This document shows positions 1 to 64,000 of a stretch of DNA of 64,000 nt, piece by piece. The translations under genes were made by a program, and so were the position numbers. The stretch comes from Blastomonas sp. SL216 (lineage in GTDB: Bacteria; Pseudomonadota; Alphaproteobacteria; Sphingomonadales; Sphingomonadaceae): the NCBI GenBank assembly GCA_026625625.1, contig CP113055.1:3331001-3395000 (forward strand), read 5' to 3'. The notes beneath the pieces are model-generated. The model was not told the DNA's origin. It did no database searches and saw nothing but the letters and a program-made list of their open reading frames with translations. Each line of letters begins with the position of its first letter. Position 1 is the first letter of the stretch.

Positions 1-1
1 A

Positions 2-397
2 GCGATCATGAACATCATCAACAAGCGCGAAAGCCAGCGCATCATCCGCGCCGTCACCAAGCGCGACAAGGAAATCGCCCGGCGTATCGAGGACGAGATG
101 TTCGTCTTTGCCGACCTTATCCGGCTCGACGCCAAGGATCTGGGCACGCTGGTCCGTTCGATCGAATCCAAGCTGCTGGTTCCGGCGCTCAAGGGTGCGG
201 AAGACAAGCTGCGCGACAAGATGTTCGGCTGCATGTCCAGCCGCGCTGCGCAGTCGATTGCCGACGAGATCAACGATCGCGGACCGATGCCGATGTCCGA
301 AGTGCTCGAGGCGCAGCGCGCCATCATCCAGGCCGCCAAGCGCATGGCCGATGCGGGCGACATCGTGATCGGTGGCGGTGGAGACGAATATGTCTGA
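2..397 (+). CDS. fliG: Flagellar motor switch protein FliG (C-terminal part, cut by window edge)
   Basis: FliG is the C-ring protein that contacts the stator and generates torque. The reading frame is open to the left edge: codons before the first ATG at position 8 read Ala-Ile, so the gene starts outside the window. The visible 130 or so residues are the C-terminal torque domain, with the charged helix pattern 'LVRSIESKLLVPALKGAEDKLRDK' type (key residues R, E, K, D) followed by 'MFGCMSSRAAQSIADEI', typical of FliG. The tail is rich in glycine and acidic residues. Its stop codon overlaps the start of fliH (ATG at 390, stop at 395-397), so the genes are probably translationally coupled. Confidence 0.93.
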   Translation, partial: AIMNIINKRESQRIIRAVTKRDKEIARRIEDEMFVFADLIRLDAKDLGTLVRSIESKLLVPALKGAEDKLRDKMFGCMSSRAAQSIADEINDRGPMPMSEVLEAQRAIIQAAKRMADAGDIVIGGGGDEYV

Positions 398-1070
398 TCG
401 CCCGATCTCGATTATGGCCACCGGTGAAGCCCAGTTCATGCCGGTCTGGCAGATGCAGCCGGCGGCCAGCGCCTTTCGCCCGTCGCCGATCTTCTCGTCG
501 ATGGCCGATCTGGCCGAGGCCGATCTGCATGCCCAGCCGATGGATTATGGGCTCGACGCCATGGCCGATGACGACATGATGGTCGAGGAAGGTCCCTCGC
601 CCGAGGAAATGCTCGTCCAGGCCTATGATCAGGGTGTCGCCGATGGCATCGCCCAGGCCCAGGCCGAGATGCAGGCGAGCGATGGCGCAACCCAGGCGCT
701 GGCCCAGGCGATCGTTGCGCTGCGGCCCCAGCTTTCGCAGGGGCTTTGCGCGATGCTGCTGCACGCGATGAAGCAGATGCTCGAACGCTCCAGCGGTTTT
801 GCCGAGCCCGATGCCGCCGTGCTGGAAAAGCATTGCCGGTCGCTGGCGACGCTGGTCACCCGCGACATGCGCGGCAGCACTTTGCACCTGCACCCTGACG
901 ACCTGAAGCTGCTCGGCGATGCCGAATGCGGCCTGGTGCTGACCCCCGATGCATCGATCCGGCGCGGCACGGTTTCGCTTAACCATGCCGATGGATGGAT
1001 TGAGCAAGGAACCCAGCCGATGCTCGACGCCCTGCAGGGGCTGATCGACGATCTGGAGGGCGACCAATGA
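390..1070 (+). CDS. fliH: Flagellar assembly protein FliH
   Basis: FliH is the cytoplasmic stator-like regulator of the export ATPase FliI. The protein is weakly conserved and is called mainly from its place between fliG and fliI and its composition: an acidic N-terminal half (EEGPSPEEMLVQAYDQGVAD region, residues about 60-80), an Ala/Gln-rich helical middle, and a C-terminal FliH/NolV-like domain ending in 'LQGLIDDLEGDQ'. A GTG at 372 is also in frame, but ATG at 390 gives the short stop-start overlap with fliG that is used throughout this operon, so I prefer it (226 aa). The stop overlaps the fliI start by ATGA. Confidence 0.82.
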   Translation: MSDRPISIMATGEAQFMPVWQMQPAASAFRPSPIFSSMADLAEADLHAQPMDYGLDAMADDDMMVEEGPSPEEMLVQAYDQGVADGIAQAQAEMQASDGATQALAQAIVALRPQLSQGLCAMLLHAMKQMLERSSGFAEPDAAVLEKHCRSLATLVTRDMRGSTLHLHPDDLKLLGDAECGLVLTPDASIRRGTVSLNHADGWIEQGTQPMLDALQGLIDDLEGDQ

Positions 1071-2398
1071 TCGCGGCACAGGAAGAGGCGGTTCGCCAGT
1101 TCACCGACAAGGTGGCGTCGCTGGAAGCGGGGCCGCGCCGGGTCGGACGGCTGGTCGCGCATGAAGGCGGCATGCTGGAAGTGACCGGCTTCGATTATCC
1201 GATCGGCTACGGCGGATCGGTGCGCGCCGCCGATGGCCGCCGCATCCGCGCCGAAATCGCCGGTTTTCGCGGTTCGCGCGCGATGATGGTGCCGCTGGAA
1301 AGCGATGCGGCATTGCGCAGCGGCGCGCGCGTCGAACCCGACGCCCAGGCCAATATGGCGGTTGTCGGCGATGCCTTGCTCGGCCGGATCATCGGCCCGA
1401 TGGGCGAACCGCTCGACGGCCTGGGGCCGATCATCGCGCACGACCGCTGGCCGCTCGCCGGCAAGCGCGAGAATGTGCTCAACCGTGGCCGCGTGACCAA
1501 GACGATCGACCTCGGCGTTCGTGCGATCAACGCGCTGCTGACCGCAGGGCATGGCCAGCGCATCGCCGTGGCGGCTGGTTCGGGCGTCGGCAAATCGGTG
1601 CTGATCGGCCAGATCATCGGCTTTGCCGAAGCGGACATCATTGTCGTCGGGCTGATCGGCGAGCGCGGCCGCGAGGTCAGCGATTTTGTCGAGACCAAGA
1701 TGTCGGGGCCGATGAAGTCGCGCACCGTTACCGTTGCGGTTCCCGCCGACCACAGCCCGATCCTGCGCCTGCGCGCCGCCTTCCGCGCGACCGCGATCGC
1801 CGAATATTTCCGCAAGCAGGGCAAGAAGGTTTTGCTGATCATCGACAGCCTCACCCGCGTCGCGCATGCGCAGCGCGAGATCGGGCTGGCGCTGGGCGAG
1901 CCGCCGACGATGAAGGGCTATCCGCCTTCGGCGCTCGCGCTGATCCCCAAGCTGGTCGAGCGCGCCGGCAATGACAAGGAAAGCGGCGGATCGATCACCG
2001 CGCTGTACACCGTGCTGGCCGATGGCGACGATCTGGACGACCCGGTGGTCGATGGCGCGCGCGCGATTGTCGACGGGCATATCATCCTGTCGCGATCGAT
2101 GGCCGAGCAGGGCATCTTCCCCGCAATCGACATCGGCAAGTCGCTGAGCCGCGTCGCAACCGACATCATTCCCGATGAACATCGCCGCGCGATGGCGAAT
2201 TTCCGCCGAATCTGGTCCGCCTATGAGGAAAATCGCGACCTGCTGCTGATGGGGGCGTATCGCGAGGGATCGGACGCCAATATCGACGAGGCTGTGGCGC
2301 GCCGGCCCGATCTGCTGGCGTTCATCCGCCAGGGACCGCACGACCGGATCGACCTGGACGAGAGCGTCGCTGAACTGTTGCAGAGCTTTGGCGCATGA
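1067..2398 (+). CDS. fliI: Flagellum-specific ATPase FliI
   Basis: FliI is the hexameric ATPase that energises unfolding and delivery of flagellar export substrates at the membrane gate; it is related to the F1 beta subunit. At 443 aa it has normal family length. A Walker A motif AAGSGVGKS lies at about residues 169-177, and a Walker B stretch with LLIIDSLTRVAHAQREIG lies at about 255-272. The motif GERGREVSDF and the conserved GEPPTMKGYPPS segment follow the family. It starts in an ATGA overlap with fliH and ends in an ATGA overlap with fliJ. Confidence 0.97.
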   Translation: MIAAQEEAVRQFTDKVASLEAGPRRVGRLVAHEGGMLEVTGFDYPIGYGGSVRAADGRRIRAEIAGFRGSRAMMVPLESDAALRSGARVEPDAQANMAVVGDALLGRIIGPMGEPLDGLGPIIAHDRWPLAGKRENVLNRGRVTKTIDLGVRAINALLTAGHGQRIAVAAGSGVGKSVLIGQIIGFAEADIIVVGLIGERGREVSDFVETKMSGPMKSRTVTVAVPADHSPILRLRAAFRATAIAEYFRKQGKKVLLIIDSLTRVAHAQREIGLALGEPPTMKGYPPSALALIPKLVERAGNDKESGGSITALYTVLADGDDLDDPVVDGARAIVDGHIILSRSMAEQGIFPAIDIGKSLSRVATDIIPDEHRRAMANFRRIWSAYEENRDLLLMGAYREGSDANIDEAVARRPDLLAFIRQGPHDRIDLDESVAELLQSFGA

Positions 2399-2820
2399 GC
2401 CTGAAGCCCAAATCCTGGAAACGGGTGCACGCGGTGCGCGAGGCGCAGGTCAAGCTGGCCATCGGCGCCGCTGCCGCTGCGCAGCGCAACGAGGCCACGT
2501 TGGTCAACAATGCCGAGCGGCTGAAGCGGCTGCGCGACAATGCCTTTGATGCTGGGCACTGCGCCAATGGCGCGTCGCTGCACGCGCAGCTTGAGCTCGC
2601 CCAGCGCCTGATCCGCGCGGATGGCGAGATCAACGTCGCCTTGGGCCGGGCGCGGCAACACCTTGCCCAGGCGGAGCGGCAACGCACTGCCGCCTATATC
2701 GACCGTGAAACCACATCAAAGCTGCTGGGCAGAGCCATTGCAGCGGCGGATGAGACCGCCGAACGCAAGGCCGCGCGCCTGCCGCTCAAGAGAAAATATC
2801 CAAAGGAGGCAGAGGAATGA
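2395..2820 (+). CDS. fliJ: Flagellar export protein FliJ-like
   Basis: This is a 141-aa, strongly charged, helical protein placed between fliI and fliK, the usual position of FliJ, the coiled-coil stalk that links the FliI ATPase ring to FlhA. It has a Lys/Arg/Gln/Glu-rich, heptad-like pattern along its length and no membrane segment. Sequence conservation of FliJ is low, so the name rests on position, size and predicted coiled coil. It overlaps both neighbours by ATGA. Confidence 0.72.
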   Translation: MSLKPKSWKRVHAVREAQVKLAIGAAAAAQRNEATLVNNAERLKRLRDNAFDAGHCANGASLHAQLELAQRLIRADGEINVALGRARQHLAQAERQRTAAYIDRETTSKLLGRAIAAADETAERKAARLPLKRKYPKEAEE

Positions 2821-5129
2821 GCCAGGACATGATGCAGACGCTCTCGGGGTCGTCGCTGCTTTCACTTTCAATTGGCACGCTTCCTGCTGTCAAGTCTGGC
2901 ATGAGCCTTGACGCCAACCCCTTTGCCAGCCAGCTCGCGCTGATGTCCGGAACGGAAGCCTCCGTTGCGGGCATGCTTGCGCCTGCCGCCGTGCTGCCGG
3001 GGGCAGGCGAGGGCGCCTTTGCCGCAACGCTGGCGGATGTGGCTGTCCCTGCGCAGCCCAGCGCGCTGGCTGTGGACGGCGCTGCCATCACTGTGCCAGC
3101 AGCTGAAGCACCCAGCGTTGCGCCGGTACCGGTCGCACTTGCAACGCCCGTTGTCGCGCCGCTTCCCGAAGAGGCGAGTGCATCGCAGCTGATCGAGGCT
3201 GCGCTCACCGGGGCCGCTACGATCGCCCCGGCACCCGCTGCGCCCGTTGCCACGCCGGCCCAGGCGAAGGCCCCCGCCGCTCCGGTGGCAGAGCCCGAAG
3301 CCCCGAGCCTGCCGATCCAGGCCGGCACGCAGGTGCCGGTGACGGTGCAGCCGCTGCCGCGCGCAGCCGATGTGCCGCATCTGAAGAATCTGATCCGCTC
3401 CGATGCACCGATGCCGATTCAAGCCCAGCTTCCGGCCGAAGCCGAGCCTGTGGCGGCGGACAGCGTGAGCCCCGCCGCGCCGCGTCCGCGCAGCCGCGCC
3501 GAGAATGCGGACGAGACGATCCAGGTCGAAACGCCGATCGTGCACGCCCTGCCGCTGGCGATCGCGCCGGTTCAGGCGCCTCGTCCCGAAACACCGGTGA
3601 CCGATCTGGGGACCACCCGTATCGCCGCCGAAGCCGCGCCGGAAGCGCCGCGCCAGCCCGCCGCCCTGCATGAGGCGGCAGGTCCGGTTCAGCCCGCCGC
3701 GCGCGCACCGATCAGCGATCCGCTGACGGCCGCCCAGGCCCAAGCTCCGCTCGGACAGTCAGCTGCGGCCGCGGTCGATCCTGTGGCCCCGGCACCCCTC
3801 GCGCCCGCGCCTCTGGGCGTGACAGCAGAGTCCGTGGCCGAGGTTGATCAGCCCATTTCGGCTGAGACCGCCGCGCCGACGACCCTCTCCTCTGAGCTGC
3901 CGCATGGGCGCAAGGCGCGCCTGGCTCAGGCTCCGATCGAGACTGTCCAGCCTGCCATCGTGCAACCGATGCCCATGGCTGCGGTGGCTGATGCCCCCGT
4001 TGTGCCCGCGCCGGTGGTCAGCGAAGCCGTCGCTGCGCCGATCGATACACTGACGCCCCGTGCCGCACGGTCCGCGCCCGCACAGCAGCCCGGCATCCCG
4101 GCACCCGCCGCCGCCGCGCCGCAACCGGGCCAGCTGATCTCGCCCGCCCCGGATCAGGCCGCAGCCACGCCGCCCGCACCGGCCGCACCGCTCGTGCAGT
4201 CGGTTGAACAAACCATCACCGCCGCAGCGCCGACATTGCCGCAGGGCGTAGCGCAGCCCGCACCTCAGGCTCAGGCTCAGGCCCAGGCCCAGCTCCAGGT
4301 TCAGCCCGCAGCCCCGGCGCAGGTCCCCGATGCCGCTGAGGCTGCACCCATGGCGATGACCGCTCCGGCCCAGGCACAGACCGCAGCGCCCGCTCCGCGC
4401 ACCAGTGCGACGCGCGCGCCGATCAGCGCGCCTGCGCGCCGCATGGTCGAAGGTGCAGTCCAGGCGCCGCGTCCGGCAGAGGCCCTGTCGGCATTGTTCG
4501 ACCTGGCCGATCCCGGCATCCAGCCTGCGATCTCCAGCCTCAGCGCCGAACAGGGCGTCGTCCAGTCGATCGAGGCTGTGCCGCCCGCCTGGGCCGCCGC
4601 GCTCAACGCCGTGAGCCCCCAGGTCCAGCAGCCCGCCAATGTTGGCGCGCCCCTCGGCGCTTCCAATCCGGCGCAGGTTCCGGTCCAGAATCTGGCCTTT
4701 GATGCCGGTTTCGTCGCGGGCATCGAAAGCCAGATCGCGCGGCTCGCCGATGGCGGGCAGATGGTGAAGATCCAGGTGATGCCCGAGCATCTCGGCCGCA
4801 TCGATATCGAGATGCTGGCCGGACCCGAGCGTGACCAGGTGCGCATCGTGACCGAGCATGACGCAGTTCGCGATACGCTGGTCAGCTCGCAGCACCGGCT
4901 GGAGCAGGATCTGCGCGCCAATGGCCAGCGCAATGCCGAAGTGACCGTCGAACTGCGCCAGCAGTCGCCCGGAACGCAGAACGGATCGGCGCAGCAGCAG
5001 CAGCGCGGCCAGTCCGGTGCGGAAAGCGCCTCGGCGCGTGATGCCGCACAACGCGCAACCACGTCCGACGGACAGGCCGATGCGGCCCCCGCACCCCGAC
5101 GTCCGCGCGGCAATGTCCGCTACGCTTGA
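2817..5129 (+). CDS. fliK: Flagellar hook-length control protein FliK
   Basis: FliK is the secreted molecular ruler that measures the hook and switches export specificity. At 770 aa it is long for the family. Residues about 1-640 are low-complexity, Ala/Pro/Gln/Val-rich ruler sequence, including a short Gln-Ala dipeptide run near residue 485. The conserved C-terminal switch domain lies at about residues 640-715, with the pattern 'MVKIQVMPEHLGRIDIEML' and then a helix 'VRDTLVSSQHRLEQDLRANG', which matches the Flg_hook family. The tail is Gln-rich and basic. It follows fliJ with an ATGA overlap. Confidence 0.92.
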   Translation: MSQDMMQTLSGSSLLSLSIGTLPAVKSGMSLDANPFASQLALMSGTEASVAGMLAPAAVLPGAGEGAFAATLADVAVPAQPSALAVDGAAITVPAAEAPSVAPVPVALATPVVAPLPEEASASQLIEAALTGAATIAPAPAAPVATPAQAKAPAAPVAEPEAPSLPIQAGTQVPVTVQPLPRAADVPHLKNLIRSDAPMPIQAQLPAEAEPVAADSVSPAAPRPRSRAENADETIQVETPIVHALPLAIAPVQAPRPETPVTDLGTTRIAAEAAPEAPRQPAALHEAAGPVQPAARAPISDPLTAAQAQAPLGQSAAAAVDPVAPAPLAPAPLGVTAESVAEVDQPISAETAAPTTLSSELPHGRKARLAQAPIETVQPAIVQPMPMAAVADAPVVPAPVVSEAVAAPIDTLTPRAARSAPAQQPGIPAPAAAAPQPGQLISPAPDQAAATPPAPAAPLVQSVEQTITAAAPTLPQGVAQPAPQAQAQAQAQLQVQPAAPAQVPDAAEAAPMAMTAPAQAQTAAPAPRTSATRAPISAPARRMVEGAVQAPRPAEALSALFDLADPGIQPAISSLSAEQGVVQSIEAVPPAWAAALNAVSPQVQQPANVGAPLGASNPAQVPVQNLAFDAGFVAGIESQIARLADGGQMVKIQVMPEHLGRIDIEMLAGPERDQVRIVTEHDAVRDTLVSSQHRLEQDLRANGQRNAEVTVELRQQSPGTQNGSAQQQQRGQSGAESASARDAAQRATTSDGQADAAPAPRRPRGNVRYA

Positions 5130-5168
5130 ACTTTTGAATGCAAGAAATTCTCTTGAGGGAACCGAGAA

Positions 5169-5735
5169 ATGGCTGAAACCGAAAAGGAACCGAAAAAGAA
5201 GGGCGGCATGGTCAAGAAGCTGCTCATTCCGCTTGTCGCCGTCCTGGTTCTGGGCGGTGGCGGTGCGGCTGCAGGCTTTTTTGCCGCCGGCATGGTGGGT
5301 GGCGGGGAGCATGAAGACCCCAATGCGCCCAAGGTGGTGCTGAAGGATGGCACGACCGTGTCCGCCAAGGCCGCAGGGCTGAAGCAGGTCGCATCGGGCA
5401 GCCATCTCGATGCCAAGTTCAAGGTCACCTATCTGCCGATCGAAGAGCCTTTCACCGCCAATCTGCGCGGCGGCGGCGGCTTCGCCCAGATGTCGCTCGC
5501 GGTGTCGACCTATTTCGACGAGAAGGTCCCCGCCGCGCTGACCGAGCACAATATCGCGATCCGCTCTGCGGTGCTGATGTCGATCAGCGAGTTCGATCCG
5601 GTTCAGCTTGAAACGCTCGAGGGCAAGGAGATGCTCAAGGGGCAGCTCAAGAAGGTGATCAACGACGTGCTTGTCGACAAGACCGGATTTGCCGGGGTCG
5701 AGGACGTCTATTTCACCAGCTTCGTGGTTCAGTAA
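5169..5735 (+). CDS. fliL: Flagellar basal body-associated protein FliL
   Basis: FliL is a single-pass inner-membrane protein that surrounds the stator and supports motor function. The 188-aa product has a short Lys/Glu-rich cytoplasmic head, a transmembrane helix at about residues 17-40 ('LLIPLVAVLVLGGGGAAAGF'), a linker, and a periplasmic stomatin-like domain ending 'DVYFTSFVVQ', a typical FliL C-terminus. A gap of 39 bp separates it from fliK. A GAGGGAACCGAG stretch just upstream can act as the ribosome-binding site. Confidence 0.92.
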   Translation: MAETEKEPKKKGGMVKKLLIPLVAVLVLGGGGAAAGFFAAGMVGGGEHEDPNAPKVVLKDGTTVSAKAAGLKQVASGSHLDAKFKVTYLPIEEPFTANLRGGGGFAQMSLAVSTYFDEKVPAALTEHNIAIRSAVLMSISEFDPVQLETLEGKEMLKGQLKKVINDVLVDKTGFAGVEDVYFTSFVVQ

Positions 5736-5755
5736 GCCCAAGATCGAGAGCGCAG

Positions 5756-6688
5756 ATGAGCAGCCCCGATACCATCCTGGATGCCGCAGACGGCGCGACC
5801 CCGGCCCAGGCCGAGCGTCGCCCGGCCGAGCACAGCTTTGCCAAGGCCGATGCCGATCAGAAGACGGTGGTGCCGGTGCTGCGCCGGGTCGCGCGATCGA
5901 TGTGTGTCGGCCTGCGCAATGCGCTGGAGCCGATTGCCGGGGTCAAGCTGCGCGTCGATGCGCCCGATGCCGAGTTCACCCAGTTCGACGTCTGGTGCGA
6001 CCGCCAGGCCGAGCTGGTCAGCATCAGCCAGTTTCAGCTCGCCCCGATGCAGGGCCGCGTGCTGCTGAAGATGGAGCCGGTGTTCGTCTCGGCGATGCTC
6101 GATGCGTTCTTCGGCGGTGCCCCGCGCGAGATGGCCGCGCCCAAGAAGGAATTCACCCAGACCGATATCCGCCTGATCGGCCGTGTCGCACGCGCCATCG
6201 GCGAGCGGGTGGGTGCATCCTGGAACGAGGTCGGCAGCTTTTCCTGCCACGCCGCAGGCCATTCGACCACGGTCGACGGCGCGCGCGTTGCCTCGCCCCA
6301 GGCGCGGATGGTGGTGCAGCGCTTCCGCATCACGCTGCCCGACAATATCCGTTACGAGCTTGAGCTGGTCTATCCGCTCGATGGCCTGCAGGCCGCCGAA
6401 CAGTGCCTGACGCCTGCCGGCTTTACCGACGAGCAGCTGCCCGATCCGGCTTGGCGCGACCAGATGTCGCAGGCACTGGCGCATGTGACGCTGCCGGCGC
6501 GGTCGGTGCTGGCCCGTCCGGTGCTGACCCTGCCGCAGCTGGCCGATCTGAAGCCCGGCGACATCATTCCCATTCCACCGGCGCGCAACCTGCCGCTGAT
6601 CATCGGCGACCGCATTTTCGCGCGGGGCAGCCTGGGTGAACAGAACGGCCTGGCGGCGTTCCGCATCGAAACCATAGAAAGAGGATAA
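5756..6688 (+). CDS. fliM: Flagellar motor switch protein FliM
   Basis: FliM is the middle C-ring subunit that binds CheY-phosphate and transmits switching to FliG. The 310-aa product has the CheC-like middle domain (FDVWCDRQAELVSISQF, then a GRVLLKMEPVFVSAMLDAFFGG segment) and the C-terminal SpoA domain that partners FliN ('LPQLADLKPGDIIPIPP'). Family length is normal. The extreme N-terminus reads SSPDTILDAADGA and lacks a clear copy of the usual EIDALL CheY-binding motif. It sits 8 bp ahead of fliN. Confidence 0.93.
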   Translation: MSSPDTILDAADGATPAQAERRPAEHSFAKADADQKTVVPVLRRVARSMCVGLRNALEPIAGVKLRVDAPDAEFTQFDVWCDRQAELVSISQFQLAPMQGRVLLKMEPVFVSAMLDAFFGGAPREMAAPKKEFTQTDIRLIGRVARAIGERVGASWNEVGSFSCHAAGHSTTVDGARVASPQARMVVQRFRITLPDNIRYELELVYPLDGLQAAEQCLTPAGFTDEQLPDPAWRDQMSQALAHVTLPARSVLARPVLTLPQLADLKPGDIIPIPPARNLPLIIGDRIFARGSLGEQNGLAAFRIETIERG

Positions 6689-6696
6689 ATCCCGAC

Positions 6697-7047
6697 ATGA
6701 GCGATATGACCGAAGCACCGCTGCTGGGCGCACCGGCAGACCCCTTCGACATGGGCGGCAACGGATTGCACGAGGCGGCAAATCATTACCGCTTCCTGGC
6801 GGACATCCCCGTGCGGCTTTCGGTCGAGGTCGGCAGCGCATCGCTGCGGCTGGCGGAAATCATGGAGCTTTCCGAAGGATCGGTGGTCGAGCTGGACCGC
6901 CAGGCCAATGATCTTCTGGATATCAACGTAAATGGCACGCTGGTTGCAAGAGGGGAAGTCGTGACCATCGATGGCCGGTTCGGAATCCGGGTGGCCGAGG
7001 TGGTGTCGAAAAACGTCGGCCACGCACGGGTCGAACGGCGCATCTGA
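6697..7047 (+). CDS. fliN: Flagellar motor switch protein FliN
   Basis: FliN forms the bottom of the C-ring and docks the FliH-FliI export complex. The 116-aa product is a single SpoA domain with a short N-terminal extension. The core has 'FLADIPVRLSVEVGSASLRL', 'EGSVVELDRQANDLLDINVNG' and 'LVARGEVVTIDGRFGIRV', all standard FliN landmarks. It follows fliM closely. A large hairpin separates it from fliO downstream. Confidence 0.95.
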   Translation: MSDMTEAPLLGAPADPFDMGGNGLHEAANHYRFLADIPVRLSVEVGSASLRLAEIMELSEGSVVELDRQANDLLDINVNGTLVARGEVVTIDGRFGIRVAEVVSKNVGHARVERRI

Positions 7048-7060
7048 CCGGACTGCTTTG

Positions 7061-7113
7061 CAAGTCCCTGTCGCAAGCGCCGGATGATCCGGCGGCACGG
7101 CGACAAGGACTTG
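7061..7113 (+). repeat. Two-tier hairpin between fliN and fliO
   Basis: The outer arms 7061-7074 and 7100-7113 pair over 14 bp with a single A-C mismatch. Inside the loop a second perfect 7-bp stem is formed by CGCCGGA (7078-7084) and TCCGGCG (7088-7094). No T-run follows, so this does not look like a classical terminator. It lies entirely in the 79-bp gap between fliN and fliO. It may be an RNA stabiliser, a processing site or an attenuator; its role is inferred only from its structure and place. Confidence 0.7.
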
Positions 7114-7126
7114 GAAGCGGACCGGC

Positions 7127-7480
7127 ATGACCTATTACATCATCAAACTCCTGATCATGCTGCCGGTGATGGGCGGCATGATCTACGGCAGCCTCTGGCT
7201 CTACCGCAAATACCAGCCCGGCATGATGGCCCGGCTCGAGATGGGCGGCCAGCAGCGCGAGCTGAAGGTGACCGAAACGGTCAGCATGGGGGTTTCGGGC
7301 AAGCTCGCGGTCGTCGAGTTCGCCGGACAGAAAATTCTGCTTTCGGTAACGCGTGCGCGGATCGACACGATCGCCAGCGCCGATGCCGGAACCGGTTCGG
7401 CCAGCGCTACACCCCCCCCGGCGGCGCTGGCCGGACATAACCGCGATCTGCTTTCCGCCCTTCGGGAGCGCGGCGCATGA
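7127..7480 (+). CDS. fliO: Flagellar biosynthetic protein FliO
   Basis: FliO is a small single-pass membrane protein that helps assemble the FliP ring of the flagellar export gate. The 117-aa product starts with one hydrophobic helix (residues about 2-22, '[20 protein letters not shown]') followed by a cytoplasmic domain with '[23 protein letters not shown]', a pattern shared by FliO proteins. It lies directly before fliP, as is usual, and overlaps it by ATGA. Confidence 0.85.
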
Positions 7481-8397
7481 GCGTTTTCCTCTCTGCACAG
7501 AGTTGGGTCCGCAAGACCGCTGCAGCAGCGCTGCTGGCGCTGTCCCTGGTGACGGCTGCCACCCCCGCCATCGCGCAGCAGGCACCGGCACCCGCCGCTG
7601 CCGCCCCTGCAGCGACCGGCGCTGCGACCGATCCGGCAGCCCCCGCTGCGCCTGCCGCCAACCCGGTCACGGTCCCGGCCCAGACCGCCACCGGCTCTGC
7701 CACCGGCACGCCCGGCGCGTCCGAAGCGCTCAGCCAGGCGCTTGACGATGTCGCCGGCAATGGCAAGCCGCTCACGCTCAGCTTGCAGATCCTGGTGGTC
7801 ATGGGTCTGCTCACCATCCTGCCGTCGATGGTGCTGATGATGACCAGCTTCACGCGCATCATCATCGTGCTGTCGATCCTGCGTCAGGCGCTGGGCCTGC
7901 AGCAGACGCCGCCCAATCAGGTGCTGATCGGCCTCGCGCTGTTCCTGTCGATGTTCGTGATGGCCCCCACATTCACCCAGATCAACGACCGTGCGGTCGG
8001 ACCCTACGCCGCCGATGCGATCGAGCTGGAGACTGCGGTGCAGATCTCGGCGCAAGAATTCCACAAGTTCATGATCAAGCAGACGCGCCAGACCGACCTC
8101 AAGCTGTTCATGGACATGGCCAAGGCCAAGCCCGTCGCCGCGCCGAAGGACATTCCGTTCTCGATCCTGCTGCCTGCCTTTGTCACCAGCGAGCTCAAGA
8201 CCGCGTTCCAGATCGGCTTCATGATCTTCCTGCCGTTCCTGGTCATCGACCTTGTCGTCGCCTCCACGCTGATGGCGCTGGGCATGATGATGCTGTCACC
8301 CACGATCATATCGATGCCGTTCAAGCTGCTGCTGTTCGTGCTGGTCGACGGCTGGGCGCTCACCATGGGCTCGCTCGCCGGTTCGTTCGTGAACTGA
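7477..8397 (+). CDS. fliP: Flagellar export gate protein FliP
   Basis: FliP is the main ring-forming subunit of the FliPQR export gate. The 306-aa product has an N-terminal cleavable signal sequence ending near AIAQQAPA (about residue 30), an Ala/Pro-rich linker, and the conserved FliP body: '[20 protein letters not shown]', '[18 protein letters not shown]', '[19 protein letters not shown]', and the late pair of membrane segments with '[13 protein letters not shown]'. The Ala/Pro linker accounts for its being longer than the enteric protein. It overlaps fliO and precedes fliQ by 22 bp. Confidence 0.97.
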
Positions 8398-8419
8398 CGC
8401 GCCAGGACGGACCCGGAAC

Positions 8420-8692
8420 ATGGAACAGACCGACTATTTCATTGGCCTGGCGCAGCAGACGCTGTGGATTACCGCGCTGGCTTCGGCCCCGCTGCTGATC
8501 CCCGCATTGCTGGTCGGCGTGCTGCTGGGCATGGTCCAGGCGGCCACCTCGATCAACGAGGCGACCTTGAGCTTCGTGCCCAAGCTGGTCGTGCTGGGCG
8601 TCATTCTCGCCCTGTTCGGTGGATCGATCCTGTACCTGATCGCCGACTTCACGGTCGAGATCTACAGCCGCATTCCGGACCTGCTGCTGTGA
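8420..8692 (+). CDS. fliQ: Flagellar export gate protein FliQ
   Basis: FliQ is a small two-helix subunit of the FliPQR export gate. The 90-aa length is standard. Two hydrophobic hairpin helices are visible (residues about 13-37 and 50-76), with the conserved 'VGVLLGMVQAATSINEATLSFVPKL' landmark between them. Its TGA stop sits inside the GTGA that begins fliR, so fliR translation is probably coupled. Confidence 0.96.
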   Translation: MEQTDYFIGLAQQTLWITALASAPLLIPALLVGVLLGMVQAATSINEATLSFVPKLVVLGVILALFGGSILYLIADFTVEIYSRIPDLLL

Positions 8693-9471
8693 TCGCACCG
8701 GGCTTTGCCTCTGTCGAAGCGCAATTGTGGATCTGGATCATGGCGATGATCCGGCCCGGCGCGGCGTTGATGGCGGCCCCGGTCTTCGGCGCAACCGCCG
8801 TTCCGCTGCAGGTGCGGATCATCCTGTCGGCGATGATCGGCATCGCTGCCGCCAACTCGGTATCGATCAGCCTGCCCGACACCACCCTGGTCAGCTATAC
8901 AGGCTTTCTGTTCATCATCGGCGAAATCGTCTGCGGCGTCGCCATCGGCTTTGCGCTGCAGATCGGCTATTCCGCCGCATTCGTCGCGGGCGAACTGATC
9001 AGCAACGCGATGGGTCTGGGCTTTGCCTCGATGGCCGATCCGCAAAGCGGCCAGTCGAGCCCCGTGATCGGCAGCTTCCTGTCGATCATCGCGGTGCTGC
9101 TGCTGCTGGCGATGGACGGCCATCTGATGCTGATCGCGATCATCGTGCACAGCTATGAGGCGCTGCCGCCCGGCGATGCGATGCTCTCGCCCCGGCTGAT
9201 CATGAATCTCGTCGAATTCGGCGCGTCATTGTTCTCGATGGGGCTGGTGATCGCGCTGCCGGTGGGTGCGGCGCTGATCATCGTGCAGCTGGTAATGGCG
9301 ATGCTCGCCCGCTCCGCACCGCAGCTCAACCTGTTCTCGGTCGGCATTCCGGTTGCGGTGCTGGCCGGGATCGTCCTGCTCGCCATGGCCGCGCCGGTTC
9401 TGGCCGATGGCATCATGCGGGCGATGGAAACCGGGCTGGAACAGTCCGAAGTGATGGCAGGGGAGGGCTGA
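8689..9471 (+). CDS. fliR: Flagellar export gate protein FliR
   Basis: FliR is the single-copy subunit that closes the FliPQR gate. The open frame extends far upstream inside fliQ, but the GTG at 8689 overlaps the fliQ stop as GTGA and gives a 260-aa protein of normal FliR length beginning MIAPGFASVEAQLW. Several hydrophobic segments follow, with the family pattern 'FALQIGYSAAFVAGELISNAMGLGFA' and 'MADPQSGQSSPVIGSFLSI'. flhB begins 4 bp after its stop. Confidence 0.95.
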   Translation: MIAPGFASVEAQLWIWIMAMIRPGAALMAAPVFGATAVPLQVRIILSAMIGIAAANSVSISLPDTTLVSYTGFLFIIGEIVCGVAIGFALQIGYSAAFVAGELISNAMGLGFASMADPQSGQSSPVIGSFLSIIAVLLLLAMDGHLMLIAIIVHSYEALPPGDAMLSPRLIMNLVEFGASLFSMGLVIALPVGAALIIVQLVMAMLARSAPQLNLFSVGIPVAVLAGIVLLAMAAPVLADGIMRAMETGLEQSEVMAGEG

Positions 9472-9475
9472 CGCA

Positions 9476-10618
9476 ATGGCAGACGGCCCATCCGGTGGTG
9501 GTGAAAAAACAGAAGCCCCAACTGACAAGCGGCTCAGGGAGTCGCGTGAGAAAGGGGATGTTCTTCAGTCCAAGGAACTGGGTACCGCGATGATCATCAT
9601 CGGCGGTACGATGGCGTTCGTGCTGTTCGGCGACATGATGGTCTCTTCGATCGCCGGGATGCTGCGCGCGGCCCTGGTGTTCGACATCTATCAGGCTACC
9701 GATTTCAATGTCGGCCAGCGCACGCTGACGCTGCTGGCCCCGCTCGCCCTGCCCTTTGGCGGGCTGTTCCTGTTTCTGCTGATTGCCTGTGTCGCGACCC
9801 CGGCGTCGCTCGGTTCGCTGGGCTTTCGCTGGAGCGCGGTCGCACCCAAGGCGTCGAAGATGAACCCGATGTCGGGGCTCAAGCGCATGTTTGGCACGCA
9901 CGGCCTGATCGAGCTGGTCAAATCGATCGCCAAGGTCGCGCTGATGGGCACCGTGGGCGTGGTGATGATCATGTCGATGCTGCCCGAAATGGCGGAGCTC
10001 GGCCATGGCGATGTCCGCCAGGGCATTGCCGCATTCGGCAACCTGTTCTCGATGACCCTGATGGTGATGGCGGGCTGTCTGGGGCTGATCGCGATGATCG
10101 ACGTTCCCGCGCAATGGTTTCAGCGCAACCAGAAGCTGATGATGACCAAGCAGGAGGTCAAGGACGAGCACAAGGAGGTCGAAGGCTCGCCGGAGCTGAA
10201 ACAGGCCGTCCGCCGCCGCCAGTACGAGATGCTCAACGGTTCCACCCGCAAGGCGGTGGAGGATGCCACCGTGCTGCTGGTCAACCCGACCCATTTCGCC
10301 ATCGCGCTGCGCTATGACCGGGAACGCGATCCCGCGCCGGTGGTGCTGGCGCGCGGCCGTGGCGCGATTGCCCAGGCGATGCGCGAACTGGCGATGGAAA
10401 AGGGCCTGACCATCCTGCGCTACCCGGACCTGACCCGCGCCATCTATTTCACGTCCAAGCCCGGCGCACTGATCGACGAGCGGCTGTATCTGGCGGCTGC
10501 CACGCTGCTCGCCTTTGTTTTTCGCATCAACGAGAAGATGGATGTCGGCTTTGGCCAGCCCGAACTCGACATACCCAAAGACCTGCGGTTCGATATGGAT
10601 GGCAAACCGCAGAAATGA
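9476..10618 (+). CDS. flhB: Flagellar export switch protein FlhB
   Basis: FlhB is the self-cleaving export-gate protein that changes substrate specificity from rod/hook to filament type when prompted by FliK. The 380-aa product has the N-terminal 'EKTEAPTDKRLRESREKGDV' signature, four membrane segments (about residues 35-210), and a cytoplasmic domain containing the NPTH autocleavage motif at residues 270-273, within VLLVNPTHFAIALRY. It is the last gene of the export-gate run; a 54-bp gap with a likely promoter precedes fliD. Confidence 0.97.
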   Translation: MADGPSGGGEKTEAPTDKRLRESREKGDVLQSKELGTAMIIIGGTMAFVLFGDMMVSSIAGMLRAALVFDIYQATDFNVGQRTLTLLAPLALPFGGLFLFLLIACVATPASLGSLGFRWSAVAPKASKMNPMSGLKRMFGTHGLIELVKSIAKVALMGTVGVVMIMSMLPEMAELGHGDVRQGIAAFGNLFSMTLMVMAGCLGLIAMIDVPAQWFQRNQKLMMTKQEVKDEHKEVEGSPELKQAVRRRQYEMLNGSTRKAVEDATVLLVNPTHFAIALRYDRERDPAPVVLARGRGAIAQAMRELAMEKGLTILRYPDLTRAIYFTSKPGALIDERLYLAAATLLAFVFRINEKMDVGFGQPELDIPKDLRFDMDGKPQK

Positions 10619-10630
10619 ACCCAAAACCCC

Positions 10631-10657
10631 TTAAGGCGGCCTGGCCCCAGCCGTTAA
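10631..10657 (+). promoter_or_regulatory. Candidate sigma-28 (FliA-type) promoter ahead of fliD
   Basis: An element GCCGTTAA at 10650-10657 differs by one base from the sigma-28 -10 consensus GCCGATAA. Eleven bases upstream, the usual spacer, lies TTAAGGCG (10631-10638), which matches the TAAAGTTT -35 consensus at four of eight positions. It lies in the flhB-fliD gap, and fliD and fliS are late genes in many flagellar systems. The match is partial, so this is a candidate only. Confidence 0.45.
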
Positions 10658-10678
10658 TCCTTTCAAGAGGATATGGCG

Positions 10679-12079
10679 ATGGTCACGAATAGCGGAATTT
10701 CCAATCTCATCACCGGCTTTACCGGCGTCAACAGCGCCGAGCTGGTGAATGATCTCGTGACGGCCCAGCTGGAGCCGAAGCAGTCCGAGGTTCGCAACCG
10801 GCAGAACCTCAACCAGGCGCGCATTTCCGCGCTGGCCTCGGCCTCGTCGGCGCTCGAAACCTTCTCCAAGGCGCTGGGCGAAGTGCTCAATGGCCGCCAG
10901 CTGACCGGCAATCTCGTCTCCACTCGTGGTGATCTGGTCGCAGCAAGCTTCATCCCCGGCCAGAAGCCGCAGGGCCTGCCGGCGACGGTTCAGGTGACGC
11001 AGCTCGCATCGGCGCAAAGCGTGGTTTCGGCCACCAGCTTTGCCAGCGGCGCGCAGGTCGGCGAAGGATCGCTGACGATCAACTCGGCGGCGGGCAGCTT
11101 CAACGTCACCATCAATTCCACCAACAATTCGCTCGGCGGCCTGCGCGACGCGATCAACGCGACCAACAGCGGCGTCACTGCCAGCATCGTCACCGACAAT
11201 AGCGGTTCGCGGCTGGTGCTGCGCGGTGCAGAGGGCGCGGCCAACAGCTTCACCGTCACCGGATCGGGCGGCGCTGCGGCGCTTGATGCGTTCGCCTTTC
11301 CGCCTGCAGGTGGCGCGGGGATGAACTCGGTCACCAGCGCGGCCAACAGCGTCGTGCAGGTCAACGGCATCCAGCTGACCAATTCCAGCAACCAGATCGA
11401 CACCGCCGTTCCCGGCGTGCGCATCAACCTGCTGACCGCTGCGCCCGGCACCAATGTGGTGATCAGCGGCGACCAGCCGACCACCTCGGTCAAGGACATC
11501 GTCAACGAATTCGTCACCGCGTATAACGATCTGCGCGGTGCGCTGAACTCCGCCACTGCGCCGGGCATCGATGGCGCGAGCGGTGGACCGCTGGCCGGTG
11601 AACGCGCCGCGCGCGACATGATGCGCTCCATGGCGTCGCTGACCACCAAGGCGCTGACCGATACCGGAACCTTCCGTTCGCTGGCCGATATCGGCGTGAA
11701 GACGAACCGCGATGGCACGCTGACGCTCGATTCCGCCAAGTTCGACCGCGCGCTCGCTGCCGATCCCGAGGGCATCGGCCGGATGCTGGAGCCCGCCACA
11801 CCGACCGCCGGCAATCCCGGCCTGGCCAAGGCCTTCGAAGACATCAAGACCGGCCTGAAGGACCCCAACGGGTCGCTCACCGGCGCGCAGAACCGGCTGA
11901 ACAAGATCGCCAGCGACCTCACCAAGATGATGGAGAAGGTCGAAGAGGACAGCGACAAGTATCGCGAGCAGCTGGAAAAGACCTTTGCCGCGATGGACCG
12001 CCAGCTGACCGTGCTCCGCTCTACCCAGAGCTATATCGAGCAGCAGGTGTCCGTCTGGACCAACAGCGACAGCAACTAA
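10679..12079 (+). CDS. fliD: Flagellar filament cap protein FliD
   Basis: FliD forms the cap at the tip of the growing filament and folds incoming flagellin. The protein starts 'MVTNSGISNLITGFTGVNSA', has the N-terminal FliD_N domain, Ser/Thr/Ala/Asn-rich middle domains and the C-terminal coiled-coil FliD_C with 'SQQ/TQSYIEQQVSVWTNS' at the end. An ATG at 10673 is also in frame, but the AGAGG ribosome-binding site ends at 10670, only 2 bases before it; ATG 10679 gives an 8-base spacing and is preferred (466 aa). It is followed by fliS. Confidence 0.95.
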   Translation: MVTNSGISNLITGFTGVNSAELVNDLVTAQLEPKQSEVRNRQNLNQARISALASASSALETFSKALGEVLNGRQLTGNLVSTRGDLVAASFIPGQKPQGLPATVQVTQLASAQSVVSATSFASGAQVGEGSLTINSAAGSFNVTINSTNNSLGGLRDAINATNSGVTASIVTDNSGSRLVLRGAEGAANSFTVTGSGGAAALDAFAFPPAGGAGMNSVTSAANSVVQVNGIQLTNSSNQIDTAVPGVRINLLTAAPGTNVVISGDQPTTSVKDIVNEFVTAYNDLRGALNSATAPGIDGASGGPLAGERAARDMMRSMASLTTKALTDTGTFRSLADIGVKTNRDGTLTLDSAKFDRALAADPEGIGRMLEPATPTAGNPGLAKAFEDIKTGLKDPNGSLTGAQNRLNKIASDLTKMMEKVEEDSDKYREQLEKTFAAMDRQLTVLRSTQSYIEQQVSVWTNSDSN

Positions 12080-12106
12080 AACAGATAGAATGACAAGGAA
12101 ATCCGC

Positions 12107-12499
12107 ATGAGCTTCATCTCGCCTCGTCGCCACATGGGCAGCTATCAGGCCGTCGATACGGTCAGCCGTGTCGAAGGTGCCAATCCGCACCAGCTGGTGG
12201 TGATCCTGTTCGACGAGTTGCTGCTTCGGCTCGATGCGGCGATCCGCCATGCCCAGCGCGGCGAGGCCGTGCCGATGATCCAGGCCCGCGCGCGCGCCTC
12301 TGCCATCGTCATCGCGCTGGAAGAGAGCCTGGATTTCGACAAGGGCGGTGAACTGGCGCTCGCGCTGGCTCGCATCTATCGCGAAGCCAGCCGCCGCATC
12401 AATGCCGCGATGAGCCCGGACAAGGTCGACGTGCTGATGTCCGCACGCCAGATGCTCGCCGAAATCGCCGAAGCCTGGAAGCGGATCGCGCCGAAATAA
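12107..12499 (+). CDS. fliS: Flagellin export chaperone FliS
   Basis: FliS is a small helical chaperone that keeps flagellin monomers unpolymerised in the cytoplasm. The 130-aa product has the family pattern 'GANPHQLVVILFDELLLRLDAAI' near residues 25-47, an amphipathic helical body, and the customary position after fliD. An AAGGAA ribosome-binding site lies shortly before the ATG. The flagellar block ends here; the next gene runs on the opposite strand and its stop lies 13 bp away, with no obvious terminator between them. Confidence 0.93.
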   Translation: MSFISPRRHMGSYQAVDTVSRVEGANPHQLVVILFDELLLRLDAAIRHAQRGEAVPMIQARARASAIVIALEESLDFDKGGELALALARIYREASRRINAAMSPDKVDVLMSARQMLAEIAEAWKRIAPK

Positions 12500-12512
12500 G
12501 GCGCAGCAGGCA

Positions 12513-13340
12513 TCAGAGCTGCGGAGGTCCGCCCGCCAGCGGACCGGCCGCCGCGCCCTGCGGATCGAAGCGGGGCATCACCACCCCCGGAACCACCTTG
12601 CGCGCCAGCCGCATCTGACACAGCTTGCTGTCGATGCCGTTCCACAGCCGCCGGAATGTCTGCGCGGCAGGTGCTTGGGGAGCAATTGCGCCCAGCGGCA
12701 ACTGCGCACTGGTCATCTGCTCGGCCGCACTGGTCATCGGTACCACGGGCCAGTCCGGATGCTCGGCCAGTGCAGCCTTGTGCAGCGAACGGCGTCGATC
12801 GACCATCGAGAAGATCGGCAGGATGGGCGCATGCCGTCCGCGCTTGTGGGTCACATAATGGCGCACCCGTTCAAGCCCGCGTTGCGCCAGCGGGGCGGGG
12901 ATGACCGGCACGATGATCAGATCCGCCACCAGCAGCAGCTTGCGCGCGGTGTCGCCCAGGCCCGGCGGGCAGTCGATCACGATCCGGTCGTAGCGCTCCT
13001 TCAATTCCACGAACAGCCGGGCCAGCCGTTGCTGCTGCGCCATATGGACGAACCAGTTGTCGGTCCGCCGCATCTCTTCATCGGGGACCAGCACGTCGAG
13101 ACCCGCCACCTTGCTGGGCAGAATATGCGTGCCGATCTCTGCAATGCCATGCATCAGCCGCGCGGCATCCAGCCGGGGCGGCTGGCGCGTGGTGACCAGA
13201 AGCGCGGTGCTGTCGCCCTGGCCGTCCAGATCCCACAGCAAGGTGCGGTTGCCGGCATGGGCTGCCTCCCAGGCCAGGTTGACGGCCAGCGTGGTCTTTC
13301 CCACCCCGCCCTTGGGATTGAACACAGCAATGGCGGCCAC
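12513..13340 (-). CDS. ParA family ATPase (orphan)
   Basis: This is a 275-aa ParA/MinD-type ATPase with the deviant Walker A KGGVGKTT at residues 10-17, a switch I segment with DLDGQGDST at about 38-46, and a Walker B 'YDRIVIDCPPGLGD'. Such proteins position DNA, chemoreceptor arrays or flagella. No ParB-like gene is adjacent, and it lacks the N-terminal helix of the flagellar-number regulator FlhG, so its cargo is unknown. It starts at a GTG (revcomp of CAC at 13338-13340) with a GGGGGA ribosome-binding site upstream. It converges on fliS. Its position beside the flagellar genes invites, but does not prove, a role in polar placement. Confidence 0.85.
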   Translation of the reverse strand: MAAIAVFNPKGGVGKTTLAVNLAWEAAHAGNRTLLWDLDGQGDSTALLVTTRQPPRLDAARLMHGIAEIGTHILPSKVAGLDVLVPDEEMRRTDNWFVHMAQQQRLARLFVELKERYDRIVIDCPPGLGDTARKLLLVADLIIVPVIPAPLAQRGLERVRHYVTHKRGRHAPILPIFSMVDRRRSLHKAALAEHPDWPVVPMTSAAEQMTSAQLPLGAIAPQAPAAQTFRRLWNGIDSKLCQMRLARKVVPGVVMPRFDPQGAAAGPLAGGPPQL

Positions 13341-13478
13341 AGAGAATCCCCCCGATCTGGAGGAATTTCAGATACGCCGCTTGCTACTTTCAGGCAAGCT
13401 GCCCCGGCGGCCCATCAGCCTGGCCGTGCGCAATGTCCCGTTGCAGGACCGAACGCCGCAGAAGCGTTAACCGGGCCG

Positions 13479-13865
13479 TCAGCCCACGGGCCATTCGGAC
13501 ATGATCGTCGCGACATCGAAATAATCGCGCCAATAGACGATCAGGCCGTCCTTCACCTCGAACACGCCTGTCACCGGAAGCTCGACCCATTTGTCCGCCA
13601 GCCGGTGCCGGTCGAGCCGCTCGAGCATCACGGTGCTTCCATTGACCGCATGGCGCAGCACGCGGAACTCGTTTTCGACCGTGGGCGAAAAGAACGGTTC
13701 CAGCACTGCCCTGATCCCCGCCGGACCCTGTACCGAACCAAGCGGCGGCGGATTGGTATAGGCGCAGTCCGCCGCCACCCATTGCAGCGCGGTGTCATAG
13801 TCGAGCGGCTCCATGGCCTTCAGAAAGGCCTGGACGATCGAAAGAGGGTCTGTGGCGGCTGTCAT
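13479..13865 (-). CDS. Limonene-1,2-epoxide hydrolase-like (SnoaL-fold) protein
   Basis: This 128-aa protein has an NTF2/SnoaL-like cone fold pattern and resembles limonene-1,2-epoxide hydrolases, cofactor-free enzymes that add water to epoxides. The Asp-Arg-Asp catalytic residues of that family appear to be present: an ERLD segment (Arg, Asp) at about residues 81-84 and the WRDYFD motif at about residues 112-117. The protein is slightly shorter than characterised members at the N-terminus. Its substrate is not deducible. It reads away from the COQ9 gene, 86 bp downstream of it on the same strand. Confidence 0.8.
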   Translation of the reverse strand: MTAATDPLSIVQAFLKAMEPLDYDTALQWVAADCAYTNPPPLGSVQGPAGIRAVLEPFFSPTVENEFRVLRHAVNGSTVMLERLDRHRLADKWVELPVTGVFEVKDGLIVYWRDYFDVATIMSEWPVG

Positions 13866-13951
13866 GTATCATGCTCCTGTGGTCGATGCCGATCAGGATG
13901 CAGCAGCGCCGGGACCCCGGCAATTACGTCGTAGGTCAAGTCACCGCCCGG

Positions 13952-14629
13952 TTACCGCGCCGGGTAGCGCAACCGTCCCAGGAAGCGCGACAGGCTCAGG
14001 GTTTCGCCCTTGCTCGTCCATTTGGCCTTGGCTTTCTCGAACTGCATCACATTGTCGATGCGGCGTTCGAGAAACGCGTGCGTGTCGGCGAAATCGGGGC
14101 TTTCGTCGTCGAGAAACGCCATCAGGGTCGAGCCATAGACGCCCGAGAGGATCGTGCGCTTGGTATAGTGGTTGTAATCGGTCGCGGTGTCGCCGGCCAG
14201 CCGCCACATCAGGTCTGCCGTGCGCCACGATATGCGCGCGGTGCGGGCCAGGTTGGCGGGTAGCGCCATGATCGATGTTGCGCGGCGCAGGGCCTCGCGC
14301 TGATGGGCCACCGCCTCGAACCGGAAGGCCACCAGCGCGCGGATGCGTTCGCGGATCTTCATCGCGGCGATGCGCTCGGGCGGGAAGGCCGCAATCATCT
14401 GCGCGTCGATATGGTTGATCCAGGCATCGATCATGTCCATCGGCCCATGATCGAAGGCAAGGGCAGCGAGCCCGGCCTCCACGCCCTGCGCGCTGGCAGC
14501 GGCATCGCGCGCCGCCGGGGTCCAGCCATCGAACACCGCCTCATCCGCAATGAACGGCGGCAGGAACTGCCGGACCTCGTCCATCGTCGGGTCGGCGGGC
14601 AGGGTGTCGATCTTGGTCGGGCGGTACAT
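13952..14629 (-). CDS. COQ9 family protein (ubiquinone biosynthesis)
   Basis: COQ9 proteins are lipid-binding, TetR-fold helpers of the COQ7 hydroxylation step in ubiquinone synthesis. The 225-aa product carries the family landmarks 'IRERIRALVAFRFEAVAHQ' in its middle and 'DTATDYNHYTKRTILSGVY' followed by 'FLERRIDNVMQFEKAKAK' toward the C-terminus. The start is supported by a strong AAGGAGG ribosome-binding site a few bases upstream of the ATG at 14629. It lies downstream of a transporter gene on the same strand, 30 bp away. Confidence 0.92.
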   Translation of the reverse strand: MYRPTKIDTLPADPTMDEVRQFLPPFIADEAVFDGWTPAARDAAASAQGVEAGLAALAFDHGPMDMIDAWINHIDAQMIAAFPPERIAAMKIRERIRALVAFRFEAVAHQREALRRATSIMALPANLARTARISWRTADLMWRLAGDTATDYNHYTKRTILSGVYGSTLMAFLDDESPDFADTHAFLERRIDNVMQFEKAKAKWTSKGETLSLSRFLGRLRYPAR

Positions 14630-14659
14630 GAAGGGTGCCTCCTTGGGTGCCTTGAACAG

Positions 14660-15568
14660 TTAGGGAGCCGGAGGCGAAGCTGCAAGCCGCGCCGCGCGCC
14701 GGGCCTCGGGCAGCCGAACCAGCACCAGCGCCGCGCCGATCGCGACCATGCCGATGGTGTCGTTGACCGACAGCCGTTCGCCAAAGGCCTGCCAGCCGAT
14801 GACCGCGGCGATCGCGGGCTGGCTGAGCAGGGCAATGCCCAGCACCACGGGCGAGAAATGGCTGACCGCATAGACCATCAGCCCCTGGCCGAAGAGCTGG
14901 CATACCAGCGCGAGCAGCAGCACCGGCGTCCAGTCGGTCGGCCAGACCGGCTCGCCCAGCGCCAGCGCGATCGCCAGCAACGGCGCGATGCCGAAAACGG
15001 TGGACCAGACCAGCACCGACCAACTGCCCAGGTCATTGCGGACATGCCGGATGCTGAGCAGATAGACGACGTACAGGATGCCGGCGAGCAGGCAGAACAG
15101 GTCGCCGACGAGATTGCGGACATCAAGCTCGTACGAGCTGCCCATCAGCAGCCCGGCGCCGATGATCGCCAGCAGCACCGCGCCTGCTTCGGCCTTGTGC
15201 GGCCAGGCGCGGCTGATGACGAAGCCGTAGATCACCATGATGACGCTGCCCATATTGCCGAACAGCGTCGAATTGGCGAGCTTGGTGCGCTCGATCCCGA
15301 AATTCCAGCTGGCCAGGTCGAGCGCAAAGGCAACACCGCCCAAAGCGAGCATCCACCAGATGGCGCTGCGATAGCCCGTCATCGGTTCGCGCTGCTGCAA
15401 GGCGATAACGATCAGCACCGGCAGCGCCAGCGTCAGCCGCCAGAATCCGGCGGAAACCGGCCCGGTATCGGCCATCCGCACGAACAGCGGCCCGAAGGCG
15501 AGCGCCACATTGGCGAAGATCAGCGCGAGAATGGCCAGGATTCCGCCCCGCTCGGTTGCTTTTGTCAT
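14660..15568 (-). CDS. DMT superfamily (EamA) transporter
   Basis: This 302-aa protein has about ten hydrophobic helices in two EamA repeats, the layout of drug/metabolite transporters of the inner membrane. The first repeat contains 'ALAFGPLFVRMADTGPVSAGFWRLTLALPVL', and the second contains 'LGIALLSQPAIAAVIGWQAFGERLS', a typical EamA signature. The substrate cannot be read from the sequence. It is divergent from the Old Yellow Enzyme gene, with a 75-bp gap that probably holds both promoters, and lies just upstream of the COQ9 gene. Confidence 0.9.
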   Translation of the reverse strand: MTKATERGGILAILALIFANVALAFGPLFVRMADTGPVSAGFWRLTLALPVLIVIALQQREPMTGYRSAIWWMLALGGVAFALDLASWNFGIERTKLANSTLFGNMGSVIMVIYGFVISRAWPHKAEAGAVLLAIIGAGLLMGSSYELDVRNLVGDLFCLLAGILYVVYLLSIRHVRNDLGSWSVLVWSTVFGIAPLLAIALALGEPVWPTDWTPVLLLALVCQLFGQGLMVYAVSHFSPVVLGIALLSQPAIAAVIGWQAFGERLSVNDTIGMVAIGAALVLVRLPEARRAARLAASPPAP

Positions 15569-15643
15569 GGTCGGCCTTTAGCCATTCGGTTAAACACGCG
15601 CGCGGGGCTTTCCCCGAAAGAGCGCTTTGGAGAGATGCCGCCT

Positions 15644-16756
15644 ATGCCTACCCTGTTCGATCCCGTCCAGCTTGGCGCGATAGCCTGCCCCAACCGCATC
15701 CTGATGGCGCCGCTGACCCGCTGCCGCTCAACCAAGGCGCATGTGCCGGTGCCGCTGATGGGTGAATATTATGCGCAGCGCGCCAGCGCCGGGCTGATCA
15801 TTTCCGAAGCCACCGGCATCAGCCCGGAAGGCCTGGGCACCCCCTTTGCGCCCGGCATCTGGAACGACGAGCAGGTCGAAGGCTGGAAGCCGGTGGTCGA
15901 GCGCGTGCACAAGGCGGGCGGGCGGATCATCTGCCAGCTGTGGCATATGGGGCGTCTGGTGCATTCGGACTTCAACGGCGGCAAGCCCCCGGTCTCTGCC
16001 TCGGCGACGCGGTTCGATTATCATGCGCATACCTATGAGGGGCTGAAGCCCTATGACACCGCGCGCCCGCTCGAAGTCGCGGAAATGCCGCGCATTCTGG
16101 ACGACTATGCCCGCGCCACCGAAAATGCGCGCAAGGCCGGGTTCGATGGCGTGCAGATTCATGCCGCCAATGGCTATCTGATCGACCAGTTCATCCGCTC
16201 CTCGTCCAACCTGCGAGACGACGAATATGGCGGCCCGATCGAAAACCGCATCCGCCTGCTCGGCGAGATTGCCGAACGGCTGGTTGAGGTGTGGAGCCAC
16301 GACCATGTCTCGGTTCGTCTGTCGCCCAATGGCGAGACGCAGGGCGTCAACGATGCGACGCCGGAAGAGACGTTTACTGCAGCAGCCGCGCTGCTCGACA
16401 GGATCGGAATCGCGTTTCTCGAACTGCGCGAGCCGCCGATGGACGGCACCTTTGGCGCCAGCGATGTGCCGCCGGTCAGCCCGCAGATCCGCAAGGTATT
16501 CAAAGGCCCGCTGGTGCTGAACAGCGACTATGATCGCGACAAGGCGATCGCCGCGATGGCGGGCGGCATTCCCGACGCGATCAGCTTTGGCCGCACCTTT
16601 CTGGCCAATCCTGACCTGCCCGCAAGGCTGGCCGCCGCAGCGCCGCTCAACCCGGACAATCCCGCGCGCTGGTATGGCGGCACGCCCGAAGGCTATACCG
16701 ACTATCCGACCATGGCCGAGCAGGGCCTGGACGCCGAAGCCGCAGCGGCATCATGA
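15644..16756 (+). CDS. Old Yellow Enzyme family alkene reductase
   Basis: This FMN-dependent ene-reductase reduces activated C=C bonds (enals, enones, nitro compounds) with NAD(P)H. The 370-aa barrel begins 'PTLFDPVQLGAIACPNRI' with 'MAPLTRCRS', and carries the substrate-binding HxxN motif in 'VQIHAANGYLIDQFIRSSS' at about residues 170-188, followed by 'NLRDDEYGG', all standard for NemA-like enzymes. ATGs at 15635 and 15644 are both possible; GGAGAG at 15629-15634 is 9 bases before the second but touches the first, so 15644 is chosen. The open frame upstream is spurious. It overlaps the next gene by ATGA. Confidence 0.95.
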   Translation: MPTLFDPVQLGAIACPNRILMAPLTRCRSTKAHVPVPLMGEYYAQRASAGLIISEATGISPEGLGTPFAPGIWNDEQVEGWKPVVERVHKAGGRIICQLWHMGRLVHSDFNGGKPPVSASATRFDYHAHTYEGLKPYDTARPLEVAEMPRILDDYARATENARKAGFDGVQIHAANGYLIDQFIRSSSNLRDDEYGGPIENRIRLLGEIAERLVEVWSHDHVSVRLSPNGETQGVNDATPEETFTAAAALLDRIGIAFLELREPPMDGTFGASDVPPVSPQIRKVFKGPLVLNSDYDRDKAIAAMAGGIPDAISFGRTFLANPDLPARLAAAAPLNPDNPARWYGGTPEGYTDYPTMAEQGLDAEAAAAS

Positions 16757-17553
16757 TCGCCAGCAGCCAGCCCTGGCTGATCAGCGCGGTGCTGGTCGGC
16801 ACGGCGCTGGCGCTGCTGCTGGCTGAAGCAATCTGGCCGCGCCGCCGGCGCAGCCTGCCGCTGGCGCGGCGTTGGCCTGCGCATATCGGCTTTGTCCTCG
16901 TCAACATGCCGGTCGAACGCGGGGTGCAGGCCTTGATATTCATCGCGCTGTCCGGCGCGGTGACCGGCTATGCGCCGCAGCCCGATTTCGGCTTGCTGCC
17001 GATGACCGGCCTGCCCGGCTGGGCGCAGGGCCTGCTCGCGATCCTGCTGCTCGATCTCGCCGTCTGGGCACAGCATTGGGCGACGCACCGCATTCCGCTG
17101 CTCTGGCGAATTCACCGGGTACACCATGCCGATCGCGATCTCGACATGTCGACCGCGCTGCGATTCCATCCGATCGAGATCGGCCTGTCGATGCTGTTCA
17201 AGATGGGCGTCGCGCTGGCGCTGGGGGCGCCCTTATGGGCGCTGATCGTGTTCGAACTGCTGCTGGCGCTGCTGCCGATGTTCAACCATGCCAATCTGGC
17301 GCTGCCATTGTGGCTGGACAGCGTGCTGAGGCTGGTCATCGTCACGCCCGACATGCACCGCGTGCATCACAGCACCCGACGGATTGAGCATGACAGCAAT
17401 TATGGCTTCTGCCTGTCGGTCTGGGACAGGGTCTTCCGCACCTATCGCGCGCGCCCCAGCGGCGGGCATGATGCGATGGCGATCGGCCTCAGCGATTATC
17501 CCGGGCAGGAAACGGCGCGCTTCGGCTGGGCGATGCGCTTGCCGTTTCGGTGA
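16753..17553 (+). CDS. Sterol desaturase / fatty acid hydroxylase family protein
   Basis: This 266-aa integral membrane di-iron enzyme carries the three histidine clusters of the family: HWATH (about residues 107-111), HRVHH (about 120-124) and HRVHHS (about 201-206), followed by 'EHDSNYGFCLSVWDRVF'. Hydrophobic helices lie between them. Members hydroxylate or desaturate sterols, carotenoids or lipids; the substrate here is unknown. It is translationally coupled (ATGA) to the alkene reductase, so the two may act on the same substrate pool. A strong palindrome follows its stop. Confidence 0.93.
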   Translation: MIASSQPWLISAVLVGTALALLLAEAIWPRRRRSLPLARRWPAHIGFVLVNMPVERGVQALIFIALSGAVTGYAPQPDFGLLPMTGLPGWAQGLLAILLLDLAVWAQHWATHRIPLLWRIHRVHHADRDLDMSTALRFHPIEIGLSMLFKMGVALALGAPLWALIVFELLLALLPMFNHANLALPLWLDSVLRLVIVTPDMHRVHHSTRRIEHDSNYGFCLSVWDRVFRTYRARPSGGHDAMAIGLSDYPGQETARFGWAMRLPFR

Positions 17554-17575
17554 GGATGCATCCCCGTCACCAATC

Positions 17576-17609
17576 CCCCGTCACCCCCGCTTTCGCGGGG
17601 GTGACGGGG
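17576..17609 (+). repeat. Perfect 15-bp inverted repeat with 4-nt loop (REP-like, possible terminator)
   Basis: The arms 17576-17590 and 17595-17609 are exact reverse complements (15 bp) around the loop TTTC. It sits between two convergent genes (hydroxylase and acyl-CoA dehydrogenase). The core with CCCGC-TTTC-GCGGG resembles the extragenic GTCACCCCCGC...GCGGGGGTGAC elements common in sphingomonads, and a degenerate relative lies at 45335-45385. It lacks a T-run, so it may act as a bidirectional transcript end or be a mobile REP-type repeat. Confidence 0.8.
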
Positions 17610-17627
17610 TGCAATTGAGGCAAGAGT

Positions 17628-18731
17628 TTATAGCGGGAACGCCTGGCGGATCGCCAGCAGGCGGCGCAGCGCGCGTCCTAGCGGCAGTTCTTCGGACATG
17701 CCCATGCCGCCGTGCAGCTGGATCGCCTGCTTGCCGACCTCGACACCGTCCTCGCTGACCGCGCGATAGGCGGCGCGCGCGGCGCGGGTGGCTTCGGCAG
17801 AATCGCCTGCGGCATCGTGAGTCACCGCCTCATAGACCAGCGAGCGCGCCTGATCGAAGGCGACCTGCATGTCGACCATCCGATGCTGCAGCACCTGGAA
17901 CGAGGCGAGCGGCACGCCGAACTGCTTGCGGTCCATGGTATAGGCCTGGGTGGCCAGGCACACGCGGCGCATGATGCCGGTGCCTTCGGCTGCCAGCAGC
18001 AGCCGGGCCTTGTCGATCACCTTTTCCAGCGCTTCGCCAGCCGCGCCGGGACCCAGCAGCAGGGCGTCGGCGCCAAGCGCTGCGCCTTCCAGCTTCACAT
18101 CGGCCACCCAATGGTCGTCGCGCAGGCGATAAGGGGTAACGGTGACGCCCGCACAATCGGCGGGGACGAGGAACAGGCCCAGACCAGCAGCACCGCTGCC
18201 CGGCTCACCCTCAATCCGGGCGAGGACGATGATGGTCTCGGCGGCGGCAGCGCCATGGGCCAGCGACTTGTGGCCGCTCAGCGTCCAGCCGTCGCCGCTC
18301 TTCGTCGCCTTCGCCTCGCAATACCAGATGTCGTGCCGCGCGCGCGGTTCGTGCAGCGCCACGCCCACCGGCGCACCGCCCGAGACGATGGCTTCGATCA
18401 GGTCGCTGCGGCTCTGCGATTCAGGTGCGGCGGCGATCAGACCGCCGGCCAGGATGGTGCTGGCCAGCACCGGCTCGACCACCAGGCCTTCGCCCAGCAC
18501 CTCGAACAGGCTGACGCAATCGCCCAGGCCCGACTGGCCTTCGCCCTGCAGGCCGCCATCGGCCTCGGCAAAGGGCAGCATCAGCCATCCGGCTTCGGCC
18601 ATTTCGGCCCAGAGCGCGGTGTTGAGCGGAGCTTCTCCCATCTGGCCGAGCCTGTCGTCGGCATAATGTTTCTGGGTGAAGCGGCGGGCGCTGTCGATCA
18701 GCAGCTGCTGGTCATCATTGGGTGCGAACAT
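17628..18731 (-). CDS. Acyl-CoA dehydrogenase family protein (short partner)
   Basis: This 367-aa FAD-dependent acyl-CoA dehydrogenase homologue has the N-terminal helical domain ('FAPNDDQQLLIDSARRF'), a middle beta domain and the C-terminal domain ending 'AIQLHGGMGMSEELPLGRALRRLL'. It has no YEGT-type catalytic glutamate motif at the usual C-terminal site. It is the second gene of a minus-strand pair with another acyl-CoA dehydrogenase 115 bp upstream, an arrangement known for heteromeric enzymes of steroid or long side-chain degradation. Substrate is unknown. Confidence 0.9.
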   Translation of the reverse strand: MFAPNDDQQLLIDSARRFTQKHYADDRLGQMGEAPLNTALWAEMAEAGWLMLPFAEADGGLQGEGQSGLGDCVSLFEVLGEGLVVEPVLASTILAGGLIAAAPESQSRSDLIEAIVSGGAPVGVALHEPRARHDIWYCEAKATKSGDGWTLSGHKSLAHGAAAAETIIVLARIEGEPGSGAAGLGLFLVPADCAGVTVTPYRLRDDHWVADVKLEGAALGADALLLGPGAAGEALEKVIDKARLLLAAEGTGIMRRVCLATQAYTMDRKQFGVPLASFQVLQHRMVDMQVAFDQARSLVYEAVTHDAAGDSAEATRAARAAYRAVSEDGVEVGKQAIQLHGGMGMSEELPLGRALRRLLAIRQAFPL

Positions 18732-18754
18732 GAAAATCTGGTCCTGTCACTAAA

Positions 18755-18821
18755 CCCGTTTGTCCCGAGCCTATCGAGCGACGTGCGCACACGTGTCTCG
18801 ACTTTGCTCGACACAAACGGG
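18755..18821 (+). repeat. Imperfect palindrome between the two acyl-CoA dehydrogenase genes
   Basis: The ends CCCGTTTGT (18755-18763) and ACAAACGGG (18813-18821) are perfect reverse complements. The interior has further pairing (CGAGC near 18767 with GCTCG near 18806). It nearly fills the 115-bp gap between two co-directional genes. It looks like an intergenic repeat of the GTTTGTC-GAGC type seen in sphingomonads and could fold in RNA in either direction. Confidence 0.6.
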
Positions 18822-18846
18822 GAGGAATGGTTGGTCGAGGTCGCCC

Positions 18847-20022
18847 TCAGATCCCTGCAGCCATCATCTTGGCGAGAATGTTCTTCTGCACCTCGTTGGT
18901 GCCGCCATAGATGGACTGGGCGCGGCCGAAGAGGAACACCGACATCGCGTGTTCGCCTTCCTGGCCATAGGGATGGACCGGGTCATTGGCCGGGCGCGGC
19001 AGGGCAGCGGGCCCTGCAATGTCCAGCGCCAGTTCGGACACGTCCTGCGACAATTCGGTCCCCAGCAGCTTCAGGGGCGCGACCAGCCGCATCGCTTCGG
19101 CCGACTGGCTGGGCGATTCAAGCGCGCGGGCTTCCAGTGCGGCCAGCTTGGCGAGCCGCTGTTCGAGCGAATCGAGCCGCTGGGCGATGACGGGATCGTT
19201 GATCGGCGGGTTGATGAAATGCTCGACCGAGCTCGCCCATTCGCGCAGCCGGACCAGATCGCCGGTGGTGCGGGCGACGCCGGCAATCCCGGCGCGCTCG
19301 TTGCCGAGCAGGAACTTGGCATAGGTCCAGCCGTCATTCTCGTTGCCGACCAGGTTCTTCACCGGCACGCGCACATCGGTGAAGAACACCTCGTTTAGAT
19401 GGTGCATGCCGTCGATGGTGCGGATCGGCCGCACTTCGATGCCGGGCGTGTTCATGTCGATCAGCAGGAACGAGATGCCGTTCTGCTGCTTCACTTCGGT
19501 GTTGGTCCGCACCAGGCAGAAGATCCAGTCGGCCCAGTGCCCTTGCGTGGTCCAGGTCTTCTGGCCGTTGACGACATAATGGTCGCCGTCCCGCACTGCG
19601 CGGGTCTTCAGGCTGGCAAGGTCCGATCCCGCGCCGGGCTCGGAATAGCCCTGGCACCAGAAGCGGGTGCCGTTGACAATGTGCGGCAGATGCTCTGCCT
19701 TCTGCTCTTCGGTGCCGAAGGTGTAGATCACCGGGCCGACCATGGTCAGGCCGAACGGGCTGTACGAAGGCGCACCGGCCTTGGTCGATTCATCGGCGAA
19801 GATGCGCTTCTTGGCGAGCGACCATTCGCAGCCGCCATATTGCTTGGGCCAGCCGGGTGCGCCCCAGCCGCGCTTGGCGCGCACGCCCTGCCACCAGGCG
19901 GTCAGCTCCTTGCTGCTATTGGCAAAGCCGTCTGCGGCGAAACGCTTTTCGGGCGGCAGCTCGGCGTCCAGAAACGCGCGAACCTCGGCGCGGAAGCTCT
20001 CCAGATCTTCGTCTTCGGTCAT
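18847..20022 (-). CDS. Acyl-CoA dehydrogenase family protein (long partner)
   Basis: This is a 391-aa acyl-CoA dehydrogenase homologue. It contains 'GYSEPGAGSDLASLKTRAV' (substrate/FAD-binding segment of the family), 'YVVNGQKTWTT', and the C-terminal 'LFGRAQSIYGGTNEVQKNI'. The usual YEGT glutamate is a glycine here (YGGT). The open frame extends to 20115, but the ATG at 20022 has an AGGTGAGG ribosome-binding site and starts the typical N-terminal helix, so it is preferred. It precedes the shorter homologue on the same strand. Confidence 0.93.
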   Translation of the reverse strand: MTEDEDLESFRAEVRAFLDAELPPEKRFAADGFANSSKELTAWWQGVRAKRGWGAPGWPKQYGGCEWSLAKKRIFADESTKAGAPSYSPFGLTMVGPVIYTFGTEEQKAEHLPHIVNGTRFWCQGYSEPGAGSDLASLKTRAVRDGDHYVVNGQKTWTTQGHWADWIFCLVRTNTEVKQQNGISFLLIDMNTPGIEVRPIRTIDGMHHLNEVFFTDVRVPVKNLVGNENDGWTYAKFLLGNERAGIAGVARTTGDLVRLREWASSVEHFINPPINDPVIAQRLDSLEQRLAKLAALEARALESPSQSAEAMRLVAPLKLLGTELSQDVSELALDIAGPAALPRPANDPVHPYGQEGEHAMSVFLFGRAQSIYGGTNEVQKNILAKMMAAGI

Positions 20023-20200
20023 GATCCTCACCTTGTCCTCAAATGGGTTTGTTGGTCGCCAATCTGCACCCTGAATGACCAAATGCAAGGCGTCTTCGCC
20101 AAGAAACTGACGCATTGCCGCGATAGCATGCTAGGCTTTCGCAGGCTGGGCCAGTGCTGACGCTACGGCGCACTAAGGTCAGGCAAAAGGGGACTAGAAT

Positions 20201-21871
20201 ATGGGCAATTCGGCACCTGATACGCAGCTGGTCGACAGCAGCGATCCCTATGCCCGGCTGGAACAGACATTTCCGGTGCTGAGCGCGGAGATGGCGGCGC
20301 GAATCGCCCGGTTCGGCTCCTGCGAAGCGCTTGCCGATGGCGATCATGTCTTTCGTCGCGGCGAACGCGCGGTCGACTTTTTTCTGGTCTGTTCGGGCGA
20401 GATCGAGATCATCGACCATGGTGATCATGGCGAGGAAGGCATCGTCCACCGCCATTGCGAGCGCCAGTTCACCGGCGAGCTCGACCTGTTCAACGACCGC
20501 AAGATCCTGGTCAGCGGGCGGGCGGTCGGCGCGACCGAGGTGATCCGGGTGAAGCGTGCCGATTTCCGCAACCTCATCGTCGCCGAACCCGATATCGGCG
20601 AGATCATCATGCGCGCCTTCATCCTGCGCCGGGTCGCGCTGATGCAGCATCAGCAGGGCGCGGTGACGCTGGTCGGTCCGGCGCGCAGCGCGGATACGGT
20701 GCGGATCAACGCCTTCCTCACCCGCAATGGCTATCCGCACCGCACGATCGATTCCTCGACCGATCCCGACGCCGCGGCGTTCCTCGAAGGCTTTGGTCTC
20801 AGCGATGCCGATCTGCCGGTGGTGATTTCCAAAGAGCAGATCCTGCGCAACCCCAGCACGCACGATCTGGCCGATGCGCTGGGCGTGGCGGTGGCCATCG
20901 ACCAGCACCGGCTGCACGACCTGATCGTCGTGGGGGCCGGGCCTGCCGGGCTGGCAGCGGCGGTCTATGCCGCGTCCGAGGGGCTCGACACGCTGATCGT
21001 CGAATCCACCGCGCCGGGCGGACAGGCGGGGACGAGCAGCAAGATCGAGAATTACCTGGGCTTTCCCACCGGCATATCGGGTCAGGCACTCGCGGGCCGC
21101 GCCCAGGTCCAGGCGCAGAAATTCGGCGCGCGGCTGGCGGTGTCGCGCGCGGCGACCGGGCTCGATTGCAGCGGAGGCCATTTCCGGCTGATGCTGGAAG
21201 ACGGCACGGTAGCCGAAACGCGCGCCGTGGTAGCCGCCACGGGCGCGCGCTATCGCAAGCTCGACCTGCCCGATTATGCCCGGTTCGAAGGGGCTGGCGT
21301 CTATTATGCCGCGACCGCGATCGAGGCGCAGCTTTGCGCCGATCGCGCGGTGGTGGTGGTTGGTGGCGGCAATTCCGCAGGCCAGGCGGCGGTCTACATG
21401 TCGCGCCATGCATCGCACGTGCACATTCTGGTGCGCAGCGAGGGGCTGGCCGCGACGATGTCGAGCTATCTGATCGACCGGATCATGGCATCCGACGCGA
21501 TCACGCTGCACCCGTATAGCGAGGTGACCGCGCTCACCGGCGACACGCATCTCGAAGGCCTGGCCTGGCGCGACCGGCGCAGCGGCCAGGAGACGCGGAT
21601 CGAGGCCGGCGCGCTGTTCGTGATGATCGGCGCGCAGCCGTGCTCGGACTGGCTGCAGGGCTGTGCGACCCTCGACGAGGCGGGCTTCATCGTCACCGGC
21701 GATGGCTGCTCGCCTTTCGAGACCAGCAGGCCGGGCCTTTTCGCGGTGGGCGATGTCCGTTCGGGCTCGGTCAAGCGCGTCGCCTCGGGCGTGGGCGAGG
21801 GCTCGGTGGTGATCCAGGCCGTCCACCGCTTCATCGAGCGGCAGAAGACCGACGCGATGGGGTGCAACTGA
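20201..21871 (+). CDS. cNMP-binding / thioredoxin-reductase-like FAD oxidoreductase fusion
   Basis: This 556-aa fusion has three parts. Residues about 20-150 are a cyclic-nucleotide-binding domain ('GDHVFRRGERAVDFFLVCSGEIEII'). Residues about 155-235 resemble a thioredoxin/glutaredoxin-like domain. Residues 240-550 are a thioredoxin-reductase-like FAD/NAD(P)H module with GAGPAG at about 245 and GGGNSAGQA at about 387. The reductase CxxC is absent: where thioredoxin reductase has CATC, this protein reads YYAATAIEAQ (about 366-375). The thioredoxin-like part also lacks CxxC. A GGGGACT-type ribosome-binding site precedes the ATG. A role as a nucleotide-gated flavoprotein is inferred; its electron acceptor is unknown. 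Confidence 0.92.
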   Translation: MGNSAPDTQLVDSSDPYARLEQTFPVLSAEMAARIARFGSCEALADGDHVFRRGERAVDFFLVCSGEIEIIDHGDHGEEGIVHRHCERQFTGELDLFNDRKILVSGRAVGATEVIRVKRADFRNLIVAEPDIGEIIMRAFILRRVALMQHQQGAVTLVGPARSADTVRINAFLTRNGYPHRTIDSSTDPDAAAFLEGFGLSDADLPVVISKEQILRNPSTHDLADALGVAVAIDQHRLHDLIVVGAGPAGLAAAVYAASEGLDTLIVESTAPGGQAGTSSKIENYLGFPTGISGQALAGRAQVQAQKFGARLAVSRAATGLDCSGGHFRLMLEDGTVAETRAVVAATGARYRKLDLPDYARFEGAGVYYAATAIEAQLCADRAVVVVGGGNSAGQAAVYMSRHASHVHILVRSEGLAATMSSYLIDRIMASDAITLHPYSEVTALTGDTHLEGLAWRDRRSGQETRIEAGALFVMIGAQPCSDWLQGCATLDEAGFIVTGDGCSPFETSRPGLFAVGDVRSGSVKRVASGVGEGSVVIQAVHRFIERQKTDAMGCN

Positions 21872-21874
21872 CCC

Positions 21875-21907
21875 AAATCCTCCCCGAGCTTGTCTCGGGG
21901 AGGATTT
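21875..21907. terminator. Bidirectional terminator-like hairpin between convergent genes
   Basis: The arms 21875-21888 and 21894-21907 are perfect reverse complements over 14 bp (AAATCCTCCCCGAG and its complement) with a 5-base loop. The plus-strand arm ends in TTTT and the minus-strand arm in a matching TTT, so it can end transcripts from both sides. The plus-strand reductase fusion stops at 21871 and the minus-strand hydratase stops at 21916. Confidence 0.8.
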
Positions 21908-21915
21908 TGGAGGCC

Positions 21916-22710
21916 TCACCGATCCCGGTATTCCGGCGCGCGCTTTTCCATGAACGCCCGCCTGGCCTCGGCATAATCCTCGGTCATGCTGAGCAGGATC
22001 TGCTGGCGGTCCTCGAGCGCCAGCGCGGCCTCGAAGCCGGGCGCGTCGATATTGCGATTGAGCGCATCCTTGCTGAGCCTGAGGCCCATGGGGCTCGCAA
22101 GCAGCATGTCGGCGGCAAGCGCCTCAGCCTTGGCGAGCATCTCGTCCGCCCCGGCAATCTCGCTGACGAACCCGGCGCCAAGCGCACGCTCGGCCCCGAC
22201 GAACCGGCCCGACAGGATCATCTCGGCCGCGAGCGAGCTGCCGACCAGCCGGGGGAGGAAATAGCTCGACCCCATGTCGCAGCCGCCCAGGCCGATGCGG
22301 ATATAGGCGGCGTTCATGCGGAAATCGGGGGTGCAAAAGCGCACGTCGCTCGACAGCAGCAGCGACATCCCGCCGCCGCACGCTGCGCCCTGCGCGCAGG
22401 CGATGATCGGCTGGGGGCAGGCGCGCATCAGCTGCATCACTGTCGCGATCGCGCGCTGGGTGCGCCAGCCGCCATGCACCGCGCCTTCGCCCTCGCGCGG
22501 GGTCCAGCCCTTGAGGTCCAGCCCCGCGCAGAACGCCCGGCCTTCGGCGCGCAGGATGACGACGCGGACCTCGTGCCGTTCGGTCAGGCTGCGGAAATAG
22601 TCCTGCAGCTTGACGATCATCGGCTCGTCCATGGCGTTGAGCGCTTCGGGGCGATTGAGCGTGACGGTCTCCACCGCGCCCTGGGAGGTGATAGCAATCG
22701 GGTCGGTCAT
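21916..22710 (-). CDS. Enoyl-CoA hydratase/isomerase family protein
   Basis: This is a 264-aa crotonase-fold protein. The oxyanion-hole segments 'AFCAGLDLKGW' and 'AQGAACGGGMSLLLSSDVRF' are present, as is the N-terminal 'VETVTLNRPEALNAMD' typical of the family. Crotonases hydrate enoyl-CoA or rearrange acyl-CoA; the substrate is unresolved. It may serve the same acyl-CoA pathway as the dehydrogenase pair nearby, though it is a separate transcription unit. Confidence 0.94.
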   Translation of the reverse strand: MTDPIAITSQGAVETVTLNRPEALNAMDEPMIVKLQDYFRSLTERHEVRVVILRAEGRAFCAGLDLKGWTPREGEGAVHGGWRTQRAIATVMQLMRACPQPIIACAQGAACGGGMSLLLSSDVRFCTPDFRMNAAYIRIGLGGCDMGSSYFLPRLVGSSLAAEMILSGRFVGAERALGAGFVSEIAGADEMLAKAEALAADMLLASPMGLRLSKDALNRNIDAPGFEAALALEDRQQILLSMTEDYAEARRAFMEKRAPEYRDR

Positions 22711-22864
22711 CAGGCCATGTCCTCTCGCGCCGCTCTTGGCCCGGAATGGGGCTGCGCGGCATTTTGATGGTTAATCGGGTTTAAAGCCCCGTTTTGCGCG
22801 ACTACATCGCTAGGCCTGCCGAAACTGGGCGATCCCCGTCAACTGCAAAGGTGCGTTGCCACAT

Positions 22865-23572
22865 ATGCTCTCGTCCATCACCCAGCGCCTGAAGGGGCGG
22901 TCCGCCGCGGAAATCGTGCGGTTGATCGGGCACAACATCGCCTATCACGCGCGCGAGCTGACGCCGCAGGCGCGCGCCCGCGACCGCCAGTTCCAGGCGT
23001 TCGATGCGCAATGGGGCACCGACACCTTCGCGATGCGCGAGCTGCACACGCTGTCGGTCGATCCTGCGCTCGCCGCGCATGCCCGGCGCTATCAGGCGAG
23101 CAGCGGGGTCAACATGCCGGTCTGGTTTGCCGACCTGAAGGTGGATTTCGCGCGCACCGCGTTCATCGATTTCGGTTGCGGCAAGGGCCGGGCGGTGCTC
23201 GAGGCGGCGCGCTTTCCCTTTGCTCGGGTGATCGGCGTCGAATTCGCCCCCGAACTGGTCGAAATCGCCAACCGCAACCGCGACATCATGGCCGCCAAGA
23301 ATGCGCTCGCAGCACCGGTCGAATTCATCTGCATGGATGCAGGCGCCTATCAACCGCCGAGCGACCTCGACCTGGTGTGTTTCTTTTACGATCCGTTTGG
23401 CGATGCCGTGATGGCGCCGGTGGTCGATCGGCTGGCCGGGCTGGAACAACCGGTATCGATCATCTATCTCGAACCCAATTGCATCGGCCAGTTCCGCCGT
23501 TCCGGCCGCTGGACCGAGGGGGTGAGCGTGGACAATCTGGTGATGCGCAACCCGGCGGCACTCGCGCGCTGA
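22865..23572 (+). CDS. Class I SAM-dependent methyltransferase
   Basis: The 235-aa product has the SAM-binding motif I 'AFIDFGCGKGRAVLEAA' at about residues 98-114 and an acidic motif II 'VIGVEFAPELVEIA'. A helical N-terminal region of about 95 residues precedes it. A TTG at 22856 is in frame, but the ATG at 22865 with an AAAGGTG ribosome-binding site is the better start. No substrate-specific domain is recognised. It reads toward the TPS operon but is separated from it by 293 bp. Confidence 0.85.
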   Translation: MLSSITQRLKGRSAAEIVRLIGHNIAYHARELTPQARARDRQFQAFDAQWGTDTFAMRELHTLSVDPALAAHARRYQASSGVNMPVWFADLKVDFARTAFIDFGCGKGRAVLEAARFPFARVIGVEFAPELVEIANRNRDIMAAKNALAAPVEFICMDAGAYQPPSDLDLVCFFYDPFGDAVMAPVVDRLAGLEQPVSIIYLEPNCIGQFRRSGRWTEGVSVDNLVMRNPAALAR

Positions 23573-23865
23573 CATCAGCCCGTCGCGGCGCGGTTATTTT
23601 ACATTCAATCTTCAAATTGACGGAACTCGAGCGTCATCGGCTTGCCTTTTGTCTGTGCCAATGCTTAATCGCGAGCAGGGGCGAGGTTTGCTGGCTTCAT
23701 AACGAAGCGGCTGATCCTTGCAGGATATCGGCACTGGACGATCGTCCGGTTTTCAAGGCTTGGTGATCTGGCGCACAGTCCGGATCGGCTGGCCTGTCTA
23801 CCGGCCGGGCGGGGCTGAATTCTGCCGTTCCGAGGCGGGGTCGCACCCTCTCTATTCCCTTCGGG
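23573..23865 (+). promoter_or_regulatory. Leader region of the two-partner secretion operon with two small palindromes
   Basis: This 293-bp gap has no plausible gene. It holds a perfect 12-bp palindrome GGACGATCGTCC at 23736-23747 and a short inverted repeat ATCCT-TGC-AGGAT at 23714-23726. A TTGACG at 23617-23622 could be a -35 element, but I see no good -10 at the correct distance. The region probably carries the promoter of the adhesin operon; the palindromes are candidate operators only. Confidence 0.35.
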
Positions 23866-25641
23866 GTGCTGGATTTTGTGAACCGCATGGTGAGCTGGCG
23901 GACTTTGAATTGGCAGACCGGTCGCAAGGCCGCGATTGATCGTGCGGTTTCCCTGGCCTTGGTAGCCACAGTGCTGGGCCTGCCTGGCCTGGCCCAGGCC
24001 CAGGCGATCCCGGGCAACGTGCGCCCGCCTGCCGGCACGTTCGAGCGCGAGAACCGCGAGGCGGAGGTGCCGCTCTCCACGCCGCGCACGCCCTTTACCA
24101 TCGATCGCCCGCGCACCGACCCGAGCAGCGTTGACGATACCGCCAAGGTGCGCGTCACCAAGTTCCGCATCACCGGCTTCAACTATCTCGACGAGGACCG
24201 GCTGCAGGCGCCGCTCAAGCCGTTCCTGGGCCAGGAACTGACGCTGGCGGACATCTACCGCGCCGCCGATCTGCTGACGCGTGTCTATGCAGATGCCGGT
24301 TTTGCGCTCTCGTTCGCCATCGTGCCCGCGCAGGAAATCGCCAATGGCGTCGTCGTGCTGCAGGTGGTCGAAGGCAGCGTCGATGCGCTGGAGGTGCAGC
24401 TGAAATCCGAGGCGGGGCTGGTCGGCAAGACCCGGCTGACCGAGATGATCCGCCGCCGCTTCACCCCGCTCATCAAGCGCGGACCGGTAATGGTCGACGA
24501 GCTGGAGCGCGCGATCCTGACGACCGGCGATCTGGGCGGGCTCGACGTATCGGTGGTTGTCCGCCCGTCCGAGGCGACGCCGGGCGCGGCCAACCTGCTC
24601 GTGGTGGTCAATCTCGATCCGCTCGAGGTCGAGGCGCAGTTCGACAACCGGATCCGCGATAATCTGGGCGAGCGCCGGTATCGCGCCGGGGCCACCGCCA
24701 ATTCGGTCCTGGTGCCGGGCGACCAGCTGGTCGCCGATGTGCGCGCGACCATACCGACCGATGGCTTTGTCTCGGGCTTCGTGCAGTATAGTGCGCCGAT
24801 CACCGATGACGGGCTGGTCGGAACCGTCAGCTATTCGCGCGCCCGGTCGCGCGCAGTGCGCGGTTTCCTCTCCATCCTGCAGTTCCGCGGCGAGGAAGAG
24901 GTGGTGCGTGCCGGCCTCAGCTATCCGCTCCGCCGCACGCGCAATTCCAGCCTGATCGTCGGGCTGGAAGGCACGGCGATCAATTCGGACAGCGGCATCT
25001 TCGGCGTGACGCTGATCGACGATCGCAGCCGGTTCTACGAGCTGTACGGCAGCTATGACTGGGCCGCCGCCGATGGCAGCGTCGGGCTGTTCCGGCTGGG
25101 GCTGAGCCAGGGGATTGACGGGCTGGGCGCGACCGGGCGGTTCAACCCGCTGCGCAGCCGCACCCAGGGCGATCCCGAGTTCACGTCGCTCAACGGCTCG
25201 CTGGTGTGGACCGCGCCGCTGATCGGCACCGCGCGGTTCCGCGTCAATGCCGAGGCGCAGATCGGCCTCAATGGCGGCGCGTCGGCATCGCGCGAGTGCA
25301 ACTTCGGCGGCGACCGCTTCGGCCGGGCCTATGACTATGGCGCGGCGGGCGGCGACCATTGCGTCAACGTGGCGATCGAGGTCAACGACCGGCTGAGCTA
25401 TGGCGGGATCACGGTGCAGCCGTTCCTGTTCGTCGATGCCGGCATTCTGCGGCAGAGCGGGCGGCTGGATTTTGCAGAGCTGCGCGTCACCGAATTGTGG
25501 TCGGCAGGCGGGGGTTCGCGCATCGCGCTGCCTTATGGGCTGTTCGGTGAGGTCTATGCCGCCTGGCCCGGCAAGTCGCGCTTCACGCCGGACGGCAGCA
25601 GCGACCCGCGCATCTTCTTCTCGATCGGGGCAACACGATGA
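23866..25641 (+). CDS. TpsB/FhaC-type two-partner secretion transporter
   Basis: This outer-membrane protein of the ShlB/FhaC/HecB family exports the giant exoprotein encoded next. The 591-aa product has a signal peptide ending near LAQAQA (about residue 46), a linker, one clear POTRA domain (VTKFRITGFNYLDEDRLQ, about 103-185) and a second weaker one, then a 16-strand barrel. The conserved loop-6 motif appears as GGDRFGRAYDYG at about residues 481-492, flanked by two cysteines 21 positions apart that could form a disulfide. Start is uncertain: GTG 23866 or ATG 23887. The last four bases overlap the exoprotein start (ATGA). Confidence 0.93.
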   Translation: MLDFVNRMVSWRTLNWQTGRKAAIDRAVSLALVATVLGLPGLAQAQAIPGNVRPPAGTFERENREAEVPLSTPRTPFTIDRPRTDPSSVDDTAKVRVTKFRITGFNYLDEDRLQAPLKPFLGQELTLADIYRAADLLTRVYADAGFALSFAIVPAQEIANGVVVLQVVEGSVDALEVQLKSEAGLVGKTRLTEMIRRRFTPLIKRGPVMVDELERAILTTGDLGGLDVSVVVRPSEATPGAANLLVVVNLDPLEVEAQFDNRIRDNLGERRYRAGATANSVLVPGDQLVADVRATIPTDGFVSGFVQYSAPITDDGLVGTVSYSRARSRAVRGFLSILQFRGEEEVVRAGLSYPLRRTRNSSLIVGLEGTAINSDSGIFGVTLIDDRSRFYELYGSYDWAAADGSVGLFRLGLSQGIDGLGATGRFNPLRSRTQGDPEFTSLNGSLVWTAPLIGTARFRVNAEAQIGLNGGASASRECNFGGDRFGRAYDYGAAGGDHCVNVAIEVNDRLSYGGITVQPFLFVDAGILRQSGRLDFAELRVTELWSAGGGSRIALPYGLFGEVYAAWPGKSRFTPDGSSDPRIFFSIGATR

Positions 25642-28600
25642 GCCTGTATCGCAAGCAGCGCCACGGCGCGCGGCATTTCCCCAGCTGGCAGGTGGCTTTG
25701 CGCACCGGCGTGGCGGGCTTTGCCTTTGTCGCTGCCCAGACCGCCTATGCCAATCCGAACGGCGGGCAGGTGGTCGCGGGCCAGGCGACGATCAACGGTC
25801 AGGGCACCGGCCGGGTGCGGATCGACCAGGCCAGCGACCGGGTCGTCATCAACTGGGACAATTTCTCGATCAATCTGGGCGAGGGCGTCGACTTCCGCCA
25901 GCCCAACAGCCGCTCGGTCGCGCTCAACCGCGTCACCGGGCCGGAAATCAGCCAGATCATGGGCGAGCTCACCGCCAATGGTCAGGTCTATCTGATCAAT
26001 GGCAACGGCATCGTCTTCGGCAAGGACGCGAAGGTCGATGTCGCGGGGCTGGTCGCGACGAGCGCGGATATCGGCAACGAGGCGTTCATGGCAGGCGGCG
26101 CGCTTCGCTTCGGAACGCCGGGCCGGGCCGGGGCGAAGGTCACCAACCACGGCACGATCACGGTGCGCGATGCGGGCATCGCCGCGTTCGTCGCGCCGCA
26201 GGTCGCCAATGACGGCATCATCACCGCGCATATGGGCCGCATCGCCTTTGGCGGCGCGCAGGCCTTCACGCTCGATCTGCACGGCGACAATCTGATCCGC
26301 TTCCAGGTCGGCGATGCGGTGACGAAGCTCGACGACAAGGGCGCGCTGGTCGGCATCGACGGCGTCGTCGATGCGCGCGGCGGATCGGTGCTGATCACGG
26401 CTTCGGCGGCGCGCGATCTGGTCAACCAGTCGGTGCGCATCGGCACGCCCCAGGCCGCCAGCCTGCAGACCGGGCCTGATGGCAAGGTTTCGCTGGTCGC
26501 CGCCAAGGTCGCGATCACCGCGCCGGGGGAGGTGCAGGTCGGCCGCAATGTGGCGATGGACCTGTCGTCGGCCACCAACGCGGTGACCACCGGCAGCGCC
26601 AAGGGCAAGGGCGGCAAGGCCAGCAGCAATACCGAAAGCAATATCGGCTGGGTCGGGTCGCTGAATGGCGATGGCAGCGCGCCGGGCCAGGCCATGGCCA
26701 CCAGCGGGTCTGGCGGCACGCTGACGATCAGCGCCGCCCGCACGATCCTGGATGGCACGATCAACCTCGACGGCAGCAAGACCGGCGGCACCGCGCACAT
26801 CACGGGCAGCGATTTCCTGTCCTTTGGCTCGATCCTGTCGGCCAGCGGCGTGGATGCGGGCGGCAAGATCCAGCTCGATGCGGGCGGCTTCTCGCTGGCC
26901 GGGCGGATCACGGTCAACGCCGCGCTCGGCAAGGGCGGCAGCGTCGATATCCGCACCAGCCGCCGCGCGATCGATACCGGCGATGCGTTCATCGATGCAA
27001 GCGGCCTGCATGGCGGGTCGATCCGCTATGTCTCGGACGATCAGATCATCTCCTCGGGCAAGTTCCGTGCCTCGGGCAGCCATGGCTTTGGCGGCAATAT
27101 CGATGTCAGCGCGCCCAGGCTCGACCTGTTCTCGGCGCAATTCTATGCCCAGGGCGGCATCCGCGGCGGCCGGGTGCGGCTGGGCGGCGAGTTCCAGGGC
27201 GGCCAGAATCTGGTGGCGGACGAGCTGCCCAATGCGCTGAGACTGGTTGCCACCGACGCGGTGACGATCGACGTCTCGGCCATCGGCATGCGCGGCAATG
27301 CGGGCGAGATCGTCATCTGGTCCGACGAGAAGACGACCTTCCTCGGCAATGCGATTGCGCGCGGCGGGCTGGTCGGCGGCCTGGGCGGGCAGATCGAGAT
27401 TTCGGGCAAGGAGACGCTGGTCTATCGCGGCACGGTGGAAACCGCGCGCGACGGCCAGCGCGGCGGTACGCTGCTGCTCGACCCCAAGAACATCATCATC
27501 GCCGATGGCGTCAACGCGCCCAGCCAGTACGGGCTGGTGCTGCAGGCCTTTGCGAGCGCCTTCCCGACGTCGCCGCCTGCGCAGCCGGGGTTGGAGGCGG
27601 GCGATGGCCTCGAACTTGCGGTCTCGCTCGATGGCAACAGGCTTGCTCTTGGCGTGCGCGGCGACGATGGTTCCGGCAATGCGCGAAATGACGCAGGCGC
27701 TGTGTATCTGTTCAGCTTTGCCGATAGTGGTTTTTCGACGCCCGTGCTCTCCGCCGTTATCGGATCGGGTTATAGCGGCGGCAACAACATCTCGGTCGCC
27801 GCGCTGGAGGCTGACGATATCTTCGGCCATTCGGTTTCTCTGGACGGAAACCGGCTGGCGGTATCGGCACGCGGCGATGACGGTGAATCCAACGGTTTCG
27901 GTGGTGCCGGGGCCGTCTATCTGTTCACCTTTGCCGATGCCGCCTTTACCGGCGGACAGCTGCGCGCCGTGCTGGGTGCGGGCTATAGTGGCGGCTCGAA
28001 CCTGTCGGTCGACAATCTGGAGGCCGGGGACCTTTTCGGGCAGAGGGTATCGCTCAACGGAAACCGGCTCGCAGTAGGCGCGATGTTCGATGACGGCGCG
28101 GGCAACACCGTTCAGGATGGCGGCGCAGTCTATCTCTTCACCTTTGCTGACAGTATCTTCTCGACCCCGAGCCTCGCAGGGATCATCGGCCAGGGTTACA
28201 GCACCCGTCCGAATGACCTGTCCGTTACCCTTGATGTCGAAGACTTTTTCGGCGGTGGTGTTTCGCTCGATGGCAACAGGCTGGCAGTCGGTGCATTCGG
28301 CGATGACGGCCTGGGCAACAGCTTTGTCGGCGGCGCGGTCTATCTGTTCAGCTTTGCCGATGCCACCTTTGGCAGCGCCGCGCTGGAAGGCCGGATCGGT
28401 GGCGGATATACCGGCCCCAAGGACTTCAACCTTCCGAACCTCGATGGCATCGGCCGCGACCATTTCGGCGATGCGGTGTCGCTGGACGGCAATCGTCTGG
28501 CCGTTCTCGCAAGGCTCGATGACGGTTTGAGCGACAGCGTCGCCAATTCCGGCGCGGTCTATCTCTTCACCTTTGCCGACGCGGGCTTTGCTGCACCCAA

Positions 28601-31600
28601 TCTGGCCGCGCGGATCGGCATCAATTACGGCACTCTGGGCGGTAGCAACCTTTCTATCCTGGGCATGGAGGCTGGCGACACGCTTGGCGACGTTGCACTT
28701 GATGGCAACCGGCTTGCGATGGCGTCGCTGGGCGATGATGGCCGCGCCAACACGGTCGCCGATTCGGGTGCGGTCTATCTTTTCACCTTTGCCGATGCCC
28801 AGTTCAACGGCGGCCGACAGGTCGGCACGCTGGGGGCCGGCTATACCGATGCGCTGGGCCTGTCGCTGATCGGCAAGGGCCTGGAGCAATCGGACAGCTT
28901 CGGCGTATCGGTGGCGCTCAATAGCAACCGGCTGGCCGTCGGCGCGCTGCAGGATGATGGTCAGGACAATGCCAACCCGGATTCGGGCGCGGTCTATCTG
29001 TTCACCTTTGGCGACGCGCGCTTCAGTGGCCCGGTGCTGCAGTCGATCATCGGATCGGGCTATTCGGGCGGCAAGAACATTGCGGTCGCCCGGCTTGGCG
29101 CTGGCGATGCCTTCGGCGCATCGGTGGCGCTGGATGGCCTGCGGCTGGCGGTGGGTGCGCCGAACGATGCCGGGTTGAACGACACCGCGACCGGGGCTGG
29201 CGCGGTCTATCTGTTCACCTTCACCGAGGCCGACTTTACCGGCGGTGCCTTGGCCAGGCTGGTCAATTTCGAGACGCTTGATCCGGCAGGCGGCACCATC
29301 CGTGCCAATGGATCGCAATTGGGCACAGCCGTGGCGCTGCAGGGCAATATCCTGGCGGTGGGCGCTGCCGGGGATGCAGGCGCAACCGGCTCGGGCAGCA
29401 ATCTGGGCGCGGTGCACCTGTTCGATGTCGGCGGTCCTGCGTTTTCATCGACCCCGATCCGCCTGGTCACGATCGGCAAGGACTATACCGGCACCAACGA
29501 TATCGGCATGCCCGATCTGGGCGAGTCTGACCGGTTCGGCAGCGCGGTGTCGCTGGACGGACTGCGCCTGGCGGTGGGTGCGCCGGGTGACGACGGCTTC
29601 AACGACGACTTTTTCAATACGGGCGCAGCGTTTCTCTACACCTTTGGTGCGTCGAATTTCTCGGGCGGTTCGCTGGAAGCGACCATCGGTGCCTTCTACC
29701 CCGGATCGTTCGACTTCACGCCGATCGGCATCGGCACCGGGGGTACCGATCAGGACTTTTTCGGCAGTTCGCTGGTGCTCAAGGGGCTGCAACTCGTCGT
29801 CGGCGCGGAAGGCGATGACGGCGCCAGTGACAGCGTCTCCAATTCGGGCGCGGTCTATCTGTTCACCTTTGCGGCACCGACGTTCGGGGGGATCAGCCAG
29901 GCTGGGGTGATCGGTGCAGGTTATAGCGGGAACATCAGCTTTCCGCTGAAGCTGAATGCCGATGACGGTTTTGGCCGCGGCCTGGCCTTTGATGGCGACC
30001 GGTTGGCGGTCGGCGCGCCGGGCGATGACGGCAAGGGTGTCATCGCGGGCGGCGCGGGCGCGGTCTATCTGTTCACCTTCGGCAGCCCGGGCTTCAATGA
30101 GGCCCGGCTGGTCGATACTCTGGGTTATGGCTATACTGGCCAGCGCAATCTTTCCGTTTCGGGGCTTGGCCTGACGCCGGCATCGCTGGGCGACCGGTTC
30201 GGCTCGGCAGTGGTGCTGGATGGCTTGCGGCTGGCGGTTGGCGCGCCGGGCAATGCGGGGCCCGATGGAACGGGATTCGAAAACGGGGCGGTCTATCTCT
30301 TTTCCTTCGCCGATCTCGCCTTTGGCGCGCCGGTGCTGGAGGGGATCATCGGCAGCGGCTATACCGGCGGCAAGAACATCGCCATGTCGGGATTCTTCGG
30401 CCCGGATTTCGGCGAGGCCATTGCGCTGGATGGTAACAGGCTGGTGGTCGCGGCACCCGGGCATTCCGGCAACGGCAGCCCGGTTGGGGTCGGCGTTGGT
30501 ACCGTTTATCTGTTCACCTTTGCCGACGCGCTTTTCACCGATGGCGCACTCGTTGGCAGGGTCGGTCAGGGCTATACCGATAGCCAGAGCATCGACGTTC
30601 CGACATTGGAAAGTTTTGATCGCTTCGGCACGGCCGTGGCCTTGCGCGGCAACAGTCTTGTGGTCGGTGCGCCGGGTGATGACGGGCAAGGCAATTCCTT
30701 GGCCGATTCCGGTGCTGTCTATCTTTTCACCTTTACCGATGCAGCTTTCAACGGGGGCGTACAGCAGGGCTATATCGCCAGCGGGGCACCTGCTGCCGGC
30801 AAGAACATCAACCTTACACAGCTTGATTCAAACGACAACTTCGGCAGCTCGGCCGCTCTGGGTGCTTCCGGCACCCGGCTGTTCATTGGCGCGCCAGGCG
30901 ATGCCGGATCAGGCAATGTGTCTACTCTGGTTGGCGCAGTCTACGAATTTGCCTTCAGCAGCGCAGCCTTTGATTCCGGCACGCTGACGGGCACTATCGG
31001 TCTGGGTTATACCGGGCCAAGCGATGTCAATGTCGCCGGCATCGGGTCCGGTGACCTGTTTGGTTTTTCAGTGGCTTTCGACGGGTCCCGGCTGGCGATC
31101 GGTGCCATTACCAAGGACTATGGCCCATTGACCGATGTCGGCCAGGTCTATCTGTTCACCCAGCCGTCGACGGCATTCGTGCTGTCTGGAATCATCGGCA
31201 AGCTGGGCAGCGGCAACAGCGATCTTGCGATCGGCAGCCTGGATTCCGACGACTATTTTGGATCTTCGGTTTCGTTGAACCTCAACCGGCTGGTCGTCGG
31301 CGCGCGTGGCGATGATGGTTTGAACGATACCGTCAACGGTGCCGGTGCGGTTTACCTGATCAGCTTTGCCGGTGGCTTCTTCGACCCGCCGATCCTTGCC
31401 GGTACCCTGGGTGCAGGCTATGGCGCGCAGTCCAACCAATCGGCCCTGCTGGTCAATTCCGGCAACAATCTGGGCGGATCGGTCGCGCTGCGGGGCAACC
31501 GGCTGGCCATCGGCGTGCCGGGCAGCAATGCCGCCAACGGCGGCGGCGTGGATGTCGGCGCGGTCTATCTGTTCACCTTCCTGAACGATGATTTTGCGGC

Positions 31601-34600
31601 CCCGATCCTTGCCGGAGCGATTGGCCAGGGCTTTACCGGCGTAAACAACTTCGATGTCGGCGTGCTGCAGAGCGGCGACCGGTTTGGCGCATCGGTCTCC
31701 ATCGATGGATTGCGGCTGGCGATCGGCGCGCCGGGAGACGATGGCGCAGCAGACGACCGGACCGATTCCGGTGCGGTCTATCTGTTCAGCTTTGCCGACC
31801 TGTTCTTCGGCAGCCCCGTGCTCGAGGCGCGGATGGGGCGCGGCTATACCGGCTTCAAGAATGTCGCCGTGGCCGATCTTGCGGCTAATGACCGTTTCGG
31901 TTCTGGCGTAGCGCTGCAGGGATTGCAGCTGGCAGTCGGCGTGCCGGGCGATGATGGCGCGGCCGACGACCGGACCAATGCCGGTGCGGCCTATCTGTTC
32001 ACCTTCACCAACACCATCTTCAACGGCGGCGAGCGGGCCGGCACGATCGGCGTCGGCTACAACACGATCGCGGCTGATTTCAGTCTGGCGGGGCTTGATC
32101 CGGGCGATCGCTTTGGCACGTCGCTGTCGCTCAGCGGGCTGGGCCTGGCCATCGGCGCGCCGGGTGATGCCGGATTGAACGACGATGCACCCGATGCGGG
32201 CGCCGTCTACACCTTCACCTTCGCAAACGCAGCGTTTGGCAGCCTGACGACCGCCGCAACTATAGGCCGGTCCTATGACGGGCCCAACGACCTGTCGGTG
32301 GCCGGGGTCGATGCCGGAGACAGCTTCGGAGCCTCGGTGTCGCTGGACGGATTCCGCCTGGCGATAGGCTCTCCGGGCGATGCCGGCAGCGCTGGCGGCC
32401 GTCCCAATGTCGGTGCGGTCTATCTGTTCACCTTCGCTGATTCCTCGCTCACAACGGCGACCGAGAGCGGTCGGATCGGCGCGGGCTATGGCGGGGCCCT
32501 CAATCTGCTTTCGATTGTCGGCCTGGATGACGGCGACAATTTCGGATCGGGCGTGGCGATCGATCAGGGCCGTCTGGTCATCGGCGCTGCGGGCGATGAT
32601 GGTCAGTCCGTCTTCGACGACAGTTATGGCGCGCTCTACCAGTTCACCTTCGCAGAAAATTTCCGCAGCCTCACGCAGATCGGCCTGATCGGCAGCGGCT
32701 ATGGCAACGGGCCGACCAATTCGCTGGCCGCCTATGGCATCGGCCTCAACGAACGCTTCGGCTCGGCGGTCTCGCTCCAGGGCCTGGCGCTGGCGGTTGG
32801 TTCGCCCGAGGATAGTGGTGGGCTATCCACCAGCTTCCCCATCGGCGCGGTCTATCTGTTCAGCTTTGCCGACCTGGCCTTCAACGCCCCGGTGCTGCAG
32901 TCGATCATCGGCTTCGGCTATACCGGCGGCAAGAACATCGCGGTCGCCAATCTGGGGGCGAATGACCGGTTCGGCATATCGGTCCATCTGAGTTCGGGCG
33001 GCCTGCTGACGGTTGGCGCAGACGGCGATGACGGCTTTGGCGATAGCGGCAACGATCGCGGCGCGGCCTATCTTTTCAACTTTGTCGACGGCCTGTTTTC
33101 CGGCGGAAGCCTGCAAGGCATTATCGGGTCGGGCTATAGCGGCCCGGGCAATTTCGACATCGCGCTCGACGATAACGACTTTTTCGGCGCGGCTGTGGCC
33201 TCGCAGGAACAGTATCTTGCGATCGGCGCGCCCGGTGACGATGGTTCGGGCAATCCCGGAACGGTCGATAATTCCGGTGCGGTGCATCTGTTCCAGCTCG
33301 GTGCGGGATCGATCGGTCAGATCGGCACGATCGGATCGGGCTATACCGGCACCGGCAATTTCAATCTTGCTCCGCTCGCCTTCAATGATGGCTTTGGCAC
33401 CTCGCTGTCGTTGCAGTCTGGCCAGCTTGTGGTTGGCGCGCCGAATGATGAGGGCGCAGGCGATGTCGGCGGTGTCAGCAGCGCGGTCGGTGCGGTTTAT
33501 GCCTTTACGTTCACCCCTGCCACGCCCTTTGCCGGCCTTGCCCATGTGTCGACCATCGGCCTGGGCTATACCGGGGCGAATGATCTGGATGTCATCAATC
33601 TGGGGGTCGGTGATCGCTTCGGCAGCGGCGTGTCGATTGACGGCAACCGGCTTGCCATCGGATCGCATCTGGATGGCGGCGCGATCAATGACCGGACGTC
33701 TGCAGGCGCGGTCTATCTGCTGAGCTTTGCCGACGCGGCGCTGACCAGCCCCAACCTGCAGGCGATCATCGGCGTCGGCTATACCGGCGGCAAGAATATC
33801 GCGATCGGACTCGAAGATATCGATGTCTTCGGAACTTCGGTGGCGCTGGACGGCAACCGGCTTGCCGTCGGTGCGCCGGGCGATGGTGGTGCGGGCAACA
33901 TCCTGGGCAGCAGCGGCGCGGTCTATCTCTTCACCTTTGCCGATGCCGCATTCAACAATGGCAAGCTGGCAGGCACGCTGGGTGCGGGCTATCGCCGGAT
34001 GCTCGCGAGCAATCTCGCCGCGCCCGCAGCACCAATCCTTCCGCAGGTCGGCGGCGGTGACAGCTTCGGTTCGGCCGTGTCGCTGGATGGTCTGCGGCTT
34101 GCGATCGGCGCGCAGGACGATGACGGGTCGACCGATTCTCTTCCCAATGCCGGGGCGGTCTATCTGTTCACCTTCGCAGACCTGCAGTTCGGCGGGGCTG
34201 CGCTGCAGTCGGTCATCGGCCATGGCTATGTCGGCGGGAAGAACATCTTCGTCACGCAGCTGGACGGCGGCGACCGATTTGGTGCGGCGGTGTCATTGGA
34301 TGGCAACCGCCTGGCCGTTGGTGCGCCGTTCGATTCGGGGGCCAGCAACTCGGTTGGCGATTCCGGTGCCGTCTATCTGTTCAGCTTTGCCGATGCGCTG
34401 TTCGGCGGCGGCACGCTGGAGGCCATTGCAGGTGCCGATTATTCGGGCGGCAAGAACCTGACCGTCGCGGATCTGCAGGCCAGCGACCGTTTTGGCACTT
34501 CTGTCTCGCTCGACGGTAATCGGCTGGCGGTTGGCGCGGTCGGGGATGATGCGGCGGGCAATCCCCCCGCGCTCGCGCGTGAAACCGGTGCGGTCTATCT

Positions 34601-37600
34601 GTTCAGCTTTGCCGGGCCGCAGTTCCAGTCGGGTGCGCTGGAGGCGATCCTTGGCCTGGGCTTTGATGCCGGCAGCAAGGATCTGGACATTCTCAATCTG
34701 GAGGACGGCGATGCTTTCGGCTGGTCCGTCTCGCTGGATGGTACAAGGCTGGCGGTTGGCGCGCGCGGCGACGATGGGGACGCGAACAGTCTGACCGATG
34801 CCGGTGCCGTCTATCTGTTCACCTTTACCGACCTGGTGTTTGCAGGCGGCGTCCAGCAGGGGATTGTCGGGGCGAGCTATAACGGACCCGGCGATATCGA
34901 CAATGTGCTGACGCCGTTCGGAATGGGCTCGAGCAGCTTTTTCGGATCGTCCGTCGCGCTGGATGGCAACCGTCTGGCTATTGGTGGTCCACGGGTCACC
35001 AGTACCATCGCCAGCCCGGCCGGTTCGGGCGCAGTCTATCTGCTGACCTTTGCCGACAGCAGCTTTGGCGGCGGGACAATTGTCGAGATATTGGGCAAGG
35101 GCGCGCCGAATTTCGGCGCGAACGCTGATTTCGATGTCGCACTCGACGCCTTCGATCTGTTCGGCAGCACCGTATCGCTCGATGGCAACCGGCTGGTGGT
35201 CGGTGCGCCGGGCGATGACGGCTTCGGCAATTCCGGTGCGGTGGACGATTCCGGTGCGGTCTATCTGTTCACCTTTGCGGACGCGGCCTTTGCCGGTGCA
35301 AGGTTGGCCGGCAATATCGGCTCGGGCTATACGCGCGGGGCAAGCACCCCGGTTGCAGGGGTTGAGGCCGGAGAATTCTTCGGCTGGGCGCTGTCGCTGG
35401 ATGGCACGCGGCTGGCGGTCGGCTCGAGTGGGGATAACGGCGCCGAAGGTCTCACCGGGTTTGCCGGTGCGGTGTATCTGTTCACCTTTGGCAACCTGGA
35501 TTTTGGCGCACCGACGCTGCAGGGCATATTGGGTGCAGGCTATACCGGCGCCAAGAGCCTCGATGTGCCAGGGATTGCTGCAGCGGCAAGTTTCGGCGGC
35601 GCGGTGTCGCTCGATGGCAACCGGCTCGCCGTTGGGGCCTCCAACCTCGTCAATGGCGGGACGGTCTATCTGTTCACCTTCAGCGATGCGCTGTTCAGCT
35701 CTCCGGTGCTGGCCTCGCGGATCGGAGCGGGTCTGGTTGGCCCCAATGATCTTTCGGTGAGTACCGAAGGGGGAGATTTCTTCGGCTACTCGGTGTCGCT
35801 TGATGGCAACCGGCTTGCAGTCGGCGCGCTGGGCGATGATGGCGCGAGCAACAGTCTCTCCGATTCGGGTGCGGTCTATCTGTTCAGCTTCGCCGATGCT
35901 GCGTTCGCGGGGCCGGTGCAGGAAGCGATCATCGGATCGGGCTATACCGGTGGCAAGAACATCGATCTCGCCGCGCTGCAAGCCGGCGACTTTTTCGGAT
36001 CCTCGGTATCGCTGCAGGGGCTGCGGCTGGCTGTCGGTGCAGAGAATGACGACGGCTTCGACAACAGCGCGATTTCGGCCAATTCCGGCGCGGTCTATCT
36101 GTTCACGATGGCTGCCCCCGATTTTTCGGGCATCACGCGCGCGGGCACCATCGGCCGCAATTATACGGGGGCGGGCGACCTCAACATCGGCCGTCTGGGT
36201 TCGAACGACTGGTTCGGCCGGTCGGTTTCGCTCGACGGCAACCGGCTTGTGGTGGGTGCGGTCAATGATGCCGGGGCAACCGACAGCATGCCCGGTTCCG
36301 GCGCGGTCTATCTGCTGGGCTTTGCCGATGCGGCGTTCGGTACCCCGTCGCTGCTTTCGATCTTCGGCAGCGGCTATTCCGGCGCAGCGGATATCAATGT
36401 TGCCGGTCTCGATACCCTGGACTTTTTCGGCAACGGCCTGTCGCTCGATGCCGGAAGGCTGGTGATCGGCGCTCCGTTTGCTGACGGTCCCGACAATCTG
36501 GTGGCGGATTCCGGCGCGGTCTACTTCTTCAATCTCTCTGGCGGAACCGCCGGCCTCCCGGGTCTCGGCTTTGGCGACAACCCCGGCGCTGATGTGACGA
36601 TCAGCGCCACCGCGCTGGCGGCGATCCTTTCCGGCGGCACCGGTGTCACGCTCCAGGCGAACAACGACATCACGATCAATTCTGCCATCACGGTGAACAA
36701 TTCGTCGGGCAATGGCGGCAATCTGCGCTTCCAGGCGGGCCGGTCGATCTTTGTCAACGCCGGTATCACCACCGACAATGGCCGCCTCGACCTGCTGACC
36801 AACAATATCCTGATCCCCGGTGCGATCGATGCCTTCCGCGATCCCGGCGCTGCGGTCATCACCTTCGGTGCCGGTGGGTTCGTCAACGCCGGCACGGGCG
36901 ACGTGTTTATCGAAATCGGTCCCGGTGCCAACCTGACCCATCCCGAATCCGGCGCAATCACGCTCGGCAATATCACCGCGGGCACCATCAATGTGCTCAA
37001 TGCAGGCTTTGCCACCCCCGGTCAGGAAGTGATCATTCCCAGCGGCGTCGTGCTGAACGCCAGCGGCAGCGAAACCGCGATCACGGTGATCGGCGGCATA
37101 TTCACCAACAATGGCGGGCCGGGCGCGTTCAACATGACCGGCGGCGGGCGCTTCCTCGTCTATTCGAACGATTATGACGTCATCGAGCGCGGCGGGCTGG
37201 TCGGCAACAATCTCTATAACCGCGGCTTCCAGCTCAATCCGCCGGGATCGATTACCCAGCCGGGCAATCTGTTCATCTTCTTCCGCCAGCCGATCCTGAC
37301 CTTTACTGCGGATGATGTCACCCGCACCTATGGCCAGCCATCATCGGGCTATACCTTCCTGGTCAGTGGCCTGGTCAATGGTGACACCGATTCCTACGCC
37401 TATAGCGGCCTGCCCAACCTGTTCGATACGGCTTCAGGCAATGCCGGGCTGGATTCGATCTTCATCGATTCAGGGTCGCTGTTCTCCGATGTCGGCTATG
37501 GCTTCAACTTTGTCGGTGGCACGCTGACCACGCTCAAGGCGCTGCTGACCGTTACCGCCGACGATACCAGCCGCGAATATGGCCTGGGCAACCCGCTGTT

Positions 37601-40600
37601 CACCGCGAGCTATTCGGGCTTCGTCAATGGCGACGATGCATCCGTGATCAGCGGTCTCGATTTCCTGACCGTCGCCACGACCGCCTCGGACGTCGGCACC
37701 TATGCGATCACCCCGTTCGGGGCTTCGGCCAACAATTACGACTTCAGCTATGTTCCGGGCACATTGACGATCACCAAGGCACTGCTGACGGTGACGGCGG
37801 ACAATGCGTCGCGCGAATATGGCCTCGCCAATCCGGTCTTCACCGGGAATATTGCCGGCTTCCGCAATGGCGATACGCCGGTTGTCATCAGCGGGCTGAC
37901 CTATGCCACGGTGGCGACCACCGCTTCGCCGATCGGCACCTATGCGATCACCGGATCGGGCGCGACGGCGACCAACTATGATTTCAGCTATATCCCGGGC
38001 ACGCTGACAATCACCAAGGCGTTGCTGACCGTCACAGCGGACAACGCGACGCGCGAATATGGTCTGGCCAACCCGACCTTCACCGGATCGATCACCGGCT
38101 TCCGCAACGGCGACACCAGCAGCGTGATCAGCGGGCTGACCTATGGGTCGGTCGCGACGACCGCTTCACCGGTAGGCACCTATGCGATCACCGGCTCGGG
38201 CGCGAGCGCGACCAACTATGATTTCAGCTACGTCCCCGGCACGCTGACAATCACCAAGGCGTTGCTGACGGTGACGGCAGACAACGCGACGCGCGAATAT
38301 GGCCTCGCCAACCCGACCTTCACGGGCTTGGTCACGGGCTTCCGCAATGGCGACACCAGCAGCGTCATCAGCGGGCTGACCTATGGCTCGGTGGCAACGA
38401 CCGCTTCACCGGTAGGCACCTATGCCATCACCGGTTCCGGCGCGACCGCGACCAATTATGATTTCAGCTATGTCCCCGGCACACTGACGATCACCAAGGC
38501 ATTGCTGACGGTCACCGCCGACAACGCGTCGCGCGAATATGGCCTTGCCAACCCGACGTTCACCGGATCGATCACCGGCTTCCGCAATGGCGATACGGCC
38601 AGCGTGGTCAGCGGCCTGACTTATGGCTCGGTGGCAACGACGGCCTCGCCGATCGGCACCTATGCGATCACGGGATCGGGCGCGACCGCAACCAACTATG
38701 ACTTCAGCTATGTGCCCGGTACGCTGACGATCACCCGCGCGCTGCTCACGGTGACCGCCGACAATGCGACGCGCGAATACGGCCTCGCGAACCCGACCTT
38801 CACCGGCACGATCAGCGGCCTGCGCGCAGGCGATACCGCAAGCGTCGTCAGCGGACTGGTCTATGGCACGACGGCGACGGCAGCATCGAATGTCGGGACG
38901 TTCGCGATCACCGCCTCGGGCGGCACCGCAGCGAATTACGACTTCGCCTATGTTCCTGGCACGCTGACGATCACCAGGGCCCTGCTGACGGTGACGGCGG
39001 ACAATGCGAGCCGCGAATATGGTCTGGCGAACCCGACGTTTACGGGTTCGGTCACCGGCTTCCGCAATGGCGACACCAGCAGCGTCATCAGCGGGCTGAC
39101 CTATGGGTCGGTGGCAACGACCGCTACACCGGTAGGCACCTATGCCATTACTGGATCGGGCGCTAGCGCGACCAATTATGACTTCGCCTATGTCCCCGGC
39201 ACGTTGACGATCACCAGGGCATTGCTGACGGTGACGGCGGACAACGCGACACGCGAATATGGCCTTGCCAACCCCACGTTCACCGGATCGATCACCGGCT
39301 TCCGCAATGGCGATACGGCGAGCGTGGTCAGCGGGCTCACTTATGGCTCGGTTGCGACGACGGCCTCGCCGATCGGCACCTATGCGATCACCGGATCGGG
39401 CGCGACCGCGACCAATTACGACTTCAGCTATGTGCCCGGTACGCTGACGATCACGCGCGCATTGCTCACCATCACCGCCGACAATGCGTCGCGCGAATAC
39501 GGCCTCGCCAACCCCACATTCACCGGCACGATCAGCGGCCTGCGCGCGGGCGATACGGCGAGTGTCGTCAGCGGTCTCGTCTATGGCACGACGGCAACGA
39601 CCTCGAGCAATGTCGGCACGTTCGCGATCACCGCCTCGGGCGGCTCGGCCGCGAACTACAACTTCGCCTATGTCCCCGGCACGCTGACGATCACCAGGGC
39701 CCTGCTGACCGTGACGGCGGACAATGCGAGCCGCGAGTACGGACTTGCGAACCCGACGTTCACGGGCAGCATCTCCGGCTTCCGCAACAGCGATACCGCG
39801 AGCGTGATCTCGGGCCTGGTCTATGGCTCGGCGGCGACAGCGGCATCGAACGTTGGGACGTTCGCGATCACCGGCTCGGGTGCGAGCGCGACCAACTATG
39901 ACTTTGCCTATGTGCCGGGCACGCTGACGATCACCAGGGCACTGCTGACGGTCACCGCGAACAACGCGACCCGCGAATATGGTCTGGCCGATCCGGCCTT
40001 CACCGGCAGCATCACGGGCTTCCGCAACTCGGATACGACCAGCGTGGTGTCCGGCCTTGTCTACGGCAGCACGGCGGTGCTCAACTCGGGCATCGGCACC
40101 TATGCCATCAATGGCTCGGGTGCGAGCGCCACCAACTATGACTTTGCCTACGTCCCGGGCACGCTGACGATCACGCGCGCGCTGCTGACGGTGACCGCCG
40201 ATAGCGCGACGCGCGAATATGGCCTACCGAACCCCGTATTCACCGGCACGATCAGCGGCTTTCGCGCGGGCGATACCGCCAGCGTGATTTCCGGCCTGAC
40301 CTTCGGCAGCACGCATCTTCCCTCCCAGGGCGTCGGCACCTATGCGATCAACGGGGCTGGCGCGAGCGCGACCAATTATAACTTTGCCTACGTTCCGGGC
40401 ACGCTGACGATCACCAAGGCGCTGCTGACGGTGACGGCGGACAATGCTTCGCGTGAATATGGCCTCGCCAACCCGACGTTTACGGGCACAGTAACCGGCT
40501 TCCGCAATGGCGACACCAGCAGCGTGATCAGCGGGCTGACCTATGGATCGGTCGCAACGACCGCTTCACCGGTAGGCACCTATGCGATCACCGGTTCCGG

Positions 40601-43600
40601 CGCAACCGCGACCAACTATGATTTCAGCTATGTCCCCGGCACGTTGACGATCACCAAGGCATTGCTGACGGTCACCGCCGACAACGCGTCGCGCGAATAT
40701 GGCCTCGCCAACCCGACGTTCACCGGATCGATCACCGGCTTCCGCAATGGCGATACGGCCAGCGTGGTCAGCGGCCTGACTTATGGCTCGGTGGCAACGA
40801 CGGCCTCGCCGATCGGCACCTATGCGATCACGGGATCGGGCGCGACCGCAACCAACTATGACTTCAGCTATGTGCCCGGTACGCTGACGATCACGCGCGC
40901 ATTGCTGACCGTCACGGCAGACAATGCGTCGCGCGAATACGGCCTCGCCAACCCCACATTTACCGGCACGATCAGCGGCCTGCGCGCAGGCGATACCGCA
41001 AGCGTCGTGAGCGGACTCGTCTATGGCACGACGGCGACGGCTGCGTCGAATATCGGGACGTTCGCGATCACCGCCTCGGGCGGCTCGGCAGCGAACTATG
41101 ACTTTGCCTATGTCCCCGGTACGCTGACGATCACCCGCGCGCTGCTCACCGTCACGGCGGACAATGCGTCGCGCGAATATGGCCTTGCCAACCCGACCTT
41201 CACCGGATCGATCACCGGCTTCCGCAATGGCGACACCAGCAGCGTGATCAGCGGGCTCACCTATGGCTCGGTCGCAACGACCGCTTCACCGGTGGGCACC
41301 TATGCGATCACCGGTTCCGGCGCGAGTGCGACCAATTACGACTTCGCCTATGTCCCCGGCACGCTGACGATCACCAGGGCATTGCTGACGGTCACCGCCG
41401 ACAACGCGTCGCGCGAATATGGCCTCGCGAACCCCACGTTCACCGGATCGGTCACCGGCTTCCGCAATGGCGATACGGCGAGCGTGATCAGCGGCCTGGT
41501 CTATGGCAGCAACGCGGTGCTGAATTCGGGCATCGGCACCTACGCGATCACTGGCAGTGGTGCGACATCGACCAATTACGACTTCAGCTATGTTCCCGGT
41601 ACGCTGACAATCACCCGCGCTCTGCTCACCGTCACCGCCGACAACGCGACGCGCGAGTACGGCCTCGCGAACCCGACCTTCACCGGCACGATCAGCGGCC
41701 TGCGCGCAGGCGACACGGCGAGCGTCGTGAGCGGCCTCGTCTATGGCACCACGGCGACGGCTGCGTCGAATATCGGGACGTTCGCGATCACCGCATCGGG
41801 CGGCACCGCAGCGAACTATGACTTTGCCTATGTTCCAGGCACGCTGACGATCACCAAGGCGTTGCTCACCGTCACCGCGAATAACGCATCGCGCGAATAT
41901 GGCCTGGCCAATCCGGCGTTCACCGGATCGGTCACGGGCTTCCGCAATGGTGATACGGCCAGCGTCATTTCCGGGCTGGTCTATGGATCGGTCGCGACCA
42001 TCGCAAGCAATGCCGGCAGCTATGCCATCACCGGATCGGGCGGCACCGCAGCCAATTATGACTTTGCCTATGTTCCAGGCACGCTGACGATCACCAAGGC
42101 GCTGCTCACTGTCACGGCGAACAACGCGTCGCGCGAATATGGCCTCGCCAACCCGACCTTCACCGGATCGGTCACCGGCTTCCGCAATGGCGATACGGCC
42201 AGCGTCATTTCCGGGCTGGTTTATGGCTCGGTGGCAACGACCGGATCGGCGGTGGGCAGCTATGCGATCACCGGATCGGGTGCGAGCGCGACCAATTACG
42301 ATTTCGGCTATGTTCCCGGCACGCTCACGATCACGCGGGCGCTGCTGACGGTTACCGCCGACAATGCGTCACGCGAATACGGCCTGGCGAACCCGACGTT
42401 CACCGGCACCATTGCAGGCTTCCGCAACGGTGATACCGCCAGCGTGATTTCCGGCCTGACCTTCGGCACGGTGGCAACCGCTGGCTCGGCGGTGGGCAGC
42501 TATGCGATCACAGGTTCGGGCGCGAGCGCAACCAACTATGACTTCGCTTATGTGCCCGGCACGCTGACGATCACGCGCGCATTGCTCACCATCACCGCCG
42601 ACAATGCGTCGCGCGAATACGGCCTGGCCAATCCGGCCTTCACCGGCACCATTTCCGGCCTGCGCAATGGCGATACCGCCAGCGTCATTTCCGGCCTGAC
42701 GTTTGGTTCGGTCGCCGTGACCGGGTCCAATGTGGGCAGCTATGCGATCACGGGATCGGGCGCTTCGGCGGCCAACTACAATTTCGCCTATGTGCCGGGC
42801 ACGCTGACCGTCACCAGAGCGCGGCTGACCGTGACCGCCGATGGCAAGACCCGCGAATATGGCCTCGTCAATCCGGCGCTGACCAGCACGATCAGCGGGC
42901 TGCGCAACGGCGATGCGGCCAGCGTCGTCAGCGGCATTGTGCTGTCGACCAGCGCCACCCAGGCCTCGGGCGTGGGCAGTTATGCCATTGGCGTTTCGGG
43001 CGGCAGCGCGCTCAACTACGATTTCGACTATGTCCCCGGCACGCTGGCGATCACGCCTGCCACGCTGACGGTCGCGATCGACAGCAAGACGCGGCAATAT
43101 GGCGCCGCCAACCCGGCGCTCACCGCCAGCATCAGCGGCTTCCGCAATGGCGATACCGAACAGGCGGTGACCGGCTTGCGGCTCAACACCGGTGCGAATG
43201 CGCGCAGCAATGTCGGCAATTACGTCATCCTGGGATCGGGCGCTGCGGCAGCGAACTACCGGTTCGATTATGTTCCGGGCACGATGACGATCACCAAGGC
43301 ACTGCTGCAGGTGCGCGTCAACAATGCCAGCCGCGAATATGGCCTGGCCAACCCTGTCTTCACCGCCAGCATCAGCGGCCTGCGCAACGGCGATACGGCC
43401 AGCGTCGTCACCGGGTTGACCTTCGGCACGCCGGCCACGATCGGATCGGATGTCGGCATCTATGCGATCACCGCATCGGGCGGGTCGGCGCTGAACTATG
43501 ATTTCAGCTATATCCCCGGCCGTCTGACCATCAACCAGGCGCAGCTGCTGATCACCGCCGACAGCAAGACGATGACTCAGGGCAGCAGCGATCCGCTTCT

Positions 43601-44270
43601 GACCGTCAGCTATTCGGGCCTGCGCAACGGCGATACCAAGGATGTGGTGACCGGGCTGGTGCTGCGGTCGTCGGGTGGCGGCAATGCGGCGCCCGGCCAA
43701 TATGTCATCAACGCCTCGCGCGGGACGGCGCGCAACTATCAGATCACCTATCGCCCCGGCGTGATGACCGTGTTGCCTGCGGTCGCGCCGCCTGCGCAGA
43801 ATCCTCCGGGCACCGGAGGTTCGCCAAACCCGCCGACGACATCGACGCCGCCGGTGGTCATCACCGTGCCGCCGATCACGCTGCCGATCGCTGGCGGCAA
43901 TGTGACCCCGCCGCCCGCTACAGGCACCGCGACGCCGGATCCCGCCGCTGCACCGTTGCCCCAGCCGCCACAGGCCGGGACTTCGACTACTGCCCCTGCT
44001 GCTGGCACCAGCGCCACCGCGTCGGTGATGGCGATGCCCGCGCAAGGGGCGGTCAACCTGCCGGTGCCGCCGGAAAGTCTCTCGCCGATGCAGGTGCTTC
44101 AGGGCCTGTCCGCGCCGCTGCCGGTGCTGGTCTCGCCCGAATTGCGACCTGCCGACAGCAGCGCCCCCAGTGGCGCGTCGCAGGGCGATAGACAGCGCAG
44201 CGGGTGCGAGTATATCAGCCTGTGCAATGGCACCGCCGTTCCCCTGTGGAGCTGGCAGCCTGTCCAATAA
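25638..44270 (+). CDS. Giant TpsA-type exoprotein/adhesin with FG-GAP-like and MBG repeats
   Basis: One uninterrupted frame encodes 6210 residues. Residues 1-38 are an extended signal peptide (cut near TAYA/NPNGG). Residues about 39-270 are the TPS (haemagglutination activity) domain with 'VVINWDNFSINLGEGVDF' and 'VYLINGNGIVFG'. About 270-650 is a Gly-rich beta-helix. About 650-3634 holds some 42 FG-GAP-like repeats. About 3635-3885 is another helix-like stretch. About 3888-6048 carries MBG-type repeats of exactly 80 residues. A Pro/Thr/Ala linker and a C-terminal SGCEYISLCNG end the protein; these are the only cysteines I found. It is predicted to be a secreted or surface-tethered adhesin for attachment or biofilm; the ligand is unknown. 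Its transporter lies directly upstream. Confidence 0.96.
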   Translation: MSLYRKQRHGARHFPSWQVALRTGVAGFAFVAAQTAYANPNGGQVVAGQATINGQGTGRVRIDQASDRVVINWDNFSINLGEGVDFRQPNSRSVALNRVTGPEISQIMGELTANGQVYLINGNGIVFGKDAKVDVAGLVATSADIGNEAFMAGGALRFGTPGRAGAKVTNHGTITVRDAGIAAFVAPQVANDGIITAHMGRIAFGGAQAFTLDLHGDNLIRFQVGDAVTKLDDKGALVGIDGVVDARGGSVLITASAARDLVNQSVRIGTPQAASLQTGPDGKVSLVAAKVAITAPGEVQVGRNVAMDLSSATNAVTTGSAKGKGGKASSNTESNIGWVGSLNGDGSAPGQAMATSGSGGTLTISAARTILDGTINLDGSKTGGTAHITGSDFLSFGSILSASGVDAGGKIQLDAGGFSLAGRITVNAALGKGGSVDIRTSRRAIDTGDAFIDASGLHGGSIRYVSDDQIISSGKFRASGSHGFGGNIDVSAPRLDLFSAQFYAQGGIRGGRVRLGGEFQGGQNLVADELPNALRLVATDAVTIDVSAIGMRGNAGEIVIWSDEKTTFLGNAIARGGLVGGLGGQIEISGKETLVYRGTVETARDGQRGGTLLLDPKNIIIADGVNAPSQYGLVLQAFASAFPTSPPAQPGLEAGDGLELAVSLDGNRLALGVRGDDGSGNARNDAGAVYLFSFADSGFSTPVLSAVIGSGYSGGNNISVAALEADDIFGHSVSLDGNRLAVSARGDDGESNGFGGAGAVYLFTFADAAFTGGQLRAVLGAGYSGGSNLSVDNLEAGDLFGQRVSLNGNRLAVGAMFDDGAGNTVQDGGAVYLFTFADSIFSTPSLAGIIGQGYSTRPNDLSVTLDVEDFFGGGVSLDGNRLAVGAFGDDGLGNSFVGGAVYLFSFADATFGSAALEGRIGGGYTGPKDFNLPNLDGIGRDHFGDAVSLDGNRLAVLARLDDGLSDSVANSGAVYLFTFADAGFAAPNLAARIGINYGTLGGSNLSILGMEAGDTLGDVALDGNRLAMASLGDDGRANTVADSGAVYLFTFADAQFNGGRQVGTLGAGYTDALGLSLIGKGLEQSDSFGVSVALNSNRLAVGALQDDGQDNANPDSGAVYLFTFGDARFSGPVLQSIIGSGYSGGKNIAVARLGAGDAFGASVALDGLRLAVGAPNDAGLNDTATGAGAVYLFTFTEADFTGGALARLVNFETLDPAGGTIRANGSQLGTAVALQGNILAVGAAGDAGATGSGSNLGAVHLFDVGGPAFSSTPIRLVTIGKDYTGTNDIGMPDLGESDRFGSAVSLDGLRLAVGAPGDDGFNDDFFNTGAAFLYTFGASNFSGGSLEATIGAFYPGSFDFTPIGIGTGGTDQDFFGSSLVLKGLQLVVGAEGDDGASDSVSNSGAVYLFTFAAPTFGGISQAGVIGAGYSGNISFPLKLNADDGFGRGLAFDGDRLAVGAPGDDGKGVIAGGAGAVYLFTFGSPGFNEARLVDTLGYGYTGQRNLSVSGLGLTPASLGDRFGSAVVLDGLRLAVGAPGNAGPDGTGFENGAVYLFSFADLAFGAPVLEGIIGSGYTGGKNIAMSGFFGPDFGEAIALDGNRLVVAAPGHSGNGSPVGVGVGTVYLFTFADALFTDGALVGRVGQGYTDSQSIDVPTLESFDRFGTAVALRGNSLVVGAPGDDGQGNSLADSGAVYLFTFTDAAFNGGVQQGYIASGAPAAGKNINLTQLDSNDNFGSSAALGASGTRLFIGAPGDAGSGNVSTLVGAVYEFAFSSAAFDSGTLTGTIGLGYTGPSDVNVAGIGSGDLFGFSVAFDGSRLAIGAITKDYGPLTDVGQVYLFTQPSTAFVLSGIIGKLGSGNSDLAIGSLDSDDYFGSSVSLNLNRLVVGARGDDGLNDTVNGAGAVYLISFAGGFFDPPILAGTLGAGYGAQSNQSALLVNSGNNLGGSVALRGNRLAIGVPGSNAANGGGVDVGAVYLFTFLNDDFAAPILAGAIGQGFTGVNNFDVGVLQSGDRFGASVSIDGLRLAIGAPGDDGAADDRTDSGAVYLFSFADLFFGSPVLEARMGRGYTGFKNVAVADLAANDRFGSGVALQGLQLAVGVPGDDGAADDRTNAGAAYLFTFTNTIFNGGERAGTIGVGYNTIAADFSLAGLDPGDRFGTSLSLSGLGLAIGAPGDAGLNDDAPDAGAVYTFTFANAAFGSLTTAATIGRSYDGPNDLSVAGVDAGDSFGASVSLDGFRLAIGSPGDAGSAGGRPNVGAVYLFTFADSSLTTATESGRIGAGYGGALNLLSIVGLDDGDNFGSGVAIDQGRLVIGAAGDDGQSVFDDSYGALYQFTFAENFRSLTQIGLIGSGYGNGPTNSLAAYGIGLNERFGSAVSLQGLALAVGSPEDSGGLSTSFPIGAVYLFSFADLAFNAPVLQSIIGFGYTGGKNIAVANLGANDRFGISVHLSSGGLLTVGADGDDGFGDSGNDRGAAYLFNFVDGLFSGGSLQGIIGSGYSGPGNFDIALDDNDFFGAAVASQEQYLAIGAPGDDGSGNPGTVDNSGAVHLFQLGAGSIGQIGTIGSGYTGTGNFNLAPLAFNDGFGTSLSLQSGQLVVGAPNDEGAGDVGGVSSAVGAVYAFTFTPATPFAGLAHVSTIGLGYTGANDLDVINLGVGDRFGSGVSIDGNRLAIGSHLDGGAINDRTSAGAVYLLSFADAALTSPNLQAIIGVGYTGGKNIAIGLEDIDVFGTSVALDGNRLAVGAPGDGGAGNILGSSGAVYLFTFADAAFNNGKLAGTLGAGYRRMLASNLAAPAAPILPQVGGGDSFGSAVSLDGLRLAIGAQDDDGSTDSLPNAGAVYLFTFADLQFGGAALQSVIGHGYVGGKNIFVTQLDGGDRFGAAVSLDGNRLAVGAPFDSGASNSVGDSGAVYLFSFADALFGGGTLEAIAGADYSGGKNLTVADLQASDRFGTSVSLDGNRLAVGAVGDDAAGNPPALARETGAVYLFSFAGPQFQSGALEAILGLGFDAGSKDLDILNLEDGDAFGWSVSLDGTRLAVGARGDDGDANSLTDAGAVYLFTFTDLVFAGGVQQGIVGASYNGPGDIDNVLTPFGMGSSSFFGSSVALDGNRLAIGGPRVTSTIASPAGSGAVYLLTFADSSFGGGTIVEILGKGAPNFGANADFDVALDAFDLFGSTVSLDGNRLVVGAPGDDGFGNSGAVDDSGAVYLFTFADAAFAGARLAGNIGSGYTRGASTPVAGVEAGEFFGWALSLDGTRLAVGSSGDNGAEGLTGFAGAVYLFTFGNLDFGAPTLQGILGAGYTGAKSLDVPGIAAAASFGGAVSLDGNRLAVGASNLVNGGTVYLFTFSDALFSSPVLASRIGAGLVGPNDLSVSTEGGDFFGYSVSLDGNRLAVGALGDDGASNSLSDSGAVYLFSFADAAFAGPVQEAIIGSGYTGGKNIDLAALQAGDFFGSSVSLQGLRLAVGAENDDGFDNSAISANSGAVYLFTMAAPDFSGITRAGTIGRNYTGAGDLNIGRLGSNDWFGRSVSLDGNRLVVGAVNDAGATDSMPGSGAVYLLGFADAAFGTPSLLSIFGSGYSGAADINVAGLDTLDFFGNGLSLDAGRLVIGAPFADGPDNLVADSGAVYFFNLSGGTAGLPGLGFGDNPGADVTISATALAAILSGGTGVTLQANNDITINSAITVNNSSGNGGNLRFQAGRSIFVNAGITTDNGRLDLLTNNILIPGAIDAFRDPGAAVITFGAGGFVNAGTGDVFIEIGPGANLTHPESGAITLGNITAGTINVLNAGFATPGQEVIIPSGVVLNASGSETAITVIGGIFTNNGGPGAFNMTGGGRFLVYSNDYDVIERGGLVGNNLYNRGFQLNPPGSITQPGNLFIFFRQPILTFTADDVTRTYGQPSSGYTFLVSGLVNGDTDSYAYSGLPNLFDTASGNAGLDSIFIDSGSLFSDVGYGFNFVGGTLTTLKALLTVTADDTSREYGLGNPLFTASYSGFVNGDDASVISGLDFLTVATTASDVGTYAITPFGASANNYDFSYVPGTLTITKALLTVTADNASREYGLANPVFTGNIAGFRNGDTPVVISGLTYATVATTASPIGTYAITGSGATATNYDFSYIPGTLTITKALLTVTADNATREYGLANPTFTGSITGFRNGDTSSVISGLTYGSVATTASPVGTYAITGSGASATNYDFSYVPGTLTITKALLTVTADNATREYGLANPTFTGLVTGFRNGDTSSVISGLTYGSVATTASPVGTYAITGSGATATNYDFSYVPGTLTITKALLTVTADNASREYGLANPTFTGSITGFRNGDTASVVSGLTYGSVATTASPIGTYAITGSGATATNYDFSYVPGTLTITRALLTVTADNATREYGLANPTFTGTISGLRAGDTASVVSGLVYGTTATAASNVGTFAITASGGTAANYDFAYVPGTLTITRALLTVTADNASREYGLANPTFTGSVTGFRNGDTSSVISGLTYGSVATTATPVGTYAITGSGASATNYDFAYVPGTLTITRALLTVTADNATREYGLANPTFTGSITGFRNGDTASVVSGLTYGSVATTASPIGTYAITGSGATATNYDFSYVPGTLTITRALLTITADNASREYGLANPTFTGTISGLRAGDTASVVSGLVYGTTATTSSNVGTFAITASGGSAANYNFAYVPGTLTITRALLTVTADNASREYGLANPTFTGSISGFRNSDTASVISGLVYGSAATAASNVGTFAITGSGASATNYDFAYVPGTLTITRALLTVTANNATREYGLADPAFTGSITGFRNSDTTSVVSGLVYGSTAVLNSGIGTYAINGSGASATNYDFAYVPGTLTITRALLTVTADSATREYGLPNPVFTGTISGFRAGDTASVISGLTFGSTHLPSQGVGTYAINGAGASATNYNFAYVPGTLTITKALLTVTADNASREYGLANPTFTGTVTGFRNGDTSSVISGLTYGSVATTASPVGTYAITGSGATATNYDFSYVPGTLTITKALLTVTADNASREYGLANPTFTGSITGFRNGDTASVVSGLTYGSVATTASPIGTYAITGSGATATNYDFSYVPGTLTITRALLTVTADNASREYGLANPTFTGTISGLRAGDTASVVSGLVYGTTATAASNIGTFAITASGGSAANYDFAYVPGTLTITRALLTVTADNASREYGLANPTFTGSITGFRNGDTSSVISGLTYGSVATTASPVGTYAITGSGASATNYDFAYVPGTLTITRALLTVTADNASREYGLANPTFTGSVTGFRNGDTASVISGLVYGSNAVLNSGIGTYAITGSGATSTNYDFSYVPGTLTITRALLTVTADNATREYGLANPTFTGTISGLRAGDTASVVSGLVYGTTATAASNIGTFAITASGGTAANYDFAYVPGTLTITKALLTVTANNASREYGLANPAFTGSVTGFRNGDTASVISGLVYGSVATIASNAGSYAITGSGGTAANYDFAYVPGTLTITKALLTVTANNASREYGLANPTFTGSVTGFRNGDTASVISGLVYGSVATTGSAVGSYAITGSGASATNYDFGYVPGTLTITRALLTVTADNASREYGLANPTFTGTIAGFRNGDTASVISGLTFGTVATAGSAVGSYAITGSGASATNYDFAYVPGTLTITRALLTITADNASREYGLANPAFTGTISGLRNGDTASVISGLTFGSVAVTGSNVGSYAITGSGASAANYNFAYVPGTLTVTRARLTVTADGKTREYGLVNPALTSTISGLRNGDAASVVSGIVLSTSATQASGVGSYAIGVSGGSALNYDFDYVPGTLAITPATLTVAIDSKTRQYGAANPALTASISGFRNGDTEQAVTGLRLNTGANARSNVGNYVILGSGAAAANYRFDYVPGTMTITKALLQVRVNNASREYGLANPVFTASISGLRNGDTASVVTGLTFGTPATIGSDVGIYAITASGGSALNYDFSYIPGRLTINQAQLLITADSKTMTQGSSDPLLTVSYSGLRNGDTKDVVTGLVLRSSGGGNAAPGQYVINASRGTARNYQITYRPGVMTVLPAVAPPAQNPPGTGGSPNPPTTSTPPVVITVPPITLPIAGGNVTPPPATGTATPDPAAAPLPQPPQAGTSTTAPAAGTSATASVMAMPAQGAVNLPVPPESLSPMQVLQGLSAPLPVLVSPELRPADSSAPSGASQGDRQRSGCEYISLCNGTAVPLWSWQPVQ
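27592..36540 (+). repeat. Array of about 42 FG-GAP-like repeats (about 213 bp each)
   Basis: Each unit follows FG-x-SVSLDGNRLAVGAP, then GDDG-x-N, then SGAVYLFTFADA, then IGSGYTGG-N, with an average length of 71 residues. Copies vary from about 63 to 80 residues and differ widely in sequence, so the array is old. The pattern matches integrin-type FG-GAP blades, which build seven-bladed propellers. By hand I counted 42 copies, which would equal six propellers of seven. The count should be treated as accurate to within one or two. Confidence 0.85.
37302..43780 (+). repeat. Array of 26 phase-locked 240-bp MBG-type repeats plus one degenerate copy
   Basis: From 37561 onward a unit of exactly 240 bp (80 residues) recurs 26 times without any length change, starting at 37561, 37801, 38041 and so on to 43561. 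The core is NASREYGLANPTFTG, then GFRNGDTASVISGL, then GTYAITGSG, then NYDFSYVPGTLTITKALLTVTAD. A divergent copy with three extra residues begins near 37302. The end copies are diverged and the central ones are nearly identical. This is the YGxxNP/GDT pattern of MBG (immunoglobulin-like) adhesin modules. Confidence 0.93.
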
Positions 44271-44300
44271 GGCCGGTCCAATGAAGCCTGCCCAATAAGG
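44259..44300 (+). repeat. Three tandem 14-bp repeats closing all three frames after the giant gene
   Basis: Copies at 44259-44272, 44273-44286 and 44287-44300 follow the pattern CC-t/g-G-t/c-CCAAT-a/g-A-a/g-G. Because 14 is not a multiple of three, the TAA in copy 1 (the exoprotein stop, 44268), the TGA in copy 2 (44282) and the TAA in copy 3 (44296) fall in three different frames. The AAGG of copy 3 begins the ribosome-binding site of the next gene. Confidence 0.85.
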
Positions 44301-44314
44301 AAAGTGTGATCCCA

Positions 44315-44887
44315 ATGCGTTTCGTGTCTCGTTCGATGGTTCTGGCCCTGTCGGCTGCCCTGGCATCGGTGCCGCTGGCTGCGCAGACCGCCAAGCCGGC
44401 TGCGCCCGCAGCGACCCCGGCCGCGCCCGGCACAACCCCCGGCACTCAGGCCATCACGCCCAAAATGGGCGCGGATGGGGCCAAGCCGTGGACTTCGGGC
44501 TGCAAGGGCACCGGCGAGCAGGAAATCTGCGATGCTGTCCAGTCGCTGATCGACGAGGCCAATGGCAAGGAAGTGATCCGCGTCGCCATCGCGCGGCAGA
44601 AGACGACCGGCAAGACCGGGCTGCTGGTCAAGGTGCCGCTGGGCGTGCGGCTCGATACCGGCGCGCTGGTCCAGGTCGATGGCGATCAGACCAAGGCGAT
44701 CGACAAGATCGTGTTCAGCCGCTGCCTGCCCGAAGGCTGTATCGGTGAAAAGCCGCTGGGCCCGACCGATATCGACAATCTGAAAAAGGCCAAGAAGCTC
44801 GAGCTCGTGTTCCTCGACCTCGAAGGCAAGCCGATCGTCATCAACGTGGTGTCGACCGGGCTCGGCACCGCGCTCGCGACCTTCTGA
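44315..44887 (+). CDS. Invasion-associated locus B (IalB) family periplasmic protein
   Basis: The 190-aa product has a signal peptide (residues 1 to about 23, ending PLAAQTA), a Pro/Ala-rich linker, and an IalB-family domain with four cysteines in 'GCKGTGEQEICDAV' and 'SRCLPEGCIGE', which probably form disulfides. IalB was named for erythrocyte invasion in Bartonella, but the family is widespread in alphaproteobacteria with unclear function. The ATG at 44315 has AAGGAAA 11 bases upstream and is preferred over the GTG at 44306. It directly follows the exoprotein and is probably part of the same transcript. Confidence 0.88.
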   Translation: MRFVSRSMVLALSAALASVPLAAQTAKPAAPAATPAAPGTTPGTQAITPKMGADGAKPWTSGCKGTGEQEICDAVQSLIDEANGKEVIRVAIARQKTTGKTGLLVKVPLGVRLDTGALVQVDGDQTKAIDKIVFSRCLPEGCIGEKPLGPTDIDNLKKAKKLELVFLDLEGKPIVINVVSTGLGTALATF

Positions 44888-44903
44888 CGCGGATTAGCGC
44901 CTG

Positions 44904-45326
44904 GTGACCGTCCGGCCGTTCCATCTGGCTTTCCCCGTCGACGACCTGACGGCAGCGCGGCATTTCTATCGCGACGTGCTGGGCTGTGGTGAAGGGCGCT
45001 CGTCCGATCACTGGATCGATTTCGACCTCTATGGCCACCAGATCGTGGCGCATCTGGACCCGCAAGCCAGCGCGCGGCGGCCGCACCACAACCCGGTCGA
45101 TGGCCATGACGTGCCGGTGCCGCATTTCGGTGTGGTGCTGACGATGGAAGCGTTCCAGGCGCTGGCCGAGCGGTTGAAGGTGGCAGGCACGCGCTTCGTG
45201 ATCGAACCGCATATCCGCTTTGCCGGACAGGTCGGCGAGCAGGCGACCATGTTCTTCCACGATCCGGCGGGCAACGCGCTGGAGTTCAAGGCGTTTGCCG
45301 ACGACGCGATGCTGTTTGCGCACTAA
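44904..45326 (+). CDS. VOC superfamily (glyoxalase/dioxygenase-like) protein
   Basis: This 140-aa vicinal-oxygen-chelate protein has one pair of beta-alpha-beta-beta-beta units, with probable metal ligands in '[18 protein letters not shown]' (His), 'VPHFGVVLT' (His) and '[12 protein letters not shown]' (Glu). Members are glyoxalases, dioxygenases or resistance proteins; the reaction here is unknown. It starts at GTG 44904, 16 bp after the IalB-family gene, and may be co-transcribed with it. Confidence 0.88.
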
Positions 45327-45334
45327 TCCTGTGT

Positions 45335-45385
45335 AACCCGTCAGCCCCGCGATGGCGGGTGGCCCACCTTCGCGGGAGTGATGAG
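45335..45385. repeat. Extragenic palindromic element between convergent genes
   Basis: The 64-bp gap holds CCCGC-GATG-GCGGG (about 45344-45357) and further Gly/Cys-rich complementary segments around TTCGCGGGA. Read on the minus strand it resembles the CCCGCGAA...GCGGGG core of the palindrome at 17576-17609. The VOC gene (plus) and the DUF885 gene (minus) converge on it, so it may help end both transcripts. Confidence 0.5.
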
Positions 45386-45390
45386 GGCAG

Positions 45391-46704
45391 TTATTTCACC
45401 GCCAGATCCACCGGAAGCGTGGGTTCGCTGATCACGCGCTCCATCGCAGCCCAGCGCGCCTTGGGGTCTGGTCCTGTCGCCTCGACATAGGCCTGCACCA
45501 TGTCCTGGCCCAGGCCGTAGTTGATCACATAGCTGCGATAGGTATCGGTAAAGCCGACCGATTGCTTGGCGCGCGCTTCGCTCATCAGCTGGTATTTCTG
45601 CGTCAGCGCGATCGCCTGCGCGCGGTCGATCTGGCCGTCGAGATACATTTGCGCGATGGTGAACCGTGCGCCGCGCAGGCCGGAAAGCGCCTTTTGCAGC
45701 TGAGCCAGCCGCGCTGCATCGGCAACCGAAAGCCCGGCCAGCGGATAGAGTTCGCGCGTTTCGAAGGCGAGCTTCTCCTCGCCGGGAAAAGCAAGGTCGA
45801 TGCCGAAATTGGCCGATCCTTCGGCGATCAGGCTCTGCGGGCTGTACAGCGGATAGACGCTATATTCCATCCAGCCGCGCGCGCGCATCAGCTTCTGTTC
45901 GAGCAGATAGTTGAGCGCATGATGGCCGGGATAGCCTTCGTGACAGCCCAGATCGACCGCGCGGGTGATGCGGATCGGAAGATCGGTGTTGATCTGGATC
46001 AGGCTGGCCAGATTGCCCTGATAGTAATTGTATCCGCTCCATGGCTTGCCGGTGACGAACTCCATGCGGAAGCTTTCGCCCTTGGGTAGCGGGATATGTG
46101 CGGCCGTGCGCGCGCGGCATTCGGCGATCGCGCGGTCGAACACCGGCTTCAGCCGGTCGGCGGGGATGACGAACCGCTCCTGGAACGCATCGACGCGTTC
46201 GGCGAGGGTGCCGGGACCGGGCAGCAGCGCCTCGATTTCGGCCAGCACGGGCTCATAGCTGGCCAGCGGCTGGATGTCGGGCGTCGCGCCGAACAGGCCG
46301 AGCGATTCCTGGCGGAACGACAGCTTTTCCCCGCGCAGCATCTTGAGCCGCGTGCGGGCGGCGTTGAGCTGGGCGTGCAGGAACCTGGCGCGGCGCTGCA
46401 CCAGCAGTTCGCGCCCTGTCACATCGACAGCGGCCAGCGCGGCATCGAGCGCATCGACAGCGCCTGCCAGGGCCGCCAGATCGCGCGGTGCCGCCTCGGC
46501 CTGCTGCTTCCATTCGGCCGGGCCATAATAGGCGTCGATATAGCCCTCTTCATGCGTGCCGATTTCCAGCGACAGCAGGACATATTGGCGCGCGATGTCG
46601 TTCAGCGGATCGGCAGGAGCGCTCGCCTGGGGGGCAGGCTTCTGGACACAGGCGGCGCACGCCAGAACCAGGGCCAGCAGGCCGAAACGGCTGATCATCC
46701 TCAT
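45391..46704 (-). CDS. DUF885 family lipoprotein, putative metallopeptidase-like
   Basis: The 437-aa protein has a short basic-hydrophobic leader with a lipobox ending in CAAC or VLAC near residue 19, so it is probably a lipoprotein. The diagnostic DUF885 motif HEGYPGHH is present at about residues 254-261; by its shape it may bind zinc, though no activity is established for this member. The region 'GNLASLIQINTDLPIRI' precedes it. Its start overlaps the end of nhaA (ATGA), so the two are translated from one message. Confidence 0.87.
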   Translation of the reverse strand: MRMISRFGLLALVLACAACVQKPAPQASAPADPLNDIARQYVLLSLEIGTHEEGYIDAYYGPAEWKQQAEAAPRDLAALAGAVDALDAALAAVDVTGRELLVQRRARFLHAQLNAARTRLKMLRGEKLSFRQESLGLFGATPDIQPLASYEPVLAEIEALLPGPGTLAERVDAFQERFVIPADRLKPVFDRAIAECRARTAAHIPLPKGESFRMEFVTGKPWSGYNYYQGNLASLIQINTDLPIRITRAVDLGCHEGYPGHHALNYLLEQKLMRARGWMEYSVYPLYSPQSLIAEGSANFGIDLAFPGEEKLAFETRELYPLAGLSVADAARLAQLQKALSGLRGARFTIAQMYLDGQIDRAQAIALTQKYQLMSEARAKQSVGFTDTYRSYVINYGLGQDMVQAYVEATGPDPKARWAAMERVISEPTLPVDLAVK

Positions 46705-48005
46705 GCGCGGATCACTTCCTCATCCTCGTCGTCTTCCAGGCTTTCGACGTCGCCATCAGCGCCGACTTCTTCTTCCTGCTCGCGTTCTTCCTGCTCGTGC
46801 TGCGGATGCAGCGGGCAGACGCGCAGGATCGTATAGCCCAGCAGCGCCGAAACGACAGAGCCCATGATGACGCCGATCTTCGCCTCGTCGATCAGCAGCG
46901 CATTGCCGGGAAAGGCGAGCGCGCCGATGAACAGGCTCATGGTAAAGCCGATGCCGCACAATGCCGCAACGGCATAGATCTGCAACCAGGTCGCGCCGCG
47001 CAGCTTGCTGGCAATGCCCAGCTTCACTGCCAGCCAGACGCTGCCGAAAATGCCGATCTGCTTGCCCAGGAACAGGCCGCTGGCAATGCCCAGCGGCACC
47101 GGCGCAAAGGCTTCGCCCAGGCCGACGCCGGCGAGAGAGACCCCGGCATTGGCGAAGCCGAACAGCGGGATGATCAGAAAGCTGCTCCACGGCGCGATGG
47201 CATGTTCCAGCCGGTGCAGCGGGCTGTCATGCGCATCGGGCGTACCCGGCGTCGGGATGATCGGGATCATGAAGGCGGCGAGCACACCTGCGATCGTTGC
47301 GTGCACGCCCGATTGCAGGATGGCGTACCACAGCACCACGGTGAGGATCAGATAGGGGACAAGGTTCAGCACCTTGAAGCGGTTGAGCGCATACATTACC
47401 GCCATCACGGCAGCTGCCAGGCCCAGCCAGCCAGGCGCCAGGCCCTCGGTATAGAACAGGGCGATGATCGTCACCGCGCCCATGTCATCGACAATGGCGA
47501 CGGTGACGAGAAACAGCTTGAGCGAGGTCGGCGCGCGCTTGCCGAGCAGGGCGAGCACCCCCATGGCAAAGGCGATATCGGTGGCCGCCGGGATCGCCCA
47601 GCCGTTGATCAGCGCGGGGTCTCCGCCGGTTTCCACCAGATAGATGATTGCAGGGACCGCCATGCCGGCGGCTGCGGCGATGACGGGCAGGCGGCGCTTG
47701 TCCCAGGTGGAAAGCCGCCCGTCGACCAGCTCGCGTTTGATCTCCAGCCCGACATACAGGAAGAAGATGACCATCAGGCCATCGTTGATCCACAGATGCG
47801 GGGTCATCGGGCCCAGCTTCTTGGTCAGCACCGGGCCCTGAATGTCGTGCAGCACATGATGGTACAGCGCATAGAGCGGGCTGTTGGCGATGATCATGGC
47901 AATGGCAGCCGACAGGATCAGGATGATCCCGCCTGCGGCCTCGCTGTTCAGGAATTCGCGCAGGGCGGACTTTGGCCCTCCGCCCGGTATCCCCTGTGCG
48001 CTCAT
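46701..48005 (-). CDS. nhaA: Na+/H+ antiporter NhaA
   Basis: NhaA exchanges cytoplasmic Na+ or Li+ for protons and controls pH and salt homeostasis. The 434-aa inner-membrane protein has about 12 hydrophobic helices. The conserved 'AGWAIPAATDIAFAMGVLALLG' type segment with the ion-binding Asp pair of NhaA (T-D-I-A-F-A-M-G and V-D-D-M-G-A) is visible. The C-terminal tail is very acidic (EEREQEEEVGADGDVESLEDDEDEE type), an unusual addition. The ATG at 48003-48005 has a GGGAG ribosome-binding site, preceded by a structured leader. Confidence 0.96.
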   Translation of the reverse strand: MSAQGIPGGGPKSALREFLNSEAAGGIILILSAAIAMIIANSPLYALYHHVLHDIQGPVLTKKLGPMTPHLWINDGLMVIFFLYVGLEIKRELVDGRLSTWDKRRLPVIAAAAGMAVPAIIYLVETGGDPALINGWAIPAATDIAFAMGVLALLGKRAPTSLKLFLVTVAIVDDMGAVTIIALFYTEGLAPGWLGLAAAVMAVMYALNRFKVLNLVPYLILTVVLWYAILQSGVHATIAGVLAAFMIPIIPTPGTPDAHDSPLHRLEHAIAPWSSFLIIPLFGFANAGVSLAGVGLGEAFAPVPLGIASGLFLGKQIGIFGSVWLAVKLGIASKLRGATWLQIYAVAALCGIGFTMSLFIGALAFPGNALLIDEAKIGVIMGSVVSALLGYTILRVCPLHPQHEQEEREQEEEVGADGDVESLEDDEDEEVIRA

Positions 48006-48015
48006 GTCTGCTCCC

Positions 48016-48125
48016 GTTTTTGATGCCCGAACGCGCTTGACCGCACACGCCCTTGAAGGGCATCCCCCTCAAGGCCGGGGGGCAGTCCGCTTGAACCAGT
48101 GCCAACGCACCGGGGCCTTAATGGC
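48016..48125 (-). ncRNA. Structured leader of nhaA, candidate Li+-responsive (nhaA-I-like) riboswitch
   Basis: The minus-strand leader holds several stems: CCGGTGC/GCACTGG (7 bp, GTTG loop) near 48092-48110, CCTTGAGGG paired with CCC-TCAAGG at 48051-48074, and a GATGCCC/GGGCATC long-range pair ending about 15 bases before the ATG. The central GGGGG run can pair either with an upstream CCCCCC or with a downstream CCC, so two alternative folds are possible. The nhaA-I and nhaA-II RNA motifs are known Li+ riboswitches upstream of nhaA. I cannot align the consensus here, so the class is inferred. Confidence 0.5.
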
Positions 48126-48215
48126 TGCTGGTGCGCGGTGTGACGATGTTCAGGCATCTATCTGCAAAGGCCGGCGGGGTCCACCCCTGGCCGGGTAACC
48201 CAAGGGTAACGTGCC

Positions 48216-49778
48216 ATGTCCCAGTCCGCTCCAGACGCCGCTGCGCGTTCGTCCTCGCCCGCCGGCGGGTCTAGCCTGGGCCGCTTTGCCGCGCGGGTCG
48301 CAGGGCCGCTGGGCAGCTGGTGGCGGGGAACGGTGATCCCGTCGATCGAGCATCGCGCGGTCATTGCCAAGGTGGATGACGAGGCCAGCCTTACCCCGCG
48401 CTATGCCTTCATGATCCTGATGTCGGCGGGCATCGCGGTGCTGGGCCTGTTGCTGTCCTCGCCTGCGGTGGTGATCGGCGCGATGCTGATCTCGCCGCTG
48501 ATGGGGCCGATCATCGGGCTGGGGTTTGGCATAGCGATGGTCGATGGCAACGAGATCCGTCGTACCGCGATGACCCTGGCGGGCGGGATCGTGCTCGCGG
48601 TGCTGTTCACCGCCCTGGTGGTGTTCTTTTCCCCGATCAAGGACATCACGTCGGAGATTGCCGCGCGCACCCGGCCCAATCTGTTCGACCTGCTGGTCGC
48701 GCTGTTTTCCGCGCTCGCCGGGGCCTATGCGATGATCCGCGGGCGCGAGGGCACGATCGTCGGCGTTGCCATCGCCACCGCACTGATGCCACCGCTGGCG
48801 ACGGTGGGCTTTGGCCTTGCCACGCTCAATGCCACGGTATTCTTCGGCGCCTTGCTGCTGTTCGTCACCAACCTGATGACCATCGCCATCGCAGCAGCAG
48901 TGATGGCGCGGCTCTATGGCTTTGGCCCCAAGCTGACCAGCCGCCAGAGCGGAATGCAGGCGGCGGTGATCATCGCCGTGATGCTGGGTCTTGCCATTCC
49001 GCTGGGCTATTCGCTCAGCCAGATCGCCTGGGAGGCGCGCGCGCAGCGCCAGGCGCGCGACGTGCTGGCAGGCCAGTTTCCGCGCCAGGCCAAGATCGAC
49101 CAGCTCGAGATCGATTTCGCCCGCGATCCCCTGATCGTGCGGGCAACGGTGCTGACGCCGCAATATCGCAGCCAGGCGGGAGCCAAGGGCGAGGCGTTGC
49201 TGGCAAAGGCGCTGGGCCGCCCGGTCAAGCTCAGCCTCGACCAGTTTCGCGTCGGCACGGCAGCAGGCGATGCCGAGGCGGCGCAGCTCGCATCGGCATC
49301 GGCCAGCGAAACGACCCGCAAGGAGCGCGAGACCGCAGCGCTGGTGGGGCGCGAGCTCGCCCTGATGGCGGGCGTATCGCCTGAAGCGGTGCTGGTGGAT
49401 CGCGACAAGAGGTTGGCGCAGGTGCGCGCCGATCCGCTGCCCGGGGCCAGTCTGGCGACCTATCGCGCGCTGGAGCAGCGACTGTCGGCTGGCGAGCCGC
49501 AATGGCAATTGCAGTTGATCCCTCCTGCCATGTCGTTGCCCTCGATAGTATTTGAAGGCGAAGAACCGAGCAAGAACGGGTCAGCAGACTTGGCGCTGGC
49601 AATTTGGGCCGCGCGAAGGACTGGCCTTTCAGTCAAAATTTCTGGCCGGACAAGTAGTGCGCAATTTGTTTTGACGAAACTGCGAGAAGCAGGCATTTCT
49701 GCTGAAAGCAACGTATCGGCCGATTCCGGTGCAGATGTCCACCTCGATTGGATCATTGGCACAGGAGCTGCCCGATAA
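48216..49778 (+). CDS. DUF389 family membrane protein
   Basis: This 520-aa inner-membrane protein has the DUF389 core with about six helices, including 'LLSSPAVVIGAMLISPLMGPI' and 'IATALMPPLATVGFGLA', both hallmark segments. An N-terminal cytoplasmic stretch of about 50 residues and a large C-terminal soluble domain (about 280-520) flank it. Function of the family is unknown, possibly transport. The last 90 codons have lower GC and different codon use than the rest. It is divergent from nhaA. Confidence 0.87.
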   Translation: MSQSAPDAAARSSSPAGGSSLGRFAARVAGPLGSWWRGTVIPSIEHRAVIAKVDDEASLTPRYAFMILMSAGIAVLGLLLSSPAVVIGAMLISPLMGPIIGLGFGIAMVDGNEIRRTAMTLAGGIVLAVLFTALVVFFSPIKDITSEIAARTRPNLFDLLVALFSALAGAYAMIRGREGTIVGVAIATALMPPLATVGFGLATLNATVFFGALLLFVTNLMTIAIAAAVMARLYGFGPKLTSRQSGMQAAVIIAVMLGLAIPLGYSLSQIAWEARAQRQARDVLAGQFPRQAKIDQLEIDFARDPLIVRATVLTPQYRSQAGAKGEALLAKALGRPVKLSLDQFRVGTAAGDAEAAQLASASASETTRKERETAALVGRELALMAGVSPEAVLVDRDKRLAQVRADPLPGASLATYRALEQRLSAGEPQWQLQLIPPAMSLPSIVFEGEEPSKNGSADLALAIWAARRTGLSVKISGRTSSAQFVLTKLREAGISAESNVSADSGADVHLDWIIGTGAAR

Positions 49779-49796
49779 CTGCCGGGGGGCACAGTC

Positions 49797-51269
49797 TTGG
49801 ATGTACAGGATGCGGCAACGGGTGGAGCTTTTGCTGCAAGCGTGCTCGGCAGCGTATTTGCCGTTTCTGATTTTGCCGCGCGCGAATTGCTTTTGTTTGC
49901 AGGCATTTGGTTCCTGATCGGGGCGCTGGACGATCTGGCGCTGGACATGACATGGCTTTTGCAAAGGTTGCGCGCGCATCTGCGCAAGCATGTGCACCAG
50001 CCCGATCCACCCGCCGCCCCCCCGCTCAACTATGCGGTTTTTGTGCCCGCATGGGACGAGGCCGATGTCATCGGCGATATGGTGGCGCATTGCCTGCAGC
50101 GCTGGCCGGGCGACCATTACCGGATCTATGTCGGCGTCTATGCCAATGATCCCGCGACCGCTGCGGCGGCGCGCGCGAAAGCAGGCGAGGACTCGAGGCT
50201 GCGCATCGTATCGCTGGATGTCGCCGGGCCGAGTTCCAAGGCCGATTGCCTCAACCGGCTGTGGCAGGCGCTGCGGCGAGACGGTGCCGCGCAAGGGTTT
50301 GTTGCCGATGCCATCGTGCTGCACGATGCCGAAGATCTGGTGCACCCGGCAGAGCTCGATCTGTATCGGCGCTGGCTGGCGACGCATGCGTTCGTGCAGA
50401 TTCCGGTCCGGCCGCTGATCGATCCGGCATCGCGGCTGATCAGCGGGCATTATGCCGATGAATTTGCCGAGGCGCATGCGCGCAAGATGCCGGTGCGCGG
50501 CGCGCTGGGCGTGGCGATGCCATGTGCGGGCGTCGGATGTGCATTTCGCCGGGCTACGCTGGAACAGCTCGCGGCGGAATCGGGCAGTGACGCGCCGTTC
50601 GCCACCGACAGCCTGACCGAGGATTATGAACTTGGTATCCGCATCCACGAGCGCGGCGGGCGCGGCGCCTTTGTCCGTGAGCATGATGCCTCGGGCGATC
50701 TGGTGGCGACGCGCGCCTATTTCCCGACCGATCTTGGCGCTTCGGTGCGCCAGAAGACGCGCTGGATGATCGGCATCGCGCTTACCGGCTGGGACCGCAC
50801 CGGCTGGGGTGGCTCGCCGGGCGATATTTGGATGCGCGCGCGCGACCGGCGATCGGCTTTGGCGGCGGTGGTGCTGGTGGCCGGCTATCTGGGGCTGGCG
50901 CTGTGGCTGGCCACCGGGATCGGCGTCATCGCCGGGCTGTATCAACCCGCCCCGGTCGATCCAGCAGCGCGCGCGCTGCTGGTGCTGACGGGAAGTACGC
51001 TCGTCTGGCGGCTGCTGGTCCGGGCGGTGTGCACCGGTTGGGAGCATGGCAGGGCTGAAGCCTTGTGGTCGCTGCCGCGCGCACTGGTCAGCAATATCAT
51101 CGCAGTGATGGCCGCGCGTCGCGCGTTGATGGCCTATGCCGCAAGCCTGAGGGGCGCGGGCCTGGCCTGGGACAAGACCCGGCACCGCATCCCGGCAGCG
51201 CCTGCGCCCGCTCCTGTGCCCGTCGCCATCGTCCCGGTTACCAGCGCCATGGCCGGGGGGCATGGCTGA
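49797..51269 (+). CDS. NfrB-like membrane glycosyltransferase
   Basis: This 490-aa GT2-type enzyme resembles the N-terminal portion of phage N4 adsorption protein B (NfrB), an inner-membrane glycan synthase. It has an N-terminal membrane helix pair (about 10-55), a glycosyltransferase domain with 'FVPAWDEADVIGDMV', the DAED motif at about 179-182, a TEDYE acidic motif near residue 276, and QKTRW (QxxRW-like) near 319, then C-terminal helices. The c-di-GMP-binding MshEN domain present in longer NfrB proteins is absent. It starts with TTG at 49797. Its end overlaps the next gene by 8 bases. Confidence 0.82.
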   Translation: MDVQDAATGGAFAASVLGSVFAVSDFAARELLLFAGIWFLIGALDDLALDMTWLLQRLRAHLRKHVHQPDPPAAPPLNYAVFVPAWDEADVIGDMVAHCLQRWPGDHYRIYVGVYANDPATAAAARAKAGEDSRLRIVSLDVAGPSSKADCLNRLWQALRRDGAAQGFVADAIVLHDAEDLVHPAELDLYRRWLATHAFVQIPVRPLIDPASRLISGHYADEFAEAHARKMPVRGALGVAMPCAGVGCAFRRATLEQLAAESGSDAPFATDSLTEDYELGIRIHERGGRGAFVREHDASGDLVATRAYFPTDLGASVRQKTRWMIGIALTGWDRTGWGGSPGDIWMRARDRRSALAAVVLVAGYLGLALWLATGIGVIAGLYQPAPVDPAARALLVLTGSTLVWRLLVRAVCTGWEHGRAEALWSLPRALVSNIIAVMAARRALMAYAASLRGAGLAWDKTRHRIPAAPAPAPVPVAIVPVTSAMAGGHG

Positions 51270-52407
51270 GCTGCTGGCCCGCGCCGCGCGCCCGGCGCGA
51301 TGGCGGGGCCAGCCGCTGGTGTTTCTGCTGACCGTGCTGTGCGTCTGGGGCGCAGCGCGGGTGGTCTATCACTGGCCAGCCGACCAGACGCACGCGCAGA
51401 CCGAGCCCACGACCGCTGCTGCCGTGTCGCAGCCCAATCCGGTCAAACCGCCATTGGTTGCAAAAAGGGCGATCCCGATCCACGCGATCGTCCGGTCAGG
51501 GGCAGCGCTGCGTGTCGGTGCGTTGGCGACACGGCGGCTGCCGCCGATCGCGATGCCCATAACGGTGGCCCAGGCCCGGAAACGGATGTGGATCGAAAAT
51601 CTGGCTGCCGCGCTTGGCGGAGCCAGCGCCCGACAATCCGCTGCCGCGCCGCTGCCCGATCTGCCTTTGATGCTGGCACCTCAAGGGCCAACCACGGCGC
51701 TGTTGCCCTCCGGGGTTCCCGTCACCCGACCTGGTCTCGGCCGCTGGTCGCTTTATGGCTGGTCGTTCGTCCGCCAGGGCAATGGTGCCGGGACGCTGGC
51801 TCCGGCGGCGCAATATGGCGGCAGCCAGGCGGGGTTGCTGATCCAATATGCGCTGGGCGATGCCCGCCATCGCCCGATGCTCTATGCCCGGGCGACCAGC
51901 GCGCTGTCGCGAAGCGATGACCGCACCCTGGCGCTCGGCGTCTCCGCCCGCCCGCTCGGCGCATTGCCGATCGATCTGGCGGTGGAGCGGCGCTTTTCGC
52001 TGGGGACCGGCCAGCCTGACCGCTTCGCCATGATGGCGGTGGCTGGCGCCGGGGCGGGTCTGGGGCGCAGCGGCGTGCGGCTGGAAGCTTATGGCCAGGC
52101 CGGCGTTGTTGGCCTGGCCAAGCCGCTCGGCTTTTTCGACCTCCAGTTGCTCGCCACCAAAACGGTCCATCAGAACGATGCAACTGTGCTGGCGCTGGGC
52201 GGCGGGGTCTGGGCGGGAGGCCAGCAGAATCCCGGTGATCGCGGCACTAGGCCCTGGACGCACCGGGTCGATATCGGGCCGCGAGCGGCGCTGACGGTCC
52301 CGGTGGAGCGTGGTTCGCTGGTCCTTGCGCTCGACTGGAGACAGCGAGTCGATGGCGATGCGCGCCCCGCTTCGGGGGCCGCGCTGACCTTATCCGCCGG
52401 TTTTTGA
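51262..52407 (+). CDS. Putative outer-membrane barrel partner of the NfrB-like synthase (NfrA-like)
   Basis: The 381-aa product has an N-terminal hydrophobic segment (about 18-38) that may be a signal anchor, a proline-rich linker, and a C-terminal half of alternating hydrophobic residues ending in ...SAGF, the terminal-Phe pattern of outer-membrane barrels. Segments such as 'GRWSLYGWSFVRQGNG' and 'RVDIGPRAALTVPV' fit transmembrane strands. I do not recognise it firmly. Its overlap with the synthase gene suggests an NfrA-like export barrel, but it is much shorter than NfrA and lacks TPR repeats. Confidence 0.65.
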   Translation: MAELLARAARPARWRGQPLVFLLTVLCVWGAARVVYHWPADQTHAQTEPTTAAAVSQPNPVKPPLVAKRAIPIHAIVRSGAALRVGALATRRLPPIAMPITVAQARKRMWIENLAAALGGASARQSAAAPLPDLPLMLAPQGPTTALLPSGVPVTRPGLGRWSLYGWSFVRQGNGAGTLAPAAQYGGSQAGLLIQYALGDARHRPMLYARATSALSRSDDRTLALGVSARPLGALPIDLAVERRFSLGTGQPDRFAMMAVAGAGAGLGRSGVRLEAYGQAGVVGLAKPLGFFDLQLLATKTVHQNDATVLALGGGVWAGGQQNPGDRGTRPWTHRVDIGPRAALTVPVERGSLVLALDWRQRVDGDARPASGAALTLSAGF

Positions 52408-52477
52408 ATCAAACCCGGCGCATCCGGTCGCTTGCCCCTTCTTATGATGCTCCAAAGCGGCTAGCGTTTTGTCATCC

Positions 52478-53395
52478 ATGGACGTGTATCTTCCCATCGC
52501 GAATCTTTCGGTCAACGCGCTCGTGATTGTCGGGCTGGGCGGGCTTGTCGGAATCTTGTCCGGCATGTTCGGGGTGGGCGGCGGATTTCTGACCACGCCG
52601 CTGCTGATCTTCTACGGCATTCCGCCGACGGTGGCGGCGGCATCGGCCTCGACCCAGGTCACCGGCTCCAGCGTTTCCGGCGTGATCGCGCATAGCCGCC
52701 GCAACGGCGTCGACTATCAGATGGGCGGCGTGCTGGTCGTCGGCGGCATTTTCGGCACGCTGGCGGGGGCGGCACTGTTTCGTGTGCTGCAGCAACTGGG
52801 CCAGATCGATACCGTGATCAACATCGTCTATGTGCTGCTGCTCACCTCGATCGGCGGCCTGATGGCGCGCGAAAGCCTGGCCAGCGTTCGCGCGCTGCGC
52901 CGTGGCGAAAAGCTGCCCGCCAAGAAGCGGCGGCATCACCCGCTGGTCGCCAACCTGCCGCTGCGCTGGCGGTTCTATCGCTCGGGCCTCTACATCTCGC
53001 CGCTCGCGCCGCTGATCCTGGGATTTGCCACCGGGATGCTGACGATATTGCTGGGCGTCGGCGGCGGTTTCGTGATGGTGCCTGCGATGCTCTACCTGCT
53101 CGGCATGGGCGCGCAGGTGGTGGTCGGCACCTCGCTGTTCCAGATCCTGTTCGTGACGCTGGCATCGACCATGGTGCACAGCCTGACGACCAAGGCAGTG
53201 GATATCGTGCTGGCGGTGCTGCTGCTGATCGGCAGCGTGACCGGCGCGCAGGTGGGCGCGCGTTTTGCGCAGAAGCTGCCGCCGGAATATCTGCGCCTGT
53301 TGCTGGCCACTTTGGTGCTGCTGGTCGCTGCGCGCCTGGCGATCGGCCTCGGCTTCCGCCCGGCGGAACTCTATACGGTCGAGCTGCTGAAATGA
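52478..53395 (+). CDS. TauE/SafE (TSUP) family sulfite/sulfonate exporter-like protein
   Basis: This 305-aa membrane protein has the two TSUP half-domains, each with 'GxxxGILSGMFGVGGGF' type signature: residues about 20-40 ('LVGILSGMFGVGGGFL') and again near residue 190 ('TGMLTILLGVGGGFVMVP'). TSUP proteins export sulfite, sulfonates or other organosulfur anions. A TTG at 52469 is in frame, but ATG 52478 fits better. The stop overlaps the TIGR02186 gene (ATGA), a common genomic pairing. Confidence 0.92.
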   Translation: MDVYLPIANLSVNALVIVGLGGLVGILSGMFGVGGGFLTTPLLIFYGIPPTVAAASASTQVTGSSVSGVIAHSRRNGVDYQMGGVLVVGGIFGTLAGAALFRVLQQLGQIDTVINIVYVLLLTSIGGLMARESLASVRALRRGEKLPAKKRRHHPLVANLPLRWRFYRSGLYISPLAPLILGFATGMLTILLGVGGGFVMVPAMLYLLGMGAQVVVGTSLFQILFVTLASTMVHSLTTKAVDIVLAVLLLIGSVTGAQVGARFAQKLPPEYLRLLLATLVLLVAARLAIGLGFRPAELYTVELLK

Positions 53396-54153
53396 GGGCG
53401 CTGCGCCTTGCCACGCTGCTGCTGGGGGCATGGCTGCTGACGGGTGCAACCGAACCGGTGCTGGTACCCGAAGTGTCGCAGCGCGATATCCAGATCCAAT
53501 ATGGCTTTACCGGCGCAGAGCTGTTGCTGTTCGGCGCGATTGCCTATCCCGGCGGCACCCCGCCCGCGCGCGACAGCGATATCGTGGTGATCCTCAAAGG
53601 TCCGCCGCAGTCGATCATCCTGCGCGAAAAGCAGCAGATCGCCGGGATCTGGATCAATGCGGCGAGCAGCGAATTCCGCTCTGCCCCTGCCTATTATGCG
53701 CTGGCCTCGTCACGCCCGATCGAGAAGATCGTCGATAAGCGTACCGCTGCCATCTACGAATTCGGGCTCAATAACCTGCAGTTGTCGCCCGCCGGCACGA
53801 TTGACCCGGCCGAGCAGCGCCGGTTCCTGGCGGGGCTGGTCGATCTCAACCGGCGCGAAGGGCTGTACAAGCAGCAGGAAGGCAGTGTCGAGATCATGGA
53901 AGGCGTGCTCTATCAGGCGCGGCTGTCCATTCCGGCGAGCGTTCCGACCGGCACCTACACGGCAGAGACCTTTCTGGTCCGCGATGGCCAGGTATTGGCC
54001 GCTGCCGTGCGCGAGATCGAAGTGCGCAAGTTCGGCTTCGAACTGTTCGTGGCGAACATCGCCGAATACCGGCCCTTTACCTATGGCGTATGCGCAGTCC
54101 TGGTGTCGCTGGCGCTGGGCTGGCTGGGGGGCGTTGTCTTCCGCAAGATCTGA
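53392..54153 (+). CDS. TIGR02186 family protein
   Basis: The 253-aa product has a signal peptide (1-19, ending LTGA), a periplasmic beta-rich domain ('DIQIQYGFTGAELLLFGAI', 'SDIVVILKGPPQSIILREK') and a C-terminal membrane anchor 'CAVLVSLALGWLGGVVF'. This matches TIGR02186, a family of unknown function that typically sits next to TauE/SafE genes, where it may be an accessory. It overlaps the TSUP gene by 4 bases. Confidence 0.85.
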   Translation: MRALRLATLLLGAWLLTGATEPVLVPEVSQRDIQIQYGFTGAELLLFGAIAYPGGTPPARDSDIVVILKGPPQSIILREKQQIAGIWINAASSEFRSAPAYYALASSRPIEKIVDKRTAAIYEFGLNNLQLSPAGTIDPAEQRRFLAGLVDLNRREGLYKQQEGSVEIMEGVLYQARLSIPASVPTGTYTAETFLVRDGQVLAAAVREIEVRKFGFELFVANIAEYRPFTYGVCAVLVSLALGWLGGVVFRKI

Positions 54154-54247
54154 AGACTGAGCCGGTTCTTGGCCATAGAGGGAAAATTTACCCAATCTGC
54201 GTATGTCTGCAGCCTGTTCGTAAAGAAAAAAGGCAGCAGACAGCCCG

Positions 54248-55954
54248 ATGGTCGATCTCAACCCCCGCAGCTTCCAGGGTCGCAATCCGGTGTCATCGGC
54301 CACTGCCCCGGATGTCCCGCTGATCGTGCAACGCCCCATCGAGCAGCTGCGAATCGGCGAAGTGGTTGAGATTGCCGGGTCCAGCTCGCAGGTGCTGCTC
54401 GACGCCAGCCGGCTCAATGTGCTGATCGACCATAGCGACCCCAGCGTGTCGATGGCGGGTCAGGTCGGCAGCCAGGTCAAGATCCGCATGGGCGCCCGCT
54501 GGCTCGTCGCCAATGTGCGCACCCAGCGGATGCACCAGCGCGAGGCCGGGCTGATCGTCTGCCAGATCGATTTTCTCGGCGAGGGCGAGGAAGAAAAGCT
54601 CACCGGCCGCATCTTCAACTTCCGGCGTGGGGTAACGCGCTATCCGGTGCCCGGCACGCCGCTCTATGCGATGACCAGCGCCGATCTCAAGCAGGTCTAT
54701 GCCGCCGATGCCCGACCGCATATCGAGATTGGCACCGTCTACCCGACCAGCGATACCCGCGGCGCTCTGTATGTCGATGCGCTGCTGGGCAAGCATTTCG
54801 CGCTGCTGGGATCGACCGGCACGGGTAAATCGACCGCTGCGGCGCTGATCCTGCACCGCATCTGCGACATGATGCCCGATGGCCATATCGTGATGATCGA
54901 CCCGCACGGCGAATATTCGAGCGCCTTTGCCCAGAATGGCGAGCTGTTCGACGTCGGCAACCTCGCCATGCCCTATTGGCTGATGAACTTCGAGGAGCAT
55001 TGCGAGGTGTTCCTGACCTCGCACGGCGCGGACCGGCAGACCGATGCGGAAATTCTGGCCAAATGCCTTCTCGGCGCGCGGTTGAAGAGCAAGTTGGCGG
55101 TGGGCAATGCCAAGGTCACGGTCGATACGCCGATCCCCTATATGCTGTCCGATCTTGTCTCCAATATCCAGAACGAGATGGGCAAGCTCGACAAGGCGAC
55201 CTCCAGCGCCCCGTTCCTGCGCATCAAGGGCAAGATCGAGGAGGTCAAGGCCGACCCGCGCTACAGCTTCATGTTCTCCGGCATGCTGGTCGGCGACACT
55301 ATGCTCGATTTCATCAGCAAGATCTTCCGCCTGCCAGCCGATGGCAAGCCGATCTCGATCATCGACGTGTCGGGCGTGCCGTCGGACATTACCGCCACGG
55401 TGGTGGCGGTGCTCAGCCGGATGATCTTCGATTTCGCCATCTGGAGCCGCCGGGAAAAGACGCGCCCCGTGCTGCTGGTGTGCGAAGAGGCACATCGCTA
55501 CATTCCGTCCGACCGGGTCAACGAACACAGCGCGGTGCGAGAGGTGCTCAGCCGGATCGCCAAGGAAGGCCGCAAGTACGGCGTGTCGCTGGGGCTGATC
55601 ACGCAGCGTCCGTCCGACCTGTCCGAAGGCGTGCTGTCGCAATGCGGCACGATCATCGCGATGCGGCTCAACAACGATCGCGACCAGGCGCATGTCCGCT
55701 CGGCCATGCCCGAAGGCGCGCGCGGTTTCCTCGATTCGATCCCGGCGCTGCGCAACCGCGAATGCATCATCTGCGGTGAGGGCGTGTCGATCCCGATCCG
55801 CGTGTCGTTCGACGATCTTGCCGAATCGCGCCGTCCGGCCTCGGACGATCCGACCTTCAGCTCGCTGTGGAAGGAACGCGGCGGCGAGCCGGAAATGCTG
55901 GCCCGGGTCATCGCCCGCTGGCGCAACAAGGACAATCTCAACAACGGCCGCTGA
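54248..55954 (+). CDS. HerA-like (DUF87) ATPase
   Basis: This 568-aa FtsK/HerA-family P-loop ATPase has an N-terminal HAS barrel-like domain (about 25-120), the Walker A GSTGTGKST at about residues 191-199, a Walker B 'GHIVMIDPHGEYSS', and the long C-terminal part with 'PVLLVCEEAHRYIP' and the Arg-finger-like 'LISRIAKEGRKYGVSLGLITQRP' segment. HerA proteins are DNA-translocating motors for end resection, usually with NurA; no NurA-like gene is adjacent. The ATG at 54248 is the only reasonable start. Confidence 0.9.
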   Translation: MVDLNPRSFQGRNPVSSATAPDVPLIVQRPIEQLRIGEVVEIAGSSSQVLLDASRLNVLIDHSDPSVSMAGQVGSQVKIRMGARWLVANVRTQRMHQREAGLIVCQIDFLGEGEEEKLTGRIFNFRRGVTRYPVPGTPLYAMTSADLKQVYAADARPHIEIGTVYPTSDTRGALYVDALLGKHFALLGSTGTGKSTAAALILHRICDMMPDGHIVMIDPHGEYSSAFAQNGELFDVGNLAMPYWLMNFEEHCEVFLTSHGADRQTDAEILAKCLLGARLKSKLAVGNAKVTVDTPIPYMLSDLVSNIQNEMGKLDKATSSAPFLRIKGKIEEVKADPRYSFMFSGMLVGDTMLDFISKIFRLPADGKPISIIDVSGVPSDITATVVAVLSRMIFDFAIWSRREKTRPVLLVCEEAHRYIPSDRVNEHSAVREVLSRIAKEGRKYGVSLGLITQRPSDLSEGVLSQCGTIIAMRLNNDRDQAHVRSAMPEGARGFLDSIPALRNRECIICGEGVSIPIRVSFDDLAESRRPASDDPTFSSLWKERGGEPEMLARVIARWRNKDNLNNGR

Positions 55955-55964
55955 GCTCGGCGGT

Positions 55965-56705
55965 TCAGGTCCCGCGCGTATCGCCGTACAGGTGGATATG
56001 CAGCCGGTCGGTGAAGCGCCAGCCCCTGGCCTGGCACAGCGGGGCAAGCCACGCGCTGCGCTCCCGCAGCGTCTGGGGCGTCGTGCCTTCGGGCATCAGC
56101 AGGATGCGTTCGGCCGGCAGGGCAAAACGCTCGGCGAGCGCGGCCACCTCATCGGCATCCTCCGGCTCTGCTATCACGAACTTGAACCAGGCGCGCGGAT
56201 CGCGGGCATGGTCGCCTAGCGCGCTGTCGTTCAGCCGCAGGTCGTCCGGATTGCCCGAATGCCGCAGCTTGGGTGACAGGTTGAGCTGGTGGACATGGGC
56301 ATCGAAGCCGGGCGTCAGCGCTACGGTCCCGTTGCTCTCGATCTCGATATGATAATCCGGCCCCAGCAGCGCGCACAAGGCCGCCAGCGCCGGCTGCTGC
56401 AGCAGCGGTTCGCCGCCGGTGAAGACGATATGGCGGCAACCGAAATCGCGGATTGCGCTTGCGACCTGCTCGATGTCCCAGGTCACGCTGTTGGCGCTGC
56501 GGTCAAAGCTTTGCCCGCCACGATGCGGCCCGGCATGCCCTTCGAAGAACCAGGTATAGGGGGTGTCGCACCAATGGCAGGCCAGGTTGCAGCCGGAAAG
56601 GCGAACGAACACCGATGGCCTGCCCATGGATATCCCTTCGCCCTGCAGCGAATGGAAGATTTCGGGCTCTTGTGGCCGGACGGTGGCGAGGCGAAGCCTG
56701 GGCAT
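55965..56705 (-). CDS. queE: 7-carboxy-7-deazaguanine synthase QueE
   Basis: QueE is a radical SAM enzyme that makes 7-carboxy-7-deazaguanine in the queuosine pathway. The 246-aa protein has the 'EIFHSLQGEG' N-terminus and the radical SAM cluster motif as C-x3-C-x2-C in 'LSGCNLACHWCDTPYTW' (about 35-51), followed by 'IVFTGGEPLLQ' near residue 90. Length is normal. It ends 10 bp from the HerA-like gene, convergent with it. A 14-bp perfect hairpin lies just upstream. Confidence 0.95.
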   Translation of the reverse strand: MPRLRLATVRPQEPEIFHSLQGEGISMGRPSVFVRLSGCNLACHWCDTPYTWFFEGHAGPHRGGQSFDRSANSVTWDIEQVASAIRDFGCRHIVFTGGEPLLQQPALAALCALLGPDYHIEIESNGTVALTPGFDAHVHQLNLSPKLRHSGNPDDLRLNDSALGDHARDPRAWFKFVIAEPEDADEVAALAERFALPAERILLMPEGTTPQTLRERSAWLAPLCQARGWRFTDRLHIHLYGDTRGT

Positions 56706-56749
56706 GACAGCGCGCCCTTACTCCAGAATTGCTCCGCCTCAAACCGGTT

Positions 56750-56781
56750 GTGGCCGCATCTGCTGCTGCAGATGCGGCCAC
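56750..56781. repeat. Perfect 14-bp hairpin between torF-type porin and queE
   Basis: The arms GTGGCCGCATCTGC (56750-56763) and GCAGATGCGGCCAC (56768-56781) are exact complements around TGCT. A second small GCCCC-AA-GGGGC stem follows near 56785. Read on the minus strand the hairpin lies after the porin gene and before queE. There is no strong T-run, so it is probably a transcript-stabilising or terminator-like element. Confidence 0.65.
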
Positions 56782-56819
56782 TGAGCCCCCAAGGGGCCAT
56801 GGTTTAGGACAACGGGCGC

Positions 56820-57656
56820 TTAGAAGGCCGCCGTCACACCGAAGACGATGGTCGAATCCGCGATCTGGCCGCCTCCGTTGCGGAACTTCTGGAAGTTCGG
56901 CAGCAGATAGGCCGACTCGGCACGGCCGATGTCGGTATCGACATAGGATACGCTGAGCGTGATCGGGCCATAGACGTTCACCGCCGCGCCGAACGAATAA
57001 TCCCAGTATTCACCGGTGGGGGTGACGCTGGTGCCGTTCGGGCCAAGGCCGGGATTGCCTTCCGAATAGCCGATATGCGCGTTCAGGGTGACCGGCGTAT
57101 CGGGTATGGCAACGCTCGCATCACCGGCCAGATAGAGATTGTCTTCCTTCTGGCCACGGCTGAACGGCGTGTTCGAGAAATTGCCCAGCGCTTCCTGCTT
57201 GGGCGCATAATAGACCGCAGCGGTCAGCGACACCGGCCCGGCCGTGCCCTTGAGCTTGGCATAGCCTTCGAAGAAGTCGGTATTGTCGAAGCCATCGGGA
57301 TACATGTACCAGGTGACGCCGACGTCAATCCCGGCCGATCCCACCGTGGTGGCATAGCCTGCGAACAGATCGACTTCCAGGTTCGGGCCGCCAAACGTGC
57401 CCCAGCCTGCCAGGTTGGAACCCCAGGTGCCGACATAGAAGCCCGATTCGTGGTTGACGGTGAATCCCCCCTGGACCGCCACACCTTCATCCGACTGCGA
57501 AACGCCGCGGAAGCGGTAATCGGATACCAGACCGACCGATCCGGTGATGGTGACCGGCTTGGATTCCTCTTCCTGCGCAAAAGCAGGGGTGGCGACAGCC
57601 GACGACGCGAGGAGGACGAGGCCAGCAAGGCCCCGGTGGAATTTGGACGTACGCAT
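56820..57656 (-). CDS. TorF family putative porin
   Basis: The 278-aa outer-membrane beta-barrel has a signal peptide (cut near TPAFAQEE, about residue 27) and the family landmark 'TGSVGLVSDYRFRGVSQSD', then alternating strands with Gly/Tyr-rich turns, and a terminal Phe (GVTAAF). This is the TIGR02001/TorF pattern; the solute is unknown. The open frame extends upstream, but the ATG at 57654-57656 has an AAAGGAAA ribosome-binding site and starts a proper signal peptide. It is divergent from the small unknown gene at 57837. Confidence 0.9.
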   Translation of the reverse strand: MRTSKFHRGLAGLVLLASSAVATPAFAQEEESKPVTITGSVGLVSDYRFRGVSQSDEGVAVQGGFTVNHESGFYVGTWGSNLAGWGTFGGPNLEVDLFAGYATTVGSAGIDVGVTWYMYPDGFDNTDFFEGYAKLKGTAGPVSLTAAVYYAPKQEALGNFSNTPFSRGQKEDNLYLAGDASVAIPDTPVTLNAHIGYSEGNPGLGPNGTSVTPTGEYWDYSFGAAVNVYGPITLSVSYVDTDIGRAESAYLLPNFQKFRNGGGQIADSTIVFGVTAAF

Positions 57657-57813
57657 GTTTTTCCTTTCAACTGGATGCGTTTCGTCCCGCCTGCGCTGCA
57701 GCGGCGACCCTCTGTTATGACTGGCGTCCCTAGGCGCCAAATACGGGGTGCTCACAATCAGCGACAGCAATGCTGCCCTGCCGTGCTGCGGTGCACAAGA
57801 AAAAAATGCCAAG

Positions 57814-57826
57814 ATATGCAGCATAT
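57814..57826. promoter_or_regulatory. Small inverted repeat in the torF-type/unknown gene divergent region
   Basis: ATATGC-A-GCATAT (57814-57826) is a perfect inverted repeat with a one-base centre, ending 10 bases before the GTG of the rightward gene. The divergent region 57657-57836 carries promoters for both genes. The element could be an operator; I know no regulator for it. Confidence 0.3.
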
Positions 57827-57836
57827 GTGAAAGATT

Positions 57837-58301
57837 GTGTCTTTCGCGCCACGAAATCTGTCCGGCGCGGACCTTTATCGCGATGTTAACCGGGTGCTGT
57901 CACGGTATTACGCGATGTTCGCTCCGCTCACTCCGATCCAGCCCGATTCCCGCGCCGAGGCCGCGCTCGATTCGCTGCTGGCACGCGTCGATGCCATCCA
58001 GACGGTGCTGCATGTGCTCGGTCGGCTGGCTGGACATTCGGGCGGATCATCGCTCGAAAGCCTGAACCAGCGCGCCGTGCTGTCAGCCCGACTGGCGGAG
58101 CACGAGACGGCCAGGCTCGCGTACCTCGTGGCAGAGCTGGATGCGGTTTCGGCCGCCCTGCAATCCGGCTTTGCTGCGCTGGACCGGGCGCGCAAGGCGG
58201 GTCATCCTGCGGTTGCTGCCGCCAGCTTGCTGTATCGCGAGACTAGCCAGGCGTTTGTCGCGATCCTGGTTTCAGCCGGAGCCGACCAGCAACCCGCCTG
58301 A
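57837..58301 (+). CDS. Hypothetical helical protein
   Basis: I do not recognise this 154-aa protein. It is predicted to be mostly helical and Ala-rich, with 'MSFAPRNLSGADLYRDVNRV' at the start and a central pattern of regularly spaced leucines that could form a coiled coil. It has no membrane segment or signal peptide. The GTG at 57837 has only a weak GAAAG ribosome-binding site. Codon use is like its neighbours, which supports it being a real gene. It lies between a divergent porin gene and mmcB. Confidence 0.55.
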   Translation: MSFAPRNLSGADLYRDVNRVLSRYYAMFAPLTPIQPDSRAEAALDSLLARVDAIQTVLHVLGRLAGHSGGSSLESLNQRAVLSARLAEHETARLAYLVAELDAVSAALQSGFAALDRARKAGHPAVAAASLLYRETSQAFVAILVSAGADQQPA

Positions 58302-58354
58302 TCCGGCCACGTTGCCACCTTTCCTTTGTTCCCGTTTTGTATTAGCGTCGGGTC

Positions 58355-58882
58355 ATGACCGAAACGCTGCATCAACCCGCCCAGGGCGCGAACCCGGCCC
58401 TGATCCCGATGGCCGCGCCCTGTGGACCTCCGCTGGGGGCGGCGGCGGTGGCGCGCGGCATCGCCCGGCTGTTCCGCCGCAACCAGATCTGGGTCGCGTC
58501 CGAAGTTGCCCTGCCCAATGGTCGCAGGGCGGACCTGATGGGAATCGATTCGCGTGGGCAGATCGTGATCGTGGAGATCAAGGTATCGCGCGCCGATCTG
58601 CTGGGCGACGGCAAATGGGGCGAATATCTCGACCATTGCGATCGTTTCTACTGGGGCCTGTGCCCGGCGCTGGATGCGGGCCTGGTGGGCGGCGAGGCGT
58701 TCCTTCCCGACATGACCGGGCTGATCGTTGCCGATGCCTATGATGCGGAGATCATCCGCCCCGCCGCCACCCGGCCGCTTGCGGCTGCGCGGCGCAAAAG
58801 CGAGACGCAGCGGCTTGCCGCGCTCGCGCTGCGCCGGCTGAACCTGATGCAGGACCCGCCACCACCCGATGAGGTGTACTAA
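58355..58882 (+). CDS. MmcB family DNA repair protein
   Basis: MmcB proteins are small PD-(D/E)xK-nuclease-like proteins that in Caulobacter belong to the LexA-controlled mutagenesis response. The 175-aa product has 'RLFRRNQIWVASEVALPNGRRADLMG' followed by 'IVIVEIKVSRADLLGDGKWGEYL', that is, an Asp (ADL), then an E-x-K triad (EIK) typical of the fold. No clear LexA box was seen upstream. It lies just before the gene-transfer-agent-like cluster. Confidence 0.85.
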   Translation: MTETLHQPAQGANPALIPMAAPCGPPLGAAAVARGIARLFRRNQIWVASEVALPNGRRADLMGIDSRGQIVIVEIKVSRADLLGDGKWGEYLDHCDRFYWGLCPALDAGLVGGEAFLPDMTGLIVADAYDAEIIRPAATRPLAAARRKSETQRLAALALRRLNLMQDPPPPDEVY

Positions 58883-58901
58883 CCAGATCGGTTATTTTTG
58901 C

Positions 58902-58930
58902 TTGACATCGTCACGCTGATTGGGTACAAA
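58902..58930 (+). promoter_or_regulatory. Sigma-70-like promoter of the gene-transfer-agent head cluster
   Basis: TTGACA (58902-58907) is a perfect -35 box. After a 17-base spacer, TACAAA (58925-58930) matches TATAAT at four of six positions. The expected transcript start near 58937 lies downstream of the TTG at 58920, so that TTG cannot be the start codon of the next gene. This is the best-matching promoter I found in the window. Confidence 0.75.
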
Positions 58931-59015
58931 TCAGGAACATCGAGATAGAGCGAGTCGCCGCCTGGCCAAAAGCCCCCCGCGCGACGCTCCCTCGCCGACC
59001 TTGCCCCAAGCGGAG

Positions 59016-59510
59016 ATGCCCTTGTCCGATAGCCTGTCGGAGGAAAGCCTGTGCGCGTTCCTCGACCATCTTGCCGAAACGTCGAACGTTTCGGTGTCGG
59101 CCAAGCGCGCCGGTGTGTCGCGATCGGCGGTCTATCGGCTGCGCGCCAGCTGCACGGCGTTCAGCCATGGCTGGCAGATGGCGATCGCTACCGGCTATGA
59201 CGAGCTGGAATTCCGCATGCTCAAGACCGCGCGCTTCGGCACGATCAAGCCGGTCAAACGCCCCGATGGCAGCATCGGCCGTGCCACCGAATTCGACGAT
59301 GCCCAGGGCCTCAAGCTGCTGATGGCCTATAAGGCGAGCGTGGAAAAGACCCGCAGCGAACCGACTGCCGATCCGCTGGCGGCCAGAAGCGCGCGCGAAC
59401 AGCTCGCGGCGACGCTCGACCAGATTCGCCAGCGGCTGGACACGGTTACCGGTGCAGACCAGCCGCAGCCCAGCGCTGCGCCGAATGCCCCGGCACCCGG
59501 CGCGACATGA
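59016..59510 (+). CDS. HTH protein at head of GTA-like cluster (small-terminase-like position)
   Basis: This 164-aa protein begins MPLSDSLSEESLCAFLDHL and has a helix-turn-helix at about residues 18-50 ('TSNVSVSAKRAGVSRSAVYRLRA'), which suits DNA binding and matches the place of a small terminase or its stand-in ahead of the large terminase. I do not recognise a named family. A GGAG at 59012-59015 abuts the ATG 59016 but is 6 bases before TTG 59022, so TTG 59022 is a serious alternative start. Its stop overlaps the terminase start (ATGA). Confidence 0.7.
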   Translation: MPLSDSLSEESLCAFLDHLAETSNVSVSAKRAGVSRSAVYRLRASCTAFSHGWQMAIATGYDELEFRMLKTARFGTIKPVKRPDGSIGRATEFDDAQGLKLLMAYKASVEKTRSEPTADPLAARSAREQLAATLDQIRQRLDTVTGADQPQPSAAPNAPAPGAT

Positions 59511-60838
59511 CCAGCCTGTCGCTGGCCGAAAGGCTGGCGGCCATGCCCGCCGAAGCCGCAAGGCTCTATCTGGATGGCCTGTCCGACGGCGCGGTGCAGG
59601 CGCTGGCCTTTCACTGGCCGTTCTGGGCGCGGCCGCAGCAGCTGCCGCCGTCGCCTGGCGATTGGCGGACCTGGCTGATCATGGCCGGGCGCGGCTTCGG
59701 CAAGACGCGGGCAGGGGCCGAATGGGTACGATCGATCGGCGAGACCGTGCCCAATGCGCGGATCGCGCTGGTTGCAGCCAATCTTGCCGAGGCGCGCAGC
59801 GTGATGGTGGAGGGGCAGAGCGGCCTGCTCGCGATCGCGCCCGAAGATGCGCGCCCTACATGGGAACCGTCGCTGCGCCGGCTGCGATGGCCGGGCGGCG
59901 CGCAGGCGGTGCTGTTTTCTGCCGCCGAGCCCGAGGGCCTGCGCGGACCAGAGCACAGCCATGCCTGGTGCGACGAGATCGCAAAATGGGACAATGCCTC
60001 CGGACGGTCGCTGGCGGCGTGGGACAATCTGCAACTGGGCCTGCGTGTCGGGCCGCTGCCGCAGGTCTGCGCGACGACGACGCCGCGCGCGGTGCCGCTG
60101 GTGCGTCAGCTGCTGGGCGATCCCGCCCTTATCATCAGCCGGGGCAGCAGCCATGCCAACCGCGCCAACCTGCCGCCGGCCTTTCTGGCGGCGGTCGAAC
60201 GGCATTATGGCGGCACCGCACTGGGGCGGCAGGAGCTGGACGGCGAGCTGCTGGAAGACATTGAAGGCGCGCTGTGGAGCCGCAGCCTGATCGAAGCGTG
60301 CCGCGTACGCTGGCATGCACAGGGACTGGTGCGGATGGTGATCGGGGTCGATCCGCCCGCAGGATCCTCGGGCGATGCGTGCGGCATCATCGTGTGCGCG
60401 CTGCAGGACGATGGCCGCGCGGCGGTGCTGGCCGATTGTTCGGTGGAAACCGCATCGCCCGAAACCTGGGCGCGCGCCGTGGCTGCGGCCTCCGATGCCT
60501 GGGGTGCCGACCGCATCATCGCCGAAGCCAATCAGGGCGGCGAGATGGTCGGCGCGGTGCTGCGCGCGGCCGATATCGCACTGCCGGTGCGGCTGGTCCA
60601 TGCGAGCAGGGGCAAGGTCGCCCGGGCCGAACCGGTCGCTGCGCTCTATGAGACAGGCCGGGTGGTCCATTGCGGCACCTTTGCCCGGCTGGAGGACGAG
60701 ATGTGCGGCCTGATGGCCGGCGGCACCTATCAGGGGCCGGGCCGCTCGCCCGACCGCGCCGACGCGCTGGTCTGGGCACTGACCGAACTGATGCTGGGAC
60801 GGCGCGGCACCCCGCGCATCCGATCGCTGGAGAGTTGA
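59507..60838 (+). CDS. Large terminase subunit (DNA-packaging motor, GTA-like)
   Basis: This ATPase-nuclease packages DNA into heads. The 443-aa protein has the Walker A MAGRGFGKTRAG (about 60-71), a Walker B-like HAWCDEIAKW (about 151-160), a CATTTPRA motor motif near 186, and the RNase-H-type nuclease acids in GVDPPAG, EANQGGE and DRADALVW. This is the terminase of Rhodobacter-type gene transfer agents and HK97-like phages. Length is normal. It is coupled to the preceding HTH gene by ATGA and ends one base before the portal gene. Confidence 0.95.
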   Translation: MTSLSLAERLAAMPAEAARLYLDGLSDGAVQALAFHWPFWARPQQLPPSPGDWRTWLIMAGRGFGKTRAGAEWVRSIGETVPNARIALVAANLAEARSVMVEGQSGLLAIAPEDARPTWEPSLRRLRWPGGAQAVLFSAAEPEGLRGPEHSHAWCDEIAKWDNASGRSLAAWDNLQLGLRVGPLPQVCATTTPRAVPLVRQLLGDPALIISRGSSHANRANLPPAFLAAVERHYGGTALGRQELDGELLEDIEGALWSRSLIEACRVRWHAQGLVRMVIGVDPPAGSSGDACGIIVCALQDDGRAAVLADCSVETASPETWARAVAAASDAWGADRIIAEANQGGEMVGAVLRAADIALPVRLVHASRGKVARAEPVAALYETGRVVHCGTFARLEDEMCGLMAGGTYQGPGRSPDRADALVWALTELMLGRRGTPRIRSLES

Positions 60839-60839
60839 T

Positions 60840-61970
60840 ATGGGATATTGGAAGCACCTGGCGCTCGCGCTGAAGGGCGCGGGCAGCGCGCGGCCGCCGC
60901 TGGCGCGCGCGTTCACCAGTCCGTGGAGCCTGGCGCTGGCCGATCCGCCGCTGAGCCATGCCGAGCAGGTGCGCGCGGCCTATCTGGACAATCCGATCGC
61001 CCAGCGCGCGGTGCGGCTGGTGGCCGAGGGCGTCGGCGGCGCTCCGCTCGCGGCCTCCGATCCGGCGCTGGCAGCGCTGGTTGCCGCATCCAGCGCGGGC
61101 CAGGGGCTGATGGAAACGCTGGCGGCGCATCTGCTGCTGCACGGCAACGGCTATGTACAGATCCTGCGCGATGCCGATGGCAGGCCCGCCGAGCTGTTCG
61201 CGCTGCGCCCCGACCGGGTGAGCATCGAGCCCGACGCGCGCGGCTGGCCGGCGGCTTATGTCTACCGCGTCGGCGACAGCGCGACCCGGCTGGCCGCGCA
61301 GGAAGGCGATGGTGCGCCGGTGATCGTGCATATCAGGGCCTTTCATCCGACCGACGACCATTATGGCCTGGGCTGTCTGGGTGCAGCGGCGCGCGCGGTG
61401 GCGGTGCACAATGCTGCCGGGCGCTGGAACCAGGCGCTGCTCGACAATGCCGCGCGTCCTTCGGGCGCTCTGGTCTATCGCCCTGACGAACCCGGCGGGG
61501 TGCTGACCCCCGAACAGTTCGACCGGTTGAAGGCCGAACTGGAGGCGAGCTTTGCCGGGCACGCCAATGCCGGGCGGCCGATGCTGCTTGAGGGCGGGTT
61601 GAGCTGGCAGAGCATGGCGCTGTCGCCCGCCGATATGGATTTCGTCGCGCTGAAAGCGAATGCCGCGCGCGAGATCGCGCTGGCCTTCGGGGTTCCGCCA
61701 ATGCTGCTCGGCCTGCCGGGCGACAATACCTATGCCAATTATCGCGAGGCCAACCGCGCGCTATGGCGGCTCACGCTGTTGCCGCTGGCGGGCAAGATCA
61801 CCGCCGCCCTGGCCGAGGGGCTGGGCCATTGGTGGCCCGATGCGGCCATCGCCGTTGACCAGGACCAGGTGCCCGCGCTGTCCGAGGATCGCGAGCGCTT
61901 CTGGCAGCAGGTCGGCGCGGCGGACTTTCTTTCGCCCGAGGAAAAGCGGGCCATGCTGGGGATATCGTGA
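60840..61970 (+). CDS. HK97-family phage portal protein
   Basis: The portal forms the dodecameric ring at the DNA entry vertex. The 376-aa protein has the family segments 'NPIAQRAVRLVAEGVGGAPL', 'LHGNGYVQILRDADGRPAEL' and 'FGVPPMLLGLPGDNTYANY', all typical of the HK97/GTA portal. It lies immediately downstream of the terminase. It ends in a GTGA overlap with the next small gene. Confidence 0.95.
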   Translation: MGYWKHLALALKGAGSARPPLARAFTSPWSLALADPPLSHAEQVRAAYLDNPIAQRAVRLVAEGVGGAPLAASDPALAALVAASSAGQGLMETLAAHLLLHGNGYVQILRDADGRPAELFALRPDRVSIEPDARGWPAAYVYRVGDSATRLAAQEGDGAPVIVHIRAFHPTDDHYGLGCLGAAARAVAVHNAAGRWNQALLDNAARPSGALVYRPDEPGGVLTPEQFDRLKAELEASFAGHANAGRPMLLEGGLSWQSMALSPADMDFVALKANAAREIALAFGVPPMLLGLPGDNTYANYREANRALWRLTLLPLAGKITAALAEGLGHWWPDAAIAVDQDQVPALSEDRERFWQQVGAADFLSPEEKRAMLGIS

Positions 61971-62284
61971 CCATGATGGACAGTGAGGACATGCTCGCCA
62001 GCCTGCTCGCGCAGGCGGCGGACGAAGGTGCGGACCTGGCGACGCTGCGCGCTGTGGTCGAGGAGGCGGGCGATCTGGGGGCGGGCAGGGCGCTCGCACG
62101 GATCGGCCTGGCTGATGCCAATGCTGGCGCGGACCTGCGCGAGCTGCGCGAATTGCTGCAGGGCTGGCGCGAGGCGCGGTCGGGAATCTGGGGCCAGACG
62201 TTCGACAAGTTCGTGCGCGGTGTGATGGCGCTGCTGCTCGCTGCCCTGGCGGTGCAGCTGGGCCTGGGCGATCTCGTCCAGTGA
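61967..62284 (+). CDS. DUF6127-like small protein of the GTA head cluster
   Basis: This 105-aa protein has an acidic N-terminal helical part and a C-terminal hydrophobic helix ('GVMALLLAALAVQLGLGDL'). In GTA clusters a small gene of this type commonly sits between portal and protease. A GTG at 61967 overlaps the portal stop (GTGA) and has GGGG 6 bases upstream; ATG 61973 or 61976 is possible. The function is unknown; the membrane helix suggests a host-membrane or scaffold interaction, which is inference. Confidence 0.75.
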   Translation: MTMMDSEDMLASLLAQAADEGADLATLRAVVEEAGDLGAGRALARIGLADANAGADLRELRELLQGWREARSGIWGQTFDKFVRGVMALLLAALAVQLGLGDLVQ

Positions 62285-62673
62285 GCGTTCGGTTCGCTGG
62301 CTATGCCGCCCTGTTCGATCGGGTGGACCGTGGCGGCGATATCGTCAGGCGCGGCGCCTTTCAGCGATCGCTCGCCGGTGCCGGGCGCGCGCTGCCGCTG
62401 CTGTGGCAGCACAGGCCCGATCGCCGGATCGGTGCGGTGGTGCATGCTGCAGAAGACCGGCGCGGCCTGCGCATCATCGCGGCGCTGGACGATCAGGCCG
62501 ACGAGGCGCTGGCGGCGATTCGCAGCGGCGCGGCGACCGGCCTCAGCTTTGGTTATCGCGTGCGCAGGTCCGCCGGTGGAAGCCCGCGCGAACTGTTCGA
62601 CCTAGACCTGGTCGAGGTGAGCCTGGTCAGCGTGCCGATGATGCCGGGGGCCAAGGTGCACATGCTGCGCTGA
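62281..62673 (+). CDS. HK97-family prohead protease
   Basis: This serine protease cuts the scaffold domain of the capsid protein during head maturation. The 130-aa protein has 'FAGYAALFDRVDRGGDIVRRG' at its N-terminus, a conserved His in 'LLWQHRPDRRIG' and the catalytic Ser in 'GAATGLSFGYRV', as in peptidase family U35/S78. It is short for the family but complete. It begins with a GTGA overlap. Confidence 0.92.
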   Translation: MSVRFAGYAALFDRVDRGGDIVRRGAFQRSLAGAGRALPLLWQHRPDRRIGAVVHAAEDRRGLRIIAALDDQADEALAAIRSGAATGLSFGYRVRRSAGGSPRELFDLDLVEVSLVSVPMMPGAKVHMLR

Positions 62674-62698
62674 TCGCCTCCCCGACTTTCCCCATCTG

Positions 62699-62720
62699 CT
62701 CCGCTTCGGCGGGGTTTTTT
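62699..62720 (+). terminator. Rho-independent terminator between prohead protease and major capsid genes
   Basis: CTCCGC (62699-62704), the loop TTCG and GCGGGG (62709-62714) form a stable hairpin with a UUCG tetraloop, followed directly by six Ts. It lies within the 99-bp gap between two co-directional head genes that are normally co-transcribed. It could limit read-through or set the ratio of capsid to upstream products. Confidence 0.75.
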
Positions 62721-62772
62721 GTGCCCGACATCGCGGGGCTTTCCCCGTGTGATCCCTGAACGGAAGGAAGAA

Positions 62773-63981
62773 ATGATGGAAATCCCCGCAAATCCCCTTG
62801 AGCTGAAAGCCGATGCCGATCCGCTGGAGGCATCGTTCGATGCGATCCTGCAGGCCGAAGAGCATGAAGAGCGCATTGCCGCGCTCGAAACCGGGCTTGA
62901 TGGCATCAAGGGCGATGTCGATGCGATCCGCGCCGAAAGCGCAACGATGCGCGAGCGGATCGACCGGCTGGCGCGCTCGGGGTCCCGCCCGTCGCTGGGC
63001 GGCGGCGAGGACAAGGCCCCCGAAACCAAGAGCTTTGTGGATCAGTATCTGCGGCGCGGCCTGGAGGCCGGGGTGAAGAGCTTTGCCGCGACCACCGGCC
63101 CCGATGGCGGCTTTGCCGTCCCCCGCGAGATCGACGCACTGATCGCCCGGGCGCTCGCCGATATCTCGCCGATCCGGTCGATCGCGCAGGTCGTGCAGAC
63201 CGGGACAGCGGGCTATCGCAAGCTCGTCACCACCGGCGGTACCCCGTCCGGCTGGGTGAGCGAGACGGCCGCACGGCCCGAGACCGACACGCCCGCCTTT
63301 GCCGAGATCGCGCCGCCGAGCGGCGAGCTCTATGCCAATCCGGCGGCCAGCCAGGCGATGCTCGATGATGCCGCATTCGATGTCGAAAGCTGGCTGGCGG
63401 GCGAGATTGCGGAGGAATTCGCGCGTGCCGAGGGGGCTGCGTTCGTGGGCGGCAATGGCACCAACCGTCCGCGCGGGTTCCTGAATGGAACGCCGACGCC
63501 GCAGGACGATGCCGCGCGGGCCTTCGGGACGCTGCAATATGTCGCTTCGGGCGCCGATGGCAATTTCGCCAGTGCCGCGCCCGAGGACCGGCTGGTCGAT
63601 CTGGTCCATGCGCTGCGCCCCGCCTATCGCCAGGGGGCAAGCTTCGTGATGAACTCGTCGACGCTGGCGCGCATCCGCAAGATGAAGAGCGATGACGGCG
63701 CGTTCCTGTGGCAGCCTTCGCTGGCGGCGGGACAGCCCGCGACGCTGCTCGGCTATCCGGTGGTCGAGGCCGAGGACATGCCCGATATCGGGGCGAACAG
63801 CCTGTCGATCGCGTTCGGCAATTTCCGCGCCGGCTATCTGATCGCCGAACGCAGCGCGACGACGATCCTGCGCGACCCCTTCACCAACAAGCCGTTCGTG
63901 CATTTCTATGCGACCAAGCGGATCGGCGGCCAGGTGATGAACTCCGAGGCGATCAAGCTGATGAAGTTCGCGGCCAGCTGA
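62773..63981 (+). CDS. HK97-family major capsid protein (GTA-like)
   Basis: The 402-aa protein has an N-terminal coiled-coil delta/scaffold region (about 1-80, ending near ARSGSRPSL) that the prohead protease would remove, followed by the HK97-fold shell domain with 'GGTPSGWVSETAARPETDTPAF', 'NGTNRPRGFLNGT' and 'TLLGYPVVEAEDMPDIG'. The ATG at 62773 has a GGAAGGAAG ribosome-binding site and a second ATG adjacent. This order of terminase, portal, protease and capsid is that of the Rhodobacter gene transfer agent. The cluster continues beyond the window. Confidence 0.95.
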   Translation: MMEIPANPLELKADADPLEASFDAILQAEEHEERIAALETGLDGIKGDVDAIRAESATMRERIDRLARSGSRPSLGGGEDKAPETKSFVDQYLRRGLEAGVKSFAATTGPDGGFAVPREIDALIARALADISPIRSIAQVVQTGTAGYRKLVTTGGTPSGWVSETAARPETDTPAFAEIAPPSGELYANPAASQAMLDDAAFDVESWLAGEIAEEFARAEGAAFVGGNGTNRPRGFLNGTPTPQDDAARAFGTLQYVASGADGNFASAAPEDRLVDLVHALRPAYRQGASFVMNSSTLARIRKMKSDDGAFLWQPSLAAGQPATLLGYPVVEAEDMPDIGANSLSIAFGNFRAGYLIAERSATTILRDPFTNKPFVHFYATKRIGGQVMNSEAIKLMKFAAS

Positions 63982-64000
63982 ACCCCGCATCGCCTGCCAT

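Follow-up and report, generated by a model that had tools for sequence, protein, structure and literature searches.

Multiples of six FG-GAP units in the head of a giant two-partner secretion exoprotein of Blastomonas

The gene pair and its parts

The window analysed in the present study, a stretch of 64,000 nucleotides from the genome of Blastomonas sp. SL216, carries a gene pair of the two-partner secretion (type Vb) kind. The transporter gene tpsB terminates in ATGA and thereby overlaps by 4 bp the start of tpsA, a single open frame of 6210 codons plus stop (25638-44270, + strand). Both hallmarks of the system were found, namely an N-terminal TPS domain in the exoprotein and an adjacent TpsB of the POTRA/ShlB type. 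Pfam recovered POTRA_2 (PF08479) and ShlB (PF03865) in TpsB, and TPS (PF05860, E 2.3e-30), FG-GAP_2 (PF14312) and MBG_2 (PF18676) in TpsA, which was searched piecewise and whose TPS domain was also matched by adhes_NPXG (TIGR01901). From its N-terminus, TpsA runs through a signal-like segment, the TPS domain, a beta-helix-like part, the FG-GAP array, a bridge, the MBG_2 array, a proline-rich tail and a cysteine pair. HMMs built from its own repeats counted 42 FG-GAP units (residues 652-3635; ~71 aa each) and 27 MBG units (residues 3883-6044; 80 aa each). An earlier note, made from the sequence alone, had described a 6210-residue protein combining a TPS domain with FG-GAP and MBG arrays on an uninterrupted frame that overlaps its transporter gene by 4 bp, and had called for a database domain search; frame, Pfam matches and HMM counts all bear this description out. 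The parts of the locus are the following.

23866-25641, +: TpsB outer-membrane transporter; POTRA_2 at residues 96-170, ShlB barrel at residues 249-550
25638-44270, +: TpsA exoprotein, 6210 aa; open frame with 4-bp overlap with TpsB
25749-26540, +: TPS secretion domain, residues 38-301 (PF05860, 2.3e-30; TIGR01901)
26541-27503, +: beta-helix-like stretch of the head, ending with the LLLDPKNIII strand (high genus-wide conservation, motif comparison)
27591-28880, +: FG-GAP units 1-6, putative propeller 1 (HMM, lag test)
28881-30188, +: FG-GAP units 7-12, putative propeller 2 (HMM, lag test)
30189-31454, +: FG-GAP units 13-18, putative propeller 3 (HMM, lag test)
31455-32741, +: FG-GAP units 19-24, putative propeller 4 (HMM, lag test)
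32742-34046, +: FG-GAP units 25-30, putative propeller 5 (HMM, lag test)
34047-35360, +: FG-GAP units 31-36, putative propeller 6 (block modelled with AlphaFold2; missing in G004 by averaged alignment)
35361-36542, +: FG-GAP units 37-42, putative propeller 7; the last unit ends after its third strand (HMM)
36543-37283, +: bridge to the stalk, beta-helix-like again, VTISATALAAIL...LQANNDIT...QAGRSI (sequence comparison)
37284-43769, +: 27 MBG_2 units of ~80 aa, stalk of variable length (Pfam, HMM)
43770-44201, +: proline-rich tail (read from the translation)
44202-44267, +: C-terminal GCEYISLC...PLWSWQP with cysteine pair, candidate anchor ("cysteine hook"; 6/6 loci)
44306-44887, +: IalB-domain protein, next gene (PF06776, 1.6e-20)

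The IalB match lies 3' of tpsA in all five orthologous loci that reach that far, one of the five being cut by the locus end. Two further calls are probably spurious: an open frame of 1287 aa that runs antisense to the head (25554-29417, - strand), probably a high-GC shadow, and a tRNA-Gly called by ARAGORN at 48738-48829 (- strand), which lies within an open frame of 520 aa but on the opposite strand.

Conservation in Blastomonas

A search of 40 genomes recovered TpsB orthologues at 83-92% identity in all eight other genomes of the genus, and the same TpsA layout accompanies each of them, with three loci cut by contig ends (L024, L027 and L029, left out of the full MBG counts). The heads of the orthologues (residues 1-650) share 83-92% identity with the window protein. 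Five orthologues have their 3' end on the contig, and each of these is one open frame of 4618-6536 residues with the same kind of C-terminus, although that of L030 runs across 94 N inside the stalk; these five and the window itself (6/6 loci) all have the C-terminal cysteine pair and the PLW motif. In the 28 pairwise comparisons of eight orthologues, which excluded the 36-unit locus, dN/dS was ~0.15 for the head and 0.33 for the array. Head and FG-GAP array alike appear to be under purifying selection, and 25638-44270 is evidently more than a chance ORF. Furthermore, the window genome is one 3.86-Mb contig and G006 (2 contigs) holds an uninterrupted TpsA frame of 6536 residues, which makes an assembly artefact unlikely.

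Identity among orthologues falls from 88.5% in the head to 56.5% in the array, with 63.6% in the bridge. Positive selection on the array was considered on account of this low identity and set aside as less likely, since the array has a dN/dS of 0.33 and elevated synonymous differences as well (pS 0.59 in the array, 27504-36542, vs 0.35 in the head). The raised pS points to array exchange or older divergence rather than to selection alone; lineages may have exchanged arrays, which would account for the divergence. The array has thus diverged widely among the orthologues, with its unit count nearly fixed.

The same genome contains a second FG-GAP/MBG TPS locus (G000:C1:1695661-1712000; L021, L022, L031), with TpsB downstream. 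Its exoprotein reads across four separate frames (1152, 1520, 767 and 2543 residues), which may reflect decay, assembly error or phase variation.

FG-GAP units come in multiples of six

Eight of the nine Blastomonas loci hold 42 FG-GAP units and the ninth (G004), from a metagenome-assembled genome, holds 36. When this shorter array was aligned to the 42 positions with averaged scores, exactly units 31-36 were missing, that is, one in-phase block; under best-match scoring the gaps are spread across 33-40, but the best single block again begins at 31.

Wider array searches, in genome sets that overlap, covered the family (328 genomes), the order (296), the class (385) and the phylum (398 and 249), together with 72,556 plasmid records that gave one match. 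They brought 15 further arrays besides the paralogue in the window genome, and all of these hold 6, 12 or 18 units: 18 in L077-L080, L138, L185 and L183, the last beginning at the contig edge; 12 in L081, L082, L139, L140, L186, L182 and L184; and 6 in L141. For L182 (Comamonas) the HMM gave 11, one match spanning two units by eye; for L184 a 13th HMM match, a strand only, was removed; and the 18 of the paralogue consist of 17 by HMM and one degenerate last unit by eye. Altogether, 25/25 arrays of the long FG-GAP unit (nine Blastomonas loci, one paralogue and 15 others, with L032-L038, which are Blastomonas loci, counted once) have 6n units, four of the counts (paralogue, L182, L183, L184) being by judgement. 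Nine of the 15 others (L138-L141, L182-L186) were collected after the rule of six had been noted, and all nine fit, three with judgement. Genomes with weak matches only (G085, G322, G330, G508, G633, G840, G920, G931) and G1106, cut at the contig start, were left out of the counts. Pfam found a TPS domain in the paralogue and in 12 of the 15 other array proteins; of the remaining three, L138 and L183 are truncated at contig ends, and in L078 the frame starts inside the head.

Five different counts imply at least four changes, each of them a multiple of six, for which we estimate, as a rough inference, a chance of ~1 in 1300, assuming one in six per change and with arrays that are not all independent.

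The similarity between units carries the same number. In a lag test of the eight 42-unit arrays (8 x 41 units), period 6 reached z 7.5 and period 7 z -2.1; similarity was highest at lags 6, 12 and 18, and periods 2, 3 and 12, all with factors in common with 6, were raised too. The test was extended to nine of the 15 other arrays (L141 being too short, and L182-L186 and the paralogue not in the set): period 6 was top among periods 3-9 in eight of them, with p < 0.05 in seven. The period-6 p value of L079 was 0.06 only, the 12-unit array of L081 had the opposite sign and no period of six, and in L138 period 7 was raised too (p 0.01).

As controls, we used FG-GAP_2 proteins without a TPS domain. 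Pfam gave seven stretches in four of the six scanned (L142, L143, L146, L147) and five and four in two frames of L145, L144 lying outside the scan; HMM A4 gave seven units in four of seven control frames (L142, L143, L146 and the 699-aa frame of L145), six in the 440-aa L145 frame (cut by the region), six in L147 and four in L144. Seven blades per ring, the mark of the integrin-type FG-GAP propeller, is found neither in the counts nor in the period of the TPS-borne arrays.

The MBG_2 stalk varies in length

In the six loci whose 3' end is on the contig, the MBG counts are 27, 9, 19, 13, 31 and 12, the last being that of L030, uncertain with the 94 N in its stalk. Mean identity between units of one array is 45-47% for FG-GAP and 50-72% for MBG; the best MBG pairs are identical (1.00) in three of the four arrays checked, and counts differ from 9 to 31 between species. 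The higher identity of MBG units, which would ease recombination, may explain the variation in their number, and the lower identity of FG-GAP units, with rarer recombination, may explain part of the stability of 42. The fixed 42 within the genus could thus also reflect diverged, rarely recombining units; ease of recombination does not account for multiples of six.

Outside the orthologues, the paralogue has 41 MBG matches over its pieces. Among the 15 other array proteins, some of them cut by locus ends, the window-built MBG HMM found one to six units in seven and no match in eight. Therefore, the FG-GAP insertion is more widespread than the long MBG stalk, which appears to be a Blastomonas feature in this sample. 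The MBG stalk that the earlier note placed after the propeller set is confirmed by 27 MBG_2 units, the domain that forms the stalk of the TPS adhesin CdrA. Its judgement that the layout is unusual stands. A long MBG stalk after the array is, in our sample, a trait of Blastomonas alone; FG-GAP arrays in TPS proteins as such are present in other genera as well.

The array is inserted in one turn of the TPS beta-helix

Before the array stands the motif LLLDPxNI, and after it LQAxNDIT...QAGRSI. In nine proteins without FG-GAP units (L043, L154-L160, L187), all nine of which have a TPS domain, both motifs lie 15-33 residues apart. The array is therefore inserted into a single turn of a helix that is otherwise continuous. 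The docking turn is not universal, given that four relatives of the TPS head (L040, L042, L044, L046) matched the first motif and not the second, and that L184 has an array and lacks the first helix motif.

The same turn also receives other repeats. L041, a Verrucomicrobia TPS protein (frame from 9143), has there, by eye, 14 short FG-GAP units, 2 x 7, and was kept apart from the 25 long-unit arrays. In L164, L165 and L166, a different repeat (GAVTWGxGT...SxSNSLVG...) occupies the turn, with about 15, 14 and 6 units by eye; the TPS domain of L164 was confirmed by Pfam, and the repeat is possibly another type of propeller. As the 15 and 14 of L164 and L165 do not fit, the rule of six is claimed for the long FG-GAP unit only. 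A lone strand before unit 1 clearly beats shuffles in 8 of 14 arrays, the window array not among them, so that its role as a closing strand is treated here as hypothetical.

Structure prediction of the FG-GAP units

AlphaFold2 predicted the block of units 31-36 with confidence (pLDDT 87.6, pTM 0.88), from a 55-row alignment of such blocks whose borders we had set ourselves. The model has 24 strands in six sets of four, and the strand of the preceding unit, outside the six-unit block, stays at low confidence. A 16-unit model without set borders was weak (pLDDT 69.5, pTM 0.48), so six-fold closure was not found blind; its confidence drops at the 6/7 and 12/13 borders, but at many other places too. 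In Foldseek, the top match of the long model was Elp2, a tandem WD protein, followed from rank 2 by integrin alpha chains, and the 50 matches listed for the six-unit block were all integrin chains (best E 1.6e-15). For these, the TM score normalised by the query was 0.42-0.50 and the rmsd 6-11; we take the low query-normalised TM to mean that blades of the integrin kind make up a ring of a different size. A phmmer search of ~15 units against the PDB sequences gave no match to E 1. Repeat motif (PF14312), predicted model and Foldseek matches agree in assigning the units to the FG-GAP type.

The best reading of the 42 units is seven six-bladed propellers, unlike the seven-bladed integrin types, with ring closure a prediction throughout and above all for the blocks outside the modelled one. 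The earlier note had pictured a cluster of propeller-like heads near the TPS end and had proposed segment-wise structure prediction. That prediction succeeded for the six-unit block (pTM 0.88), and the propeller-like cluster stands, with the predicted block and the integrin matches behind it; sevens of the integrin type give way to sixes. The layout needs correction in one point: by the motif comparison, the array sits within the beta-helix, which continues after it.

Discussion

The layout of this TpsA, the rule of six, the insertion site, the confidently predicted six-unit fold of one block and the varying length of the stalk are results of computation; what they add up to is best discussed beside known systems. 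In CdrA of Pseudomonas aeruginosa, a 220-kDa protein, the N-terminal tip is carried 70 nm outwards by MBG_2 domains and a cysteine hook keeps the C-terminus in CdrB (PMC7616799); MBG_2 repeats form the CdrA stalk (PMC7616799; PMC9704523), and 15 repeats make about 71 nm overall (PMC9704523). The likeness to CdrA/CdrB lies in the adjoining TpsB, a variable number of MBG_2 domains after an N-terminal head and a C-terminal cysteine pair (PMC7616799, PMC8201768, PMC9704523). In the Blastomonas TpsA a stalk of 27 MBG units likewise follows the head, vs 15 in CdrA; the protein has about three times the mass, as judged from its length against the 220 kDa of CdrA (PMC7616799), and it differs from CdrA by the 42 FG-GAP units inserted in the head. 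Periscope proteins are described as a class with stalks of variable length (PMC8201768). Blastomonas TpsA may resemble them in its similar MBG units, whose number varies from 9 to 31 between relatives, and departs from them in a second array that changes, in this sample, only by a whole set of six and has units ~45% identical. With the FHA/HMW1-type TPS adhesins it shares the TPS domain, the beta-helix and the ShlB-type transporter; these are not known to have propellers or an MBG stalk.

We regard it as likely that the Blastomonas TpsA is a CdrA-like two-partner adhesin with propellers at its outer tip, an MBG_2 stalk and a C-terminal anchor in TpsB. On this proposal, TpsB would thread TpsA out, and the TPS domain would start a beta-helix that forms the outer tip. 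One turn of the helix would bear the chain of 42 FG-GAP blades, which would close into seven six-bladed propellers, after which the helix would resume and lead into the stalk of 27 MBG_2 domains, while the C-terminal cysteine pair would hold TpsA in TpsB. The propellers would offer a variable, multivalent binding surface, and the number of MBG domains would set the reach. The outer position of the tip and the anchor are suggested by analogy with CdrA, which would place the seven propellers on a longer stalk, perhaps beyond 100 nm. Adhesion as such, and binding by the propellers, are likewise presumed from analogy. VCBS-like propellers are typically linked with carbohydrate recognition (PMC9218822), and the varied loops of 42 blades may make many weak contacts, e.g., with polysaccharide or other cells.

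Large TpsA proteins include toxins. With this background and an IalB-domain gene next to tpsA, one may ask if the protein is an adhesin at all: it might be a matrix scaffold, either shed or carrying enzymes, or serve for delivery in the manner of contact-dependent inhibition. We consider this unlikely, as no toxin or enzyme domain rose above the Pfam cut-off in the pieces searched (a DEC1 match stayed below it), the C-terminus is a conserved short tail with a cysteine pair and not a variable domain, and MBG_2 stalks are known from CdrA.

Very unlikely, in our judgement, is a single continuous superstructure of 42 units that does not close, its period of six stemming from duplication of whole blocks alone. 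Block duplication is indeed visible, period 6 being strongest in L139 and L140, and the overall confidence of the 16-unit model is low; against such a structure, the six-unit block alone was predicted with high pTM and the preceding strand poorly outside it, the dips of the long model fall on the 6/7 and 12/13 borders among other places, and the 50 Foldseek matches listed for the block are all to integrin chains, proteins in which FG-GAP units close into rings. That the array folds as integrin-type seven-bladed propellers (42 = 6 x 7), with the sixes elsewhere a coincidence, is a reading that we favoured first, with 42 divisible by 7, seven Pfam stretches in most controls, 14 short units by eye at the same site in L041, and bacterial FG-GAP domains described as 7-bladed, sometimes 14 (PMC3192720), and that we then dropped as highly improbable, because the counts of 36, 18, 12 and 6 are no multiples of 7, the lag peak is at 6 with period 7 negative, and the averaged alignment has the 36-unit array lacking one block of six.

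Six-bladed propellers, our preferred reading, share with the bacterial integrin-type FG-GAP propellers the FG-GAP_2 repeat and the integrin chains among their best structural matches. They would differ from the 7-bladed ones described in PMC3192720 by their sets of six, their ~71-aa units and the up to seven of them in line, and also in that the Blastomonas set is carried by a TPS beta-helix. It is quite possible, if somewhat doubtful, that the docking turn takes whole propellers, so that six-bladed sets (1, 2, 3, 6 or 7 of them) are gained or lost only complete and independently of stalk length, with other repeats filling the turn elsewhere. The lone strand would then close the last blade, and the propellers would form a loop shut at the helix.

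FG-GAP arrays in TPS proteins are present in every Blastomonas genome examined and in other genera, and we found no description of such a protein in the literature, as searched by titles and the starts of abstracts, with subscription papers mostly out of reach. Beyond the earlier note, the analysis brings out the sets of six, the docking turn and the way in which the number of heads is uncoupled from the length of the stalk. Relatives that differ by whole sets of six blades suggest that head number and reach evolve separately; if the docking reading is true, the valency and the reach of one adhesin would evolve as two separate dials. Nature would then supply a set of adhesins with quantised heads (6, 12, 18, 36 and 42 blades) that can be compared with stalk length across species, effects of valency and reach on bacterial attachment could be tested with natural variants, and a six-bladed branch would be added to a propeller family described as seven-bladed. 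More generally, repeat counts offer a test of blade number that needs no structure, and the insertion turn is a place to look for heads in other giant TPS proteins that are unannotated. Additionally, a plasmid of Comamonas antarctica (L182, 12016-23829) carries a 12-unit TPS array adjoining its transporter gene; such heads can therefore sit on plasmids.
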